Below, piece by piece: positions 1-64,000 of a DNA stretch of 64,000 nt; within the stretch, counting starts at the first letter, position 1; every line of letters begins with the position of its first letter. The notes beneath the pieces were generated by a model. It made no database searches. It was not told the origin of the DNA and saw only the letters and a list, made by a program, of their open reading frames with translations. The position numbers and the translations under genes are program-made. The DNA comes from Ulota crispa (lineage: Eukaryota > Streptophyta > Bryopsida > Orthotrichales > Orthotrichaceae), in NCBI GenBank assembly GCA_963920765.1, contig OY987242.1:19492002-19556001 (forward strand). Direction: 5' to 3'.

Positions 1-265
1 TTCTCATTGAACAATACCCAATGAAAAAACCTATTTTTTTTAATAAATAAAAGTAAAAGTAATACTTCTCTCCTGAGCTAAGTTTTTTCATTGGGTGTTG
101 TTCAATTAGAACCTTATTTTTATGGTTCCAAATAAAATCAAGGTCTTTGTCCAAATCTGAATTTCAAAATCTCAAATTCAACTATTTGATGGTAGAAATC
201 TAAAATTTACCCTGAGGTGTGGTAGAATAGTTGAAAGGGTGTGGTAGACATATCAATCCCCTGAT
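1..265. repeat. Foldback element, right part, cut by window edge
   Basis: The sequence around 9-107 is a palindrome built on CCCAATGAAAAA and TTTTTCATTGGG with its centre near 58. The right arm continues through a segment containing GATGGTAGAAATCT to about 265. The same arm is found in the complete copy at 57665-58063, so this is the right-hand part of a roughly 400 bp foldback element whose left arm lies outside the window. No coding capacity is seen. Confidence 0.75.
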
Positions 266-1699
266 TATAAATATGATCAAAATTCTTTTCTAAAGCAATC
301 CTTAATACAAAGTCAAGGTGCTTTGTACCCAAAGAAAATCTAAACTTGATTAATTGCATTTACATTGAGAATATACTTTCACAAGTAGTTGTACTAATAC
401 ATTTACATTCACCAATCTTAACTGAAACAAGAATATTGAAGTGTTTTTTTAAAGAGCTTCATTTGTGTTATCATGACCCAAAGATCTTTAAATGTCTTAC
501 ATTGTGATTCTTCCAGCTTAATTTCAACTATTATCTTTAAGAAGAAAAGAAGTGATATGGTTGAAAAATAAGCACTCGGTTCATCAAGAATTTTGATTCG
601 CATATATTGGAACATTATTAAGTAAAGTGTTCTCTATTTTTGTTGGTGAGACTTTATTTATACTTGAAAAGAAATTTAAATCCAAACCAAGAGAAAACAT
701 GAGTATTTAATATAAAACTAAACAGCAATAAAATAATCTGTTAAATTAGTCTTTTGGATTTGTTCATTTTCTCTATAGAGATGCATTTTTTGTTGAGAGT
801 AGGACTTATAAAATCCAACAATGCATTATGAACATGAAATTAGCAGAAAATATTTAAGTATCAAACATTTCTTAGGCTAGTGCCGAAATCTATACCCAAA
901 CAAGTCTCTAATGATATTAACAAACACACACGCACTCATTAACAACTTTTTGGTATTTGGGATTTTTTTTTTGCCTATTATAAATCTTTTATCAATTCCT
1001 CTATATATATAATTCTACTAACATATGGTAGACAACTCCTTCAATATTTAATCCAATGTTCTTAATAAAGGAGTTGACACAAAAACATAGTTGGTTACAG
1101 ATCGTTTCCAATTGCCCTATTAACAAAAAAAGCTGTATGAAATCCAAAAGCTTCATGTTGTTACTTTTGGAACAACTTTATTTGCTTTGGGCCAAAACGA
1201 TTGATTTCTAAAGTACTCGTATTGTGCCTGTTTTGAAATTTGAATCACAAGTGAAAATGTGGAGAAATCATGGTTGTAGGTTATTTGTTTTATTGGATCT
1301 TCCAAAATAAAAATAACTCTTTATTGGATCAATTGTGAAGCATTTCATTTTAATAACATGTTGACACAAACGCCTCAATTCTAGTATGTGGATTTCCCAT
1401 AATCGATTAAAAATAATATATAAAAAACCATTGCTTTCATTAAATATTTGTCATGATGATGACCTTATCTATAATGTATTGTCACAAATACATCATATAT
1501 CAATATGGATGAATGATGTAAAAGTTTGAAGAAGAATAGTCATACATTGTTTGCCCAAAGTTGGATAGCAACCATATAATGGTCTTTTGGACCTTTCACC
1601 CCTCAAAGAGTAAGTGCTTTGTAGATTCTCGAAAATGTGAAAGCCGATAAAAAATTGCACACTAAAAGGATAATCAAGTGACAATTTTTAGACGAGGGT
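266..1699. other. AT-rich gene-free stretch
   Basis: No reading frame of useful length, RNA gene or clear repeat is seen. The short frames here have the composition of random AT-rich DNA. Confidence 0.6.
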
Positions 1700-2103
1700 T
1701 ATACTAGGGTCTTGATAGTGCCATCCTTTTTTGATAAAGTCATCCCCTCTTTTACATCATTGTTTAAATTTTAGTGGGTTTGGGGACAATTTTTTTTTTT
1801 TTAAATTTAGAATAAAACATGTATCAAACCAAGTGATTTTTTGTTGATGTTTTTGAAAATGATAAACTGCAATCAAATTTTTTGATAAGAAAAGATTATA
1901 GAATGTTGTTTTTCTTTATCAAAGAATTTGATTGCAGTTTATCATTTTGAAAAAACACCAACAAAAAATCACTTGGTTTGATACATATTTAATTCTAATT
2001 TATTTATTTTAAATTGTCCCCAAAATCCACTAAAATTTGAACAACGATGTAAAAGAGGGGGTGGTAGTTTTAAAAAGGGGGTGACAGTATTGAGACTCTT
2101 ATA
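1700..2103. repeat. Foldback (palindromic) element, ~400 bp
   Basis: Two long imperfect inverted arms meet near 1902. The left arm includes TATCAAACCAAGTGATTTTT and GATAAACTGCAATCAAATT; both reappear in reverse complement at 1930-1990. The outer ends (TATACTAGGGTCT and its inverted counterpart AGACTCTTATA) also match. It is a non-coding miniature foldback; the superfamily is not recognised. Confidence 0.8.
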
Positions 2104-2112
2104 ATATGACCA

Positions 2113-2234
2113 GTGTTTTTTTTTTCACCTACCATGTACCACTTGTCCTCCCAGAAATGGAGAATTCTGAGAGGGAGAGAGGAATATTGGTTCAATTTCT
2201 GACAGGGTGGCCTCATGAGGCTAAAAAAAAACAC
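2113..2234. repeat. Short miniature repeat, copy 1 of 2
   Basis: A 122 bp unit bounded by GTGTTTTTTTTTT and AAAAAAAAACAC contains TTTCACCTACCATG, ATGGAGAATTCT and ACAGGGTGGCCTCATGAGG. A clearly related copy in the same orientation lies at 34715-34833. Confidence 0.75.
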
Positions 2235-3673
2235 TAAATATGACACATTGATCATATCAATTGCATTCAAAATATTTACCAATGAGAAAACTCACAATCT
2301 GTCTAAAATTTGATTCTGAAATGAAATTTAGTTTTTTTTTTCATTTGTTATTCCTTTCCGTTTTTAGTGTTCAACTGAAATTGAGTCAGTTATTAAGAAA
2401 CATGTTTCATATAATCGTCTTTTGTATCATTTCGAAGGGCCATTTTTCTTACCCAGAAAAGCTGATTCTATAATGAGTAATTTGTACATTTTGAGTTGTG
2501 GAATAGTTGAAGGGAATTTTTCGAAGACCCATCCCAAACAAACGCTAAAAACTAAGACAAGAATGTAAAAACATGTGGATGGACAAAAAAACCAAGCTTG
2601 AATATGCATGGACATGTTTGCACTCATTTTAGTTCAAATTTGAACGCTTGATACCTAAGCTGCATCTCTGAAAAGAATGTTTTGAATTAAAATTCAACAT
2701 ATTTCATATAATCGATCTTCAAAAAATATCCGTAAAATTGAATTTGAAGCATTTTCATTAGAAGTATTCATTGAGAATAAAGTTTTCAACTTCAGTATGT
2801 AGTATTTTTAAGCGAATGACCAGCATTTCATCTTTCAATTAATTTATGGAATGAAACGAATGATTTGGTGGGTGACAAGTGATAATGTTTTTAATACTTA
2901 CCTCATGTTAAATTTTGGGTTTCTTCCTCTCTAAAAGGTTTCTTTGGGAAAAAAATTGTGTTTTCAGTTGTAAATAGACATAAAAAATCAAACTGCAGAG
3001 TTGGAAAATACGTTAAACTGAGAGATTCCTAAAGAAATCGTTTTAACATTAGGCAATGACTACCACACCATTATTTCAACCTCTGAAAACTATTTCATAT
3101 CTTAAAGAAGAGTTATGATTAATGAAAATGTAGTTTATTTTTCTTTCCAAAATTTTATTGACATCATTTCAATTAAAATGTGCAAATTTGGAGCCATTAA
3201 CTACATGCGTGGATTTCGATACTAACAAATTATAATAACAAACATAAATTCGAAATAAATTTATTTTTAAAGTCACTAACTAATATAATCTAGACACTTA
3301 TTTTTTCTTATTTTGTAACAATTTGAAATAAAAAATACCAACAATAATCCCTTTCATAGTAAAACATGTTTGAGGTAGAAAGTTATTGGAAAAAATAACG
3401 ACCAAATAATATCACCCTGTAACATATTTTTGTATATTTGTATTTTTGTAAACAAAATTTTGGGATTGTTTATAAAAAAATGTTGGAGAAATGATATATT
3501 TGATGATAGAGATAATTTTAATTAATGCGGTTTATGTAAAAAAATTCAACTCTAACTGCTCAAAAATATATTTTCCAACCATCATTGAATTCAGCAATTC
3601 AATCTCCCACCATTGATTAGACTATGTTATAAAAAAGAATCAAAATAAATGTTCAGGTTTGAACAGATTTAGT
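2235..3673. other. AT-rich gene-free stretch
   Basis: Nothing recognisable apart from homopolymer runs and short random reading frames. Confidence 0.55.
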
Positions 3674-4596
3674 TTAACCCCTAAAGGACCAAGCAAAGTT
3701 TTCACCAAAAACTCTCCAAAACCGCCATTTTTAGAGCATCAACCAAATTTGAAAACAAAAACGTTTTTATGCATATGTGGTCGTAGGATCTTGTAGAAGA
3801 ATAGGTTTAGTAGATGTGGAATAAATTTCAGAGGTTTCCGCTGTATGGATTGGAAGATAGAATGGTTTGAATATTCAAAACGTCTTGTGAAAAATCGGGC
3901 AGCTACCCTTCAAAAGGTGAAATTCCTAAGAAAAAAAGACGCATGGGTGGTACTTCTCTAAATTCCTTATTCCACCTAAGTAAAGTACATGTCAAAAAAG
4001 TTTCAAATCATTTGGAATTGTATAACATATGGAAAAAAATTAGTAAGTAAAAAGAAGTAGAGAATGATTCAAAACCTAAAATTGTCAAGAATTTAATTAT
4101 GAAAATGAGAAATGCCAATCCCAATGGTCATAATGTTGTAATAAACAATCTACATCCTCTAGTTTTGTTTTTTTCCAAAATGTTGAAAATTGAGCAAAAT
4201 AAAGGACTTCAAAGTTTATTTTAGAGTAGAGAATCCATAATTGCCAACAAACAAAATATCCTCATAACTATCATCTCGTTGATAAAAACGGAATGGTTCA
4301 AAGCTTTCTATATTCACATAAATCTCTTAAACCAATATGAAATTTTTGTTTTTGAAAAAAGTGATTTTAAAAAATCTATCTAGGTTGCTTGACAAACATA
4401 AATAACAACATATTAGGCCATAACTTTTTACTCATAATTCCAAAAGTCATGAAATTTATTGCACATGAAAGATAACCCTTGTTCCCACATTCTGTTAAAA
4501 TTTTAGCCTAAAAAATGAAAATCTCCAATCATAAGTACCTGCCTAAAATTGCTATGTTGCTAAAATAGGAGGTTTGGTCTTTTAGGGGTCAGTTAA
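3674..4596. repeat. TTAA-bordered inverted-repeat element
   Basis: The left end is TTAA followed by CCCCTAAAGGACCAAGC, the A-type end. The right end is GGTCTTTTAGGGG followed by a degenerate TCAGTTAA. Internal blocks such as GTAAGTAAAAAGAAGTAGAG and AATAAAGGACTTCAAAG are shared with the elements at 25009, 29388 and 59992. It is about 0.91 kb and non-coding. Confidence 0.75.
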
Positions 4597-4779
4597 TGTT
4601 CATCAAACCAAATGAATATTTTGTTTTAAAATATTTATAGATCAAGAAAGAATTTACACTAGAATAAATAAAATGTTTTACAGCATTTTAGAGTTGATGA
4701 AAGTTTGTTAGTTATAAAAAGTATAGAAAACCGATAAAATAATGCAACACATATCTTTTACAAATAATGTCGATTTTGT

Positions 4780-4780
<1 letters not shown>

Positions 4781-4828
<48 letters not shown>
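4781..4828 (+). repeat. Poly(A) tract, 48 nt
   Basis: An uninterrupted run of 48 A lies 56 bp before a candidate exon. It may be a retrotransposition scar or simple slippage; there are no diagnostic flanks. Confidence 0.9.
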
Positions 4829-4830
<2 letters not shown>

Positions 4831-4883
4831 CATCTCGTGTATCTACTTGTAATGAACATGTGCCTTTTTTTTTTTTTTTGTAG

Positions 4884-5026
4884 AGTGGTGAGATTAGAGA
4901 TCCAACTCCATTGAGTAATTACACAGAAAGTTGGAGCTTCAGTAATCCAAAATCATGGTTCAAAGGAGCAAAAGATTTCCTTGGAAACATAGGAAAGTCT
5001 CTAGCAGGCCCTTTTGGTTCATGTGG
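4884..5026 (+). CDS. Candidate internal exon, unassigned protein
   Basis: A long T tract and TTTGTAG precede an open segment of 47 codons plus 2 nt, followed by the donor-like GTAGGC. The translation starts SGEIRDPTPLSNY and ends with NIGKSLAGPFGSCG, with a non-random composition and base use closer to the coding exons than to the surrounding AT-rich DNA. The other two frames stop early. Its Gly/Lys/Ser style resembles the start of the unassigned protein encoded from 11314, about 6.3 kb downstream on the same strand. However, its exit phase (2 nt) does not fit the acceptor at 11310, so at least one further exon would be needed between them, and I could not find it. It could also be a fragment of a decayed gene. 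Confidence 0.4.
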
Positions 5027-5768
5027 GTAGGCTTTCTATTACAAAACAATGTGTTCTATACAAATAGCATATAATGCAATATAAACAGAGGTTAAAATTT
5101 CCCATCATCATATTTGCTTTAATTTATTATTAAACAATAATCATTCATTAAAAAAATATTTAAGTGTTAATTATGATCATGGCAAATGCACTTGTGTACT
5201 AATTTAAAGATTATATTGGAAAAAGTTGTAAATTATCCTAAGCTTTTCTCTTTGTTGAATGTCTTAGAAATTGTGGATTTTTATTAAGATTCACTAGCTA
5301 ATTAAAGAGAGTATAGATAAGTAACTTATTCAAGCAAAACATTTTGGAAAGCGTCATTTAGACCATAGGGTTGAATCTCAACAAAGCATGTCAATACAAA
5401 ATGACGCAAGCTTTAATTCTTTTGAAGTTTGAGTGTATTATGATTGATTGATATCTAACAAATAGATTTTTTAAAATTGAGTATAGTGTTTAAATTAAGT
5501 TGATTCTAATAAAACTCAATTTTTTTAATGATTTTTTATTCATATTAATAATGAAAAAAACAAAAAAAAATCATTCATACTGTTCATTTTAACACATACA
5601 TTTCAAACAATCAAGATTTTTTTTTTAATCAATTGTCATAGAATGTCAAGTGTTCCAAAATCAAATCACAAGTACGGAACAATAAGAAAGTTGTAGAGAA
5701 ATTTCTATACATGTATAGAAACAAGGAGAAGTTTTTTAAGAAATAACTTTTCAGTATTTGTAAGCTTC
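5027..5768. other. AT-rich stretch, no gene seen
   Basis: Possibly intronic if the exon at 4884 belongs to the gene ending at 12670. No internal exon or repeat could be recognised. Confidence 0.45.
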
Positions 5769-5958
5769 TTAACCCCTGAATGGCACAAACACCCCCTATG
5801 GCCATATGTTGGAGTTCAAGGGTATTCAAGCTACCTCACAGCTTTTTCAGGATCCAGTGTATTTAAGAAAGTTATGGCCGATCCTTAGATGGAGCAAAAT
5901 TTGTATTATACGGATATGGGTATGTACCTCTGGAGCCCAAGGGCCGTTCAGGGATTAA
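5769..5958. repeat. Short TTAA-bordered element, 182 bp core
   Basis: TTAA then CCCCTGAATGGCAC at the left, and GGGCCGTTCAGGG then ATTAA at the right, give a short inverted-repeat element with TTAA on both sides. It belongs to the same broad family as the larger CCCCTAAAGG elements. Confidence 0.65.
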
Positions 5959-6450
5959 GGAGCTTTCTTGATAAAAACTGATTTAAAAAAAAACTCAAGT
6001 TTCAAAAAGCTTTTTGAATTAGTAGAAGTTACTAATGAAGCCTCCTAATTAGGTATATATATAGGGATTAATGTTGAAGGGGTACTTGATCTTGACAATG
6101 CATCCTTGGGAGTTTTATCTCATCAATTTGGCATTGGTCTTACACAATATTTTGTACTAAAACCCTATTTCCACTTTTTGTTGATTTACTCTACTTTTTG
6201 TCTTGAGTTCTATTGTAGTGCTTCAGAAGGAAATCTGTCATGCCCTATGTCCATTGTAATTGCAATAAAATAATACTATAAATTTGCTTATATTTTACAA
6301 ACTTGCAATTGAGTTTTTGTTTTCTTTGTTTGTCATTTCAAAACTATGTATCACGTTAATCATCTCATTAGAAAATTTAAACACATATCAAAATAAAAAA
6401 TCAATATCAATTTTACCTAAATAAAAACATTTATAAATCAATTTTTTTGT
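5959..6450. other. AT-rich stretch, no gene seen
   Basis: No coding or repeat signal that can be supported. Confidence 0.45.
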
Positions 6451-7404
6451 TTAACCCCTAAAGGATCAACTATCCCCTCGAGGGACAAATGGATTTCAGG
6501 CATGTACCTACAGCTAATCTATTTTTTGTGATTTTTGAAACTTGTATTGAAGATGGGGAATTCAAAGATCTACGTAGGCAACTAATTCTTTCTTCATTAA
6601 AACATTAATTGAAGAAGTTATGCATGAATTTTTGAAAAAGGGCGAGGGCGGGCAGGGCAAAAAATAAATCAAAATTGCATTTTTTTTTTTTTAAATCTGA
6701 AATTAGTTCTTTAGAACTACACAATTGTGGGAATCCTTAAATCATTCAATTTTGATTGATGAGATGAAAGTTATGAGAAGTTTTAGTTTGCTGGTAGGTA
6801 TGGGACTCCCAAACCTCCATTCTTTTTGCTTCTTGTAAAATTTGTTGCTTTCCTTTTTTGAGCTCTTTGTGTGTTTTTTTTTTTTTTTTGAATTTTTTTT
6901 TCCAAGTTGTAGTAGACTAAGATTCCTTGGTTTTCATCGTTTGGATCGAAGTAATTCAGATATCTAAATTTTACATAAGTTCTTCAATTTTGCCTAGTGT
7001 ATATGCAAATTTCATGCCCTTACAACATTGCAGGATTTTACAAAGTATGATCCACACCTCCAATTCATTTGAAATTTCTCCCACACTTACCTAACTTGTC
7101 TTCTACATGGAAAAATAAACCTCAGCTTTGCGTTGAGCAATTTTTTTAATATAGGAGGCGTCTTCTGAAGTTTTTGGGCAGCACGGAAAAAAACTTTTTT
7201 TTGCACTTTGGATGTCAATATCTCACTCCTCTACTTCTAGAATGAGCTGAAATTTTTCCCTCAAGTACCTCCCATAATCTAGGGCAAGATCTTACGGTTG
7301 AATTTCCAAAAAAGCTTTTCTTCCTACCTTTCTACTTATTCCTCCAAAAGTGGCAGTTTTCAATGATTTTTGAAGAAAAAAAGACTTGATCCTTTAGGGG
7401 TTAA
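6451..7404. repeat. TTAA-bordered element with B and A ends
   Basis: The left end TTAA-CCCCTAAAGGATCAAC is followed by the B module, recognisable by GGGACAAATGG and GGCATGTACCTA. The right end is the A module, GATCCTTTAGGGG-TTAA. The core is 946 bp. On the minus strand around 6780-6960 it carries a decayed version of the coding-like segment also present at 46229-46441 and 53061-53252 (FDPN.. then NQGILVYYNLEKK). Here that segment is interrupted by a long A/T run. Confidence 0.8.
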
Positions 7405-7747
7405 CGTCTTTTGTCCAGAAAACATTTCTAGTTGTTTCCTACCACTTTTGATTAAATTGTCATTCGTGAATCTTGATAAATTTCTGTATGATCTAGTTTT
7501 TTACTGAAGCCAAATTTTGTTAAATATGTATGGTGTCAGCCTTTCAGGATGAGTACCAAAAATAGTTTTCCTAGTACTTTTGTGATAAGATTGGTGAAGA
7601 ATCTTCTTTTCCAAATAGCCATAGAATAGAAGTGTTGACAACTGTAATTTTTATAGAATTAACTTGCTTTCTACTAAAAGCAGTTTCAAATACTTTGAAT
7701 ATGTTAACTTAAATAATCGTAACAAACGAATGGTATTCTTTTTTATG

Positions 7748-8630
7748 TACAGTACCAAAAAGAAAGAGTACATAACACTCTTTTATGGCATCTAAAGTAA
7801 GTATAACTACTTATAACATAAAATATAATTGACGTTTTATTCTCGCATTTTTAATATGCAATCTTCATGCAATCTTGATCAAACGTATCAAATTTCAGTT
7901 ACTAAAACTCAAAATCCTATTTTTGGTAAATGATTTTGTGTCAAAATCACGGTTTTACAAGAAAATTGATTAATAAATAGTGGTGATGAATTTTTGAGAT
8001 TTGATTGCATGGATATGTAGGAAACATCCATATACACATCTTCCTTTCAAACAAACATTTCCAAAAAATTCAAAATTCCTTATGTAGAGGTTTTAATGTT
8101 AGAGTGATTATGACCAAATTTAGTAAAATACACATTTCTTTATGGAAATTAGTTTTTGGCAAAAAAAACATATCATCATGTTTAAAGGTACAAACTTAAT
8201 CACAGTGTATGAGTCAAATAACAAAAACTAACTTCCATAAAGAAATGTGTATTTTACTAAATTTGGTCATAATCACTCTAACATTAAAATCTCTACACAA
8301 GGAATTTTGAATTTTTTTGGAAATGTTTGTTTGAAAGGAAGATGTGTGTATGGATGTCTCTTACATATCCATGCAATCAAATCTCAAAAATTCATCACCA
8401 CTATTTGTTAATCAACTTTCTTGTAAAACCATGAGATTGACACAAAACCATTTACCAAAAATAGGATTTTGAGTTTTAGTAACTGAAATTTGATAGGCTC
8501 AATCAAGATTGCATGAGGATTGCACATTAAAAATGTGAGAATGAAATGTTTGTTATATTCTTTGTTATACATACTTGTTTGGATGCCATAAAAGGGTGTT
8601 ATGTACTCTTTCTTTTGGGTATTGTACCCA
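7748..8630. repeat. Large foldback element 1 of a head-to-tail trio
   Basis: Inverted arms of about 440 bp meet near 8192. The left outer end GTACCAAAAAGAAAGAGTAC is repeated inverted near 8606-8630. Inside, TTTGATTGCATGGATATGTA is mirrored near 8370. The core is shared with the two following palindromes and with 21226-22101. No protein of its own is apparent; the short frames are arm translations. Confidence 0.85.
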
Positions 8631-9168
8631 AAAGAAAGAGTACATAAGTCCCACTCATAGAATTCATAAAAGTTGGTATAACAAAGAACATAATTGGCAT
8701 TTTATCCTCAGATTTTTTGTATGTGATCCTCGTGCAATCATGATCAAGCATACCAAATTTCAGTTACTAAAAACCAAAATTCTATTTTTTGTAAAAAAAT
8801 TTGTGTCAAAATCAGGGTTTTACAAGAAAGTAGATTAAAAAACATTGGTGATGAATTTTTGAGATTTGATTGCATGGATATGTAAGAGACATCCATACAC
8901 ACATCTTTGTTTCAAACAAACATTTCCAATAAGTTTCAAAATTCCTTCTATAGAGATTTTAATGTTACGGTGATCATGACCAAATTTTTTAAATTTTATA
9001 TTTCTTTACGGATTTTTTTTTTAAAAATTTGACTCGGACATTGTGATTAAGTTTGTACCTTTAAACATGATGATATGTTTGTTTTGCCAAAAACTAATTT
9101 ATTTATAGTACAAGCTTCTTCGAATCCCATAAGAGGGACTTATGTACTCTTTCTTTAGGGTACTATAC
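8631..9168. repeat. Foldback element 2 of the trio, shortened right arm
   Basis: The left arm begins CCAAAAGAAAGAGTACATAA and runs through the same core as element 1. The right arm ends GGGACTTATGTACTCTTTCT but lacks much of the mirrored interior, so an internal deletion is likely. Confidence 0.75.
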
Positions 9169-10056
9169 AGTGGGGTACCAAAAAGATTGTTGCCCCGTCT
9201 ACAATTCAGCAAGTTATATAATAAATTTGACATTTATTGGCATTTCATTACTTTGCAATATTGATATTTAATTCTTACTTGCAATCCCAATCAAGCATAT
9301 CAAAATTCAACCCCAAAATACCAATTTCCTATTTTTAAATTTTCTGTATAATAATAATGGTTTTACAAGAAAATTGATAGAGAAACATTGATGATGAAAT
9401 TTTGAGATTTGATTGCACTGATATGTAGAAAAAATTTAGATGCACATCTTCCCTTTGAACATGCATCTCCAAAAAAAGTTCCAAACTAGCTTTTATGGAA
9501 ATGTCAATATTAGGATGCTCATGCCCAAGCTTTGTAAAATATGTATTTCTTTAAAATAAACAAATTTGGTTATTTGACTTATGAATTATGATTCCATTTG
9601 TACATTTGATCACAATGACACATTTACTTTGCCTAAATTCAAGAGAAAAATAGAGATATTTATTTTACAAAATTTGGTTATATCACAAGTCACTTTGAAC
9701 TTTTCATAGAACACATTTTTGTTGTTTAATGAGATTTTCCTTAACACAAAAGATGTGCATATGGATGTTTCTTATATATCTAGACAATCACATCTCAAAA
9801 ATTCATCACCAATGTTTTTTAGTCAATTTTCTTGTAAAACCATGATTATTTTACAAAACAAATTACCAAAATTTGAACTTTAGTATTCTGGGTTTGAATT
9901 TTGATATGCTTGATTGGGATTGCAGATAGGAACTAAATATCAAAGTTGCAATGAAATAAAATGCCAACAAATACCAAATTTATTACAAAACATGCTGAAT
10001 GGTGGATGGGGCGACAGACTTTTTGGTACCCCACTGTACTGTACAGTACTGTACAT
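9169..10056. repeat. Foldback element 3 of the trio
   Basis: The left end is ACAGTGGGGTACCAAAAAG and the right end is CTTTTTGGTACCCCACTGT followed by GTACAGTACTGTAC. The arms share the core that contains CAATCCCAATCAAGCATA. The ends match those of the element at 20991 upstream of the cyclophilin gene. Confidence 0.8.
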
Positions 10057-10393
10057 GATCACGAAGTTACGAGAAAACAAGAAAAACCTCAAATCGAGAA
10101 GTTAATCTCTTTGAAATTTGTTGTGATTATGAATATGCTTGTTTCCATGAAGCCCAATAAATTACACAACTATAGTTCAAATCCTTTAGAAATGAGCAAT
10201 TTTCATTTTCTGTAGCTTTTATATGATTTTTGGATGGTTGTTCAGAGAAGAAATCTAAAAAATAAGAGATCCTTAGAATTTTGAATCTTAATTAGGATAG
10301 TTCAATGCTTTGAATTGAGTATTTTACATACAATTTTAATGTAAAAAATAAAATAAAAATTATTAATTTTTTTCTTAAATAATATTTAAAAAA

Positions 10394-10703
10394 GGGAAAA
10401 TTTTGTGGATACCCCTGAAGTTTGCAATAGTTTCATAGATATCTCTACTTTTTCAGAAATTTCACAGATATCCCTAGACCAAAATTTTCAAGTGTTTTTT
10501 GTTGTGCATGGCACTTTTTTTTTCTTTATACACACATAACAAGAAAAAACTAATGTGCACACAAAATTAAGAAGGAAAGTGACATGCACAACAAAAAAAA
10601 AATGCTTAATAATTTTGGTCCACGGGTATCTGTGAAATTTCTGAAAAAGTAGGAGTATTTGTGAAATTATTGCAAACTTCAGGGGTATCCATGAAATTTT
10701 CCC
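10394..10703. repeat. Foldback element, 310 bp
   Basis: GGGAAAATTTTGTGGATACC at the left is mirrored by GGTATCCATGAAATTTTCCC at the right, with long arms around a centre near 10548. A decayed half copy occurs at 55262-55350. Confidence 0.85.
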
Positions 10704-10779
10704 AATAAAAATTTAATTATGTTTATAAACATTGGTATCCCTTTTAATGCAAAAAAAGAAGCTTTACGGTTAACTAAGT

Positions 10780-10992
10780 TCACCATGAAAATTTTACGTG
10801 CAGGCAATGTGGTATTTTTAACATATTCTGTTCTTTTCGAAGATTATGTTGGTCAAACTTGGCAACAATACTAGGAATCATTTTATTGATTGCAGGAGGT
10901 GCTTGACTCCTACTAGTTTCATCCCTTTCTAACATAAAACTAACAAGAGTTTCTTTTTCTTTTATCATAACCAAATGCAAACACATTTCCAT
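10780..10992 (-). CDS. Unsupported possible coding fragment
   Basis: A 70-codon open frame has a composition less biased than random AT-rich DNA, with segments such as MLERDETSRSQAPP and IPSIVAKFDQHNLRKEQ. No splice partner, homologue or repeat copy was recognised, and it lies opposite to the neighbouring gene. It may be a decayed gene piece or chance. Confidence 0.2.
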   Translation of the reverse strand: MEMCLHLVMIKEKETLVSFMLERDETSRSQAPPAINKMIPSIVAKFDQHNLRKEQNMLKIPHCLHVKFSW

Positions 10993-11313
10993 TGAAGTAT
11001 TGTATTTTCAAAAAAGATCATTTTTACAATGACACATTTCATGTGATTTTTGTTTGTTTAATTTATGTTTTTATTTTAAAGGTGTCAATAATAAATTTTG
11101 TAATTTAGCTTGCATCATGGATTTTCTTTCAAAAAATGAGAAGAGTATTTTCATGTTGTATGCAAACCTTCAAAAATGAGATTCAAATTAAATTGAAACT
11201 TGTACATTTAAATTTTAAATTCAATAATCTTAACATACAACAAATGAATTCTTGTAGATTGTTGTTTATAAGCTCTTTGAAGTCTCAAACATTATTTGTT
11301 TTTCTTTTAGATA

Positions 11314-12670
11314 ATGGTGGTGATATTCATTAAAAAAACTCAAATATTTATTGAAGTAAAACATGTACTCTTTGTAGGAGTTGTTGCGCTAGTATTTTTG
11401 GCCAGAAATGGGATTTTATTGAAATTATTTCAATCAGGAATTTTCAAAAAAATTGGACCCATATGTAGTAAAGGAAGTGCATCAATTTCAAAGTCACTAA
11501 ATAAAGTTGGTGCGTGTGCAAAGATATCAAAAGTTGTGAAGACAGGACTAACAAAAACTTGTGCTTCAATGAAGAAATTAAGCGGAAAAGTATCAAAAAA
11601 ACCTTTTTTTAAGAGTACAAAAGGCATTATGGGGAAAATTAAAAAATCAGCAAAAATGCCAAACGCCTTCAAAAAAATCAAACTTACCAATATTAAACAA
11701 AAAATCTCTGGTTTGAAGAAAAAGGCGGTTCCAAAATTTAAAGGTGAGTTTAAAAAATCTTTGGCCAAAGTTAAAAAGGTGAAGGAGAAGGTTCTAAAAG
11801 AACAAAAGAAAAAGATTAAAGGAAAGAAAGCAGTAGGTGCTGCTAGTGCCGTTGGTGGTGCCAAAATTGCCAAAAGTACCAAAAGTGCCAAAAAGGTTGA
11901 CAAGATTGAAAGTTCTAAAAGCGAATTTAAGAAAAAAGACTTAACATTTGAAAATGACATGGATTTTGATATGGGAGATTTTGGGGGTGGCAAAGACTTT
12001 GATGAACTTGACAAAGATTATGACGATGATGACAATGATGTGGAAAGAGCTAATCATGTAGAAAGGATGAAAGAAATGAAAGAACAAAGAAAAGAAACAA
12101 AAAGAGAAAGAGAACTTCAAAAACAATTGAACCAAGAAGAGAAAAGAATGGAAAAAGAACAAGAACAAGATGATGAAGATGAAGAAGAGGAAGAAGAGGA
12201 TGTAGACGATGAAGAAGACGAAGAAGATGAAGACGATGAAGAAGATGAAGATGAAGACGAAGACGAAGATGAAGACAAAGATGAAGATGAAGACAAAGAT
12301 GAAGATGAAGAGAAAGAGGAAGATGAAGATGAAGACAAGGAAGAGGAAGACAAAGATAAAAATGGTGTCGAGTCTCAAAAAGTTGAAGGTGAAAAATAAA
12401 AATGATTTTTTTTACCTTCTAAAGTAAAAAAGGATTGTTTAGTTTAAGTTCATAATTTTTTTTTTGTGGTGAATTGCAGATCTTTCATTACAAGCACCAT
12501 ACAATGATGGTGATCAAACATTCTATGGTAGTGATTTGAATTCACAATTTCAACAACAAGGACTTTATGATAATTATGGGAATCCATATGAAGCACAACC
12601 CCAAATTTATCAAAATTATGATAACAATGCAACTTATAACCCATATGATTTTAATTCTTCAGCAACTTAG
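11314..12670 (+). CDS. Unrecognised Lys-rich / acidic protein, two 3' exons
   Basis: I do not recognise this protein. Exons are 11314-12388 (possibly from 11311 after TTTCTTTTAG) and 12480-12670, joined by GAAG|GTGAAA and TTGCAG|AT; the phases fit and reading ends at TAG. From the first ATG this gives 421 residues. Residues 18-41 are hydrophobic (VLFVGVVALVFLA), a possible membrane anchor. Residues 42-212 are very Lys-rich with many Ser, Gly and Ala. A charged helical stretch (about 245-285) leads into an almost pure Asp/Glu tract (about 286-350). The last exon encodes a Tyr/Asn/Gln-rich tail (YDNYGNPYEAQPQIYQNYDN). The ATG lies just after a good acceptor and is preceded by an in-frame stop, so the true start may be in an upstream exon; 4884-5026 is a candidate. 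Role unknown; polyanion/polycation binding is only a guess. Fast-evolving or lineage-specific gene is likely. Confidence 0.7.
12167..12360 (+). repeat. GAT/GAA low-complexity coding tract
   Basis: Imperfect GAN triplet repeats encode the Asp/Glu run of the gene above. They are prone to length change and also create false poly-Ser and poly-Phe frames on the other strand. Confidence 0.9.
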
Positions 12671-14327
12671 TTCAAATGAATCACTTAAATAGATTGCACA
12701 AATTGTCAAGGAAATTATTAGAATAGTCTTGCCATTAACATCACTATAAAGATGCTTTTGATATTGAATAGTTTTAATAGCTTGGTAGATTATTAGCTTT
12801 GATTAATTAATTGATTACTTTTTTTGTTTTTGAGTTTTTGATGAAAACATTAATTTGAGATACAATGATTTTTTGTTTTATGTATTTTAAACATATTAAA
12901 CCATCTTTTCACATGCTTCATTAGGCATCACCCTCAAATATTGTATGTGCCTCCTAGGCCTTTTGAATAGAAGATTGCAAGGTGATCAATAAAACAAATC
13001 TCCTACTTTTGTAAAAGCGTCATATTTTTACCAATCAATATGTTTTAAAATATTTTGCTTCATGTACCATTGTATTTATTGTTGACAGGACATGACCAAT
13101 TGTGAATTTTTAAACTGTGTGATAAGGTTTTACACAATCATTATATTATACTTTATTGCATTGAAGCCAACTTTAGGTTATAATAACTTGAGTTCCATCC
13201 GTTTCAATAAAGTGGTTGATAAAAAAAAGCCAAATAAAGAAATTGTCTTATGTCATGCTTCTTTACAATTCAATAAAATAAAGCAAAAAATGCTTATAAA
13301 TAACAACTAATAAACTTATTTCAAAATTTACCATCAATTCAACTTCAACTGCCTTTTTGCTATACATGTTTAAAGGCACTTCAAAAATCTTCATTCTTGT
13401 AAGAGCCAATAAATTTGTCATTTGCCTTGGCGTTGCTTTTTTCATTTTGAAAGATCTATCTCAATTTTTGTTCTGAGTGTTATCATTTAAAAATTGATGT
13501 TCAACAATAGTGATGTTTTTACTTGACACAATAATAGTAACTTTGATTGATGAAACAAAATACTCGAGTTTGTTCTTATACAAGGTGTTTAATCAGTTTT
13601 CTTATGCTTTAAAAGAATTACTACATCTTTGGACTCTAGAAGGTTTAAAAACCTTGAGAACTGAATAATATTATAGATAAAGTTTGTAAAAATCATGACG
13701 GTAAAATGTAAATCAAATTAGTATTGTGGTGGTTCAAACCATGCTAATAAGAAATATCCTAAAATGAAAATATGTACATACTAAAATAATTCATGTGCTT
13801 GTATGCTCAATTGACAACACAAAGTTGAGAGATTGAAAACAAAAGAAAACATATTGCAATATAATTTAAGGCAAATTCAAAAACACGCAAAGTTTTTTTT
13901 TGCAAATTGAAGAAAACAATAATTAGTCCAAGCAAATATGTTCTTCAAACCTTTTCGTGGAGTTTAATTGAATACTTAGCACCTAGTTTCTTCCTTGTAC
14001 TTGATGTAGCCCAAGGCACCTTTGCCAAGACTTGATAATCACTATAAGGTAGACTTCATCAATCTTCCAAATCACTATGTTCCTCTTTTGCATCATGTAG
14101 TTTGTCAATGTCATTTTATCCACGGTCTTTTTCTTTATTTTCACTACTTCTTTCATAAGAATTTGATTACTATTCTTGGGTTGATATCCATCAATAAGGT
14201 TTGGCTAGCTCCTTTGAGGCTCCATGCATAGATGGGACCCTCTTATATTTTTGATGAAAGGTGGTCATGTTAAGAATTTGCACACATATTCTAGATTTGA
14301 AGTAGATAAAATGGTACTAGTTTCATT
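12671..14327. other. Intergenic, AT-rich
   Basis: 3' flank of the acidic-protein gene. No further gene or clear repeat seen; the short open frames lack family resemblance. Confidence 0.55.
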
Positions 14328-14561
14328 AGGGACAATACCATTTGGTGAGCGTAAAGTGGTGAGTCTTGAGTAGGGATTCAAAAATCTATGAGCAAGAACA
14401 GATTCTCAACTCAAAATTAATGAAATAACTAAAAAGAGCAAATTTTTCAAGAGATGTTAGTTTAAGATGCACAATTATAAGTGAAATCTATTATTTTGAC
14501 AAAAAATCCCTACTCACGGCTCACAACTCACGAATCCCCGCTCATGAAATAGCATTCCCTA
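14328..14561. repeat. GTGAGC-type miniature element, copy 1 of 3
   Basis: The left end AGGGACAATACCATTTGGTG is mirrored by CTCATGAAATAGCATTCCCT. The interior has repeated words of the type CTCACNNCTCACAA and GAGC. Related copies are at 23696-23949 and 35104-35340. Confidence 0.65.
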
Positions 14562-15339
14562 GTGTGCACATATCAATTCTGTATATAAAGCACCATATTG
14601 TTGATTATTGATGGTAATAAAGAGAGATGGCGGATATTTACTTTTTGTTATATAAGTATCCAATCCCTTCAAAAAACATTCACTTAGCATGACATACACT
14701 AGCTTGAAGAAAGGTTGCCTTTCCCTCTCTTCAGGTATCATCCACAAACTTCATCATAACAAAACAAAAACAAAAAACAAAACAAAAACAAAAACAAAAA
14801 AAAGTTTTTTCTTTTTTTCTTTTTTCTTTTTTCATGATTCCTATGCAAGTATTGAGCTCCAATTCTTGACTAAACATAGAGATCATTACAAAAATAGCTG
14901 AGACAACGTGTTATTTTGACCTACTGAGCCTTGACTTTTGTAGTTTAAGTCAAAGTAATTAGTGATTAGAAGAGCCACAAGTTTACTCTAAATATCACCA
15001 CAAAGGCCTAGACCTTGTGAGATAGACAATTCCATTCAAAAACAACCTCATAAGGTGCTAGAATAACAAATCTAGCTTAAACTCCCTAAACACCATGATA
15101 GTTCTTCTAACCAAAAAAACTATGATAATCTATGACACTACTATGCTCTACGAGCCAAAGTTGTCATCTCCCTATATGATATAAATACTTCTATGAGTGA
15201 AATACCATGGAAAACTTCCAGCAATAAGCAAGGGCAACAAAAATAGCAAAAGTGGGAAACTACTAGTCTACATTGCCTTAAGGACATAGCTACTTGTACT
15301 CTATTAGTAATACTCGGATGAAAAGCTGGATTTTTTTAA
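14562..15339. other. Intergenic, no gene seen
   Basis: Contains an A-rich CAAAAA microsatellite-like run near 14760-14810 and nothing else that can be supported. Confidence 0.5.
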
Positions 15340-16276
15340 GAACAAGCTTTTTATAGCAAAAGCCGATGCCTTCACTGATAAGGACCTGCATGCAATCTGG
15401 TCAAAGGCAATATACTGCAGTAAAATATTACTGAAGCTGGAGTTTATCTGATTACTCACATGAGCCGGCATTGAGCCATACGGCTTATAACCCTAAGCTC
15501 TGTCATTAAGCCAGATACTCATTTTGAAAAATTTCGAGGGGAGCTTCCCGCGATAAGGGCAATGCTCTACCCTAATCCGGCCTAACTTCTGCAGGGGTAT
15601 CCGACCATGCACCTCTGAGCGGCCAGTGAGCACAGATGCTGATACGCTGATCACCGTAGCTTAGTATTTGTCCCTTCTGCTTATGGAGCGTAGCAATACA
15701 GTACGCTAAGTAACATGCGCTGCTTATGAACTTTCGGGAGACTGGGAGGTGTAGTCGTTTCCTCATTGCTGGACTGAAACTACTTGCAAAACTTTTTGCA
15801 ATATGGCCTCATCACAATCTATATCTACACAGGTTCTTATTTCTTTGAGGTTGCTTTAAGTAGTGCTTGTTGCTTTGTTCTTTCTCAATTGCCCTTGTGA
15901 ATGAGATAACAACCGCTATAACCTGTAGATACATGTTGCATCTTCTCTCAACTAACATTGGATTGTTGGGCTGATTGGGATGGGCACAGGTGAGGATTAT
16001 AGCCTCTTGGTTCGATTGGCAAATGCAAGTTTCACACTACTACCTCTAGATTACTTGTGAAAAGTCCCCATGGTCTATTTGCTAAATGTTATGAGCTACA
16101 TACTTTGGTACGTGCTGTGATACACTTTTTGGACTATTGTGGATTTTTTGAAGTCCCTAGGAGAGGCCACGGATCCCCAGTATGCTAGCTTAATGCATGA
16201 AACTCTCAGTATTCAGCACGGCCACTTAACCAAAAGCTGGCTCATGCTCGGTGTGCATGTTTAAAAAAAAAAAACA
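15340..16276. other. GC-richer island of unknown nature ending in poly(A)
   Basis: Base composition rises clearly above the flanks and the segment ends in a run of A (about 16263-16274), as a retrotransposed copy might. A 64-codon minus-strand frame (15572-15766) and a plus-strand start reading ADAFTDKDLHAIWSKAIYCS near 15360 are not recognised. No snRNA, SRP RNA or tRNA signature could be matched by eye. A decayed retro-element or pseudogene is the likeliest reading. Confidence 0.35.
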
Positions 16277-16664
16277 CATAAGTCTAGCTCTACCTCTGTT
16301 TCTCGCTTGTTTCCAGCTTCTGCTTTTTTATTGCATCGTTTTCAGACTCAGAAGAGGTTACACAAAGGGTACACTGGATATATAGATCCAAGGTATTATC
16401 CGGATCATCCTTGACCTTGAGAATCAATGTTTATGCGGATGACTCTAAAAAGAAAATAAAGCATAAGTATAAGCAGTGTAGTCTTACAGCAGTATCACTG
16501 TTTTGCCAGGCTCTTACATGCAAAAGTATAACCTTTGCAAATAATTGTCTTAGGCGGCAAAGAAAATACTTAATGTAAGCTTTTGCATTGGAGACTTATA
16601 TACAAGCTCCTACACTAGATTTTAAATAAGTGCCCAAAACAGACCGGGATGTACTATAAAAACA

Positions 16665-16780
16665 TTTTTTTAACCACATCAACGTATGTGCACTAAATTG
16701 AGCATCTCTTTCATAAACTCTCTGATAGATTCAGTCAAGTGTCCTCTTAGCTATTGATGGGTGTGGAATATTCCACTCTT
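16665..16780. repeat. Miniature-repeat relic
   Basis: Contains ACATCAACGTATGTGCACTA, CATAAACTCTCTGATAGATT and GGGTGTGGAATATTCCAC. The same words appear in inverted order at about 56197-56310, so these are two copies of one repeat in opposite orientation. Confidence 0.65.
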
Positions 16781-16886
16781 TAGTTGGAGAGAGGGTAGGC
16801 TTGCTGAGTGCTACTGAATGTTATGGAGAAAGATTGTTGTGGGAAGAGTTGTTAATACAAGGGGGCTAGAAAGGAAGAATAAAGAA

Positions 16887-17288
16887 GGGAATGCCTATAG
16901 AGACACCCACAGTTGCTGCATGGACACCCCTATAGCCCAGCCTATTAAATTTGAGATTACTATTATGTTAAATTATGAAATAAAATCAAAACAATATTTT
17001 AGCGCACATATACATCTACAAGCACAGGGAACATATAACAAATATGTCTCATTTGTGACATGATCAAGAGTTAAACTTACAAATGAAGGGAGCAATTAGT
17101 TTAACTCTTGATCATGTCACAAATGAGACATAATTTTTATATGTTCCCTACGCTTGTGGACACAAATGTGCACTAAAATATTGTTTTGATTTTATTTCAT
17201 ATATCAACGTAAAAATAATCTTAAATTTAATAGGTTGGACTACAAGGGTGTCCACGTAGCAACTAGAGATGTCTCCCTAATTATTCCC
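16887..17288. repeat. Foldback element, ~400 bp
   Basis: Arms meet near 17088. GTGACATGATCAAGAGTTAA is mirrored exactly as TTAACTCTTGATCATGTCAC, and CCTATTAAATTT and GTGGACACCC recur inverted at 17230-17260. It is non-coding. Confidence 0.85.
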
Positions 17289-17547
17289 ATAAATTTTTTG
17301 TGAAAGACACAGTATCATTTTGCCCGCAATGTTACTAAGACTAAATTAACCACAATTTATTATATTAGATGCTTTTGGAAGTGGTTGATTGAACACAACA
17401 TAGAGCTAAACCTAACCAAATCCTACCAATCCAAGTGACCACCCCAGAATATGTATGACTTCTTATCACCAGGTGATTCTCTCCTAACACAATATTTTAA
17501 AAACAAGTCCAAAAAAACAAAAACAGCATATATCTTAAAAAAGAAAC
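17289..17547. other. Intergenic, no gene seen
   Basis: Nothing supportable. Confidence 0.4.
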
Positions 17548-17787
17548 TTAACTCTTAAAAGACCGAGGAACCCTTTGCAGTCAATACAATATTTAGTATT
17601 TTCTTGTATTTGGAATGCATCCACACCTTTTTTACATTTGAGATCAACAAAGAAATTAGAATATAGATCAATGCGGTTCTAGTGAGCTAGTCAAGATCCC
17701 AAATTAAAACTTTTTATTGGTAGCAAATGTCAGTTATACAACAGCATATTTACTATGTAATACGTAGAGCGGTCCTTTAAGGGTTAA
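17548..17787. repeat. Short TTAA-bordered element, 232 bp core
   Basis: TTAA-CTCTTAAAAGACC at the left and GGTCCTTTAAGGG-TTAA at the right. The interior is an inverted copy of the element at 28251-28482, for example ATTGGTAGCAAATG here and CATTTGCTACCAAT there. Confidence 0.8.
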
Positions 17788-18490
17788 AATAACCACCTCA
17801 GCTTCCTAAAAAGCTACTAAGATTTTTACCTTCACCATAAAATATTGAATGCACTTTAGTCACACCTAATCCATAATTTGTCCGTCTAAGAGCTCAGGTC
17901 AAAGATTGTAATGAGGAAAAAGGTAGGTAACCACAATAGTGAAGAGTCATAACCAACCCTTTTCCTTTATTACCCAACTATGGTGGGGCATGGTGGGGAT
18001 TTCCCATGCCCTGCTATAAAAGGGTGAATAAAAATATTCAGGTTTGAAAAACCAAGAACAAGAAAAGTCTAACCACTAGTGTTCTCATGTAAACAAACTG
18101 AAAGCAAAGGCTTTAGAAACACCAGGTGACAACACATCATCACAGAACATAATCCACAGCATTGAAACTATGTACGTGCGGGAAGACCCAAATGTGTTCA
18201 AGTCACTACAAGAGACATGATGCCATCAGAAGCCTACACATCTGCAATTCAAGTCAAGAAAAGGAGTTTGATCTTTTGGAACGTCTCAGGACTACAATTC
18301 CACTATCATTACGATGTTGAATACAATATGAAGAGTAGCAACATGTACATGTAAATGTGTGATTCATGAACAAACCTCAAGATATAGACGTGCACTTTCC
18401 AGTCTCAAGGTCTGGGTAGTGCAAACTCAAACGAGAGGGCAGGATTAGCCCGATGAGAAGCGAACAGGTCACAAAACTTGACATAAAAAC
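17788..18490. other. 3' flank of the cyclophilin gene
   Basis: Somewhat GC-richer than average. It probably contains the 3' untranslated region of the minus-strand gene that ends at 18491. A small palindrome around GGTGGGGATTTCCC lies near 17990. The polyadenylation site cannot be placed. Confidence 0.5.
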
Positions 18491-20836
18491 TCAGTCAATG
18501 ACCAAGGTTTTGAGGATTTTCACATCATGAATAGGCCTGCATTTCACATGATCGCAAATGTTAATGATAACGAGCACAAGACAACATAATATACGCACAC
18601 ATATTTGAAATCTAGGATGCTACAACGAATAGAAAAACCTGTGCTGCGTTCACTTTAGTGAACACACAGAAATATAGACTGCCTCCACAAGAAAACAACT
18701 GCGAACCACTCCATCTACTACTCCAATTAGACGCACATTGCTAGAGAGTTCAGTAGAACTCCTTCCTGCCGCAACAGATATCAACGCAACCCTTAACTTG
18801 AGACACTCAATAGCAATTCAAAACCGGCTTTCTAAGACAAACATGATAAATTTTAGTACTCTTAAACTTATAAGATGAATTTCCTCAGCGAGAGGAACTA
18901 AAACAACCAAAGCGATACAACAAAGGGCGTCATTCATTATCTCGACGCACCTGTCATGTTTGTCAGTTCCAACCATACCAAGCCGTTTCACCACGTCCAT
19001 TCCCTTGTAAACCCTACCAAATATTGTGTGCTTTGCTGCAAGACAAGTCGCGAAGTGAGAAACTCACAGATCGATCTGAATGAACCTTTAAAATTATTCC
19101 AACTCCTAAACATGCCTCAAAAATTAGTATTTAGTAGAGTCTCCTTCCTAAATTTATCAAATTATTATCAAAACTGAGAGGAAGAAAACAAGGTCCGAAG
19201 AGGAGGGCGTACAATCTAGCCATGGAGTCGGGCCAAGAGTAATGAAAAATTGACTGCCATTGGTGTTAGGTCCTGAGTTTGCCATTGAAAGAATGCCTGC
19301 TCCAGTGTGCTTCAGATCTCTTTTAATCTCGTCTTCAAATTTTGATCTGTAAATTTACGCGTGAGGTCACGCAGGCATGAAGAGAATACACCTAAACGCA
19401 CGATCTCTAGGAGTACTCATTAAACCCAAAGTTTGGATCGTACAGTAATCCAGTAGCAACAATTTACATTGAATGACTTCTTCAAGTAGCTACAGAGTTC
19501 AAAACACCATCCAAACTTTGCGTTCCACGAGTCACGAACAGAACCTCTTGCCAATTTCAGACATTTGCATGTAAATCAGGTGTAGGACTCAAAAAGAACA
19601 GTATGCCATGTGTTCATTAGTCTTGGGTGCAAAGGTTACAAAACTTGGAATAACTGACAAAACTTGCGTGTACAACCACCATCTACAAAAACGATCTGCT
19701 AGCTGTATATCGATGAGCATACCCGTAAATCGATTCGCCACCTCTGCCAGTGCCCGTCGGATCCCCTCCTTGAATCATAAAATTCTGTCACCAAGATTGA
19801 ATTATTGTAAATCCTCAGGGAAATGATGTGGTTAGGGATTGTAAGATCTAACTTGCCATAACCTGTAAGAAACAACCACCTACACTCTTAGCGCCACATG
19901 CTTAGATTTTCCTAGCATAAACACGCCGGAATAAAATAAGAATGTGCTATCGCATAAACGATACGAAGAAGACAACACATATTTGAAGAGAAATACATCA
20001 ACGTCTATATTGGTGAAATCATACAAAAACCCCCATAAATCTAAGATGCACCATCCTACTAATGTCAACATTACTGAAAGTTAAGTACCATTATTTGAGT
20101 GAGTCAAACTCAATACCATATAGTTAGTGTACCCAGTCACAAGCTGACCTTGATTACACGGTGGAAAAGAACATTGTTGTAGTAGGCTCTGCGTGAAAGC
20201 TCCAAAAAGTTCCTGCAAGTTTTGGGCGCATGCTTCATGTACAGCTGTAGACAGAACATAGAACAATATCAACATTTGCTATATGAATCATCTCGTATAC
20301 TCAGTTTCTTTAGTGTCAAGAAAACACTGAAGACAGCTACTGCCGGGACTTAAAAGTACATTTCTTCAGGTTCAAAGAAACCTACAAACATGCAACAAAC
20401 CATAGCAGTCTAAAGTTTGGCTCCATGAAATCTCAACGTAATGTGATGCTATGTAGACATACACAACATTAGGAATGAATTCAAAGGTAGGTTAAACCAG
20501 CTCGCTACATACCTAACACTCCGATATATGAAATACTGTTCCTTTTCGTCAGAATTAAATCACGCATACTACTCTGCATCTCCAGTTTATCACAGTTTAC
20601 TTATAAACAAAAAGAATAATGATGATTACTCGACCAGCACAGTATCCCCAGGGCCAGCACACATGAAGTGAAGACACGAAACGTCCTAGAGAGAAGCAAT
20701 AGGAATGCAGTAGATTCCACGACGGCGACGACAAGGAAAGAAAACAGAGCAGGCGGTACAAAGGAATGCGTACCTCCACAGTAACGTCGCCCACGGTAGT
20801 GTGAAGGACCACCTGAGGAGCCTCGAGCTCCGCCAT
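18491..20836 (-). CDS. CYP18-2: Cyclophilin, PPIL1/CYP18-2 type peptidyl-prolyl isomerase
   Basis: Peptidyl-prolyl cis-trans isomerase of the single-domain PPIL1 branch, known in other eukaryotes as a spliceosome-associated factor. Six exons read on the minus strand: 20774-20836, 20149-20244, 19723-19784, 19213-19346, 18951-19035 and 18491-18536. All junctions are GT-AG and in phase, giving 161 residues, the usual length for the family. Conserved motifs are [35 protein letters not shown] (with the catalytic Arg of FHR and the Phe/Gln that follow), [44 protein letters not shown] and [10 protein letters not shown] at the C-terminus. The Trp linked to cyclosporin binding and the His of KHT are kept. 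The usual LDGKH reads LDSKH and MANAG reads MANSG, both mild changes. The start is the first ATG after a GC-rich leader. The gene appears functional. Confidence 0.93.
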
Positions 20837-20889
20837 CGCTGCGCTGCTGATCAGCAAGCACCAAGTGCGCGGGGGTGCAGCAAACAGAA

Positions 20890-20898
20890 TTAGGGTTT
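20890..20898 (-). promoter_or_regulatory. Telo-box in the 5' region of the cyclophilin gene
   Basis: AAACCCTAA on the minus strand, about 55-60 bp before the start codon, inside a CT-rich leader. Telo-boxes of this sequence are known in 5' regions of growth- and translation-related plant genes; here the function is inferred from position only. Confidence 0.5.
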
Positions 20899-20968
20899 GG
20901 GACTTTAGAGTGAGCTCGAGCATGGGGCCTCGAAATATTACCGCAAATAATCCACACGTATAAGGTAT

Positions 20969-21222
20969 GTACAGTACAGTACTGTACAATGGGGGGACAA
21001 AAAGATTGGGAAATTTCAACCTAACATCCAACTTCCCACAAATCTATTCTTATGAGACTCCGAGCTAAAATCAAAAATCAAACTTGAAGATGTTATGTTG
21101 TACTTGAAGACATTATGCATTTTCAAACTTCATTATAGTCTTTCGGGTCTCAAATGAATGGATCTGTGGAGAGTTGGGTACTTGGGTGTTGGGCTGAGAT
21201 TTCTCAATTTTTTTGTCCCCCC
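20969..21222. repeat. Short inverted-repeat element beside the cyclophilin promoter
   Basis: GTACAGTACTGTAC precedes GGGGGGACAAAAAGATTG at 20991, and TTTTTTTGTCCCCCC closes the element at 21222. The ends match those of the palindrome at 9169-10056. It begins only about 130-150 bp upstream of the cyclophilin start codon, so it probably marks the outer limit of the core promoter. Confidence 0.7.
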
Positions 21223-21225
21223 TTC

Positions 21226-22101
21226 GTATAGTCGGGTTCATTAATCTTATGAACTGTCCTTTTGAAGCATTCAAATTTTTGAATGAAACATGGAGTACAA
21301 TTGGTATAGTTTTGTCCAAAAATTTATCATTGCATTCTCACATAATCCCAATCAAGCGTACCAAATATCAATTTCAGAAAAGCAAAACTTCATTTTTTGT
21401 GAAATTTCAAAGCAAAATTCCATGGTTTTACATGGTATTTTATTAAAAAGAATTGGTGAGGAATTTTTGAGATTTGATTTCATGGGTACAAAGGAAACAT
21501 CCATATGCACATCTTCCATGCTAAAAAATACCCCCTTAAGTAACAAAAATTTGATCAATAAAAGATTCAATGAGACTTGTGATAGGCCCAAATCTTGGAT
21601 TTTTATTTTATTTTATGAAAATCAAATTTTGTTGTTTGACTCAAATAGTGTGACTAAGTTTGTATCTTTGAATATGATATCTTGTTTACTTGATGAAATG
21701 CTAGTTAAAAAATAAAGATATGTATATTATAAGATTTGGGTCTACCACAAGTTTCATTGAATCTTTTATTGATCAAATTTTTGTTACTTAAGGGGGTATT
21801 TTTTAGCATGGAAGATGTGCATATGGATGTTTCCTTTGTACCCATGAAATCAAATCTCAAAAATTCCTCACCAATTCTTTTTAATAAAATACCATGTAAA
21901 ACCATGGAATTTTGCTTTGAAATTTCACGAAAAATGAAGTTTTGCTTTTTTTGAAATTGATATTAGGTATGCTTAATTGGGATTATGTGAGAATGCAATG
22001 ATAAATTTTTGGACAAAAATTAACCAATCGTACTCCACGTTTAATTAAAAAAATTGAACGCCTCAAAGGGCAGTTCGTAAGATTAATGGACCCAACTATA
22101 C
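21226..22101. repeat. Large foldback element, 876 bp
   Basis: A near-symmetric palindrome with its centre at 21663-21664. GTATAGTCGGGTTCATTAAT at the left mirrors ATTAATGGACCCAACTATAC at the right, and CATCCATATGCACATCTTCC mirrors GGAAGATGTGCATATGGATG. The core also matches the foldback trio at 7.7-10.1 kb. Long open frames here are translations of the two arms, not genes. Confidence 0.9.
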
Positions 22102-22548
22102 ATGGTGACAAATCATGGACAAATTGCAAACATCATAGTTTCCCACTTTGGTTGATTGTGTTCCTAGAAAAAAGATTTTCTGTTTCTAATCGAGAAAGAA
22201 GCACTACCAAAGTGGCTACACCCATAAGCATCAAACTAAGGGTTTTGAACTTGATGAGTATCAATAAACAACTAGCAAATTATAGGATCCTATTAGGAAC
22301 AGAAAATAATAAGTTTGCAGCGTTTGGAATTTATAATTTGGGTACTGTGAGAATAAGTTGTGAATTTTTAAAGAGCAAACTACCATTGCACTCATAACCA
22401 CTTTCAAGATTTTATGTTCACATGTTGTACATCCTTGTCATTACATCTATCCATTTCCACAGATTTTCCAAGATTTTAGAGGTGACAGCTATGGGGACAT
22501 TGACGCTTATGGGTGTACATACCTTAAGTTAAAGGACACTTGGACACT
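22102..22548. other. Intergenic, repeat relic
   Basis: Contains CGCTTATGGGTGTACATACC near 22504, a word related to 54620 and 16740. No gene seen. Confidence 0.4.
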
Positions 22549-23461
22549 TTAACCCTTAGAGACCACCAAACCATATTTTGGTTCAGGAGAGTAGTTTTTG
22601 GCCTATACAGTAAATTTGCTCAACAATTTGGAAAATGATCTTGAAGAATGCTTGTGAGCACAAGAATTTTGCATCCAACCCAAAAAACGACAATGGAATT
22701 GGATATGTGAGTTGATAAATAATGGTTTTTATATATCATGGTCTCAAAATACGTTTCCATATTTGGTTAAAGATGGATCAAAGCAACAACACAATGCATC
22801 AAACGTCCAAGAAGAATGCCACATTTCAATTGTGCTATCTTAAAAAATTCAATTTGCTTAAGGCATACGCTTGTATTGTTTCTCTATATGGTAGTAGTAC
22901 AATTGTAGTATTTGATATTCCATTGAAATGATTCTATCATTTTATTTTTAAAAACAAATCATCCAACATTTAAGGCCAATTCTTGATTGCTTTCACTGAT
23001 TGGATTTTCCATAACACTTATCAAATTTCTTGTAGAATTGTTTTAGGGTAGCAAAGAAAATGGGATTTTTTACCCTTTTTGTCCACATAGTTACACCTTG
23101 TGATTGCTATTTTTGCCTATTTTGTGTGAAACTAGTCTTGTTGGAAAGGTGGGAAACCTTGCTTTCTAGAAATGTAAGGCTCTTCTCAATCAAAGCTTGC
23201 ATGAAGCCTGAACATTCAAACCACACAAGCATGAAAAACTAGAGATTTTCCATGTACGGCTCACTCAATCATTATAATATTTCACCTCCAATGGTAGATC
23301 TAGCTAAAATTTTGGTGGTATACAACAGACAAGTTGTCCTTCTCAATTGTACGGTTGGATTATTCAAATTGGGTCCATATTTGAGTCAAATGCACATCTA
23401 ATTTTATTGCCCCCGTTTCTAGTGGAATTTGGGAAAATGTGTGTGGTCTTTAAAGGGTTAA
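22549..23461. repeat. TTAA-bordered element, 905 bp core
   Basis: TTAA-CCCTTAGAGACCACC at the left and GGTCTTTAAAGGG-TTAA at the right. The interior is not obviously shared with the A/B elements, so this is a divergent member with similar ends. Confidence 0.6.
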
Positions 23462-23695
23462 GGTTTGTTAAATTTTGTTGAGAAAATAGATATTCTTGTC
23501 AAAAATAGTCCTTGCAATTTATTTTCTCCCAAACCTAATTACAATGCTTTAGAAACCCCATTTCTACTGTTGAGGTGTGAAATTGTTTTTCTGGGTATAA
23601 ACATACTACATTACAAAGAAAACATTTACAAAAAAAATACTCTAAAACTCTAAAACTCTAATTCTTAAAACCTCAATCCTTTCTATGCTTGATTT

Positions 23696-23949
23696 GGACA
23701 ATGTTATTTTGTGGGCGTAAAATGGTGAGCCTATGAGCGGTGAGCCAAGATTTAGTGAGTGGGAACCAATTTTGAGCTCAAAATCAGTAAAAACAATTTA
23801 AAAACACAAGTTTTTCAAGAGAAGAATATTTGTAATGCGCAATTATAAGACCCTACATACACATTTGCAGATAAATTTTTAATTTTTAACAAAAAATCTT
23901 TGCTCACAACTCACAGCTCATGGATCTTGCTCACAATTTAGCATTCCCG
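23696..23949. repeat. GTGAGC-type miniature element, copy 2 of 3
   Basis: GGACAATGTTATTTTGTGGG at the left, CTCACAATTTAGCATTCCC at the right, and an interior with AATGGTGAGCC and AACTCACAGCTCA, as in 14328-14561. Confidence 0.65.
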
Positions 23950-24185
23950 TGCTTGATTCATTCCATATTATCATATTTGTGTTGCAACCTCTTGTAGTAT
24001 CAAAAAGAGTAATATCATAAATATGAGGAAAATTGGAAAGGAAAGTTTTTACTTTCAAGATTTGATGACGTTAAAGGATTTATCTTTTGGAAGAAATGTC
24101 ATTTTATGATTGAAGATTGTTGAATTACAAAAAGTTTCTTATATATTATTTCATAACTTGAGGACTCATTATCAAAGAGGATTAT

Positions 24186-24315
24186 CACTACAAGGAAACC
24201 ATAGTCAAATCTACAAAAAGTTGACAAAGATTGTGACCTAATCAACAGTATACTGTAGATTAGGTCACAATCTTTGTCAACATTTTGTAGATTTGACCAT
24301 GGTTTCCTTGTAGTG
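24186..24315. mobile_element. CACTA-type miniature element, 130 bp
   Basis: Ends CACTACAAGGAAACCAT and its exact inverse ATGGTTTCCTTGTAGTG, flanked on each side by TAT. The CACTA terminus and a 3 bp target duplication are the hallmarks of the CACTA (En/Spm) superfamily. The arms, about 60 nt, are nearly perfect inverted repeats, so it is effectively a hairpin and looks young. Confidence 0.9.
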
Positions 24316-25008
24316 TATTTACTAGTAAATTGACATAAAGATTAATATTGGAGCCTCCAAGCAATCTTTTTCAATTGATTTCATATTTTCAATTTTATTG
24401 TGTCATATTGCAAGGTCAAACTTCATCCTTTCACTTTTTTGAAATGTTTGTACTTCTTTGTTCAACTAATGTCTAATATGAATTTTCAAGACCACTTTTT
24501 GCAAAACCACAAATCACAAAGGACAAATAAGTTTTATTTTTGTGATGAGCTATCTTGAGACAACATTCAAACATGACTATAATAAGTAAGTAGCCAAAAA
24601 TAAAACCTAAAATGGGGTTGGAATTTTAAATCACAAAACAATAGCAATTTTTTTTTGAAACTGATTGTCAATCTTTGATATAACAAATGTAGATACAAGT
24701 GTCAAGACATAATCAATAAATAATAGTTCACAATTTATACTTGAAAGCTATGGCATATGTGTTCTTCATTGTTGCACTTTATAACACATCACAACATTGT
24801 TATGTTATTTAGATTATTTCAAGTGACCTTAAAAACTAACTTCCAAATGTCTAAATGTTTGCAAGTGGTCAACTTGAAATGATTTGCAAGGGGGAAGTTC
24901 AACATTTTGATGAAATTGGTGTAAATTATGAATGCATTAATTATATGTCCTGCATCAAAGCATAAAGTTTGCTTTTGCCTATTTTAGAGTTCATTGCCAA
25001 AACAAACT
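24316..25008. other. AT-rich intergenic
   Basis: Nothing supportable. Confidence 0.5.
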
Positions 25009-25560
25009 TTAACCCCTAAAGCACTAAGCTCAAATTTTCACCAAAATTGTTCCAAAACTACCATTTCTAGTACAAATACCAAGTTTTAGAAGAAAAGAAA
25101 ATACTGTTTTGGCAAATGTAGCCGTAAGATCTTGTACTACACTAGTATCAAAAGATGTGAAAAAATAAACTCAAGAGTTTTCACCATGTAGATTGTTAGA
25201 TATTTGAGTTTGAATTGACAAAAAGCCATTTTTTGTCTCTACAAAAATCTGGGCAATTGCATTTCACAAGGTCATATTTGTATGAAAAAAACTCCAAAAT
25301 GCTTGTAATTTATTGGATTTTTTCTTCAAAGCAAATCAAGTACACACTTGAAATTTTTTAAATCATTTGGAATTGTAAAAAACTTGGAAAATTAATAGTA
25401 AGTAAAAAGAAGTAAAGAATGATTCAAACCACTAAATTGTTAAGAACTTAAGTATGAAAATGAAAAATTCCGATCCCAATGGTTATAATGTTGTGATAAA
25501 CAACCTACATCTTTTGGTTTTATTTTTTCTAAAATAATTTTAAAGAAAAAGACAAATCCT
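25009..25560. repeat. TTAA-family element, left (A) part only
   Basis: TTAA-CCCCTAAAGCACTAAGC is followed by blocks shared with 3674-4596, such as GTAAGTAAAAAGAAGTAAAG. No matching right end is visible before the next element starts at 26092, so this copy looks truncated. Confidence 0.65.
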
Positions 25561-26091
25561 ATTATAAAGAGAAATAAGAAATCTAGTCTTACATCAATGA
25601 GCAATAATAATATGTTTGGTTATTGTTTTATCCATCAAAAAAATGAATTTTTTATTTTTAAGATATTTAGAAAGAATAAGGTTCTTCATTTTATCACAAA
25701 TAAACCTCCATAAAACAACAAAAAGAAGAAAGTATTTATCCTACATTATTTATATAATGTAAAAACATTGTTGAGTTTACCAAAATCATCTCTAAATTCT
25801 AAAAAGCTCGATTGATAGAGAATATTCAAAAAATAAATGCCAAAAGATTTAAACTATTTTTCAACTTTGTAGATATTTTTGGTTAGAAAGAAAAGAATCT
25901 TACAAAATATTTGTAAATGTGATATTTATTGAGGTTTATTTATATAAATATACACACATGCATGTGTGTATAGCAATATTTATGTGTATGAATTACCTTT
26001 TAATGTTAGGGAACATAAAATTGAAATAATTTTTTTTTGCACAAAATAACCACCCTCATGCAAATAACAACAAAAAATGATCTCTTGGTTG
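25561..26091. other. AT-rich intergenic
   Basis: Nothing supportable. Confidence 0.45.
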
Positions 26092-26818
26092 TTAACCCCT
26101 AAAGGACCATTGTCTCTTTGGGGGACAAATGGGATTTCAGGCATGTACCTATGGCTAAACTGCTTTGTGTGAATTTTTGAAACTTTTATGGATGATGGGG
26201 AATTCAAAGATCTATGTGGGCATCTGAATTTTTCTTCATTCCGACATTTATGGAAAAAGTTAAAAATGAATTTATGGAAAACAGGGGACTTTGGACAGCC
26301 CAAAAATATCTTTAAAAATTGCATTTTTTTCAAATAAAAATCTGAGGTAGGTTCTTTAGATTTATATAGACATGGGGAGCTTTTAATCATTCAATTTTTA
26401 CTGATGAGATGAAAGTTATGAGAGGTTTTAGGTTGCAGGTAGATGTGGTTTCTCTCAAAATCACACCTGCCCGTAATTGAAAATTTCTCATAACTTTCAT
26501 CTCATTAATCAAAATTGAATGATTGAAAGCTCCCCACATCTATATAAATCTAAAGAACCTATTTTAGATTTTTATTTGAAAAAAATGCAATTTTTAAAAA
26601 AGTTTTTGGGCTGTCCAGAGTCCCCTATTTTCCATAAATTCATTTTTAACTTCTTCAATAAATGTCAGAATGAAGAAAAATTTAAATATCCATATAGATA
26701 TTTGAATTCCCCATCATCCATAAAAGTTTCAAAAAATTACACAAAACAGTTTAGCCATAGGTACATGCCCAAGATCTCATTTGTCCCCCAAAAGGGCCAA
26801 CGGTCCTTTAGGGGTTAA
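26092..26818. repeat. TTAA-bordered foldback with two B ends
   Basis: Both termini are B-type: TTAA-CCCCTAAAGGACC with GGGGGACAAATGGGAT at the left, and the same read inverted at the right. The arms mirror over their whole length with a centre near 26455. The frames on opposite strands at 25980-26390 and 26519-26818 are the same arm translated twice. Confidence 0.88.
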
Positions 26819-27818
26819 AGGAACCAACCGCTTTCCTTCTCCGTTTCATTATAGTTGCAACTCCCCTGCTTGGCCTTGCTCGTGTGCTACACTCAAGTTG
26901 CATATGCTTGCACTTTATGTGAGATCTCATTTGGATCTAGCATCTCTAACTTTTGTATTTAATTCTATCCACATTCTTTTTGCATTTTGATTGGTGTCTA
27001 CAACAAGCTATTTGGTGGAGAATTGTGGGCAAATTGAAACCATATCTTGCGCCAATTGTTTTTCTTGTGAGCACCCAACCCTAGCTTTCATTTCTTGTTT
27101 CATTCTTTTTTTTACTATGATTTTAGTGTTCCCAAGCAATGTCAATTGCATTGTGTATCTTTGCATACTTGAATTGGTGTTGGTACTAACTTATTTAGCT
27201 AATCTTGGAAGTGCAATGCAAAACTTTTTAGTTTGAGCTTTGGCATTTTTTAAGATTAACTACTTCAAGCATTTTTGTTTTCAAATATCATCAAATGAAA
27301 CATTCATAAAATAATATGAGGTATTCAAAAAATCATAAATTCTATACAAATTTAGGTCCACATACAAGAGAAGTAATGTTGTTAAAAATTCAAGTTGTTT
27401 TGAAACAACATACAATGAATGCAACCTATAGGGATTGTGGTTTGCAAAAATATTACAAAGCTACTAATGAAGCCAGTAATCAAAATCTATATCTTGTTAA
27501 ATTTCCCGTGTTACTCAAACCTCGACACAAAATCATAGAACTTCTGTTTTTGTGTCTGTTGCTTGTCTTTGATTGATTGTACTATGCTATTGAGAAGAAT
27601 CAACAAGGTAATCAAATGGTGTCAATTTTTTTATTGTTATGTGATACTTGGTCATGGCTCTCACTACAACGTTGTTTACTTTGGCAACATTGTTACTATG
27701 AGTGTTTCTCTTGTTTGTTATTTCTTAATATGAAGTGAGCAACTTAGGTTTTTATAGCAATTTTGAAAGCATTTTACAATGATTGTTCATGTAAAACATG
27801 AGGCATATCATGCTTATG
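26819..27818. other. Gene-free stretch
   Basis: Slightly less AT-rich than average, with two short plus-strand frames (26991-27236, 27316-27576) that resemble no family I know. A decayed element is possible. Confidence 0.35.
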
Positions 27819-28063
27819 CCCTGAGCGCCCAAGGGGCCAAAATATGGCCTCTCTATTTTGAAAAATATCCATGTTTGACTCTTATCCTGTTCTTAAAGGT
27901 AAAATCAAAGGACTTGTACTTTTTCATGTACCTCCATGCATGTGTTTACTACCACTCAAAAAAAATTCAAGCTCTTTGACTCTATTTAGGTAATACTTTT
28001 ATTGGACTAAGTACACAAGGGTATGGATTTGAGTGAATTTGGCCTGGGCGCTCAAGGGCTAAG
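27819..28063. repeat. Short GAGCGCCC-type element, ~240 bp
   Basis: GCCCTGAGCGCCCAAGGGG at the left is mirrored by GCCTGGGCGCTCAAGGGC at the right. It is close in its ends to the TTAA-bordered elements at 37003 and 49656, but its own borders have drifted from TTAA. Confidence 0.65.
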
Positions 28064-28250
28064 AATTGAAACACATTTTTGTAGGAGAACGTTTCAAGAT
28101 TTGTTCAAAATGCCCTACCATTGCTTGTTAAACTTTTTTCTATTAAGGAAATGACTTTGTAAATATGACCAAAAGAATTTTAGTAGAGGAAACCTCAAAG
28201 TGTCTTTATTCAAACTATCATCATTGTTTTTAGTATAGACAGTGAGTTTA

Positions 28251-28482
28251 TTAACCCTTAAACGATCATAGGACATAGTATATACGCTGAAGTATAATTG
28301 TCATTTGCTACCAATAAGAAATTTTAATTTGGGATCTCAAGTAGCTCACTCGAACCACATTGATCTATTCTCCAACTTCTTTGTTGGTCTCAAATGTAGT
28401 AAAGGTGTAGATGCATTCTAAATACAAGAAAAATACCCGTATTGTACTGGTTTCAAAGGGCCTTTTGTTCTTTCAGGGTTAA
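28251..28482. repeat. Short TTAA-bordered element, 224 bp core
   Basis: TTAA-CCCTTAAACGATC at the left and TCTTTCAGGG-TTAA at the right. It is an inverted copy of 17548-17787, and lies about 450 bp upstream of the FLX-like start codon. Confidence 0.75.
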
Positions 28483-28931
28483 ATCCGACTCCTTCATTTC
28501 TAATAAACTTCCCTCTCCATTGATGTTTGTGAAGAGTTTCAACTCAATTATTGCCCTATGTTTCAATTTGAGCTAATCAAGGATATGAAGAATTTTTTTT
28601 TTTGAGCTTGATATACTATGTTTAAAAAATAAAATAAAAAAACCTTATCTCAATCACATTATTTTATCCTTGAATTTCACCTCCGCCAATTGTGACAATG
28701 CATTGCATTTTAAATTAAGTTCATTATGGTGGCTAACTCTTAATTCTTCTTGTATTCAATTGTAGGTTTCTTTATTCCACTTGCTACATAATTGTGAAAT
28801 TGAAAGGATGGCCTCTTTTTCAAAACATTTGCTTTTCTTTGCTTAAGGCGAGTTCATGTACATTGATTCAAAACTAGTTTAAATTTTATTTTTTGTTGGA
28901 TTGATGCTAGGTCACTTAAGAGGAGCATATT

Positions 28932-31900
28932 ATGTCTAGTCGAAACAGAATGGGTGCCCAAGGAGTGCTTAATGCACGGGCTAGTGCCCTCAATAATCCT
29001 TCATTGGGGCTTCTGAGGCAAAATCCTGGACTGTATGGCAACCAAAATCGACCTCAAAACATGGGTCCACCACCATTAATGAATGGTCCGCCGGGTGTCC
29101 TTTTGCTTGAACAGAAAGTTAACTCACAACATACCGAGCTTCAAAGGCTTTTAACAGAAAATCAACGTCTTGCTGCCACACATGTGGCACTTCGACAAGA
29201 ATTGGCTGCAGCACAGCAAGAGGTCCAAAGGATGCAATCCATGGTTCAAGGGCTTCAATCTGACAAGGAGGTTCAAATTAGGTACTTTTAATAGCAAATA
29301 TATTATGCCTTAGGCACCAATTGATATCAAAAATGTGATATTAGATATACAAAATACTAAAAGCAACACCCACATTTGTGCATTTGCTTAACCCCTCAAG
29401 GATCAAGCCATTTTTTCTGTGAAAAACACAGAAAACTGCCACTTTTGGAGAAGCAAGTACAATGGTAAGAAAAAAAGTTTTTTACAAGAATTCAACCGTA
29501 AGATCTTGCAGTAGACTACAAGAGGTACACGTGGTAAAAAATTCAGCTTAATTTACACAAAAATGAGTGAGATATTTACATTTGAATTGCGGAAATGAGT
29601 TTTTTTTTGCTCCTGCCCAAAAATTTCAAAAGGCTTTGACCACTCTTAAATCAAAAAAACTACTCTACACAAAGTTGAGGTTTATTTTTCCCATGTAGGA
29701 GACCAAGTTAGGTATGTGTGGGAAAATTTTCAAATCAATTGGAACTATACAACACATGGGAAAAAATAGTAAGTAAAAAGAAGTAGAGAATGAGTCAAAA
29801 CACTAAATTGTTAAGAATTTAATTATAAAAATAAAAAATGCAAATCCCAAGGGTTATAATGTTGTGATAAACATTCTACATCCTTTAGTTTTGCTTTTTT
29901 TCAAAATATTGAAAATTGAGTAAAATAAAGGACTTCAAAGTTTATTTTAGAGTAGAGAATCTAGAATTGCCCACAAACAAAAACTCCTCATAACTTTCAT
30001 TGCATTTATCATAATTGAATGATTCAATGCTCCCCACGTCTATATAAGTCTAAAGAACCTATTTCAGATTTCCATTTGAAAAAAATGAAATGTTTAAAGA
30101 AATTTTTGGCTGCCCCTCGAACACCATTTTTCATAATTTCATGCATTACTTCATCATCAAATGTCAAAATGAAGAAAAAATTAGGTGCCCAAGTAGATTT
30201 TTGAATTCCACACCTTTAATAAAAGTTTTAAAAATTCACAAAAAGTAAATTAGGCATAAGTACATGCCCAAAATCCCATTTGTCCCCCGAGGGGACTTTG
30301 GTCCTTTAGGGGTTAATTAGCAATAACCATAACCTCTTTCTTAAAAAATGCATGCTTTCTATGGTTTGCTACTTAGTATTTTATTATATTATATTATAAC
30401 AATTAACTGTACACCTTCCACATCTTGCTTAACTTAGAATATTATAATTTTGTATTATAAAAAAATGATTCTTAAATTCAGATCTCTCTTGGAGAAATCT
30501 GCCAACCTTGAGGCTGAATTGAGAGCAACAGAACCTCTTAAAACTGATGTTCTTCAAGCAAGAAGTGATTGTCAAAAATTACACCAGCACTCGCAAGAGC
30601 TTGGACAGCAAGTGCGAACCTTAAACACAGAATTGCAGCGGGCACGTGCTGATGTGCAACTCATTCCCACTCTTCGGAGTGAAATTGAAACACTTCGATC
30701 AGAACTTCAGCGAGCTAGGTATTTTTATAGTTCATTTTTTATTCTGTTAGTTGCATCCAACTTTGGAATATGTCTCTTATAGGGTTCTACGCTATGTAAT
30801 GCATTTTGTGAAGATAAATACATTTATATGTACACATGAATTTGTAAATTACACTTCTTTTTAAAAGAAACAATAGTAATTGAATGATTTTTTCATAAAT
30901 CAAGCACCATAGATTGTAAAACACTTCTTTAAGGTAGTATACTTGAGTGATGTATTTTTTTAATACCTATTTTGGATGCAGAAATGCTTTTGAGTATGAA
31001 AAGAAGGCAAATGCTGAGCAACTTGACCAACGACAAGCAATGGAAAAGAATTTGGTCAGCATGGCAAGAGATGTGGAGAAGCTCCGTGCAGAACTCACAA
31101 ATGCAGAGAAGCGACAACGTCTTAACCCAGGAGGTAAAGTGTTACATAAACATAAACAAGAAAACTTTCACTAGTAACCTTCTATCTTGTAGATAGTTTT
31201 TTTATATTTTTATTGAATGTAATGATACTATGTGGTGGTCACTACATAAAGTTGACATTCAACTATTCTTTCATTAGGAGTTGGCTCATACAATGGGATA
31301 TTTCCTAGTTCTGATCTTTCATACAATGCTTTGCAACAACAAGTCTTTGGTGATAACTATAGTCTTCACTCTCAGGTATTTTTTTGTTTGTTTTTTACTA
31401 TGATTGCTATTTATTTTTGCATTTAATCAACTCTATACTCAATGATTATATTATCTATTGCTTACTTTAAGTGACTCATAAATGAAAAGCACCCGGGTAT
31501 GTTTACATCATTCTTCATACTACACTGATTTCTTATGTCAATTTTAAAAATATTCCATATCTATCCACTACTATTGTATATTTATCTTATTATGGACCTT
31601 ACCTCAACAATTGTATAGGCATGCTTGCTTTTTTTTAGGAATTTTCTGTAGTGTCAATGATTTTTGTTTCTTTATAACCATCATTTACAAATTTTGATGG
31701 ACTCTTTGTGCATTGTTTGCCTAATATGAACATCAAGGAGGCAATGACAAAATTTCCCAATTCTTGTTTCAATATGTTTTGAAATTTTTAGAAAATATTC
31801 TTCAATCTCATAATTTGTAAACTTTCAAGTTTACTAATATCTATGTTTTTCTTGAAGTAGATTTTTAAAAAGTTATGGTCATGGTGCTGCACTTGTGAGC

Positions 31901-32906
31901 ATTTCAAAGCTTGAGATTGTTTGTGGTGTGCAAGTGTTATTTATGCTTCATGAAATCTTGAATTGGTAGAAATCAAACTTTACAAATATTTTGCATCTAC
32001 AATCAAGGATATTGAATATTGTTTGAATTTATGTAAATGCATGGCAACTTCTTGGTAATTTGTTCTTAGCTCTTTTGCTTTACTTTTTCTAAACATGAGA
32101 AGCTTAAAGATGTTAAATATTGGATGAAACTTCCTCAACTCATTGAGAATCATCACAAATTTTGAAGCCTTCATGTTGTGGTCATGTTTGAAATATGATT
32201 CTACATTTTATAATTTTTATGAATAGATTCTGAACATTAATAAAAGTGCTCATCAATGAGCAAGACTGAACAAATCACAACATAAAAATCTTAACTTTTG
32301 GTGGACCATTTTAGGCGTTTATAAACTAAAATGTTCGTGTCTTATGATCCCGTGTCCTATTTTAGATAACTCACAAGTTAGAAACCACGAGTTATGAACA
32401 CTTTCTGTGTTAATAGATACAATCTTTTTAGTTTCACATAATTTCATGGTCTAGTATCATGCTCAATTTAGAGTTCATACCACCAATCATAAGTTGTCTA
32501 GTTCAATGTTACATCCTTTTTCATCTCCCTTATTCTAATTATTGGGCTCAAACTTTTGAACATCATGTAGTGCAATTAAAATATCTAAGAATAAAAAAAA
32601 GCCAACGTAACAAGAGGATGTTAATACATAAGTTTTTAAAATAAAGTAATTCTTGTGCCCATTTTTTTAGGCTATTTTTCCACATGTACCCCTATTTGTA
32701 CAAAACTAAGTAACTGTTTTGTATGTCATTATTATCTTTGGCACAACAATGATTGTCAATAGAGCACGTTCATATCTTATAGTGCTTTAAATGTTATTAT
32801 TCAGATTCCTCTTGCTGTGGAGAATGGTGCATCATTTCCATCGGGACAAACCCCAACATGGGGATCATATGAAATGCAACGTCATGTGAACGACAACTAT
32901 GTATGA
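28932..32906 (+). CDS. FLL: FLX-like coiled-coil protein (FLC EXPRESSOR family)
   Basis: Plant FLX/FLX-like family. In Arabidopsis, FLX works with FRIGIDA to activate FLC; the role of this homologue is not known and outside flowering plants must differ. Five exons, all GT-AG and in phase: 28932-29281, 30482-30718, 30982-31133, 31278-31375 and 32805-32906, giving 312 residues. Residues 1-55 are Gly/Pro/Asn-rich ([13 protein letters not shown]). Residues 56-240 form a long coiled coil with the family signature [19 protein letters not shown], then [39 protein letters not shown] and [14 protein letters not shown]. The tail is Gly/Asn/Gln/Tyr-rich and ends NDNYV. The start is the first ATG after an acceptor-like TGCTAG at 28912, so a 5' UTR intron is likely. 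Intron 1 (1.2 kb) holds a TTAA-bordered element. No frameshift or missing splice site; it appears intact. Confidence 0.9.
29388..30316. repeat. TTAA-bordered element in FLX-like intron 1
   Basis: A-type left end TTAA-CCCCTCAAGGATCAAGCC and B-type right end GGTCCTTTAGGGG-TTAA; 921 bp core. Internal blocks GTAAGTAAAAAGAAGTAGAG, AATAAAGGACTTCAAAG and CCCATTTGTCCCCCGAGGGG are shared with other copies. It fills most of the intron without touching the splice sites. Confidence 0.88.
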
Positions 32907-33131
32907 AAATTAATTTAGTATAAAATATGGATAATTACATAATGTAAGTATCATACGTCAATATTTTTGTAAGTTTGTCTTGAATTCAAAGCACCCTTCA
33001 ATTGAATATTGGACACTTTGACTAACACTAATAACACATGATATATTTTCTTGATTGTTTTTGTTGTAATCTCATGTTTATAACCAAAACAAAATTTACA
33101 AATTTGTGCTAGAAGCACAAGAACAACATCA

Positions 33132-33717
33132 TATTCCCTCTATCCCATTATAAAGCTCCAAAAAAATTCTCCACAAGGAATTAACTGTATTTTTAGTCAT
33201 TATGCTAGTGACAAATGCATTCTAGAATCAATATACCACCTACCAAATATGTTCAAAATCTCAAGTTTTTATGTTATCATTTAGACACCCAAACTCCATG
33301 CCAAAAGTATCAAATTTGCGCATAATTTGTTAAGGCTGCCGGCTCCTCATTATTTTAGTCTTTGTAATAATGACACATGCATTCTAGAATCAATATACCA
33401 TCTACCAAGTGTGTGCAAAATCTCCTACTTTGATGTTGCCATTTGGGCACCCAAATTCCATGCAAAAAGTACCATATTTGTACATGTTGCAAGCTCCTCA
33501 TTATTGATAATTTAAAGATTAGTAGCAACAATGATACCTCATAGGAGCAAAGCCAAGCCTGTTAAAAGAGGAATGCTCTTTAATTGCTTAACCTGCCCCC
33601 ATGAGATCATTGGACATGACAAACGCTTTATCAGGAATTGAAATTAGCAAAAGGGAGCTTTTTAGTGGGACAAAAACTATGCCTAATTTGGAGCTTTACA
33701 TTGGGACAGAGGGAGTA
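33132..33717. mobile_element. Stowaway-like (Tc1/mariner) miniature element with internal duplication
   Basis: Ends TTCCCTCTATCCCATTATAA and TGGGACAGAGGGAG with TA on both sides, as in plant Stowaway elements. It is 582 bp against 420 bp for the sister copy at 58145. The extra 162 bp is an internal tandem duplication of a block that starts near GACAAATGCATTCTAGAATC (33210 and 33372). Confidence 0.87.
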
Positions 33718-34714
33718 TAAAACAAGGAACATACATTTCTAATTTAAAATTTAAAATTGTTTAAAAGCCTAACTAAAACCTAGATTTTAGATTTTTCATT
33801 GGAGTTTTTACATGACATTAGCAAGCATCATGATTTTGAACCTAGTAATAAACATGGATGTATAAACAAGAAGATTTTTTGTAATTATTTATCACCTTGT
33901 ACTTCCTTTAAAATGCAAAGAAATATCATATTTATTTAAACTTATATTATTTAATTAATTTTGAATTATATTTGCAAAATGTTGGGAGATCTTCCAATCT
34001 TTAGAAAAAATATGAACCCTCCAAAAGGCCCCTAAGAACCCCTTTCAAGGAGTCTTCTTAATTGTTTTAATTTGTACTTTGGGACAAAAAAAATTCCTTA
34101 CACCCTACTATGCCTTTGAGTACAATCATGGCTCACATTGGCATGTCCAATTTTCATTGGGTGTCACAATTACATGTACATAATACCATGGTCCTTTATC
34201 TCTATATGAAAATCTTCAACCTAATACTTGTGAGGATAACATTTAGTTATGATTATATATAGTAGTAGGAGAATAATTAAGAAATTGTGACATATATACT
34301 ACAAGATTGCCATTTTCTATTCATAGTTTTTGTGATGTACAATAAAAAAGTCATACAAGGTAGAGACACTTCACACATGCTTCTAATGTATCCATTCTAG
34401 GCTCAATAAATGTTAAGAGACCAAATCTTAAGGGCCCTCCAAAGGGTTTGTACTTTTTCTAATGATTGAGTTGTATGTATCTCCCAACAATTTGATCTCC
34501 TAATAACTTGCACATATTTCTTATTGACTCACATAGATCTCTTGTATTTTGCATATAAAGTATGCAAAATATTGAGACAAAATTTTGCATATGGATTATG
34601 AGTATTTGATTTTGAATTGTCCAAATTTAATATATATGACAAAGAAGTCGTGGATGATTGTGTCTATTCCTATTCAAGGTTTGGTAAATAAGATTGAAGC
34701 ATTGATATATAGTG
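33718..34714. other. AT-rich intergenic
   Basis: Nothing supportable. Confidence 0.5.
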
Positions 34715-34833
34715 CAATGTTTTTTTTTTCACCTACCATGAGCCACATGTCTTCTAAGGAATGGAGAATTCTAAGAGGGAGCATTGGTCCAATTTCTGAC
34801 AGGGTGGCCTCATGAGGCCCAAAAAAAAACATT
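34715..34833. repeat. Short miniature repeat, copy 2 of 2
   Basis: CAATGTTTTTTTTTTCACCT at the left and AAAAAAAAACATTG at the right. The interior matches 2113-2234 and includes the 14 bp palindrome GGCCTCATGAGGCC. ATTGATATATAGTG before and ATTGATATAGTG after may be a target duplication. Confidence 0.75.
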
Positions 34834-35103
34834 GATATAGTGGAATATATACCTTTGTTCTAAACCACTTTGTTGTTTGATTGAGCTATTATATTTTAGT
34901 GAGAGATTTTTGCTTCCACAAATGTAGCATTTTTTAGATTTTTTTTCATGAGTTATTTTATTTGATATATGAGTCCCAATAACTAGGTTTTCTTGAGATT
35001 ATATGCTAAATTTTAAAATCTTTATTGTTGTTCAAGCATAAATGTTCAAAATTACTTTAGTTGTCATTGTAAGCAAATCTATAAAAAAGAAAGAATGTTA
35101 TAT

Positions 35104-35340
35104 TGTGATTAAGGATCCATAAGCCGTGAGTCATGAGCGCAGATTTTTCTTAGAACACTAAATTTCACCTACAACCATGTACATAGGACCTTAGAATTGT
35201 GTATCTTAAACTTTCATCTCTTGAGAAACTAGCTATATTTTTAGCTTTTCAATAAGTTTGAGCTTAGAAATTGGTTCTTGCTCACAAAAATTTGGCTCAC
35301 CGCTTAGGGCTCACCTTTTTAGGCTCATGAAATAGCCTTA
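35104..35340. repeat. GTGAGC-type miniature element, copy 3 of 3
   Basis: Contains AGCCGTGAGTCATGAGC near the left and GGCTCATGAAATAGCC at the right; diverged from copies 1 and 2. Confidence 0.55.
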
Positions 35341-37002
35341 TCCTATTTCATTGTCAAAATATTGCAAAGAAATGCACTAAAGACAACATGGTATATCATT
35401 TATGTTGTGCCAATAGTTTTCACAAATTTTATCTACTAAACCCCATATGGCAGGTCCAAGAACGTGACCCCTTATAGTCACAATGGTGCTCATTCTTGTA
35501 AAGGAAAACATCCTAAAAAACTATAACAGAAATTTCAATAATTTAACATTTTTTGTTTTTGCCAATTATAAAATTTAGGTTTCTTTTTCTAAAGGATTAA
35601 GGAATGAGTCATGAGAAAATATTATAAACCCTTCTTTCCAATCCAAAATGCTTTAATAGCATTGAGTTCTACTTTTCCTTAATCTTATCAACAACACAAA
35701 TAAAGATTTCTAAAACACCTTTTAGGCAAGTGAATTTTGTTAGGTTCAACCTAATAATCCTTAATGATTGATAGTAAAACAATATCAAATCTGCGTTTTT
35801 TAAAGAAAGGAGTCTTTCGTTTTGATTGAAAACCTTGGAACTCAAAAAAACAAGTCAACAAAATAACATACGAGCATCTGCTTATCTATCCTGAACTTTG
35901 AATCACTATCGAATTGTCCTTGTGGTTAGGCATGTCTTTTATAGCTTAAGTTTCATGATCAGATTAATCAAAAAAAAAAAAACACGACAAAAAATAACAC
36001 GAAGTGCAAGGTTTCTTTGTGCACATGTGAAAAAGTTATCATCGGAGTGTTACGAAAAAAATAATTGGAATAGGCAAAGATTGCCTTTTTACATGTCAAA
36101 AGCACTTAATGTGGTGGAGGATTGACATGCAATGTAGATGTGTACATGTATTTCAAATTAGAAATACCTTTAGCCATCAATGAAATAGAGAATCCATTTT
36201 TTTTCAAATTAAAAATATATGCTTGAATATAAAAATCTGAGAATGACAAAGCCTCCTTTCTTAAAGTAATTCTACCCCTTTTTTTCTTTAAAAAAATGGA
36301 AGTCCATCACATAAATATGGAGAGAAGCAATTTTGGAGCTAATATTTTTAAAATTAAATGTAATGAATTATATCAAACCAATCTCTAAATGCTCACCCAT
36401 CCACTATGTGGATAATGAACATTTTTCATAATTTAATGCGCTCCATTCAAAAGCTTTAGGAAGCTTAAAGATGATCATAAAATGTATCAAGGAAGAAAAA
36501 ATAATGTTTTTTTATAAAGCAATGGCACATATACAATGGAATTGATGTTATTCTTTATGAATTTAGTAAATTGGCTTAAAATTTCTAATCCCTTAGAAAT
36601 AAATTCAAGCATATGCACCCCTGGCAAAAACAATTTAAGAAAAAATGTATTTTTTGGTTTTGATAACTTATAGTTTCTTAGATTTGGATTGATTTTAGTA
36701 AATGCTAATCTAGAGTTTTGTTTCTACAAGTTAGCAAAGGTCTAGACTCCAAATCTGTGGCAAATGATTCATCACACCTTCTAAGTTCCATAGTAAGATC
36801 ATTAGAAGATTTTATGCTTTAGACTATATTCTTCTAAAAATAAATCCAATACCATAATTTACCTTAGAACAATTCATTTGGGATAGTTTCTTGGCCATAG
36901 TCAAAGACTTTAAATAGAAGTGATAAATATATCATGCACCATTTTGTGACTTTAACAAAAAAATTAAGGTTATATAATAAGTTTAATGGCTCAATTGAGG
37001 GT
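35341..37002. other. AT-rich intergenic
   Basis: No gene or clear repeat seen. Confidence 0.5.
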
Positions 37003-37239
37003 TTAACTCTTGAGCGCCGGAGTGATAGGATCTTGTTGTTGGGGCCCACAACTTTATCTCAAAATTTCTCTTGATTGGTATAGTGAAAAGGATCGAAGCT
37101 AGTCCCCATTAGCAAAGAAGGTAGTCCTTTTTCAAATCCTACAGTCACTTTTTCTGAATGTAATTTTCTAAGCTGTGGTGGCCATTAAACCCCCATTTTC
37201 TCCTAAATCTTAAAATAACTTTGAGCACTCAGGGGTTAA
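37003..37239. repeat. Short TTAA-bordered GAGCGCC-type element, 229 bp core
   Basis: TTAA-CTCTTGAGCGCCGG at the left and TTGAGCACTCAGGGG-TTAA at the right. Confidence 0.75.
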
Positions 37240-39339
37240 ATTACCAATAGTCCTAGTCTTAGTCTTACATCCATATCAAGACTCCGTGTTGACTTGTTAT
37301 ATTTTGGAATGAATGATTAAAACAACCCTTCATATCCATGATCTTGGTTACATTTGCTGTAATTCATCATTGTTTTTGTCCTTTCTTGTAATTTGGTCAC
37401 ACAAATAAGCTTTAGTACATTTTTGTATTACAATTTATCGTTGCTCCCTCAAACGAATACTAATTTAGATTTAGTGCAAGTTTTTTTTAATTACACGATG
37501 GCACGTGTTTAAATCAATTTCCTTTGGATTTGATACAATACTTTAAAAAAAAATGTTGTTAGATGCCTCTTTTTGTTATTCTTGATGCTTACTCTAAGAT
37601 GTTTATTTTTCTGTATTGATCAAGTAGAGTAAAAACTTACGTCAAAAACAGTGTTGCAGTTCAATGTCATTTCAATGTCCAAACGTTATTTGCATATTTC
37701 AAATATGCAGTTGAAACTTTGTAACCATCACACATAAATTGTTTCCATAATAATGTCATTTAAAAATCAATCATAAATATATTTTTCAAGAATTTGTTAA
37801 ATTTGTAAATAGCTCACAGTAAAATATCTTGTAACAAAGATTTTGAGAACATTTTTATTAATATTGATGTTTTATTAATTTATAACAAAAATGAAAAATG
37901 TAGAGGATTAACATTTAAATTTTCTAAAGAAAGCGTTTTATAGTTTTTAATAGATGTGCACATAACCCAAACATGTTTTGTATTATTGATTACTCTTTGA
38001 ATAGTTTTTTTAATTAGATGTTATTTTCATTTCAAGTTTATAAGAAATTATTTCAATTCATTATAGTTGATGCAAATACTAGGCAAAATTTGCCTCCCTT
38101 TGTTCTTATTAAATAGACAATCATACTATTGTGTGGCTTTTTGTCATTTGGAGTAGGTGGAGCTGGAGATATGATATGAGGAGTGAAAGAATTTAGTTGA
38201 TTCCAAACTCTCTACTACAATTGTATCTTTTTCTTTGAAAATCATGTCAAATTATATGGCTATAATGCAAAGAAAGACTTCTATTTCATGTCTATTTAAA
38301 CAATGTGACATTTTCAAAAAATGCTAATATAGACTAAATGATCTTTCTTTCTTCCCATCCCTTTTTAAAAGTATATAGTCTACAAATAGGAGAATTTTTA
38401 ATTTCTAAGAATATATTTGAGATCATATAGTCTCCATTCAAATAATTTGGCACAATTTAAACTTTAGACTTGAGCAATGAGCACATTTGTAACGTTGAAA
38501 TCAATGTTATTTAGTATTGTAAAGAATCAAAATGATGTTTTGATTATTTTTAGAAAATAATACGTGTGTGAACAGGAACAATAAATTATAATTGTAACTT
38601 TTGTGGGCAAAGTAAACAACATTGTAGTTTTTAAATATGTTCGACTTATCCTCAACACCGTATTCTAAAAAATAAGTGGTGGTTGTTTCAAAATTTCACG
38701 TTTAATCTCTTTTGCGAGGTTGGAAAACATATAAGTCAAGTACATTTTTTTGAAATTCCTGAAGTTTGTGATTTTATAGTTGTAGTTGAAGTATGTTAAT
38801 ATTTTTATGTTTCATGTAATTAAAATGAAATTAAGAAAATGATCGCTTTGAACTTTTAGGATGGTTTTAGATAATTTTGTAATTACAAATCACAAAATTA
38901 AAACACGTCTATAGAGAAGTTGGTAGTAGTTGCACATGGATTGCAAAGGTCTCCATATAAAATAGAAGCTATGAAATTGTGTATGATTTACTTCTTTATA
39001 GTATGTTGCATGCAATCATTTGTTCCACCTTTAGAACCACAAAGCAAGCCACAAAGTTCATTTTGATTGAGAGTGTTATAAAATAAACTACATAACTAAA
39101 CAATATTTTAAATGTTTTTGGCAAAAGGGTCTACACAATTTTTTTGATGTATGACCAAAACACAAGCTAGTTTCTATAAGTATTGACTTATAAGCTCTTT
39201 TTTTTTGGTTAGTGGTGACTTCAAACATGCACAAAATACTAGGACCTTGCATTCATTTGTGGATTGTTTTGTTTTTTTAAAACTTGAAAAGACCATTAGG
39301 ATTTTAAAACAAAAAAACAAAAACTGAATGTACTAGTGT
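37240..39339. other. AT-rich intergenic
   Basis: No gene or clear repeat seen over 2.1 kb. Confidence 0.5.
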
Positions 39340-39377
39340 AGGTTTCCCGATACGAACATCCTTGTACTCATAGTCTA

Positions 39378-39734
39378 ATGCTAAGACCATCATCCGGTAC
39401 TAGGGTGTTGAAGTATGTCTACAGATATCACCCTTGGAATGTGCTCAAAAGCTTCATTATCTGGTTTATTTGGCTCGAGCATTGTGGAGAGAAATTCCGA
39501 TCAGAACCTCCCAACATCAACAGGCTTCTGAGAAGAGCCTGGACAACGTCCATCCATACCGGGGTGGCCACATGGCGATCTATTCACCTCTATCCAATGC
39601 AAGATGCTCCAAGGCTCGAATTAGAAAAGGGATTCTATGAAGAATGGGCCCAAGGACCTCACCTATTTTGTAGACCTAATGGTAGTAGAATCTGCTGGAA
39701 TTACCAGCCCCCCTTGTACTTTATCCCCACTTGA
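39378..39734 (+). pseudogene. Likely LINE-type retrotransposon fragment
   Basis: A GC-richer island (about 39340-39800) holds a 118-codon frame with IIWFIWLEHCGEKFRSEPP followed by INRLLRRAWTTSIHTGVATW. This W..WLE....FR pattern resembles the zinc-binding/RNase H linker region near the C-terminus of plant non-LTR retrotransposon polyproteins. No reverse transcriptase core or poly(A) tail is present nearby, so only a fragment remains. The assignment is by motif style, not alignment. Confidence 0.45.
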
Positions 39735-39799
39735 TTAATTGGTTGATCGCTTGGTTGTCTCGGGACGCACCCGCTTTTTCCCCCTCAGGGGCTTTTCCA

Positions 39800-42419
39800 T
39801 AGTCAAATTCTAAGAAGAACAAAATAACTAAAGAGCATTGTCATGTTAATTTAGAATCTTTTTTTTAAGAATTATACTTTTGCTTGAAAGTTGGAAGGAG
39901 ATAACTAAAATTTGAGTTCTTAATGTGAATTGGTATAAAAATCTCGTGTAGACTATTCATTTTATGTGCTTTGGCTAGTGAATTAGTGTTACTGAATTCC
40001 AAGTTTACACAAATCGATTTTACCTTCATAATTGCTTGCATTATAATTTTTATACCCTTTAAATTAGTTTGGACACTTGTGTATTCAAATTTGATTTCTA
40101 TGCTAGCTCTTAAAATTTTCAAATCATTTTGTGTAGTGAAACGTGGCACATTTTGGCCAAAAAATGATTGCCTATATGTATATCCAAACTAACTCAAATA
40201 CCAAGCTATGATTTGATTAATTTGTTTTTAAAGGTAATCATCAATATAAATCGTCAACATATGTTTAACATTTCTTTAATAAGCTCATTGAACTTGTATT
40301 GCTGTAGGTTGAGAGTAGATTTGGCAGGTCTATGTCAAATTGATTATTTTTTGAGAAAAAACCAATTGGGCATTTCATTTCATAATTAAACAAGATTAGG
40401 CACTTTCAGAAAATGTTGTTATTATTTGACAATCAACCAATTTTTTTGGTAGAATTAAGTCTTTTTCTAACCATCTTCCACTTTCTAAAATTAATCATGG
40501 ATATAAAATTTACTGAGCCCTCTTTGAATCAACTTTGACCTTCCATTGTTAATTAAGCTTAATGACTTTTATAATATTTGGCATGTCAGTTTATTGAATT
40601 GTTTGACATTGGATACTTTTGAAGAATAATTTATAGAATAATTAGGCAAAATTTTGGGGAATTATTTTATGCCGAACCTGCTCTCAACCTACAGTAGATG
40701 TTCTTTCAAAAAAGTATTAAAATCAAATGATACAATTAAAGCTTAAACTACAAACACATTTAAAAAGAAGAATACCGTTTTGGTTTCAAAAGCACAACTT
40801 TCATCATATAGTAATTTTTTAAATAAAAAGACAAATCGAAGGATTGTGATAGAGCTTAATTGTAGCTTAAAATTTTATTTTTTGGTTCGCTTTCTACATT
40901 CAAAAATAAGCCCAAAGATTTTCATTGGATAAAACTGAAAATGACATTCTATTTTAAAACATACGTTCCTCATGTATTTTTCTTTAATTCTTAACTATTC
41001 TCTTTCAAACGTTAAATTTTGTCAGAAATTTTGGTATATTGTGTCGAGGTTTCTGTGTTTCAATAACTTGAAATACTTTATCAATTTCAAATTTTGATAT
41101 GAAATTTTTAATAGCATGCATCAAAACAACTTGATTTTTTTTTTTTTAAACTATCTTTTGGATATTCAAAAAAAAAGTCACGGTAATTAAATTTGACCAT
41201 TTAGTTCATGTATAGTTCATAGCTCCTTTCATGCTTTGCTAAATTTGCATCTCAAATATTGAGAGAAAGGCCAAAAAAACACATAATCTCCTAAAAACTT
41301 CAAACAAATATTTGTAAGCTTTTCCATGTGTAATTTGGCTTTACATGCTCTCTACCATTGTAAGCAGTTTTCCTTTTGAATTTCACAACTTCAATATAAA
41401 TTCTTCTTGTATTATTGTAAACAAAGAGTGAAGTTAGAAGATTTTTGTAAGTTATTACAGTATGTTTTAAGTAATAATTGTAGAGTTTGATTTTTAAAAT
41501 ATAAATACAAAACCAAGAAATTGCAAAACACAATTTCTTTTGTAAAAAGATCTTTGGATTTTTGTATTCTCCAATTTTAAATCATTACGTTGTCAAAGTT
41601 TTCTATATAAAGATAGAGATTTTGTCTAATTCACCTTATCTCATCTAACAATGTGTAAAGTTTGTGAGAATTTTATGCTTGCCCTTTTTTCCAAGAATTT
41701 GTAAGCTTTATTACCCCTTTCTACAGCACGTAACTGTCTAAAACCCCTAGCAAAAGTCTTAGAGGAATCATCTTTTCTGAAGTTGATAAGTAGAAAATGG
41801 AATTTTATTCACACTGTACATATACTTTAAAATATCGGTTCCTTTGTTACACCCATATTCCATTATTGCATGAAAAAAACTTGTTGAAGTGCTGTTGTAT
41901 TACGATCTTGACAAAAAAAATCTCGTTGTTAGATGGAAACTTTAGTACATAAGTAAAAATAGAAAATAATATCAATCTATGATTTGCTGAATGTAATTGT
42001 AAATAAAACCAATAAACTATGAATTTTATTAAATTTCTAGACTGTTGAGTTCCTTTTTCTTTCAACTCAAAATTCCGAATTTCTTACAGTTTTTAACACG
42101 TTCTGTCTTGAATTTATTATGAAATTGGTGATTCATGCATCTAAAACGATAACGCAAAAACCAAAAATGAAAAATAAACTTTGCTAAACTACGAACTAAA
42201 ATGCAAATTAAGTGTTATATAACATGTGATTTAGACTATATCCATCACACAAAGTTAGATACAATACATACAAGAAGATAGTTTTTATTTTATTTACTTA
42301 ATTCTACTCTAGCAGTTAATGCTTGTTATGCTATGCATTCATCTTTAGAGTTTTATTAGAATTTTCATATGTTAAATAGAATGCAAAATAAAAATTTCAA
42401 TAAGTCTTCACATTGTATC
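39800..42419. other. AT-rich intergenic
   Basis: No gene or clear repeat seen. Confidence 0.5.
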
Positions 42420-42490
42420 TATGTGATAATATCACAAAGATTGGGTATGTGATACTACAAAGGTTGGGATGTGATATTACAAAGGTCATT
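42420..42490. repeat. Short tandem repeat, ~24 bp unit, three copies
   Basis: Three successive units of the form TGTGATATTACAAAGGTTGG, each slightly different. Confidence 0.7.
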
Positions 42491-45400
42491 GTGATTGAAT
42501 TACTAGTATGATTGCATCACAACTCTCAAAAATTTAGTTTTGAAGTTCAAAATGCTTATATGATATTAAATCGGAATACTGGGAACAATTGCTAAAACAT
42601 TGTGCTTACTATGTTTTATTGCAAGCAAGTTACCAATAACGACCGATTATAAATCTTTGAGTAATGCAAATAAAAAATATTAAAAATTGTACAATTATTA
42701 AGCCCTTAAGTAAAGTATATGATTATTTATTTGGTAGGTGGACGACTTCTTTTCTTGCTTTGTTTAATCCCAAGTAACTTTGAAAGAACAGAAACTAAAT
42801 GTAACAATTGAACTTTTCTATGAGTTGCACATGTTTGATATTTGGTTTTGTGTTTTGTTTTCATTAATTTAAAAATGAAAAATATGAAAAAACATAAATG
42901 AGTTAAAAAAGATCAAAGAAACAATATGTACATGAGGCTTGTTGTATATTTGGATGCGGGTTTGTAGATATTGAAAAAATCCTACTCTATGGTACGCACA
43001 TATTATACACGTATTCTCAAGAATATTAGCAACTTGTTTAATTATACTAAATGTACTATTGACATCCAACCTTTTGAACATATTTTGGCAATTATTGTAT
43101 ATGAATACAAACATACACAAATCATTAATTTTCCATAGATTCAATTTTCAATTTTCAATTTTTAATGTGTACCTATATTAACAAAAACAAAAAGCTTGAA
43201 ATTTCACGTTTTTACAATTCATGAATTTGAATTTGATACTGCATGCCAAAGTAAACGGGCCAATTAAGGACCAAAGAGATATTATATACATTGAAAACAG
43301 ATGTTTAATTTAATAGGTATATATTAAATGAGAGAGCTTCTTCGTGAAGATTTGTGAGTTAACACGACTTTTGAATTTGGCTAGCATGTCATGACTTTTA
43401 ATGCATTTGTTTGAAGTCAAACTTATTGAGTAGTTCAATTTTGTAGTTGGTTGTTTTCATGATTGAAATGAAAATTTGACCTTTAATGCAATAAGTTATT
43501 TAGCTTTTTCAAAGCATAACCATTGGTTAATCTTGTGGGTGTTTCTAATTTTTTCAATGTAGCAAGCAATGATTTTGTTAATTACTTCTCCATATGCATT
43601 TGGAAACGTCTCAAATTTAGCAAACCTTAAAGTATGGATGCAGCTTAAATCATATCTTTAACAGTTGCTTGAACTTAAAAATATTTACCAATTAATACTC
43701 CAAGATGCTTAATAAGTCTTGAATAAACTTGGCTTAGCTGTTATATGACTATTTCAAAAAAATTATAAATAAAAATTTAAAAAAATATTGTTTAATATTA
43801 TCTTGTATGATCAGTATGATTAATCAAAAGCTTTTCTCAGTAAAGACATATTTATGGGATTTTAGTATAGAAATTACAATATCAACATTTAAATTCTGAG
43901 TTGATAGATTTTTTGTCCATACGATCAAAATACCAGTTATTAGTATAGTAAAACATAATAGCATGCTTTCTCAAATATGGTCAAATATAGATTGTTGACT
44001 ATAAATGTCTCAAAAACAAAACAAAAAGCCAAATCTATGCTGGTCAAAAGGTATATTTTGAAAATATAGCATTCCTTCACTAATATCAATTAAGTAATTT
44101 TAACATGTAATTCTTCTTATTAAACGGGGATGTTCAGCATTGGATTGATTTTAAGCTTGGAAATTAGTGAAATAAAAGGTTAACAATGATCTTATAAAAC
44201 CATATTCTTCCTAAATTTGTAATTTAGACTTGAAATATTCTTGAACACCATATACTCAAAACCTTGAGTGAATTCTGTCCATCCAAAAAAAATCTTAGAA
44301 ATAAAAAATAGTTCTACAATTAATATTTTGTTAAACTACCACTTTGCGACAAGGTTTAATTTTTAGAGTCTAAAATCAATCAAAATTCATTCTGGTTAGA
44401 AACTAAGCTCTCAAAAGTGTGTGAGGGTTCCCAATCAGTGAGGTGTAAGCTTACATGTGTTCACAAACACAATAGAAAGTGATTTTCAACTGTCTCCTTT
44501 ATAATGTAACCGAATAGCAGATTTGGCACTATTCATCCACTACTCCAACTATTGATTTATATCTAGGAAGGACGAATTGAATTTAAAATAAACTAAGGAC
44601 CAACTAATTCTTTGTATCATGCTAATAATCTATTTTGGACTTAAAGATGTTTACAACACAAAATTACTTCCATTTCTTGCAATATTTCATGACACTTTTG
44701 TTGTCTGTTCTTGTCATGTATTATTATATAAATTATTGCTGATTTTTCTTAAGTCTTGTCACACAACATTCTAGCAAAAGAAAATAAATTGCTGCCTTAT
44801 TTAAACTACAATTTTTCAAATAAAAAATTATCATGTTTCTAGCTAGTAAAATATAAGTATAGGATTTCAATTTCATTACCTGAAAACTAAAACCTGGTAA
44901 CAATGAATGAAGCTTTTCTTATGACATCACGAGTGACATCATTTGAAGTTAAAGAGCCCACATATGAGTGCTTTGTGCATTCATGTTAAAACTCTAAAAT
45001 TTTATCACCTAAACCTTTTGAACGCTTTTGACCGTATTGTGTTATTTTAAAATTTCAAGTACATATACCAAATAAATGTTTGGTTATATTCATACACATA
45101 CATATGCACATATGTATCATGTATGTATATGTATAAGGATAATAAAAATTTACGCAATTTTTTTTTTTTTTTTTCAACTGCATTAGTTTTCTTGGTAATA
45201 TTGAGGTTGCATGTTTCAATACTTCAATTCGGTAGCCAAATATGCAATTTTTGGATTTAAAATCATCTTTCTCAAAATGCGTTTTTTAACTAATTGAATT
45301 AAACTACTCTCATTTTATGCAAAACTATTTAAACATATACCTTGAGTCTTGAAAGAAATTTCAATAAAAAGCAATATGTAAAGAAACAAGACTATTTCAA

Positions 45401-45934
45401 CTTAACTCGTGGAGAATTATGATGTGTTTTATTGACTATGTTGTTTTCTACCGGTATTTAAAATTGAGGGTAATTATTTATATGTTTTTTAGTTGGCAGA
45501 AAGTAGACTTTTCACTCTTTTGTGATTAGAAATCCACTTTTTGATGATTTATGCATGAAGTTCTAAATTCCAAAGACAATTACATGAGCTGTCTCAATAA
45601 GAATGATGTTGAGGATAAACTACTACACTTGAGATTTCCTTCAAAGATAATTTTTCTCATTTTGAATAGCAAACAATTGGTACAAAGAAAACCCTTGAAT
45701 AGATTGTAGTTTAATACCACTTACTATCTATGATAATTAGATGCTAGGCTACTATACTTTTGGAATAAAATTACATAAAATATAGTTACTATTATTAGAT
45801 ATATATTTGAGGCACTATTATTAAAATTCATAATGACCTTGGCTTTTTAACATTCATCTAGGAAAATAAAATCTAACATTGACAAACAAAGATCTTTAAA
45901 TTGCATAAAAGAACTGACTTCAAAATTAAAGGTA
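42491..45934. other. AT-rich intergenic
   Basis: No gene or clear repeat seen over 3.4 kb; only random short frames. Confidence 0.5.
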
Positions 45935-46893
45935 TTAATTCTTAAAGGATTTTTGTCCCCTTGGGGGACAACTGGAATTTTAGGTATGTACCTATGGTTA
46001 AACTACTTTGTGTGATTTTTTAAACTTCTATTGAGAATGGGGAATTCAAAGATCTATGTGGGCATTTATTTTTTTCTTCATTTTGACATTTATTGAAGAA
46101 GTTATGCATGAATTTCTAGAAAATGGGGGAGGGCATGCAGCCCAAAAACTTCTTTAAAAATTGCATTTTTTTAGAATAAAAATCTGAAATTGGTTCTTTT
46201 TATTTACACATATGCAAGAAGCTTTGAATCATTCAATTTGATTGATGAGTGAGACTTTATGAGAAGTTTTAGTTTGCAGGTAGATATGGGACTCCCAAAC
46301 CTCCATTCCTTTTGCCTCTTGTAATATTTGGTCCTTTACTTTTTTGAGCTCTTTGCGTATTTTGTTCTTTGACTCTTTTTTTTCCAAGTTGTAATAGACT
46401 AAGATTCCTTGGCTTTTACCATTTGGATCAAAGTAAATCAAATTTTTACATAAATCCTCTAGTTTTGCTTAGTGTATATGCAAATTTCATGGCCTTATGG
46501 CACTAGAGGATTTTACAAAGTATGATTAACACCTCCGATTTATTTCAAAATTCTCCCACACATACCTAACTTGGTCTTCTACATAGAGAAAATAGACCTC
46601 AACTTTGCATAGAGCAATTTTTTTGATAAAGGAGAGGTCAAAGGCTTTTGAAAATTTAGGACAGCAAGGAAAAAAACTTTGAGTTTGACTTCATATGTCA
46701 ACATCTCACTCCTCTACATTTAGAATGAGCTGATTTTTGATCCCACTAGTATCGCCCATAGTTGAGGGGAAGACCCTACGGTTGGATTTATTTAAAAAAA
46801 AAAACAATTTTCCTACCTTTCTATTCATTGCCCTATAAGTGGTATTTTTCAAAGACTTTTGCAGAAAAAAGGGCTTGGTCCTTTAGGGGTTAA
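45935..46893. repeat. TTAA-bordered element with internal coding-like segment
   Basis: Left B end TTAA-TTCTTAAAGGATTTTTGTCC and right A end GGTCCTTTAGGGG-TTAA; 951 bp core. On the minus strand, 46229-46441 is open for 70 codons and reads IYFDPNGKSQGILVYYNL, then KELKKVKDQILQEAKGMEVW. The same peptide is recognisable at 53061-53252. The source of this segment is unknown. Confidence 0.85.
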
Positions 46894-48194
46894 GTAAAAC
46901 AATGTGGTGATTTTGAATATGAAAATTGATCAACGATGATGGGCACCAGTACAATCTTGAACTTCGCAACATGGCAAAGAGGTGAACTCTAACCTTTAAT
47001 GTAAGGCCAACATGATTCAATTGGTTCATTCATACAAAATTGCAATAACAATTGATGAAAATTTCAATGGTTTGTTCACAGGTTGCAATATTCTAACAAC
47101 ATTGCCCAATGGCATTATGGAGGAAATTTGTAAGTAGAAAATAGTGAAATGGATTTCAAGAGCCTGAATGGAAATATAGGCAATGAACTTTCAGTTCTCA
47201 TTGTTTATCATGGGGGTTTTGAAAAATATGATCAAAGTTATTGAAGTTTATAGAATGAAATCCCATTTGTGCATTTATACATCACAGAGAAGCCAAGGAA
47301 GTTGCAAAGTGCAAGTGACACCAAGAGTTTTTGATGACTTTCACCTTTAATTGAAAAGCTCTACGGTTCCAATTGGGAACAAAAAAGAAAAGAAAAATAA
47401 AGACGTGCTTATATAATATGTAATTCAAATTTTACTGCAACCAATCTATGGTAAGCAATGATCTTCCAAGCTCCAAGCTAGCCATTGATTTAATAAAATT
47501 TTGAATTATTATTAAAAATTTCATATACTAAATCAAATATTATAAATAGTTTATGAAGTTGAGCTATAGAATTTTAGTATAAGTATAAACTAAAAATAAT
47601 TGTTGAGAAATAAGTTTTAATGGCGACTTTCCACATTTGGATAAAATGGTTTTAAAGGAATTGGATGTCATTAAACGCTCTTGTAGGGTTTGGTGATTTG
47701 GACAATGTAGATCATCAAATATGCAAAGGTTACTTGAGAACATACCAAGACAATCATGCATTACATTGTAAGCATTTGAAAATATTTCTTTAATTGACAA
47801 ACACATTAGTTCTATGAAAAGAACAAAGAGATTTTCAACTACTATTTTTTCTTAATCTTTGATACTTATAACTTTGACCATTTTTTTTTGTAGCAAGAAC
47901 AAATCGTTCACAATATAATATCCAATTCCTTCTACACTTGTAGTTCTACTTTTGATTTGGTCCAATCAAATCTTGTAAATTTTATTCTTTGCAAAGTTAA
48001 GAGTAAAACTTCAATATATTGTATAAGTGTTTCTTCTTTTGAGATTTCTCAATTTATATGTATTTTTAGCTAAATATAAATTTCTTGACATGAGGATATA
48101 AAGACTTTTGGACGAGCATTTGGAACATTTGATTGTAAATCGATGAAAGTGTTTTTTCCCTAGAGTTATCCATTAAAATACGATCTGCCATTTA

Positions 48195-48198
<4 letters not shown>
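46894..48198. other. AT-rich intergenic
   Basis: No gene or clear repeat seen. Confidence 0.5.

Positions 48199-48272
<74 letters not shown>
48199..48272. repeat. (TA)n microsatellite, ~74 bp
   Basis: Uninterrupted TA dinucleotides. A second, less pure TA run lies at 49049-49105 inside the neighbouring foldback. Confidence 0.95.
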
Positions 48273-48273
<1 letters not shown>

Positions 48274-48590
48274 TCAATGGAATAAAAATATACATTCTTT
48301 ACTTATATTTTCTTTTCAATTCAAACATGCATGCACATAAGAGACTTATCAACTTCATAGTTAAAGCAAAATAAAATGTATACAATTATGCTGTAATAAT
48401 AGGGCCAAAAATGAAGCCACAAAATAGCAACCATTACGTGTTCCATCTAACAAGATCACTACTTTGCCTAATAAATTTGTTTAAATGGTTTTTTTCTTTT
48501 TTTCATTTGACCAAATTGGCCGCAATAACCCAATCACATAATGAAAAAATTTAATGATGTGGAGTGCTCTAAATTAGGGCTTTGAAGTGA

Positions 48591-49340
48591 TTAACCCTTA
48601 AAGGTCCAAGCAGTGTTTTTTTTGGTAACATAGCGATTTTGGGCAGCTCACTACAAATGAGGTTTTCATTTGTTTTTTTTGAAATTTTCACACATGATGT
48701 GCCCAAGGAGTAGCTTTAAGGTCCAATAATTTTCATAATTTTTGACTACATGACCTAGAAGTTGTTGCATGATATGTTGTTTTCTTTGTTTGGCGGGTAG
48801 TCCGGGCAGATCAAAAACTTCTTTCAAAAGTTTTTTTTTTGTTTTTTTTGTTTTTTGAAATTGGTTCTTTAGATTCATGTATATGTGAAAAGCTTTGGAT
48901 CATACAATTCTAATTTAAGAGGTGAAATTTATGAGAAGTTTTAGTTTGTGGGTAGGTGTGGTTTTAGAGAGACTCTGTACCTACTTACAAACTAAAATTT
49001 CTCATAACTTTCACCTCATAAATCAAAATCAAGTGACTCAAAGCTCCTCATATATATATATATATACATATACATACATATAAATATATATATATATATA
49101 TATATTTTAAAGAAATTTTCTGATCTGCCCAAACTGCCCGCCAAACAAAGAAAACAACATATCATGCAACAATTTCTAAGTCATGTAGTTATAACTTATG
49201 AAAATTGTTGAACCTTAAAGCTACTCCTTGGGCACATCATGTGTGAAAATTTAAAAAAAAAAAATGAAAACCCCATTTGTAATGAGCTGCTCAAAATCAC
49301 TATGTTGCCAAAAAACATTGCTTGGGCCTTTAGGGGTTAA
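48591..49340. repeat. TTAA-bordered foldback element, 742 bp core
   Basis: TTAA-CCCTTAAAGGTCCAAGCA at the left is mirrored by GGGCCTTTAGGGG-TTAA at the right. The arms mirror throughout with a centre near 48966: ACATAGCGATTTTGGGCAGC against the inverse of GCTGCTCAAAATCACTATGT. It has a third kind of end module, also seen at the right end of 3674-4596 (GCTATGTTGCTAAAA). Confidence 0.9.
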
Positions 49341-49655
49341 TAGTGAAAGAAACTCAAAGCCATTCTCAAGGACCCATTCTTGAGCTAATGTTGTTTTTTT
49401 GAATTAAACATATTCATTTGAAAATTCTTAAAAAGTTGAACGCTGATATCATCACCTTGTACTTAATAATTAATTGTAAAGAACTCATGGAATTCAATTA
49501 TTGGTTGAAGCTTATTTTCTATTGAATTTTTTATAGATTTGTAAATAGAATTAGCAATGGTCAATGATATATTTTACTTTGATCCCATAGTTCTAAAATA
49601 GTTTTGTAAGTTTATGTGTTAAATACAAGTACCAAATAAGTCATGGTTTAACCAT

Positions 49656-49902
49656 TTAGCCCCTGAGCACCCGGGTGACAGTATACTGTCGCTCAAAAAG
49701 TTGGGTCAACTCAATTTTGACCATTATAATCTCATTGCACGTCCAATGAAACAACTTCCAATTAAGCCCAACATGATGGAGACTCTTTCCACTAACAATT
49801 CATATAGTCGAATCTTGTGGATTGTATTTTTCAGTCCACATGGGCACTTTGATTGCACACAAGTCAGGCTTCTTGTTTCAACTCTGGGCGCTGAGGGGTT
49901 AA
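49656..49902. repeat. Short GAGCGCCC-type element, 239 bp core
   Basis: TTAG-CCCCTGAGCACCCGGG at the left and GGGCGCTGAGGGG-TTAA at the right, closely matching 37003 and 27819. Confidence 0.8.
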
Positions 49903-50280
49903 TGTTGTATAAGAATAAAACCCCTTCTTCTAACGTGCAATTGAATGACATTTGACCTGAATATTTGAAGGTGCCAATGAATTTTTTAACACCGTATATT
50001 GTGTGATAGAAGTTGATATACTGTAGTGTATGCGACAACTCAATACAAGAAAATTGTATCTTCTCATACTAATTGCGCTTACAGAAACTCGTATCTTCAA
50101 ATAAACCAAGCACTGGAGGTAAGCTTAGATATCACAATATTTAGAGGTTGGAAGGCGAAAAAAAAAGTTATCCATGGTTTCACCTTCTTCACTCGTGTCT
50201 AAGTAAAACCAGTCAAACTTTATGAATTCCTCTGTTTTACTGATATCTTTAGAGATTCATTGCATGTAGAGTCCTGGACA

Positions 50281-51146
50281 TTAACCCCTAAAGGACTTGA
50301 TCCATTTTGAAATGGTCAAACTTCATGTCAAAGTTCAACTTTGCCTTTTAAAGTGTATTCAAACAATAAGTTTATAATTTTATTGTTTGAAACTCTGAAT
50401 GATATATCACTGCAAGAAATATTAGTTTGATTCATGACAATTTGTAATTGTTATCATTTTTTTTCAAAAAATGAGCATAAATAAGTTAAATAGCAAAAAA
50501 AATCCAAATTACTTGAACTTTTTTCTTAAGGTACAAGTAGCATTAAAGACTAGTGTGAAAAAATTTCAATTGGTTACTTTAAATTTTACACCCAAAACTA
50601 CCACAACCAAGAATTTAAAGTCAAATTTGATTATCAAACCAAGTTTATCCTTATTTTTTATTTGGTTAATTTATAAAATTTTGATATTTTTTGCTAGAAG
50701 ACACATTCATTTTCTATTTATGCTATTTTTTTTGATAAATTTGATGGAGAATTTGAAGTATTGTGATTTTTTAAAACTAAATGTGGAAATGAAATTATAT
50801 CAATTAGAATACATATTAAAAGAATCTATAATTTCTACCATAAATGAATGGTAGAATGAGAAACATAGTTTTGTAGTTCAAATTTAAAATGCATTTAAAG
50901 AGTAGAAAATATGAATGAAAAACACACCATATTGTGTTATTTGGATTCTAATACTTGAGCTTTAAATGGCAATAACTTTTTTGATTTTTGCCATTTTTCA
51001 AAAAAATTAGATGAAATAGAAAGGAAACTTGTCAAGTTTCATTTTCTTAATTTGAACCACATACCAAAATTTGATATTTTGAAAGTCACAATCAAGGTTG
51101 ACCAAGGTGCATCCACTTTTTGGATGCACGGACCTTTAAGGGTTAA
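50281..51146. repeat. TTAA-bordered element, 858 bp core
   Basis: TTAA-CCCCTAAAGGACTTGATCC at the left and CGGACCTTTAAGGG-TTAA at the right. The interior differs from the A/B copies. A 127-codon frame (50471-50854) has extreme AT-driven composition and is not believed to be a gene. Confidence 0.75.
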
Positions 51147-51864
51147 GCCATAAGCTTAGTCCTTTTTAAAACCCCTCCCACACATTCAATCCTTCATCAA
51201 ATTAAAAAGTGATTACGTATTTGTAAAGCCAGCTCAAGAGGACAAAATGTAATAGAATTTGAAAAGTAGATTATTCTTATTTCATACTTTTAATCCATGT
51301 TAAATGCAATTTTGCACAAATGAGTATGCCATATTTATCCACTTTTATCAACATCATCAACATCTTTGTGGCTTTTATTAGACTTTTAGAACTTGAAATT
51401 GTCTCAATTCAAGCAAGCATGCTGTACATTGAGAATAGATTGAGAATATACTAGTGATAAATTGTTGACAAACTTGTAGTGCTTTTAAAATCATTTAAAT
51501 CATAATTGAATTTTTTTTCAAATTTTTATTCTTTTAACACTTCTCTTTATTAGGTTTATGTCAAATTTTAACAAAATTTACTCCTTTTTCTAAGCTTTTC
51601 AAACATGTAATTAGTTTTAGATTTGGTAAAATATTGATTACATGAGAAAATTATTTTAAAAAAAACTACGGCTTACTATCCAGGACTCTATTAACTCATT
51701 ACTTTAAACAAATTAGGGCTTGGAAGTTCTCAACATGATATATGCATGAAGAAAAAAAAATACACAAAATTTCTTAGAAACAATATTAGTCACTTTTTAT
51801 CTTAATGGCAACACGTATGGTTTTCATAAGCCATGTGCGGGGAGAATTGGCACATAGAATATTG
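51147..51864. other. AT-rich intergenic
   Basis: No gene or clear repeat seen. Confidence 0.45.
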
Positions 51865-53540
51865 TTAACTCCTAAACGCCCAAGCCCATTTTTTCTGAAA
51901 CAACATTGAAACCTGCCATTTTCAGTCATTTGACCCTAAGAACAAGATTTGCAGTTATTCTACAAATCTAACCATAGGCTCTTGCATTAGAATATGCAGG
52001 ATGCCATAGTGAAACTTTCATGAACTTTGCTGTTGAGATATATGAGCATTTGAGGTTAGTATAGAAAGTTTTTTTTGACCTCTGCCTAGAATTTTCAAGT
52101 CTCTTTGATCACATATTGTGAACAATTTTTGTATTGTGGATGTGGGAGAGATTTGTTCAACATGTTTGAAATTATGTCAAGCATATTTTCACAAATATTC
52201 ATGATCAACACAAACTTGGAACACTCCCTTCATGGGCCCGCATAGCAAGCTTGTGCTTGAGAATCTCATTATACTAAGTTTTTTTGCAAATCAAATTTCC
52301 AAGGGTAGGGTCATGCAAAGTTGATTTTCATTGGATGTTCTTAAAATTGTTACACAAGGTGTATTCTCTAAGTGGGAATGTAAATTTTTCCCCAATTTGA
52401 TGGCTAATTCAAAGTTATGATACCCAAAAAAATTTGGGCACTTGGGCAATTTGGGCATTTTTGGAGAATCTTATGCTCAAATTCTCATTGACTTTTGAAA
52501 TTTGGCATGTATGCTACTAATAAAGTATGGTATACAATTGTCAAGAAATAAAAATGAATTGAGCTCACATCACATTCTAAGAAGAGTCAAACTTTGTAAA
52601 CCAAGCCTTTTTTTGGTGAGAGTCACTGAAAATTGCCACTTTTGGGGGAATGAGTAGAAAGGTAGGAAATAAAGTTTTTTTCTGGAAATTCAACCGTAAG
52701 ATCTTGCCTTAGACTATGGGAGTAATTGTGAGGAAAAAATCAGCTCATTTTAGATGTAGAGGAGTGAGATATTGTCATCTAAAGTGAAAAAAAAAGCTTT
52801 TTCCCTGCTGCCCAAAAATTTCAAATGCCTTTGACAACTCCTATATCAAAAAAACTGCTCTATGTAAAGTTGAGGTTTACTTTTCTCATGTAGAAGACTA
52901 AGTTAGGTATGAGTGTGGGAGAATTTCAAAATAAATTGGGGGTGAAAATCATACTTTGTAAAATTTTGTAATGCCATAAGGTCATGAAATTTACATATAT
53001 GCACTAGGCAAAACTGGAGGATTTATGTAAAATTTAGAAATGCGGATTATTATGATTTGAATGGTGAAAAGCCAAGGAATCTTAGTCTACTACAACTTGG
53101 AAAAAAAGAGAGTCAAAACACAAATACACAAAGAGCTCAAAAAAGTAAAGGACCAAATATTACGAGCGGCAAAAGGAATGGAGGTTTGGAAGTCCCATAT
53201 CTACTTGCAAACTAAAACTTCTCATAAAGTCTCACCCATCAATCAAAATTGAATGACTCAAAGCTTCCCGCATATGTATAAATATAAAGAACCAATTTCA
53301 GATTTTTATTATGAAAATATGAAATTTGTAAAGAAGTTTTTGGATTGCTTGCCCTCCTCTGTTTTTCAATAATTCATGCATTACTTCTTCAATAAATTTT
53401 GGAATGAAGAAAAATTAGATGCCCATGCAGATCTTTGAATTCCCCATTTTCCATAAAAGTTTCAAAAAATCACACAAAGTAGTTTAGATGTAGGTACATG
53501 TCCAAAATCCCATTTGTCCCCCAAAGGGACAATGGTCCTT
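51865..53540. repeat. Composite TTAA-family element
   Basis: TTAA-CTCCTAAACGCCCAAGCCC opens the element and GGTCCTTTAGGGG-TTAA (B end) closes it. A second, internal A-type end starts near 52597 (ACCAAGCCTTTTTTTGGTGA, then AAAATTGCCACTTTTGGGG). The right part is thus a near-complete A/B copy joined to another partial copy. On the plus strand 53061-53252 is open and encodes the KSQGILVYYNLEKK segment shared with 46229-46441. Confidence 0.7.
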
Positions 53541-53754
53541 TAGGGGTTAACTATGTCAAGGCAATTTCAAGAAAGAAAAATTTCTTCTAACTTCAAGCCC
53601 CATTATTTTTCAAATATATATATTTGAAGCTCCCAATTTTTTTTCACATATTCCAAATGTTTGTCTCTCATTTTTCACTATTCAATTTTCAAATAGAAGA
53701 CTTTTGCATTGCAGAAGAAATCATGAAAGAATGACTACTATATTGCCAATTCAC

Positions 53755-54156
53755 TTAACCTCCTTGCATTGGAGGATGATTTACACTAACCTAGATTCTT
53801 TATTTGCTTCTGAAAATTTTCATGAATGTACCTAACATCATATACTTATGAATAGTCAAACAACTCATTTTTATGTAGAGCAAAAAAATTATTCTATGAG
53901 GGCCCAAAGTTTGTTGACCTTGTTTTGCAGTAATGATATAGAGTTGTTTTTCTCACTTCAAACTTTACAATCTTACAATCCACGCGGTCAAATGAGGTGA
54001 AAATTTTGTGTATACAATGATTCATTTTTTTAACATGCTTTTGTATAGTTGAAATTCAAAAAAAGAGTTTTTGTTTTCAATTTTGGGCAATGCACTAAAA
54101 GTTGGCAGTTTCTGAGATTTTTTCTCTAAAAACACCCTTGGTCCTTTAGGGGTTAA
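53755..54156. repeat. TTAA-family relic, right A end
   Basis: The right end CTTGGTCCTTTAGGGG-TTAA at 54141-54156 is clear. The left boundary at 53755 (TTAACCTCCTTGC) is uncertain. Confidence 0.5.
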
Positions 54157-54759
54157 CTTCATAAAATGCAAATAAATCAATTGAACTTTGCAACTAGAGG
54201 AAAATAAAACTGGCTACATTTGCAAATATGTCTAATTGTAGCATAAGTAAGGTAGCAACATCCATAAGCGTTGCGTCCCCATGCCAGTCACCTGACAATG
54301 GTAGGGCTAATTAATAAAAAAACAAATGGTTGGGGGTGGCTGAGTGATGGTTATGGATAATGAAGTGATGGTTGTGGGTGACTAGCATGAGGTTTGGAGT
54401 ACCCATCTCACTATTTAAGAACCAACAAGCCTTGCTTTTAGCATCTCTTACACATGGTTCCTACAATTTCAATGACTTTGGACTTTGAAAAATCTTTATG
54501 AACAAATGCTTGCAGTTGGAACCTTGAAATTGATGCCAATGCTTTTGGTTTCCATTTCCTAACTTACAGTATTTTTTTCAAAGTTAGTCAATTATTTTAC
54601 CTACTCCAAAACCCTTATTTCCACGCTTATGGGTGCGCCTACCTTGAAGGAAGTATCTGGTGCATGCTAGTATAGTGAAAAAAATGGTTGAAAGTGGGAA
54701 TGAGGGATATTGGCCAGTGAAGCTAAAAAAAATCTCCCTAAACACTGCTTCCTAGTATG
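54157..54759. other. Intergenic with repeat relics
   Basis: CCATAAGCGTTGCGTCCCCA near 54261 and CACGCTTATGGGTGCG near 54621 are mutually inverted words, also related to 22504. No gene seen. Confidence 0.4.
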
Positions 54760-55225
54760 CTTTTAAGACCTCGTTCAGAAAAAGGAGATGTATCGGACCT
54801 GACACAGAATCTGTGATCTCTTCCACTACTGGAGTGTCAAAATCCAAAAGCAAATATCAGTAATAAAGGAGAAGTAGAGCACTCGACGGTTACGCACTGT
54901 TCCAGCAATTGTTTATGTGTATATTCCCAATTCCGGCTTCTTCAGAATTATTGCCGCCTTCACTAAAGACGTCGAATTCTCTCTCATCGTCTCCAGAATT
55001 TTACTTTGCAAGAGGAAAGGGCGAAACGGAGAGAGAATCATCTCGAGTGTGCCTTGGCTGGCAATGCAGTCTCAGCTATCCACTTGAATCCACTTGAATG
55101 ACCACGTGCACCACATGCTCTCCTTTCCATGCACGCTCTTGGATTGTCCATGTTGACTCCCAGAAAAAATCTTGCAAGCAAAGCTCTCCTTGTTCCAAGC
55201 AACTTGGATATCTGTGCATGTGGTT
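54760..55225. other. GC-richer island, possibly a decayed gene 5' region
   Basis: Composition is clearly less AT-rich than its surroundings, with CT-rich tracts, a G-box core CACGTG near 55101 and several CG dinucleotides. Short frames on either strand (for example plus strand 54909-55097) have no recognised family or splice partner. It could be a promoter/leader fragment or an element remnant. Confidence 0.3.
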
Positions 55226-55261
55226 GTAAGTGATACCTCAGCTCTATATAACAAAAATATG

Positions 55262-55722
55262 TATAAAATCAAGGGAATTTTTGATGGATACCCTTGAAAC
55301 TTGCGATATTTGTATAGATACTTCTGGGTTTTCAGATATTGCACAAATTCATTTGACATGGTTGTTTTGCTTTTTCAAAATCATTGTTTTTATATCTTGT
55401 AATAAATGTCCTAATAATGCATTATTTGTTAATTTGGGAAAATACGTACAAAGTGGGATTTCTGACTTTTTTTTTTCAAGAGAACATCATATTCATTGGA
55501 TTGGGAATTTGTTGATTGTTTTTCAATGAAATGAGATATATATCATCCAGAAATATGCTCTTTTTGGACGGAAAGTTCATTAACTTCTGAAATTTTGGAC
55601 AGAAGTTCATTAATTAGGTTTCAGGTGACCTCCTTAATTTGAATTAAGGTGACAATTTTGGATTAAGGTGAGGTACAAAACCCCCAAAATCCCACACAAA
55701 CAGTTGGTCCTTTAGGGGTTTA
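55262..55722. repeat. Chimeric repeat relic
   Basis: The left part (GATGGATACCCTTGAAACTT) is a half copy of the 10394-10703 foldback. The right part ends GTTGGTCCTTTAGGGG-TTTAA, a TTAA-family end without a visible partner. Confidence 0.5.
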
Positions 55723-56140
55723 AGCACATTTTAGATGTTGGTGGGGCAGCTCCAAGAATCACATGAAGAATAAGAAACAAATATAGTGGTAGGGTATGGG
55801 TGCATGACCAATCATAAAAAATAAAAATAAACAACCACACGAAGAATAGGTTTGAAACCTAGGCAAGAATTAAGTGATACTTCAAATTTCTTATTCGTAC
55901 ATTGCAAGCAAGCACAAACAAATTTGTTGTTGCAAGTAAGTTCAGAAAATCAACCGTAAACATGCTCTTCAGTTAGCCACAAAATAACAAAGGCAAAACC
56001 CTATTAGGTATCTGAATATTAGAACTTTCCAAAAGTTTCAAATTTTTAACCAAAAGTTATGCATGTCAGTGCAAAATAATTTCAATGCAAAGGACACTTG
56101 CCCAACATAACATTCAGTAACATTACCAGGCGCTGGCCTC
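55723..56140. other. AT-rich intergenic
   Basis: Nothing supportable. Confidence 0.45.
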
Positions 56141-56142
56141 CC

Positions 56143-56310
56143 TCCAGATGAAATGGTGTGGAATATTTCACACCATTTCATCCACCAGATGAAATGGTGT
56201 GAAATATTCCACACCCATCTTTAGCTATGGGGACACTTGGTTGAATTTATTAGAGAGTTTATGAAAGAAAGGCTTAGTTTAATGCACATACGTCGATGTG
56301 GGGACCAGCC
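56143..56310. repeat. Three-arm short palindrome joined to a repeat relic
   Basis: GATGAAATGGTGTGGAATAT and its inverse form a 36 bp near-perfect palindrome at 56147-56182. A third arm, GATGAAATGGTGTGAAATAT, starts at 56189. It continues into the inverted counterpart of 16665-16780, including ACATACGTCGATGTGG. Confidence 0.75.
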
Positions 56311-57664
56311 ATGTCACAAAAATTTTAAGAAAAAAAAAGAGATGAAGTTCGTGGATGATACCTGAAGAGAGGGAAAGGCGGCCTTTCTTCATGCTACTGA
56401 ATGTTATGAAGTGCAAAAGCATGGATTTGCTTGGTTGATGCCTATTTATGAGATAATTCTGAGCTTTATTTGTTAAACAATGAGAAAATTAATCACTGTC
56501 ATTAGTTTGTAGAGTCTTAAAAGCCACCATTTTTGTTTTTCATGTGGTTACAAATTCATGTAAACACATTTAACTTTGGTGTACTATTACCATGTAGTAT
56601 TGAAGGGAAAAACTCATTACAAAATAGTTACTAATAATGTCAATCACAGTGATTCCAAGAAACACTAGTACTACATTGTGTCCCCTTCCCCTGAGCGAGT
56701 GGTATTGGGATCGTATCTTTTGCTTAACTAAGTCCTTTTGACCTGAAATTTCAAAGTAAGGAAAACATCAAAGTTACTGATGTTCCATAATTTTTTGATA
56801 TTTTTAAAAATTATTTTACTATTTATAATTGAATATTGATTGCATGTCTACCTAAATGGTTTTGGGGGTTTTCAATATTGCATTGGGTCAAAAAATGCAA
56901 ATTTTTGGCCACAAATCAAGGTAGTGATTCAAGAGGCATCATTACACAAATTCATAGACTAGTTTCACAAATCTCAAAATTTTATGCCTTGCACGTTCTC
57001 TCAAAGTGGGCATCCTATCTCCTTGCCTAGGTGATAGATAAAAATCTTCCTAGAAAAAGTAATTTCATCATTTCAAGCCAATCAAGGAGGCCACAAATGG
57101 CCAATTTTTTGTTTTGTTTTTTTTGGTTTTTTTGTAATTACTAAGAATTAAAACATGGCAGCTTAGAAATTCTGGTAATTTCTACTCCACCTGCCTATGT
57201 AGTACTTCCCTCCATTTATTGGCACTACGTAGTACCACTAACCACTAACATCTTTTGAGGATTTGAATATTTTTTTCATCCATTTATTGAATTGCCATTA
57301 TTGATAGTTGACCTTCCTAACTGACATGCCACGTGCCTTATTCCCAATAGATTTGGGATGGGAGGGATGATTCAAATTTCCAGTGCAAGGATGTTGTGTA
57401 GTACTTACAGTACTTGTAGCACTGCTAGTACTACACCCAAAAAGAGGTATTTTGAGACAGAATTGTGAAGTGTTTCTTGCAACTTTCCATCAACAACATA
57501 AAACCGGATTATCAAATTTTAGGATTTGATAAGCTTTGTAAACTCCCACACTTGTATGCTACCCTACAACCCTATACAATCTTGTGAGCTAAGTCTATAA
57601 AGTTCTTTAAAGAGGTATGCACTTTGGATATCCAGGGCAAGAGTTTATTTTAAGGAATTGATAT
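56311..57664. other. Intergenic with possible repeat words
   Basis: AGTACTAC words recur at 56668, 57200-57235 and 57395-57435, and may mark an uncharacterised element. No gene seen. Confidence 0.35.
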
Positions 57665-58063
57665 ATGCACATGGGGGGTTGATAATTGCACACCACCCCC
57701 TCCCCCTTGGGATAAATTTTAGATTTCTACCATCATAAAGCTGAATTTGAGAAATTTGAATTTAGATTTGGATTTAGAGACCATGACTTAGTTTTGAATT
57801 GTGAAAACAGTTGTAATTCAACAACACCCAATGAAAAAGTTTATCTTTTTTTACAAACAAAAGTAAATGTAACACTTTTCCTCCTAGCTAAACATTTTCA
57901 TTGGGTGTTATTGGATTGCAACTTTTTATGGTTCTAAACAAAATCATGGTCTCTTAGTCCAAACCTAAATTCAAAATCCCCAAATTCAGCTTTATGATGG
58001 TAGAAATCTCAAAATTACCCAAAAGGGGTGGGGGTGTGCAAATATCAACCCCCTGGTGTGCAT
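57665..58063. repeat. Foldback element, ~400 bp, complete copy
   Basis: ATGCACATGGGGGGTTGATA at the left mirrors TCAACCCCCTGGTGTGCAT at the right; the centre is near 57865 and is flanked by CACCCAATGAAAAAG and CATTTTCATTGGGTG. The right arm matches 58-265 at the start of the window. Confidence 0.88.
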
Positions 58064-58142
58064 TATCAGTTCCCTTATTTTAAAGGTTAAGCACTTTGGT
58101 TATGATCTTGCAAGTTGTAACATGTTATTTATCAGTATATTA

Positions 58143-58566
58143 TACTCCCTCTGTCCCATTATAAACCTCCAAAAAATTTCTCCATGAGGGATTAACTATA
58201 ATTTTAGTCATCATGCTAGTGACAAATGCATTCTAAAATTAATATACCACCTACCAAATGTGTGCAAAATCTCTAGCTTTGATGTTGCCATTTGGGCACC
58301 CAAATTCCATGCAAAAAGTACCATATTTGTACATGTTGTTAGCTCCTCATTATTGATAATTTAAAGATTAGTAGCAACAATGATACCTCATAGGGGCAAA
58401 GCCAAGCCTGTTAAAAGAGGAATGCTCTTTAATTGCTTAACTTGCCCCCATGAGATCATTGGACATGACAAATGCTTTCTCAGAAATTGAAAGTAGCAAA
58501 AGGGAGCTTTTTAGTGGGACAAAAACTATGCCTAATTTGGAGCTTTATATTGGGACAGAGGGAGTA
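58143..58566. mobile_element. Stowaway-like (Tc1/mariner) miniature element
   Basis: TA-CTCCCTCTGTCCCATTATAA at the left and TATTGGGACAGAGGGAG-TA at the right; 420 bp. Same family as 33134-33715 but without the internal duplication. A 80-codon frame at its right end is a read-through of the element and is not a gene. Confidence 0.92.
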
Positions 58567-59991
58567 GCATATTTTGACTACGCAGCACTCATTGGTTGCT
58601 GCAGTGCAAAAGGAAAAGCCACACCCCATTATTGCAATCTAAACAAGCCTGTCTTCACATTCTGCAGATCAAAAATTAAAACTTGTACTTAACTAAATCA
58701 ATTGTTTTTTTTAAATCCCAGCAAGTCATTGTGAAATGTGAAAGTAGATTTCCAAGTGAAATTTTTGGAGTACACGAACGAGAGAGTGAATATTCTTTTC
58801 ACTGTACCTTTCTAACATGTCAAGTGGCAAAAGAAATAGGGAAGTTTGTGGTTGGCCCAATTACATCATTCATTTTACCCTAGCTAGGAATATATTCTTG
58901 AGGGTATTATAGAAACGGTGCCTTTAGATAAAAATAAAACAAAAGTTTAACAACTTTGATCAACCAATAACACAAATGTAAATTCAACTTTGTTGTTTTC
59001 TCTTAGAAGAGTTGCATGAACAAAATCCACATGTTACAATGAAGTCATTTTTGTTTTAAAATTATGTATTCATTACGTTCATTGAGTATGCGGATTCTTT
59101 TAGGTATCAATTATTTGCGAACTTCAAACATAGGAGGAGACAAGGGTGTAGGCCATTAGAATGCTCTTGGTGCGTGTGTTTGAGCATGGACAAAACATTT
59201 TACAAAAAAGAAAACTTCACATTGCACAAACACTATAATAAGATGGATGAATTTAACACTTTTTTTAACAAAAATTTGAAAATTAGCAATTAAACAAGAC
59301 TTGCACAATATCTTGTTTTTTTGAACACAAGTCTCAAAAGACTATCTACCTTGTTATGTTTAAAAATGCCAGAAATATAAAAAAAAAACAAGTTGCAGAG
59401 AGTATCCACAAGAGTGTCACTTCAATAATAATAAAAAACATCCAAAATATAGTCCATAATTGTGTTGAAGATATGTTAGATTCCTTAAACAATTGAAGTG
59501 GTAATAAATAAAATAAAATAATGTCCAAATAGATTGCAAGAAAAAAACACTACTAGCAAAGATAAAATTGGATCAAACAAGTTGCTCTTCCCCTCAATAC
59601 AAACAATTCATATTGTGACTGGAAGGACAAGAAGTTAAGTTATTGTATCTATTCCGTCCTTTGAAGTAGACAATTTTGAAAACTTGTAGGCATCTTTTTA
59701 GGACAACTCACTAATTAGAGCTCTATACAAGTGCTAATTTGGAAACTATTTGGTATATGTATGCACATGTAGTACATGTGCACATGCTTTGTGCACATTG
59801 GACATGTGTAGGTAATGTAACATTCAACATCATAGAAAATCAATGTCTCATAATTAGTCTAAACTCTAACTTTGATGCACAGTAATTTTGGTCCTCATTT
59901 AAAACCAAAATAGTAATTGACTTCATCACAATGACCCTTTTCATATATTATTGGGGAGCATTTGGCGTTTTGTTAACTTTCTAACACATGG
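58567..59991. other. AT-rich intergenic
   Basis: No gene or clear repeat seen. Confidence 0.5.
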
Positions 59992-61720
59992 TTAACTCCT
60001 AAAGGACCAATTGTCCCCTTGGAGGACAAATGGTATTTTGGGCATGTACCTTTGGATAAGCTACTTTTTGTAATTTTTGAAAACTTTTATTGAAGTTGGG
60101 GAATTCAAAGACCTACGTGGGCATTTTATTTTTTCATTTTGACATTTGACAAAGAAGTTATGCATGAATTTATGAAAATTTGGGGAGGACTGTTTGTCCG
60201 AGTAGCCCAAATAACTTCTTTAAAATTTACATTTAAAAAAAATAAAAACTTGGAATTGGTTCTTTAGATTTTTTTATATGTGGGGAGCTTTGAATCATTC
60301 ATTTTCAATCAATGACATCAAAGTTATGAGGAGTTTTTGTTTGCAGGCAGTTATGGATTTTCTACTCTAACTCCATATTTGTTAATTTGGGAAGAAACCT
60401 TGATTTTGGGAATGAGCTAGGTTCAAGGTGACCACCTTAACCCCTAAATGCCCAAGCAACCAAATTTGGGTCGCAAGGAAACTTTGAAGATGAATAAAAT
60501 CTTATCAAATATTTATTTTCAGTATTTTTTTTCAATATAAGTTTGTTTTTGAGTCTACTTTCAACATTAAAGATCTGATTTTGAAAATAAAAGTTGATGG
60601 TTTTTCTACTTGAGATTTTGTACAAGGGTGTCCACTGCAATCTTGAGTTTTTTAGTGTTGGAAGATCTTGAAAATGAGCCTCAAATACACTAAAGCTTGG
60701 AGAAAAATCCTCATTAGAAATCCATTTAAAAATAATGTAGGAGTAGATTTTCAAAACCGTAAACTGATTTGAGTTAGACATGTAATGGCCTTAAACCTCA
60801 TATTTTTATGGTAACCAACTTTTTGGATTTGACATGTGAAATGAGGATTGGAAGAATTTAAGTCACTTTTGCAATTTTAACACCCTCATGTTCAAACATT
60901 ATAATCTTTCAAACTATAAGTGATATTGTTGTGTTTTCTTTTTCCATGTAATCTCTAACATGTTTAGCTTAAATTTGTACAATTGCAATGGAAAAAAACT
61001 TGGTGGAATTCATGAAGAGGTTGATTGATTGTTCAGTTTCATGGAAAGTCCAAGAAGCTCAGATAGGGCTTGGGCATTTAGGGATTAAACCAAGCTCTAG
61101 GTTTAAGGTGAAATACAACTTGGGAATCTAGTTTTCCTAATTTATTGAATATGGCGTTCTCTAAAATAAACTTTGAAGTCCTTTATTTTACTCAATTTTC
61201 AATCTTTTGGAAAAATAATTCAATCAAAGGAAGTAGATTGTTTATTACAACACTATAACCATTGAGATTTGAATTTTTCATTTCCATAATTCAATTCTTA
61301 ACAATTTAGTGTTTTGACTCATTCTCTACTTTTTTTTTACTTACTATTTTTTTCCCATATGTTGTGTAGTTTCAATTGATTTGAAAATTCTCCCACATAT
61401 ACCTAACTTGATCTCCTACATGGTAAATTAAAAGCACAATTTTGGGTAGAGCAAAATTTTTCATGTAAAGGTGGTCAAAAGTTTCTAAAATTTATGGAGT
61501 GCAGGGAATATAACTTTTTTTTCTCACTTCAGATGTAAATATCTCCCTCCTCCCCATTTAGAATGACATGATTTTTTTCCCACAAGCACCTCTTCTAGTC
61601 TAAGGCAAGATCCTACAGTTGGATTTCCAAAAAAAAGAAAACCACCTTCTTACTCATCCCCTAAAAATGGTAATTTTCAATGATTTTGGTAGAAAAAAGG
61701 GCTTGATCCTTAGGGATTAA
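59992..61720. repeat. TTAA-bordered A/B element, interrupted by a nested insertion
   Basis: Left B end TTAA-CTCCTAAAGGACCAATTG with CCCTTGGAGGACAAATGG. Right A end GCTTGATCCTTAGGGA-TTAA. Shared core blocks (CTTTGAAGTCCTTTATTTTA and others) appear on the right side of the inserted element at 60437-61088. Confidence 0.85.
60437..61088. repeat. Inner TTAA-bordered element, 644 bp core
   Basis: TTAA-CCCCTAAATGCCCAAGC at the left and GCTTGGGCATTTAGGGA-TTAA at the right, lying wholly inside the 59992-61720 element. Its ends are of the TGCCCAAGC subtype. A 114-codon minus-strand frame here is not believed to be a gene. Confidence 0.82.
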
Positions 61721-62587
61721 AGGGTGTTTGGTGTTTTATATTTAGGGCATTCTTTATTGCTTCAACTTACTCCAGTTTTTTTTAAAGGTTATGAAAAAGA
61801 GCACAAAGTCAAAAATCCTCCCACTTATTAGTATAGATAAACCTAACATTTACAACCTTTAGAGGAGCAGAACTTAATTCATACCTAGACTCCACACTAC
61901 TGCAATTTTTTTTCCTCTTTCTAAATTAGCTGTTTTTAGAGAAGCCAACATCATTTATGAGAACTCCTAGTTTTTACAAATGCATGATATTAATTAAGAA
62001 TAATTGCAATTGGTTTTTTAATACTGCACATCAGTTTTTTTGCAATTGGTTGAAAATCAATGCACCAACTGCATATGTGTAAAGAACAAATTAGTGGCTA
62101 TCTAAATCCAACACCAAAATTTCCGATTTGTTGACAAAGATATTTTTACGTTGGCATAGTTGTCCAAGGGAATGGTTCACACCATGTTGAAAATCCAAAG
62201 TCCCATCAAATCTTCAAGTTCTAATTGGTCAGGGTTTAAAAATTAGAATTTAAAGCTTAGTCATAATCTCAAGTCTTAAAGTTACTTTTTCCTTAACAAA
62301 TATGCTGATTATATATTTTTTGGAAATTTAAGCAATAAGGAAGAAAAACTTTGTTGTAAGAGTTAGATTCAATAAAAATAGAAATCCAATTTGAGACTCA
62401 AGTCTTGACAATTTTGTGTGACTAAAATACACGGCAAAAATTAATAAAGTTAGAATGAAAATGAAAATAAAAGTAAAAAATAATAATTGTCCTTCACTTG
62501 CAAGGTCCACAAAGCTGGGATCTGGCTTTGAATAGGATCTTATAAATTTAAGTGTTGAGACATACGGTGAAGTTTTTTAAGCTGACT
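61721..62587. other. AT-rich intergenic
   Basis: Nothing supportable. Confidence 0.45.
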
Positions 62588-62866
62588 TTTAACTCTCAAC
62601 CAACCAAAATTTTGAGAGACTTGGAACATGGACATAATGCGAAGCTATTAATAAGTCCCAACATCCAACTCTTGACCAACCAACCAAATTTTGTGATGTT
62701 CATAAAAATTAGGACATGAAAAAAGTATTACACTGTTAGAGGTCGTTCATATGTACTATGTCCCACGTCCTAAGTCTCATTGAAATATTAGAAGTTTGAT
62801 TAGTAGAAATTTATAATTGTAAAAATGTTGCTTCACACTATGTTCCATGTCCCAAGTCCCAATTCA
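62588..62866. repeat. Inverted-repeat element with AACCAACCA motif
   Basis: ACTTGGAACATGGACATAATG near the left is mirrored by CACTATGTTCCATGTCCCAAG at the right. A related copy begins at about 63921. Confidence 0.6.
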
Positions 62867-63507
62867 TGCAAAAATGCCTACATGACATTATTTTTTGAAA
62901 GTTTTAACGCCAACAAAGTAGGAAATTTGCTCAAAAAATAAGGAATAAGGTACATGCTTTGGTCCTTACAACATTTTTTTGTATAAAAAAAGTGCAAAAA
63001 AGAAAAGAAAAGAAAAAGAAAAAAGTGATTGTCCCTTATATCCTAACAAGGTTGAGATCTGGTGTTGAGATGGGGTGGCGTACAAAGTTGGGATGTAGGA
63101 CATAGAGTGAGGTAGTATGCTCAAATTGCAACCCCTTGATGTAAAGCATCCCATAGGTAGTTCAAGAATGGATATGGCATGGTTTATGAATGGATATTTG
63201 TAAGTCATAGAAGAAAATGTATATTCTATTGTAATACCCAATCATATTCCTTGATTCCACCTCATCTCTTTACAAGTTGAAGGGGAACTGTTTATGGGAG
63301 ACCTAGAGTCACAAATAGGTGCCTACTAAAGAAAATTTTGAAAATCCATCAACAATTCAATAATGCTTCAAAGTATCAAATGAAAATTATATTACATTTT
63401 GCATCTACTTCTCTTTATCCAAAAATTACACAAAAAATCTTCTTGTCTCAAAAGGCCCATGAAAAGGCATGCCGGCCTTGAAAGTGATGGTTTTAGAGCA
63501 TACTACC
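62867..63507. other. AT-rich intergenic
   Basis: Nothing supportable. Confidence 0.45.
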
Positions 63508-63886
63508 TTAGGGCATCTCTTGCAGCACGCTTTGTAACACTTGGATACATGAGATTTCACAAGGAGAATGATGCAAACCTTCACGGCAAGGCTTGAAGCT
63601 CTCCTGCGGCCCTAAAACCTTCCGGACTTGCACCTGCGTTATAACAAATTGCACGGGTACACCTGGCTATGGAGTGGGGTCGTGAGTGAACAGTGCGTGA
63701 ACAATGCTTGCCAGGGATCGTGAAGGGGGCCTGGAGAAAGCTGAAATTTGACAGGTATGCGGCTCAATCTAAAAACCCCACAACATGCATAGGGACGTGT
63801 TGAGTGCTATTGGGGACTTGAATCGCAGAAGCTGTTATGGGTTGATCGAAAAGGGCTATTCTAACGTGCTGCAGAAGATGCTCTTA
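63508..63886. mobile_element. PIF/Harbinger-like miniature element, GC-rich
   Basis: TTA-GGGCATCTCTTGCAGCACG at the left and CGTGCTGCAGAAGATGCTC-TTA at the right. A 3 bp TTA duplication and GRGCATCT ends fit Tourist/PIF-Harbinger elements. The interior (373 bp) is much richer in GC than its surroundings, which suggests a recent arrival or an acquired segment. Confidence 0.72.
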
Positions 63887-63920
63887 GTGTGAAGCACCCT
63901 TTGTTACAATGTTCAGGAGT

Positions 63921-64000
63921 GGGCCAACTAACCAACCAGATTTTGAGAGGTTGAGTGAGAATTGGGACTTGGGACTTGGGACATGGTGCGAAGCGGCAAG
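63921..64000. repeat. Second copy of the AACCAACCA element, cut by window edge
   Basis: AACCAACCAGATTTTGAGAG followed by TTGGGACTTGGGACATGG matches the element at 62588-62866. It includes a local duplication of GGGACTT. Confidence 0.6.

What the first reader, a model, noticed from the sequence alone, without database searches (positions are those of the whole stretch)
3674..61720. A large TTAA-bordered inverted-repeat family with CCCCTAAAGG ends, possibly piggyBac-like, in a plant genome
About twenty elements, relics or solo ends begin with TTAA then CCC(C/T)TAAAGGACC (or TGAGCGCCC, TAAATGCCCAAGC variants); most intact copies end with the inverse and TTAA. Examples: 6451-7404, 17548-17787, 22549-23461, 26092-26818, 28251-28482, 29388-30316, 37003-37239, 45935-46893, 48591-49340, 50281-51146, 60437-61088. 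A palindromic TTAA on both borders cannot be a TTA or TAA 3 bp duplication, but does fit a 4 bp TTAA duplication, the target of piggyBac-type transposases, whose ends also start with CCC. Such elements are not usual in land plants. Alternatively TTAA is part of the inverted repeat.
Basis: partly seen in the sequence, partly recalled or inferred. Interest (0 to 1): 0.75.

Follow-up and report, generated by a model that had tools for sequence, protein, structure and literature searches.

The report
piggyBac-type mini-transposons flooding a moss genome
Many small, gene-less jumping-DNA elements in what looks like a moss genome insert at TTAA sites, have ends like those of piggyBac transposons that carry a transposase in the same genome, and one group has become a near mirror-image hairpin found in hundreds of places.

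Summary
Ends within 3 mismatches of TTAACCC(C/T)TAAAGGACC occur 26 times in the window (0.30 expected); all 11 listed pairs have TTAA at both borders. Genome-wide the exact 17-mer occurs 4623+4613 times, reversed control 0. The piggyBac reading is supported. One unoccupied target copy is 94% identical and keeps a single TTAA with flanks abutting; at a second target 9 of 9 unoccupied copies have exactly 4 bp there, though not TTAA; a third is unclear. The genome holds at least 120 piggyBac transposase matches. Two transposase loci have TTAACCCYT at both ends, two more at the right end. The Kolobok superfamily has purine ends (PMC6004289) and does not fit. No transposase with exact CCCCTAAAGGACC ends was found; intermediates link the end types. 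The host is probably a moss. One subfamily is a whole-length palindrome with two like ends. Its shared centre spacer points to one origin and later copying (540 centre matches), although wild-type piggyBat cannot use two identical ends (PMC11707139). Known kind, unusual host, informative variant.

The parts
3674..4592 (+). probable ~920 bp TTAA element, left end exact, right end decayed (CTGACCCCTAAAAGACC)
5769..5958 (.). 190 bp TTAA element, ends TTAACCCCTGAATGGC / TTAATCCCTGAACGGC
6451..7404 (+). 954 bp element of the main CCCCTAAAGG family; end A at left (box GGGACAAA at base 32), end B at right
17548..17787 (.). 240 bp short TTAA element, same family as 28251-28482 (84% over 189 bp)
22549..23461 (.). 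913 bp family, ends TTAACCCTTAGAGACC / TTAACCCTTTAAAGACC; ends of this family are close to the right ends of the piggyBac loci L060 and L005
26092..26818 (.). 727 bp whole-length palindrome (87% to its own reverse complement), two copies of end A
28251..28482 (.). 232 bp short TTAA element
29388..30316 (-). 929 bp element of the main family, between two open frames of an FLX-like coiled-coil gene (28920-29285 and 30438-30776)
   Evidence: gene name recalled
37003..37239 (.). 237 bp TTAA element with CTCTTGAGCGCC / CCCCTGAGTGCT ends
45935..46893 (+). 959 bp element of the main family (80% to 6451-7404)
48591..49340 (.). 750 bp whole-length palindrome (80%), core related to the 727 bp family, different arms and centre spacer
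50281..51146 (.). 866 bp TTAA element, not palindromic
60437..61088 (.). 652 bp TTAA element, CCCCTAAATGCC ends, about 650 bp class
53534..53550 (-). solo end, exact 17-mer
54140..54156 (-). solo end, exact 17-mer
59992..60008 (+). solo end, 1 mismatch

Best explanation
These are non-autonomous (MITE-like) DNA transposons of the piggyBac superfamily in a moss. piggyBac-type transposases encoded elsewhere in the genome recognise the TTAACCCYT... inverted ends, cut the element out and insert it at TTAA, so TTAA flanks both sides. Shown: TTAA target with a single TTAA in an unoccupied site; abundant piggyBac transposase matches; transposase-bearing loci with TTAACCCYT ends of the same design. Inferred: that these transposases, or extinct close relatives, moved the CCCCTAAAGGACC elements. 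A subset became whole-length palindromes carrying the same end twice and multiplied in that form (inferred from a shared centre).
For: Target: L086 against the joined flanks of the palindromic copy L024, 182/193 identical with one TTAA. Besides the two flanks themselves and 4 short secondary rows, 38 of 38 matches to that target run across the junction; for the 15 that end at or before query base 211 the net length difference is 0 in 7, 1 in 6 and 2 in 2, while the other 23 range from -17 to +15, most at -15. L028 target: 9 of 9 unoccupied copies read have exactly 4 bases. Transposase: 120 PF13843 matches, best E 1.3e-73, a lower bound (116 of 528 candidates scored). L060 matches the solved transposases 6x67 (4e-20; piggyBac by recall) and 9c0f (piggyBat, 6e-17). 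Catalytic D positions: the first two are invariant in 4 of 4 aligned; the third is D in L003 and L059, N in L060, and outside the part of L001 aligned. A cysteine motif like the C-terminal domain occurs in 6 of 12 loci scanned. Link by ends: the L001 and L006 loci (5027 and 5102 bp) have TTAACCCYTSAYYGCC at both ends. That pattern occurs 627+678 times, control 0; among its first 100 places, all on C1, 21 face each other within 6 kb, 13 at 637-663 bp and 4 at 952-982 bp. The right end of L005, sought because of L060, was found as TTAACCCTTTAATGACCATGG, close to the 913 bp family ends. Of 29 places with that end type, 3 lie within 2.1 kb of one of 116 listed transposase places, facing it, one of them not used to make the pattern. 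Variants from CCCCTCATCGCC to CCCCTAAAGGACC followed by ARGGGACRAA: 40 places, control 0 (the pattern was drawn to allow these variants and includes its two source loci). A like box begins at base 30-32 of 24 of 122 MITE ends (19 of 61 elements, many of them related copies), with 2 in 71,300 interior positions; its spacing differs from the transposase loci.
Against: No transposase bounded by exact CCCCTAAAGGACC was seen. None of 7 C1 transposases below 21.7 Mb lies within 18 kb of an exact TTAACCCYTSAYYGCC, so many are decayed or of other end types. For L002, L003, L004, L007, L008 and L059 no matching end was found in the DNA fetched, and L060's left end was not found. 26 of 29 places of the L060/L005 end type have no listed transposase within 10 kb. 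A single TTAA in the empty site cannot tell a 4 bp TTAA from a 2 bp TA duplication at a TTAA target. The L028 unoccupied copies have CCAA or CTAA, not TTAA, and the L055 site is unclear.
Confidence: 0.92

Rival explanations
1. Kolobok-type (T2-like) elements, the other superfamily considered with TTAA targets.
For: TTAA target site is shared (PMC6004289, passages read).
Against: Kolobok ends begin with purines (RR; AGGRR in T2; same passages); these begin CCC. A THAP-domain search of the genome found 0 matches, but it rang in no control genome either, so it does not show absence. piggyBac transposases are abundant.
Confidence: 0.02
2. Tc1/mariner- or PIF/Harbinger-type MITEs that duplicate TA or TTA/TAA but favour TTAA.
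For: A single TTAA in the empty site fits a 2 bp TA duplication inside TTAA as well as a 4 bp one. These transposase families were not searched for here.
Against: TTAA is kept as a block at 29 of 36 ends. Transposase loci found with TTAACCCYT ends code DDE_Tnp_1_7.
Confidence: 0.04
3. For the palindromes: they are made again and again by a host process (template switching, inverted duplication) and do not themselves transpose.
For: The window holds nine further whole-length palindromes over 100 bp with other ends, so palindrome formation is general here. Away from the centre, left and right arms do not form separate clades, and the two arms of one copy resemble each other more than shuffled pairs do (0 of 5000 shuffles reach it).
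Against: 18 of 18 copies carry one asymmetric centre spacer with 0-2 errors in the same orientation, which the non-palindromic elements lack (at least 7 errors). A flip test on arms without the centre keeps a weak left/right signal (12 of 2000 random flips reach it). Within-copy likeness fits gene conversion between arms. A palindromic copy sits in a TTAA site with a known unoccupied copy.
Confidence: 0.15
4. Ordinary repeats with TTAA in their inverted repeat and a target duplication outside it.
For: TTAA is constant at both ends of most copies.
Against: Bases outside TTAA are mixed; unoccupied sites hold one 4 bp block and no outer duplication.
Confidence: 0.02

Closest known systems
CMITEs of Acropora corals (piggyBac MITEs, PMC2872659, passages read)
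   Same: TTAA target, CC[C/T]T terminal motif, several families with diverged ends, piggyBac transposases in the genome, adjacent elements
   Different: animal host; CMITE family I shares identical TIRs with an autonomous element (AmiPB1), here only near-identical end types were found for the main family; the word 'palindrom' does not occur in that paper's main text
PALTTAA2 / PiggyBac repeats of Caenorhabditis (PMC1431705, one passage; palindromic nature recalled from Repbase)
   Same: repeats annotated together with PiggyBac; by recall palindromic with TTAA
   Different: nematode host; sequence not compared here
piggyBac (Trichoplusia) and piggyBat (Myotis), solved transposases 6x67 and 9c0f
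   Same: transposase core, catalytic D positions, C-terminal cysteine motif; TTAA + CCC ends by recall and PMC2872659
   Different: in wild-type piggyBat two identical ends are inactive (PMC11707139, passages), whereas a palindromic two-A-end family is present in hundreds of places here; moss copies share an N-terminal stretch (IAKLLGW) and the three fragments bearing it that I scanned against Pfam gave no match (two of them also against NCBIfam)
T2-MITE / Kolobok of Xenopus (PMC6004289, passages)
   Same: TTAA target, MITE families
   Different: purine-starting termini, THAP transposase

Membership tests
piggyBac superfamily (non-autonomous members) | TTAA target, one copy in the unoccupied site | tested here: met
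   L086 single TTAA; L028 9 of 9 with exactly 4 bp but CCAA/CTAA; L055 inconclusive
piggyBac superfamily (non-autonomous members) | terminal motif CC[C/T]T in inverted repeats of about 12-19 bp | tested here: met
   TIR TTAACCCYTAAAGGACC, up to 19 bp exact; motif definition from PMC2872659 passage
piggyBac superfamily (non-autonomous members) | piggyBac transposase in the same genome | tested here: met
   120 PF13843 matches; the 14 control genomes gave 0 but tell little, the only one named in my outputs is a cyanobacterium
piggyBac superfamily (non-autonomous members) | autonomous copy with the same ends | tested here: inconclusive
   Met in type for the ~650 bp class and nearly for the 913 bp class; for CCCCTAAAGGACC only intermediates
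piggyBac transposase (genes elsewhere in the genome) | DDD catalytic residues in the DDE_Tnp_1_7 core | tested here: met
   L060 has N at the third position
piggyBac transposase (genes elsewhere in the genome) | C-terminal cysteine-rich domain | tested here: met
   Motif seen in L002, L004, L005, L006, L007, L059 of 12 loci scanned, of which L057 and L058 are 5' flanks; one extra L004 match on the other strand looks like chance
piggyBac superfamily | precise, footprint-free excision | not testable with these tools
   Needs excision assays or allelic series
piggyBat as assayed in human cells | different left and right ends needed for transposition | tested here: inconclusive
   A palindromic subfamily with two A ends occurs in hundreds of places; activity not assayed
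Kolobok | purine (RR) termini | tested here: not met
   Termini CCC
Kolobok | THAP transposase | tested here: inconclusive
   0 matches, no positive control

The most novel reading that the evidence does not exclude
In this moss lineage a piggyBac-type transposase works on natural elements with two like ends. A palindromic element with one end type duplicated arose once, spread to hundreds of places (540 centre matches) bounded by TTAA, its arms were kept alike by conversion within copies, and related cores came to carry other symmetric arms. Evolution would thus have reached a symmetric piggyBac design that wild-type piggyBat does not tolerate and that engineers obtained by doubling the C-terminal domain. 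The hairpin copies might also be a source of silencing RNA.
Probability: 0.45. Interest if true: 0.65.

Novelty: new member of a known kind. Interest (0 to 1): 0.5.

Why it matters
piggyBac elements are studied mostly in animals. A moss genome in which their MITEs show more than nine thousand perfect ends gives a plant-native set of transposase lineages and end types, and a natural experiment on which end layouts the enzyme can use. The palindromic subfamily bears directly on whether different left and right ends are essential, a question now tested by engineering.

Tried and rejected
TTAA-pair searches around L059 and L060 gave no convincing pair; the left end of L060 was not found. All-against-all blastn of the 8 best transposase loci printed no match of 150 bp or more, but that run was plus-strand only; both strands, from 100 bp, gave only two stretches of 68-73% between L003 and L004, so boundaries could not be read from copy alignments. 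Kolobok was considered and disfavoured. Net length differences of +3 to +4 in 25 of 38 L028 target copies looked contrary at first; the junction is gapless for 34 bases each side in the 9 copies read, and the pairwise alignment with L037 places its gaps elsewhere.

A claim withdrawn on checking: a first arms tree put 17 right arms on one side and all left arms, the 950 bp family ends and one right arm on the other (support 0.987). With the last 35 bases next to the centre left out, that split vanished: left and right arms mix and the two arms of L011, L013 and L017 are sisters. The single-origin argument now rests on the shared centre spacer; I lowered the novel reading from 0.5 to 0.45 and raised the rival from 0.12 to 0.15 for this reason.

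Literature: nine paper searches. The listings on piggyBac with bryophyte, moss, Physcomitrium, Viridiplantae or land plants showed 5 of 5, 20 of 32, 15 of 16, 2 of 2 and 15 of 131 papers; among titles and abstract starts shown I saw no report of piggyBac elements in a moss. The library lacks most subscription journals; Bouallegue et al. 2017 (recalled) is not held. The Niphotrichum moss paper was a false lead: its hits were 'piggybacking'. A fern genome paper lists 1230 PiggyBac-annotated copies (PMC6890710, one table passage).
Full report
What was checked. The end motif is far above chance in the window (26 against 0.30 expected) and hugely repeated in the genome: 4623 forward and 4613 reverse exact matches, none for the reversed-letter control. 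The 11 listed elements plus the 190 bp element at 5769 cover about 7.6 kb, 12% of the window (sum of coordinates).

The host. The window lies in a 275 Mb assembly of 157 contigs. It carries many chlorophyll a/b-binding proteins (56 matches). For the one LHCII protein tested, two long multi-domain chains of entry 9vfj rank first and fourth; the other best solved relatives are 8htu and 7xqp (447 bits), above chains at about 430 bits that are seed-plant by recall and chains at 396 bits and less that are green algal by recall. Papers tie these entries to Physcomitrium: 7XQP by name (PMC12589708, one passage) and 8HTU as 'PpPSI-L' (PMC10005731, legends). A plant FLX-like gene (name recalled) lies in the window. 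A moss is therefore likely, but the species is not known to me.

What the elements are. They form several families, most with the end design TTAACCCYT-NA-NNG-NC. In the 30 loci taken by the 17-mer alone (L027-L056), 15 paired main-family elements passed my filter (length 180-1100, at least 11 of 17 end bases matching, duplicates removed): 14 non-palindromic of 827-963 bp and one palindrome of 748 bp. Other families are about 913, 650, 340-410 and 235 bp. Adjacent elements sometimes share a TTAA, as in L011, L017 and L023, as expected if one inserted into the TTAA border of another.

Target site. I joined the flanks of occupied elements and looked for unoccupied copies of the same host repeat. 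For the palindromic copy L024, 38 matches run across the junction besides the two flanks themselves. The one read, L086, is 182 of 193 identical and has exactly one TTAA; two more diverged copies in hand align without a gap, with TTAA (L060) and TCAG (window). For L028, 9 of 9 unoccupied copies read have exactly four bases between the same flanks, CCAA in eight and CTAA in one; the occupied copy must have acquired TTAA by substitution first. For L055 the site lies in an A-run, with 4 bases in 3 of 8 copies and fewer in 5, and is inconclusive. L038 against L045 is gapped and was not pursued. A duplication outside TTAA is refuted at two sites. Whether the stagger is 4 bp (TTAA) or 2 bp (TA) cannot be told from empty sites.

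The transposase. 120 matches to DDE_Tnp_1_7 were found, a lower bound, most with stop codons inside and ten without. They are diverse: 28-49% amino acid identity in the core comparisons except 68% for the L060/L005 pair. Catalytic positions and the C-terminal cysteine motif are present in several. Two loci could be bounded: 5027 bp (L057+L001) with TTAACCCCTCATCGCC and TTAACCCTTCATTGCC, and 5102 bp (L058+L006) with TTAACCCTTGACCGCC and TTAACCCTTCACCGCC. A third, L060, has a right end TTAACCCTTTAGCGACCATGG. From it I expected a like end beside the related L005, and TTAACCCTTTAATGACCATGG was found there.

The link between transposase loci and MITEs. The pattern made from the first two loci occurs 627+678 times, control 0. 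Among its first 100 places, all on C1, 21 face each other within 6 kb: 13 at 637-663 bp, 4 at 952-982 bp, and single pairs at 79, 774, 1386 and 3717 bp. These are MITE families with piggyBac-type ends. The L060/L005 end type is close to the ends of the 913 bp family in the window. It occurs at 29 places, 3 of them facing a transposase within 2.1 kb, one of those independent of the pattern's making; the other 26 have none of the 116 listed places within 10 kb. For the main family, variants from CCCCTCATCGCC to CCCCTAAAGGACC followed by ARGGGACRAA occur at 40 places, control 0. That pattern was drawn from the left ends of the two bounded loci, which are 2 of the 40, and was written to allow these variants; two of the 40 carry exact CCCCTAAAGGACC. 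Against the link: none of 7 C1 transposases in the listed range has an exact TTAACCCYTSAYYGCC within 18 kb, and no exact CCCCTAAAGGACC partner was seen.

Palindromes. 26092-26818 is 87% identical to its own reverse complement over its whole length, and each half matches end A of the 950 bp family at 75-78%. A predicted RNA fold pairs 92% of the bases. Eighteen copies, chosen as best matches to it, carry the same asymmetric centre spacer with 0-2 errors, in one orientation; the non-palindromic elements in hand do not have it (at least 7 errors), and two other palindrome types have other spacers. The centre 26-mer with up to 3 mismatches occurs 274+266 times, control 0. This points to one origin followed by copying. 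The arms tell less: a first tree separated left from right arms, but without the bases next to the centre they mix. A flip test keeps a weak left/right signal (12 of 2000), and own arms resemble each other more than shuffled pairs (0.907 against 0.892; 0 of 5000; closest in 6 of 18 copies), which suggests conversion within copies. Wild-type piggyBat does not transpose with two identical ends, and piggyBac was active on two short like ends when a second cysteine-rich domain was added (PMC11707139, passages read). So these elements suggest an enzyme with looser demands, or enough binding sites in end A. This step is inferred; no activity was measured. A nematode precedent of PALTTAA2/PiggyBac repeats exists (PMC1431705, one passage).

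Verdict. Real, and piggyBac-type. The kind is known, the host and the scale are unusual for what I could find in print, and the symmetric palindromic subfamily is the part that could teach something new.

Noticed in passing
window 1699-2104, 7733-8643, 8146-9100, 10394-10703, 16887-17288, 20981-21232, 21226-22101, 24186-24315, 57654-58073: Nine further whole-length palindromes over 100 bp without TTAACCC ends, 130-955 bp and 69-95% self-complementary. Ends differ (CACTACAAGG, GTATAGTYGGG, GGGAAT, GGAAYTGATA), so several DNA transposon families seem to have become palindromic in this genome.
   Followed up: partly
window 28920-30951: FLX-like coiled-coil gene (name recalled) with the 929 bp element 29388-30316 between two coding frames, that is, probably in an intron.
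   Followed up: partly
L057, L058, L059, L060 (5' parts): A conserved N-terminal stretch (IAKLLGW or close) shared by diverged piggyBac transposase loci; fragments from L058, L059 and L060 had no Pfam match, those of L058 and L060 no NCBIfam match.
   Followed up: partly
L011, L013, L017 (palindromic copies): The two arms of one copy are each other's closest relatives in the tree, as if converted or re-made from one arm.
   Followed up: partly
G000:C1:1180709-1181995, G000:C8:19570986-19572215: piggyBac-domain matches without stop codons in two pieces (open frames of 563 and 472 aa): candidates for domesticated or intact genes.
   Followed up: no
G000:C82:25807-32669: Four short chlorophyll a/b-binding matches on one small contig, possibly an algal contaminant.
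   Followed up: no
window 11311-12396: Open frame of 362 aa with a lysine-rich first half and a long acidic tail; only a sub-threshold Pfam match.
   Followed up: no
L003 about 3030-3650: Long run of a tandem repeat that reads HTYI in frame, beside a piggyBac transposase.
   Followed up: no
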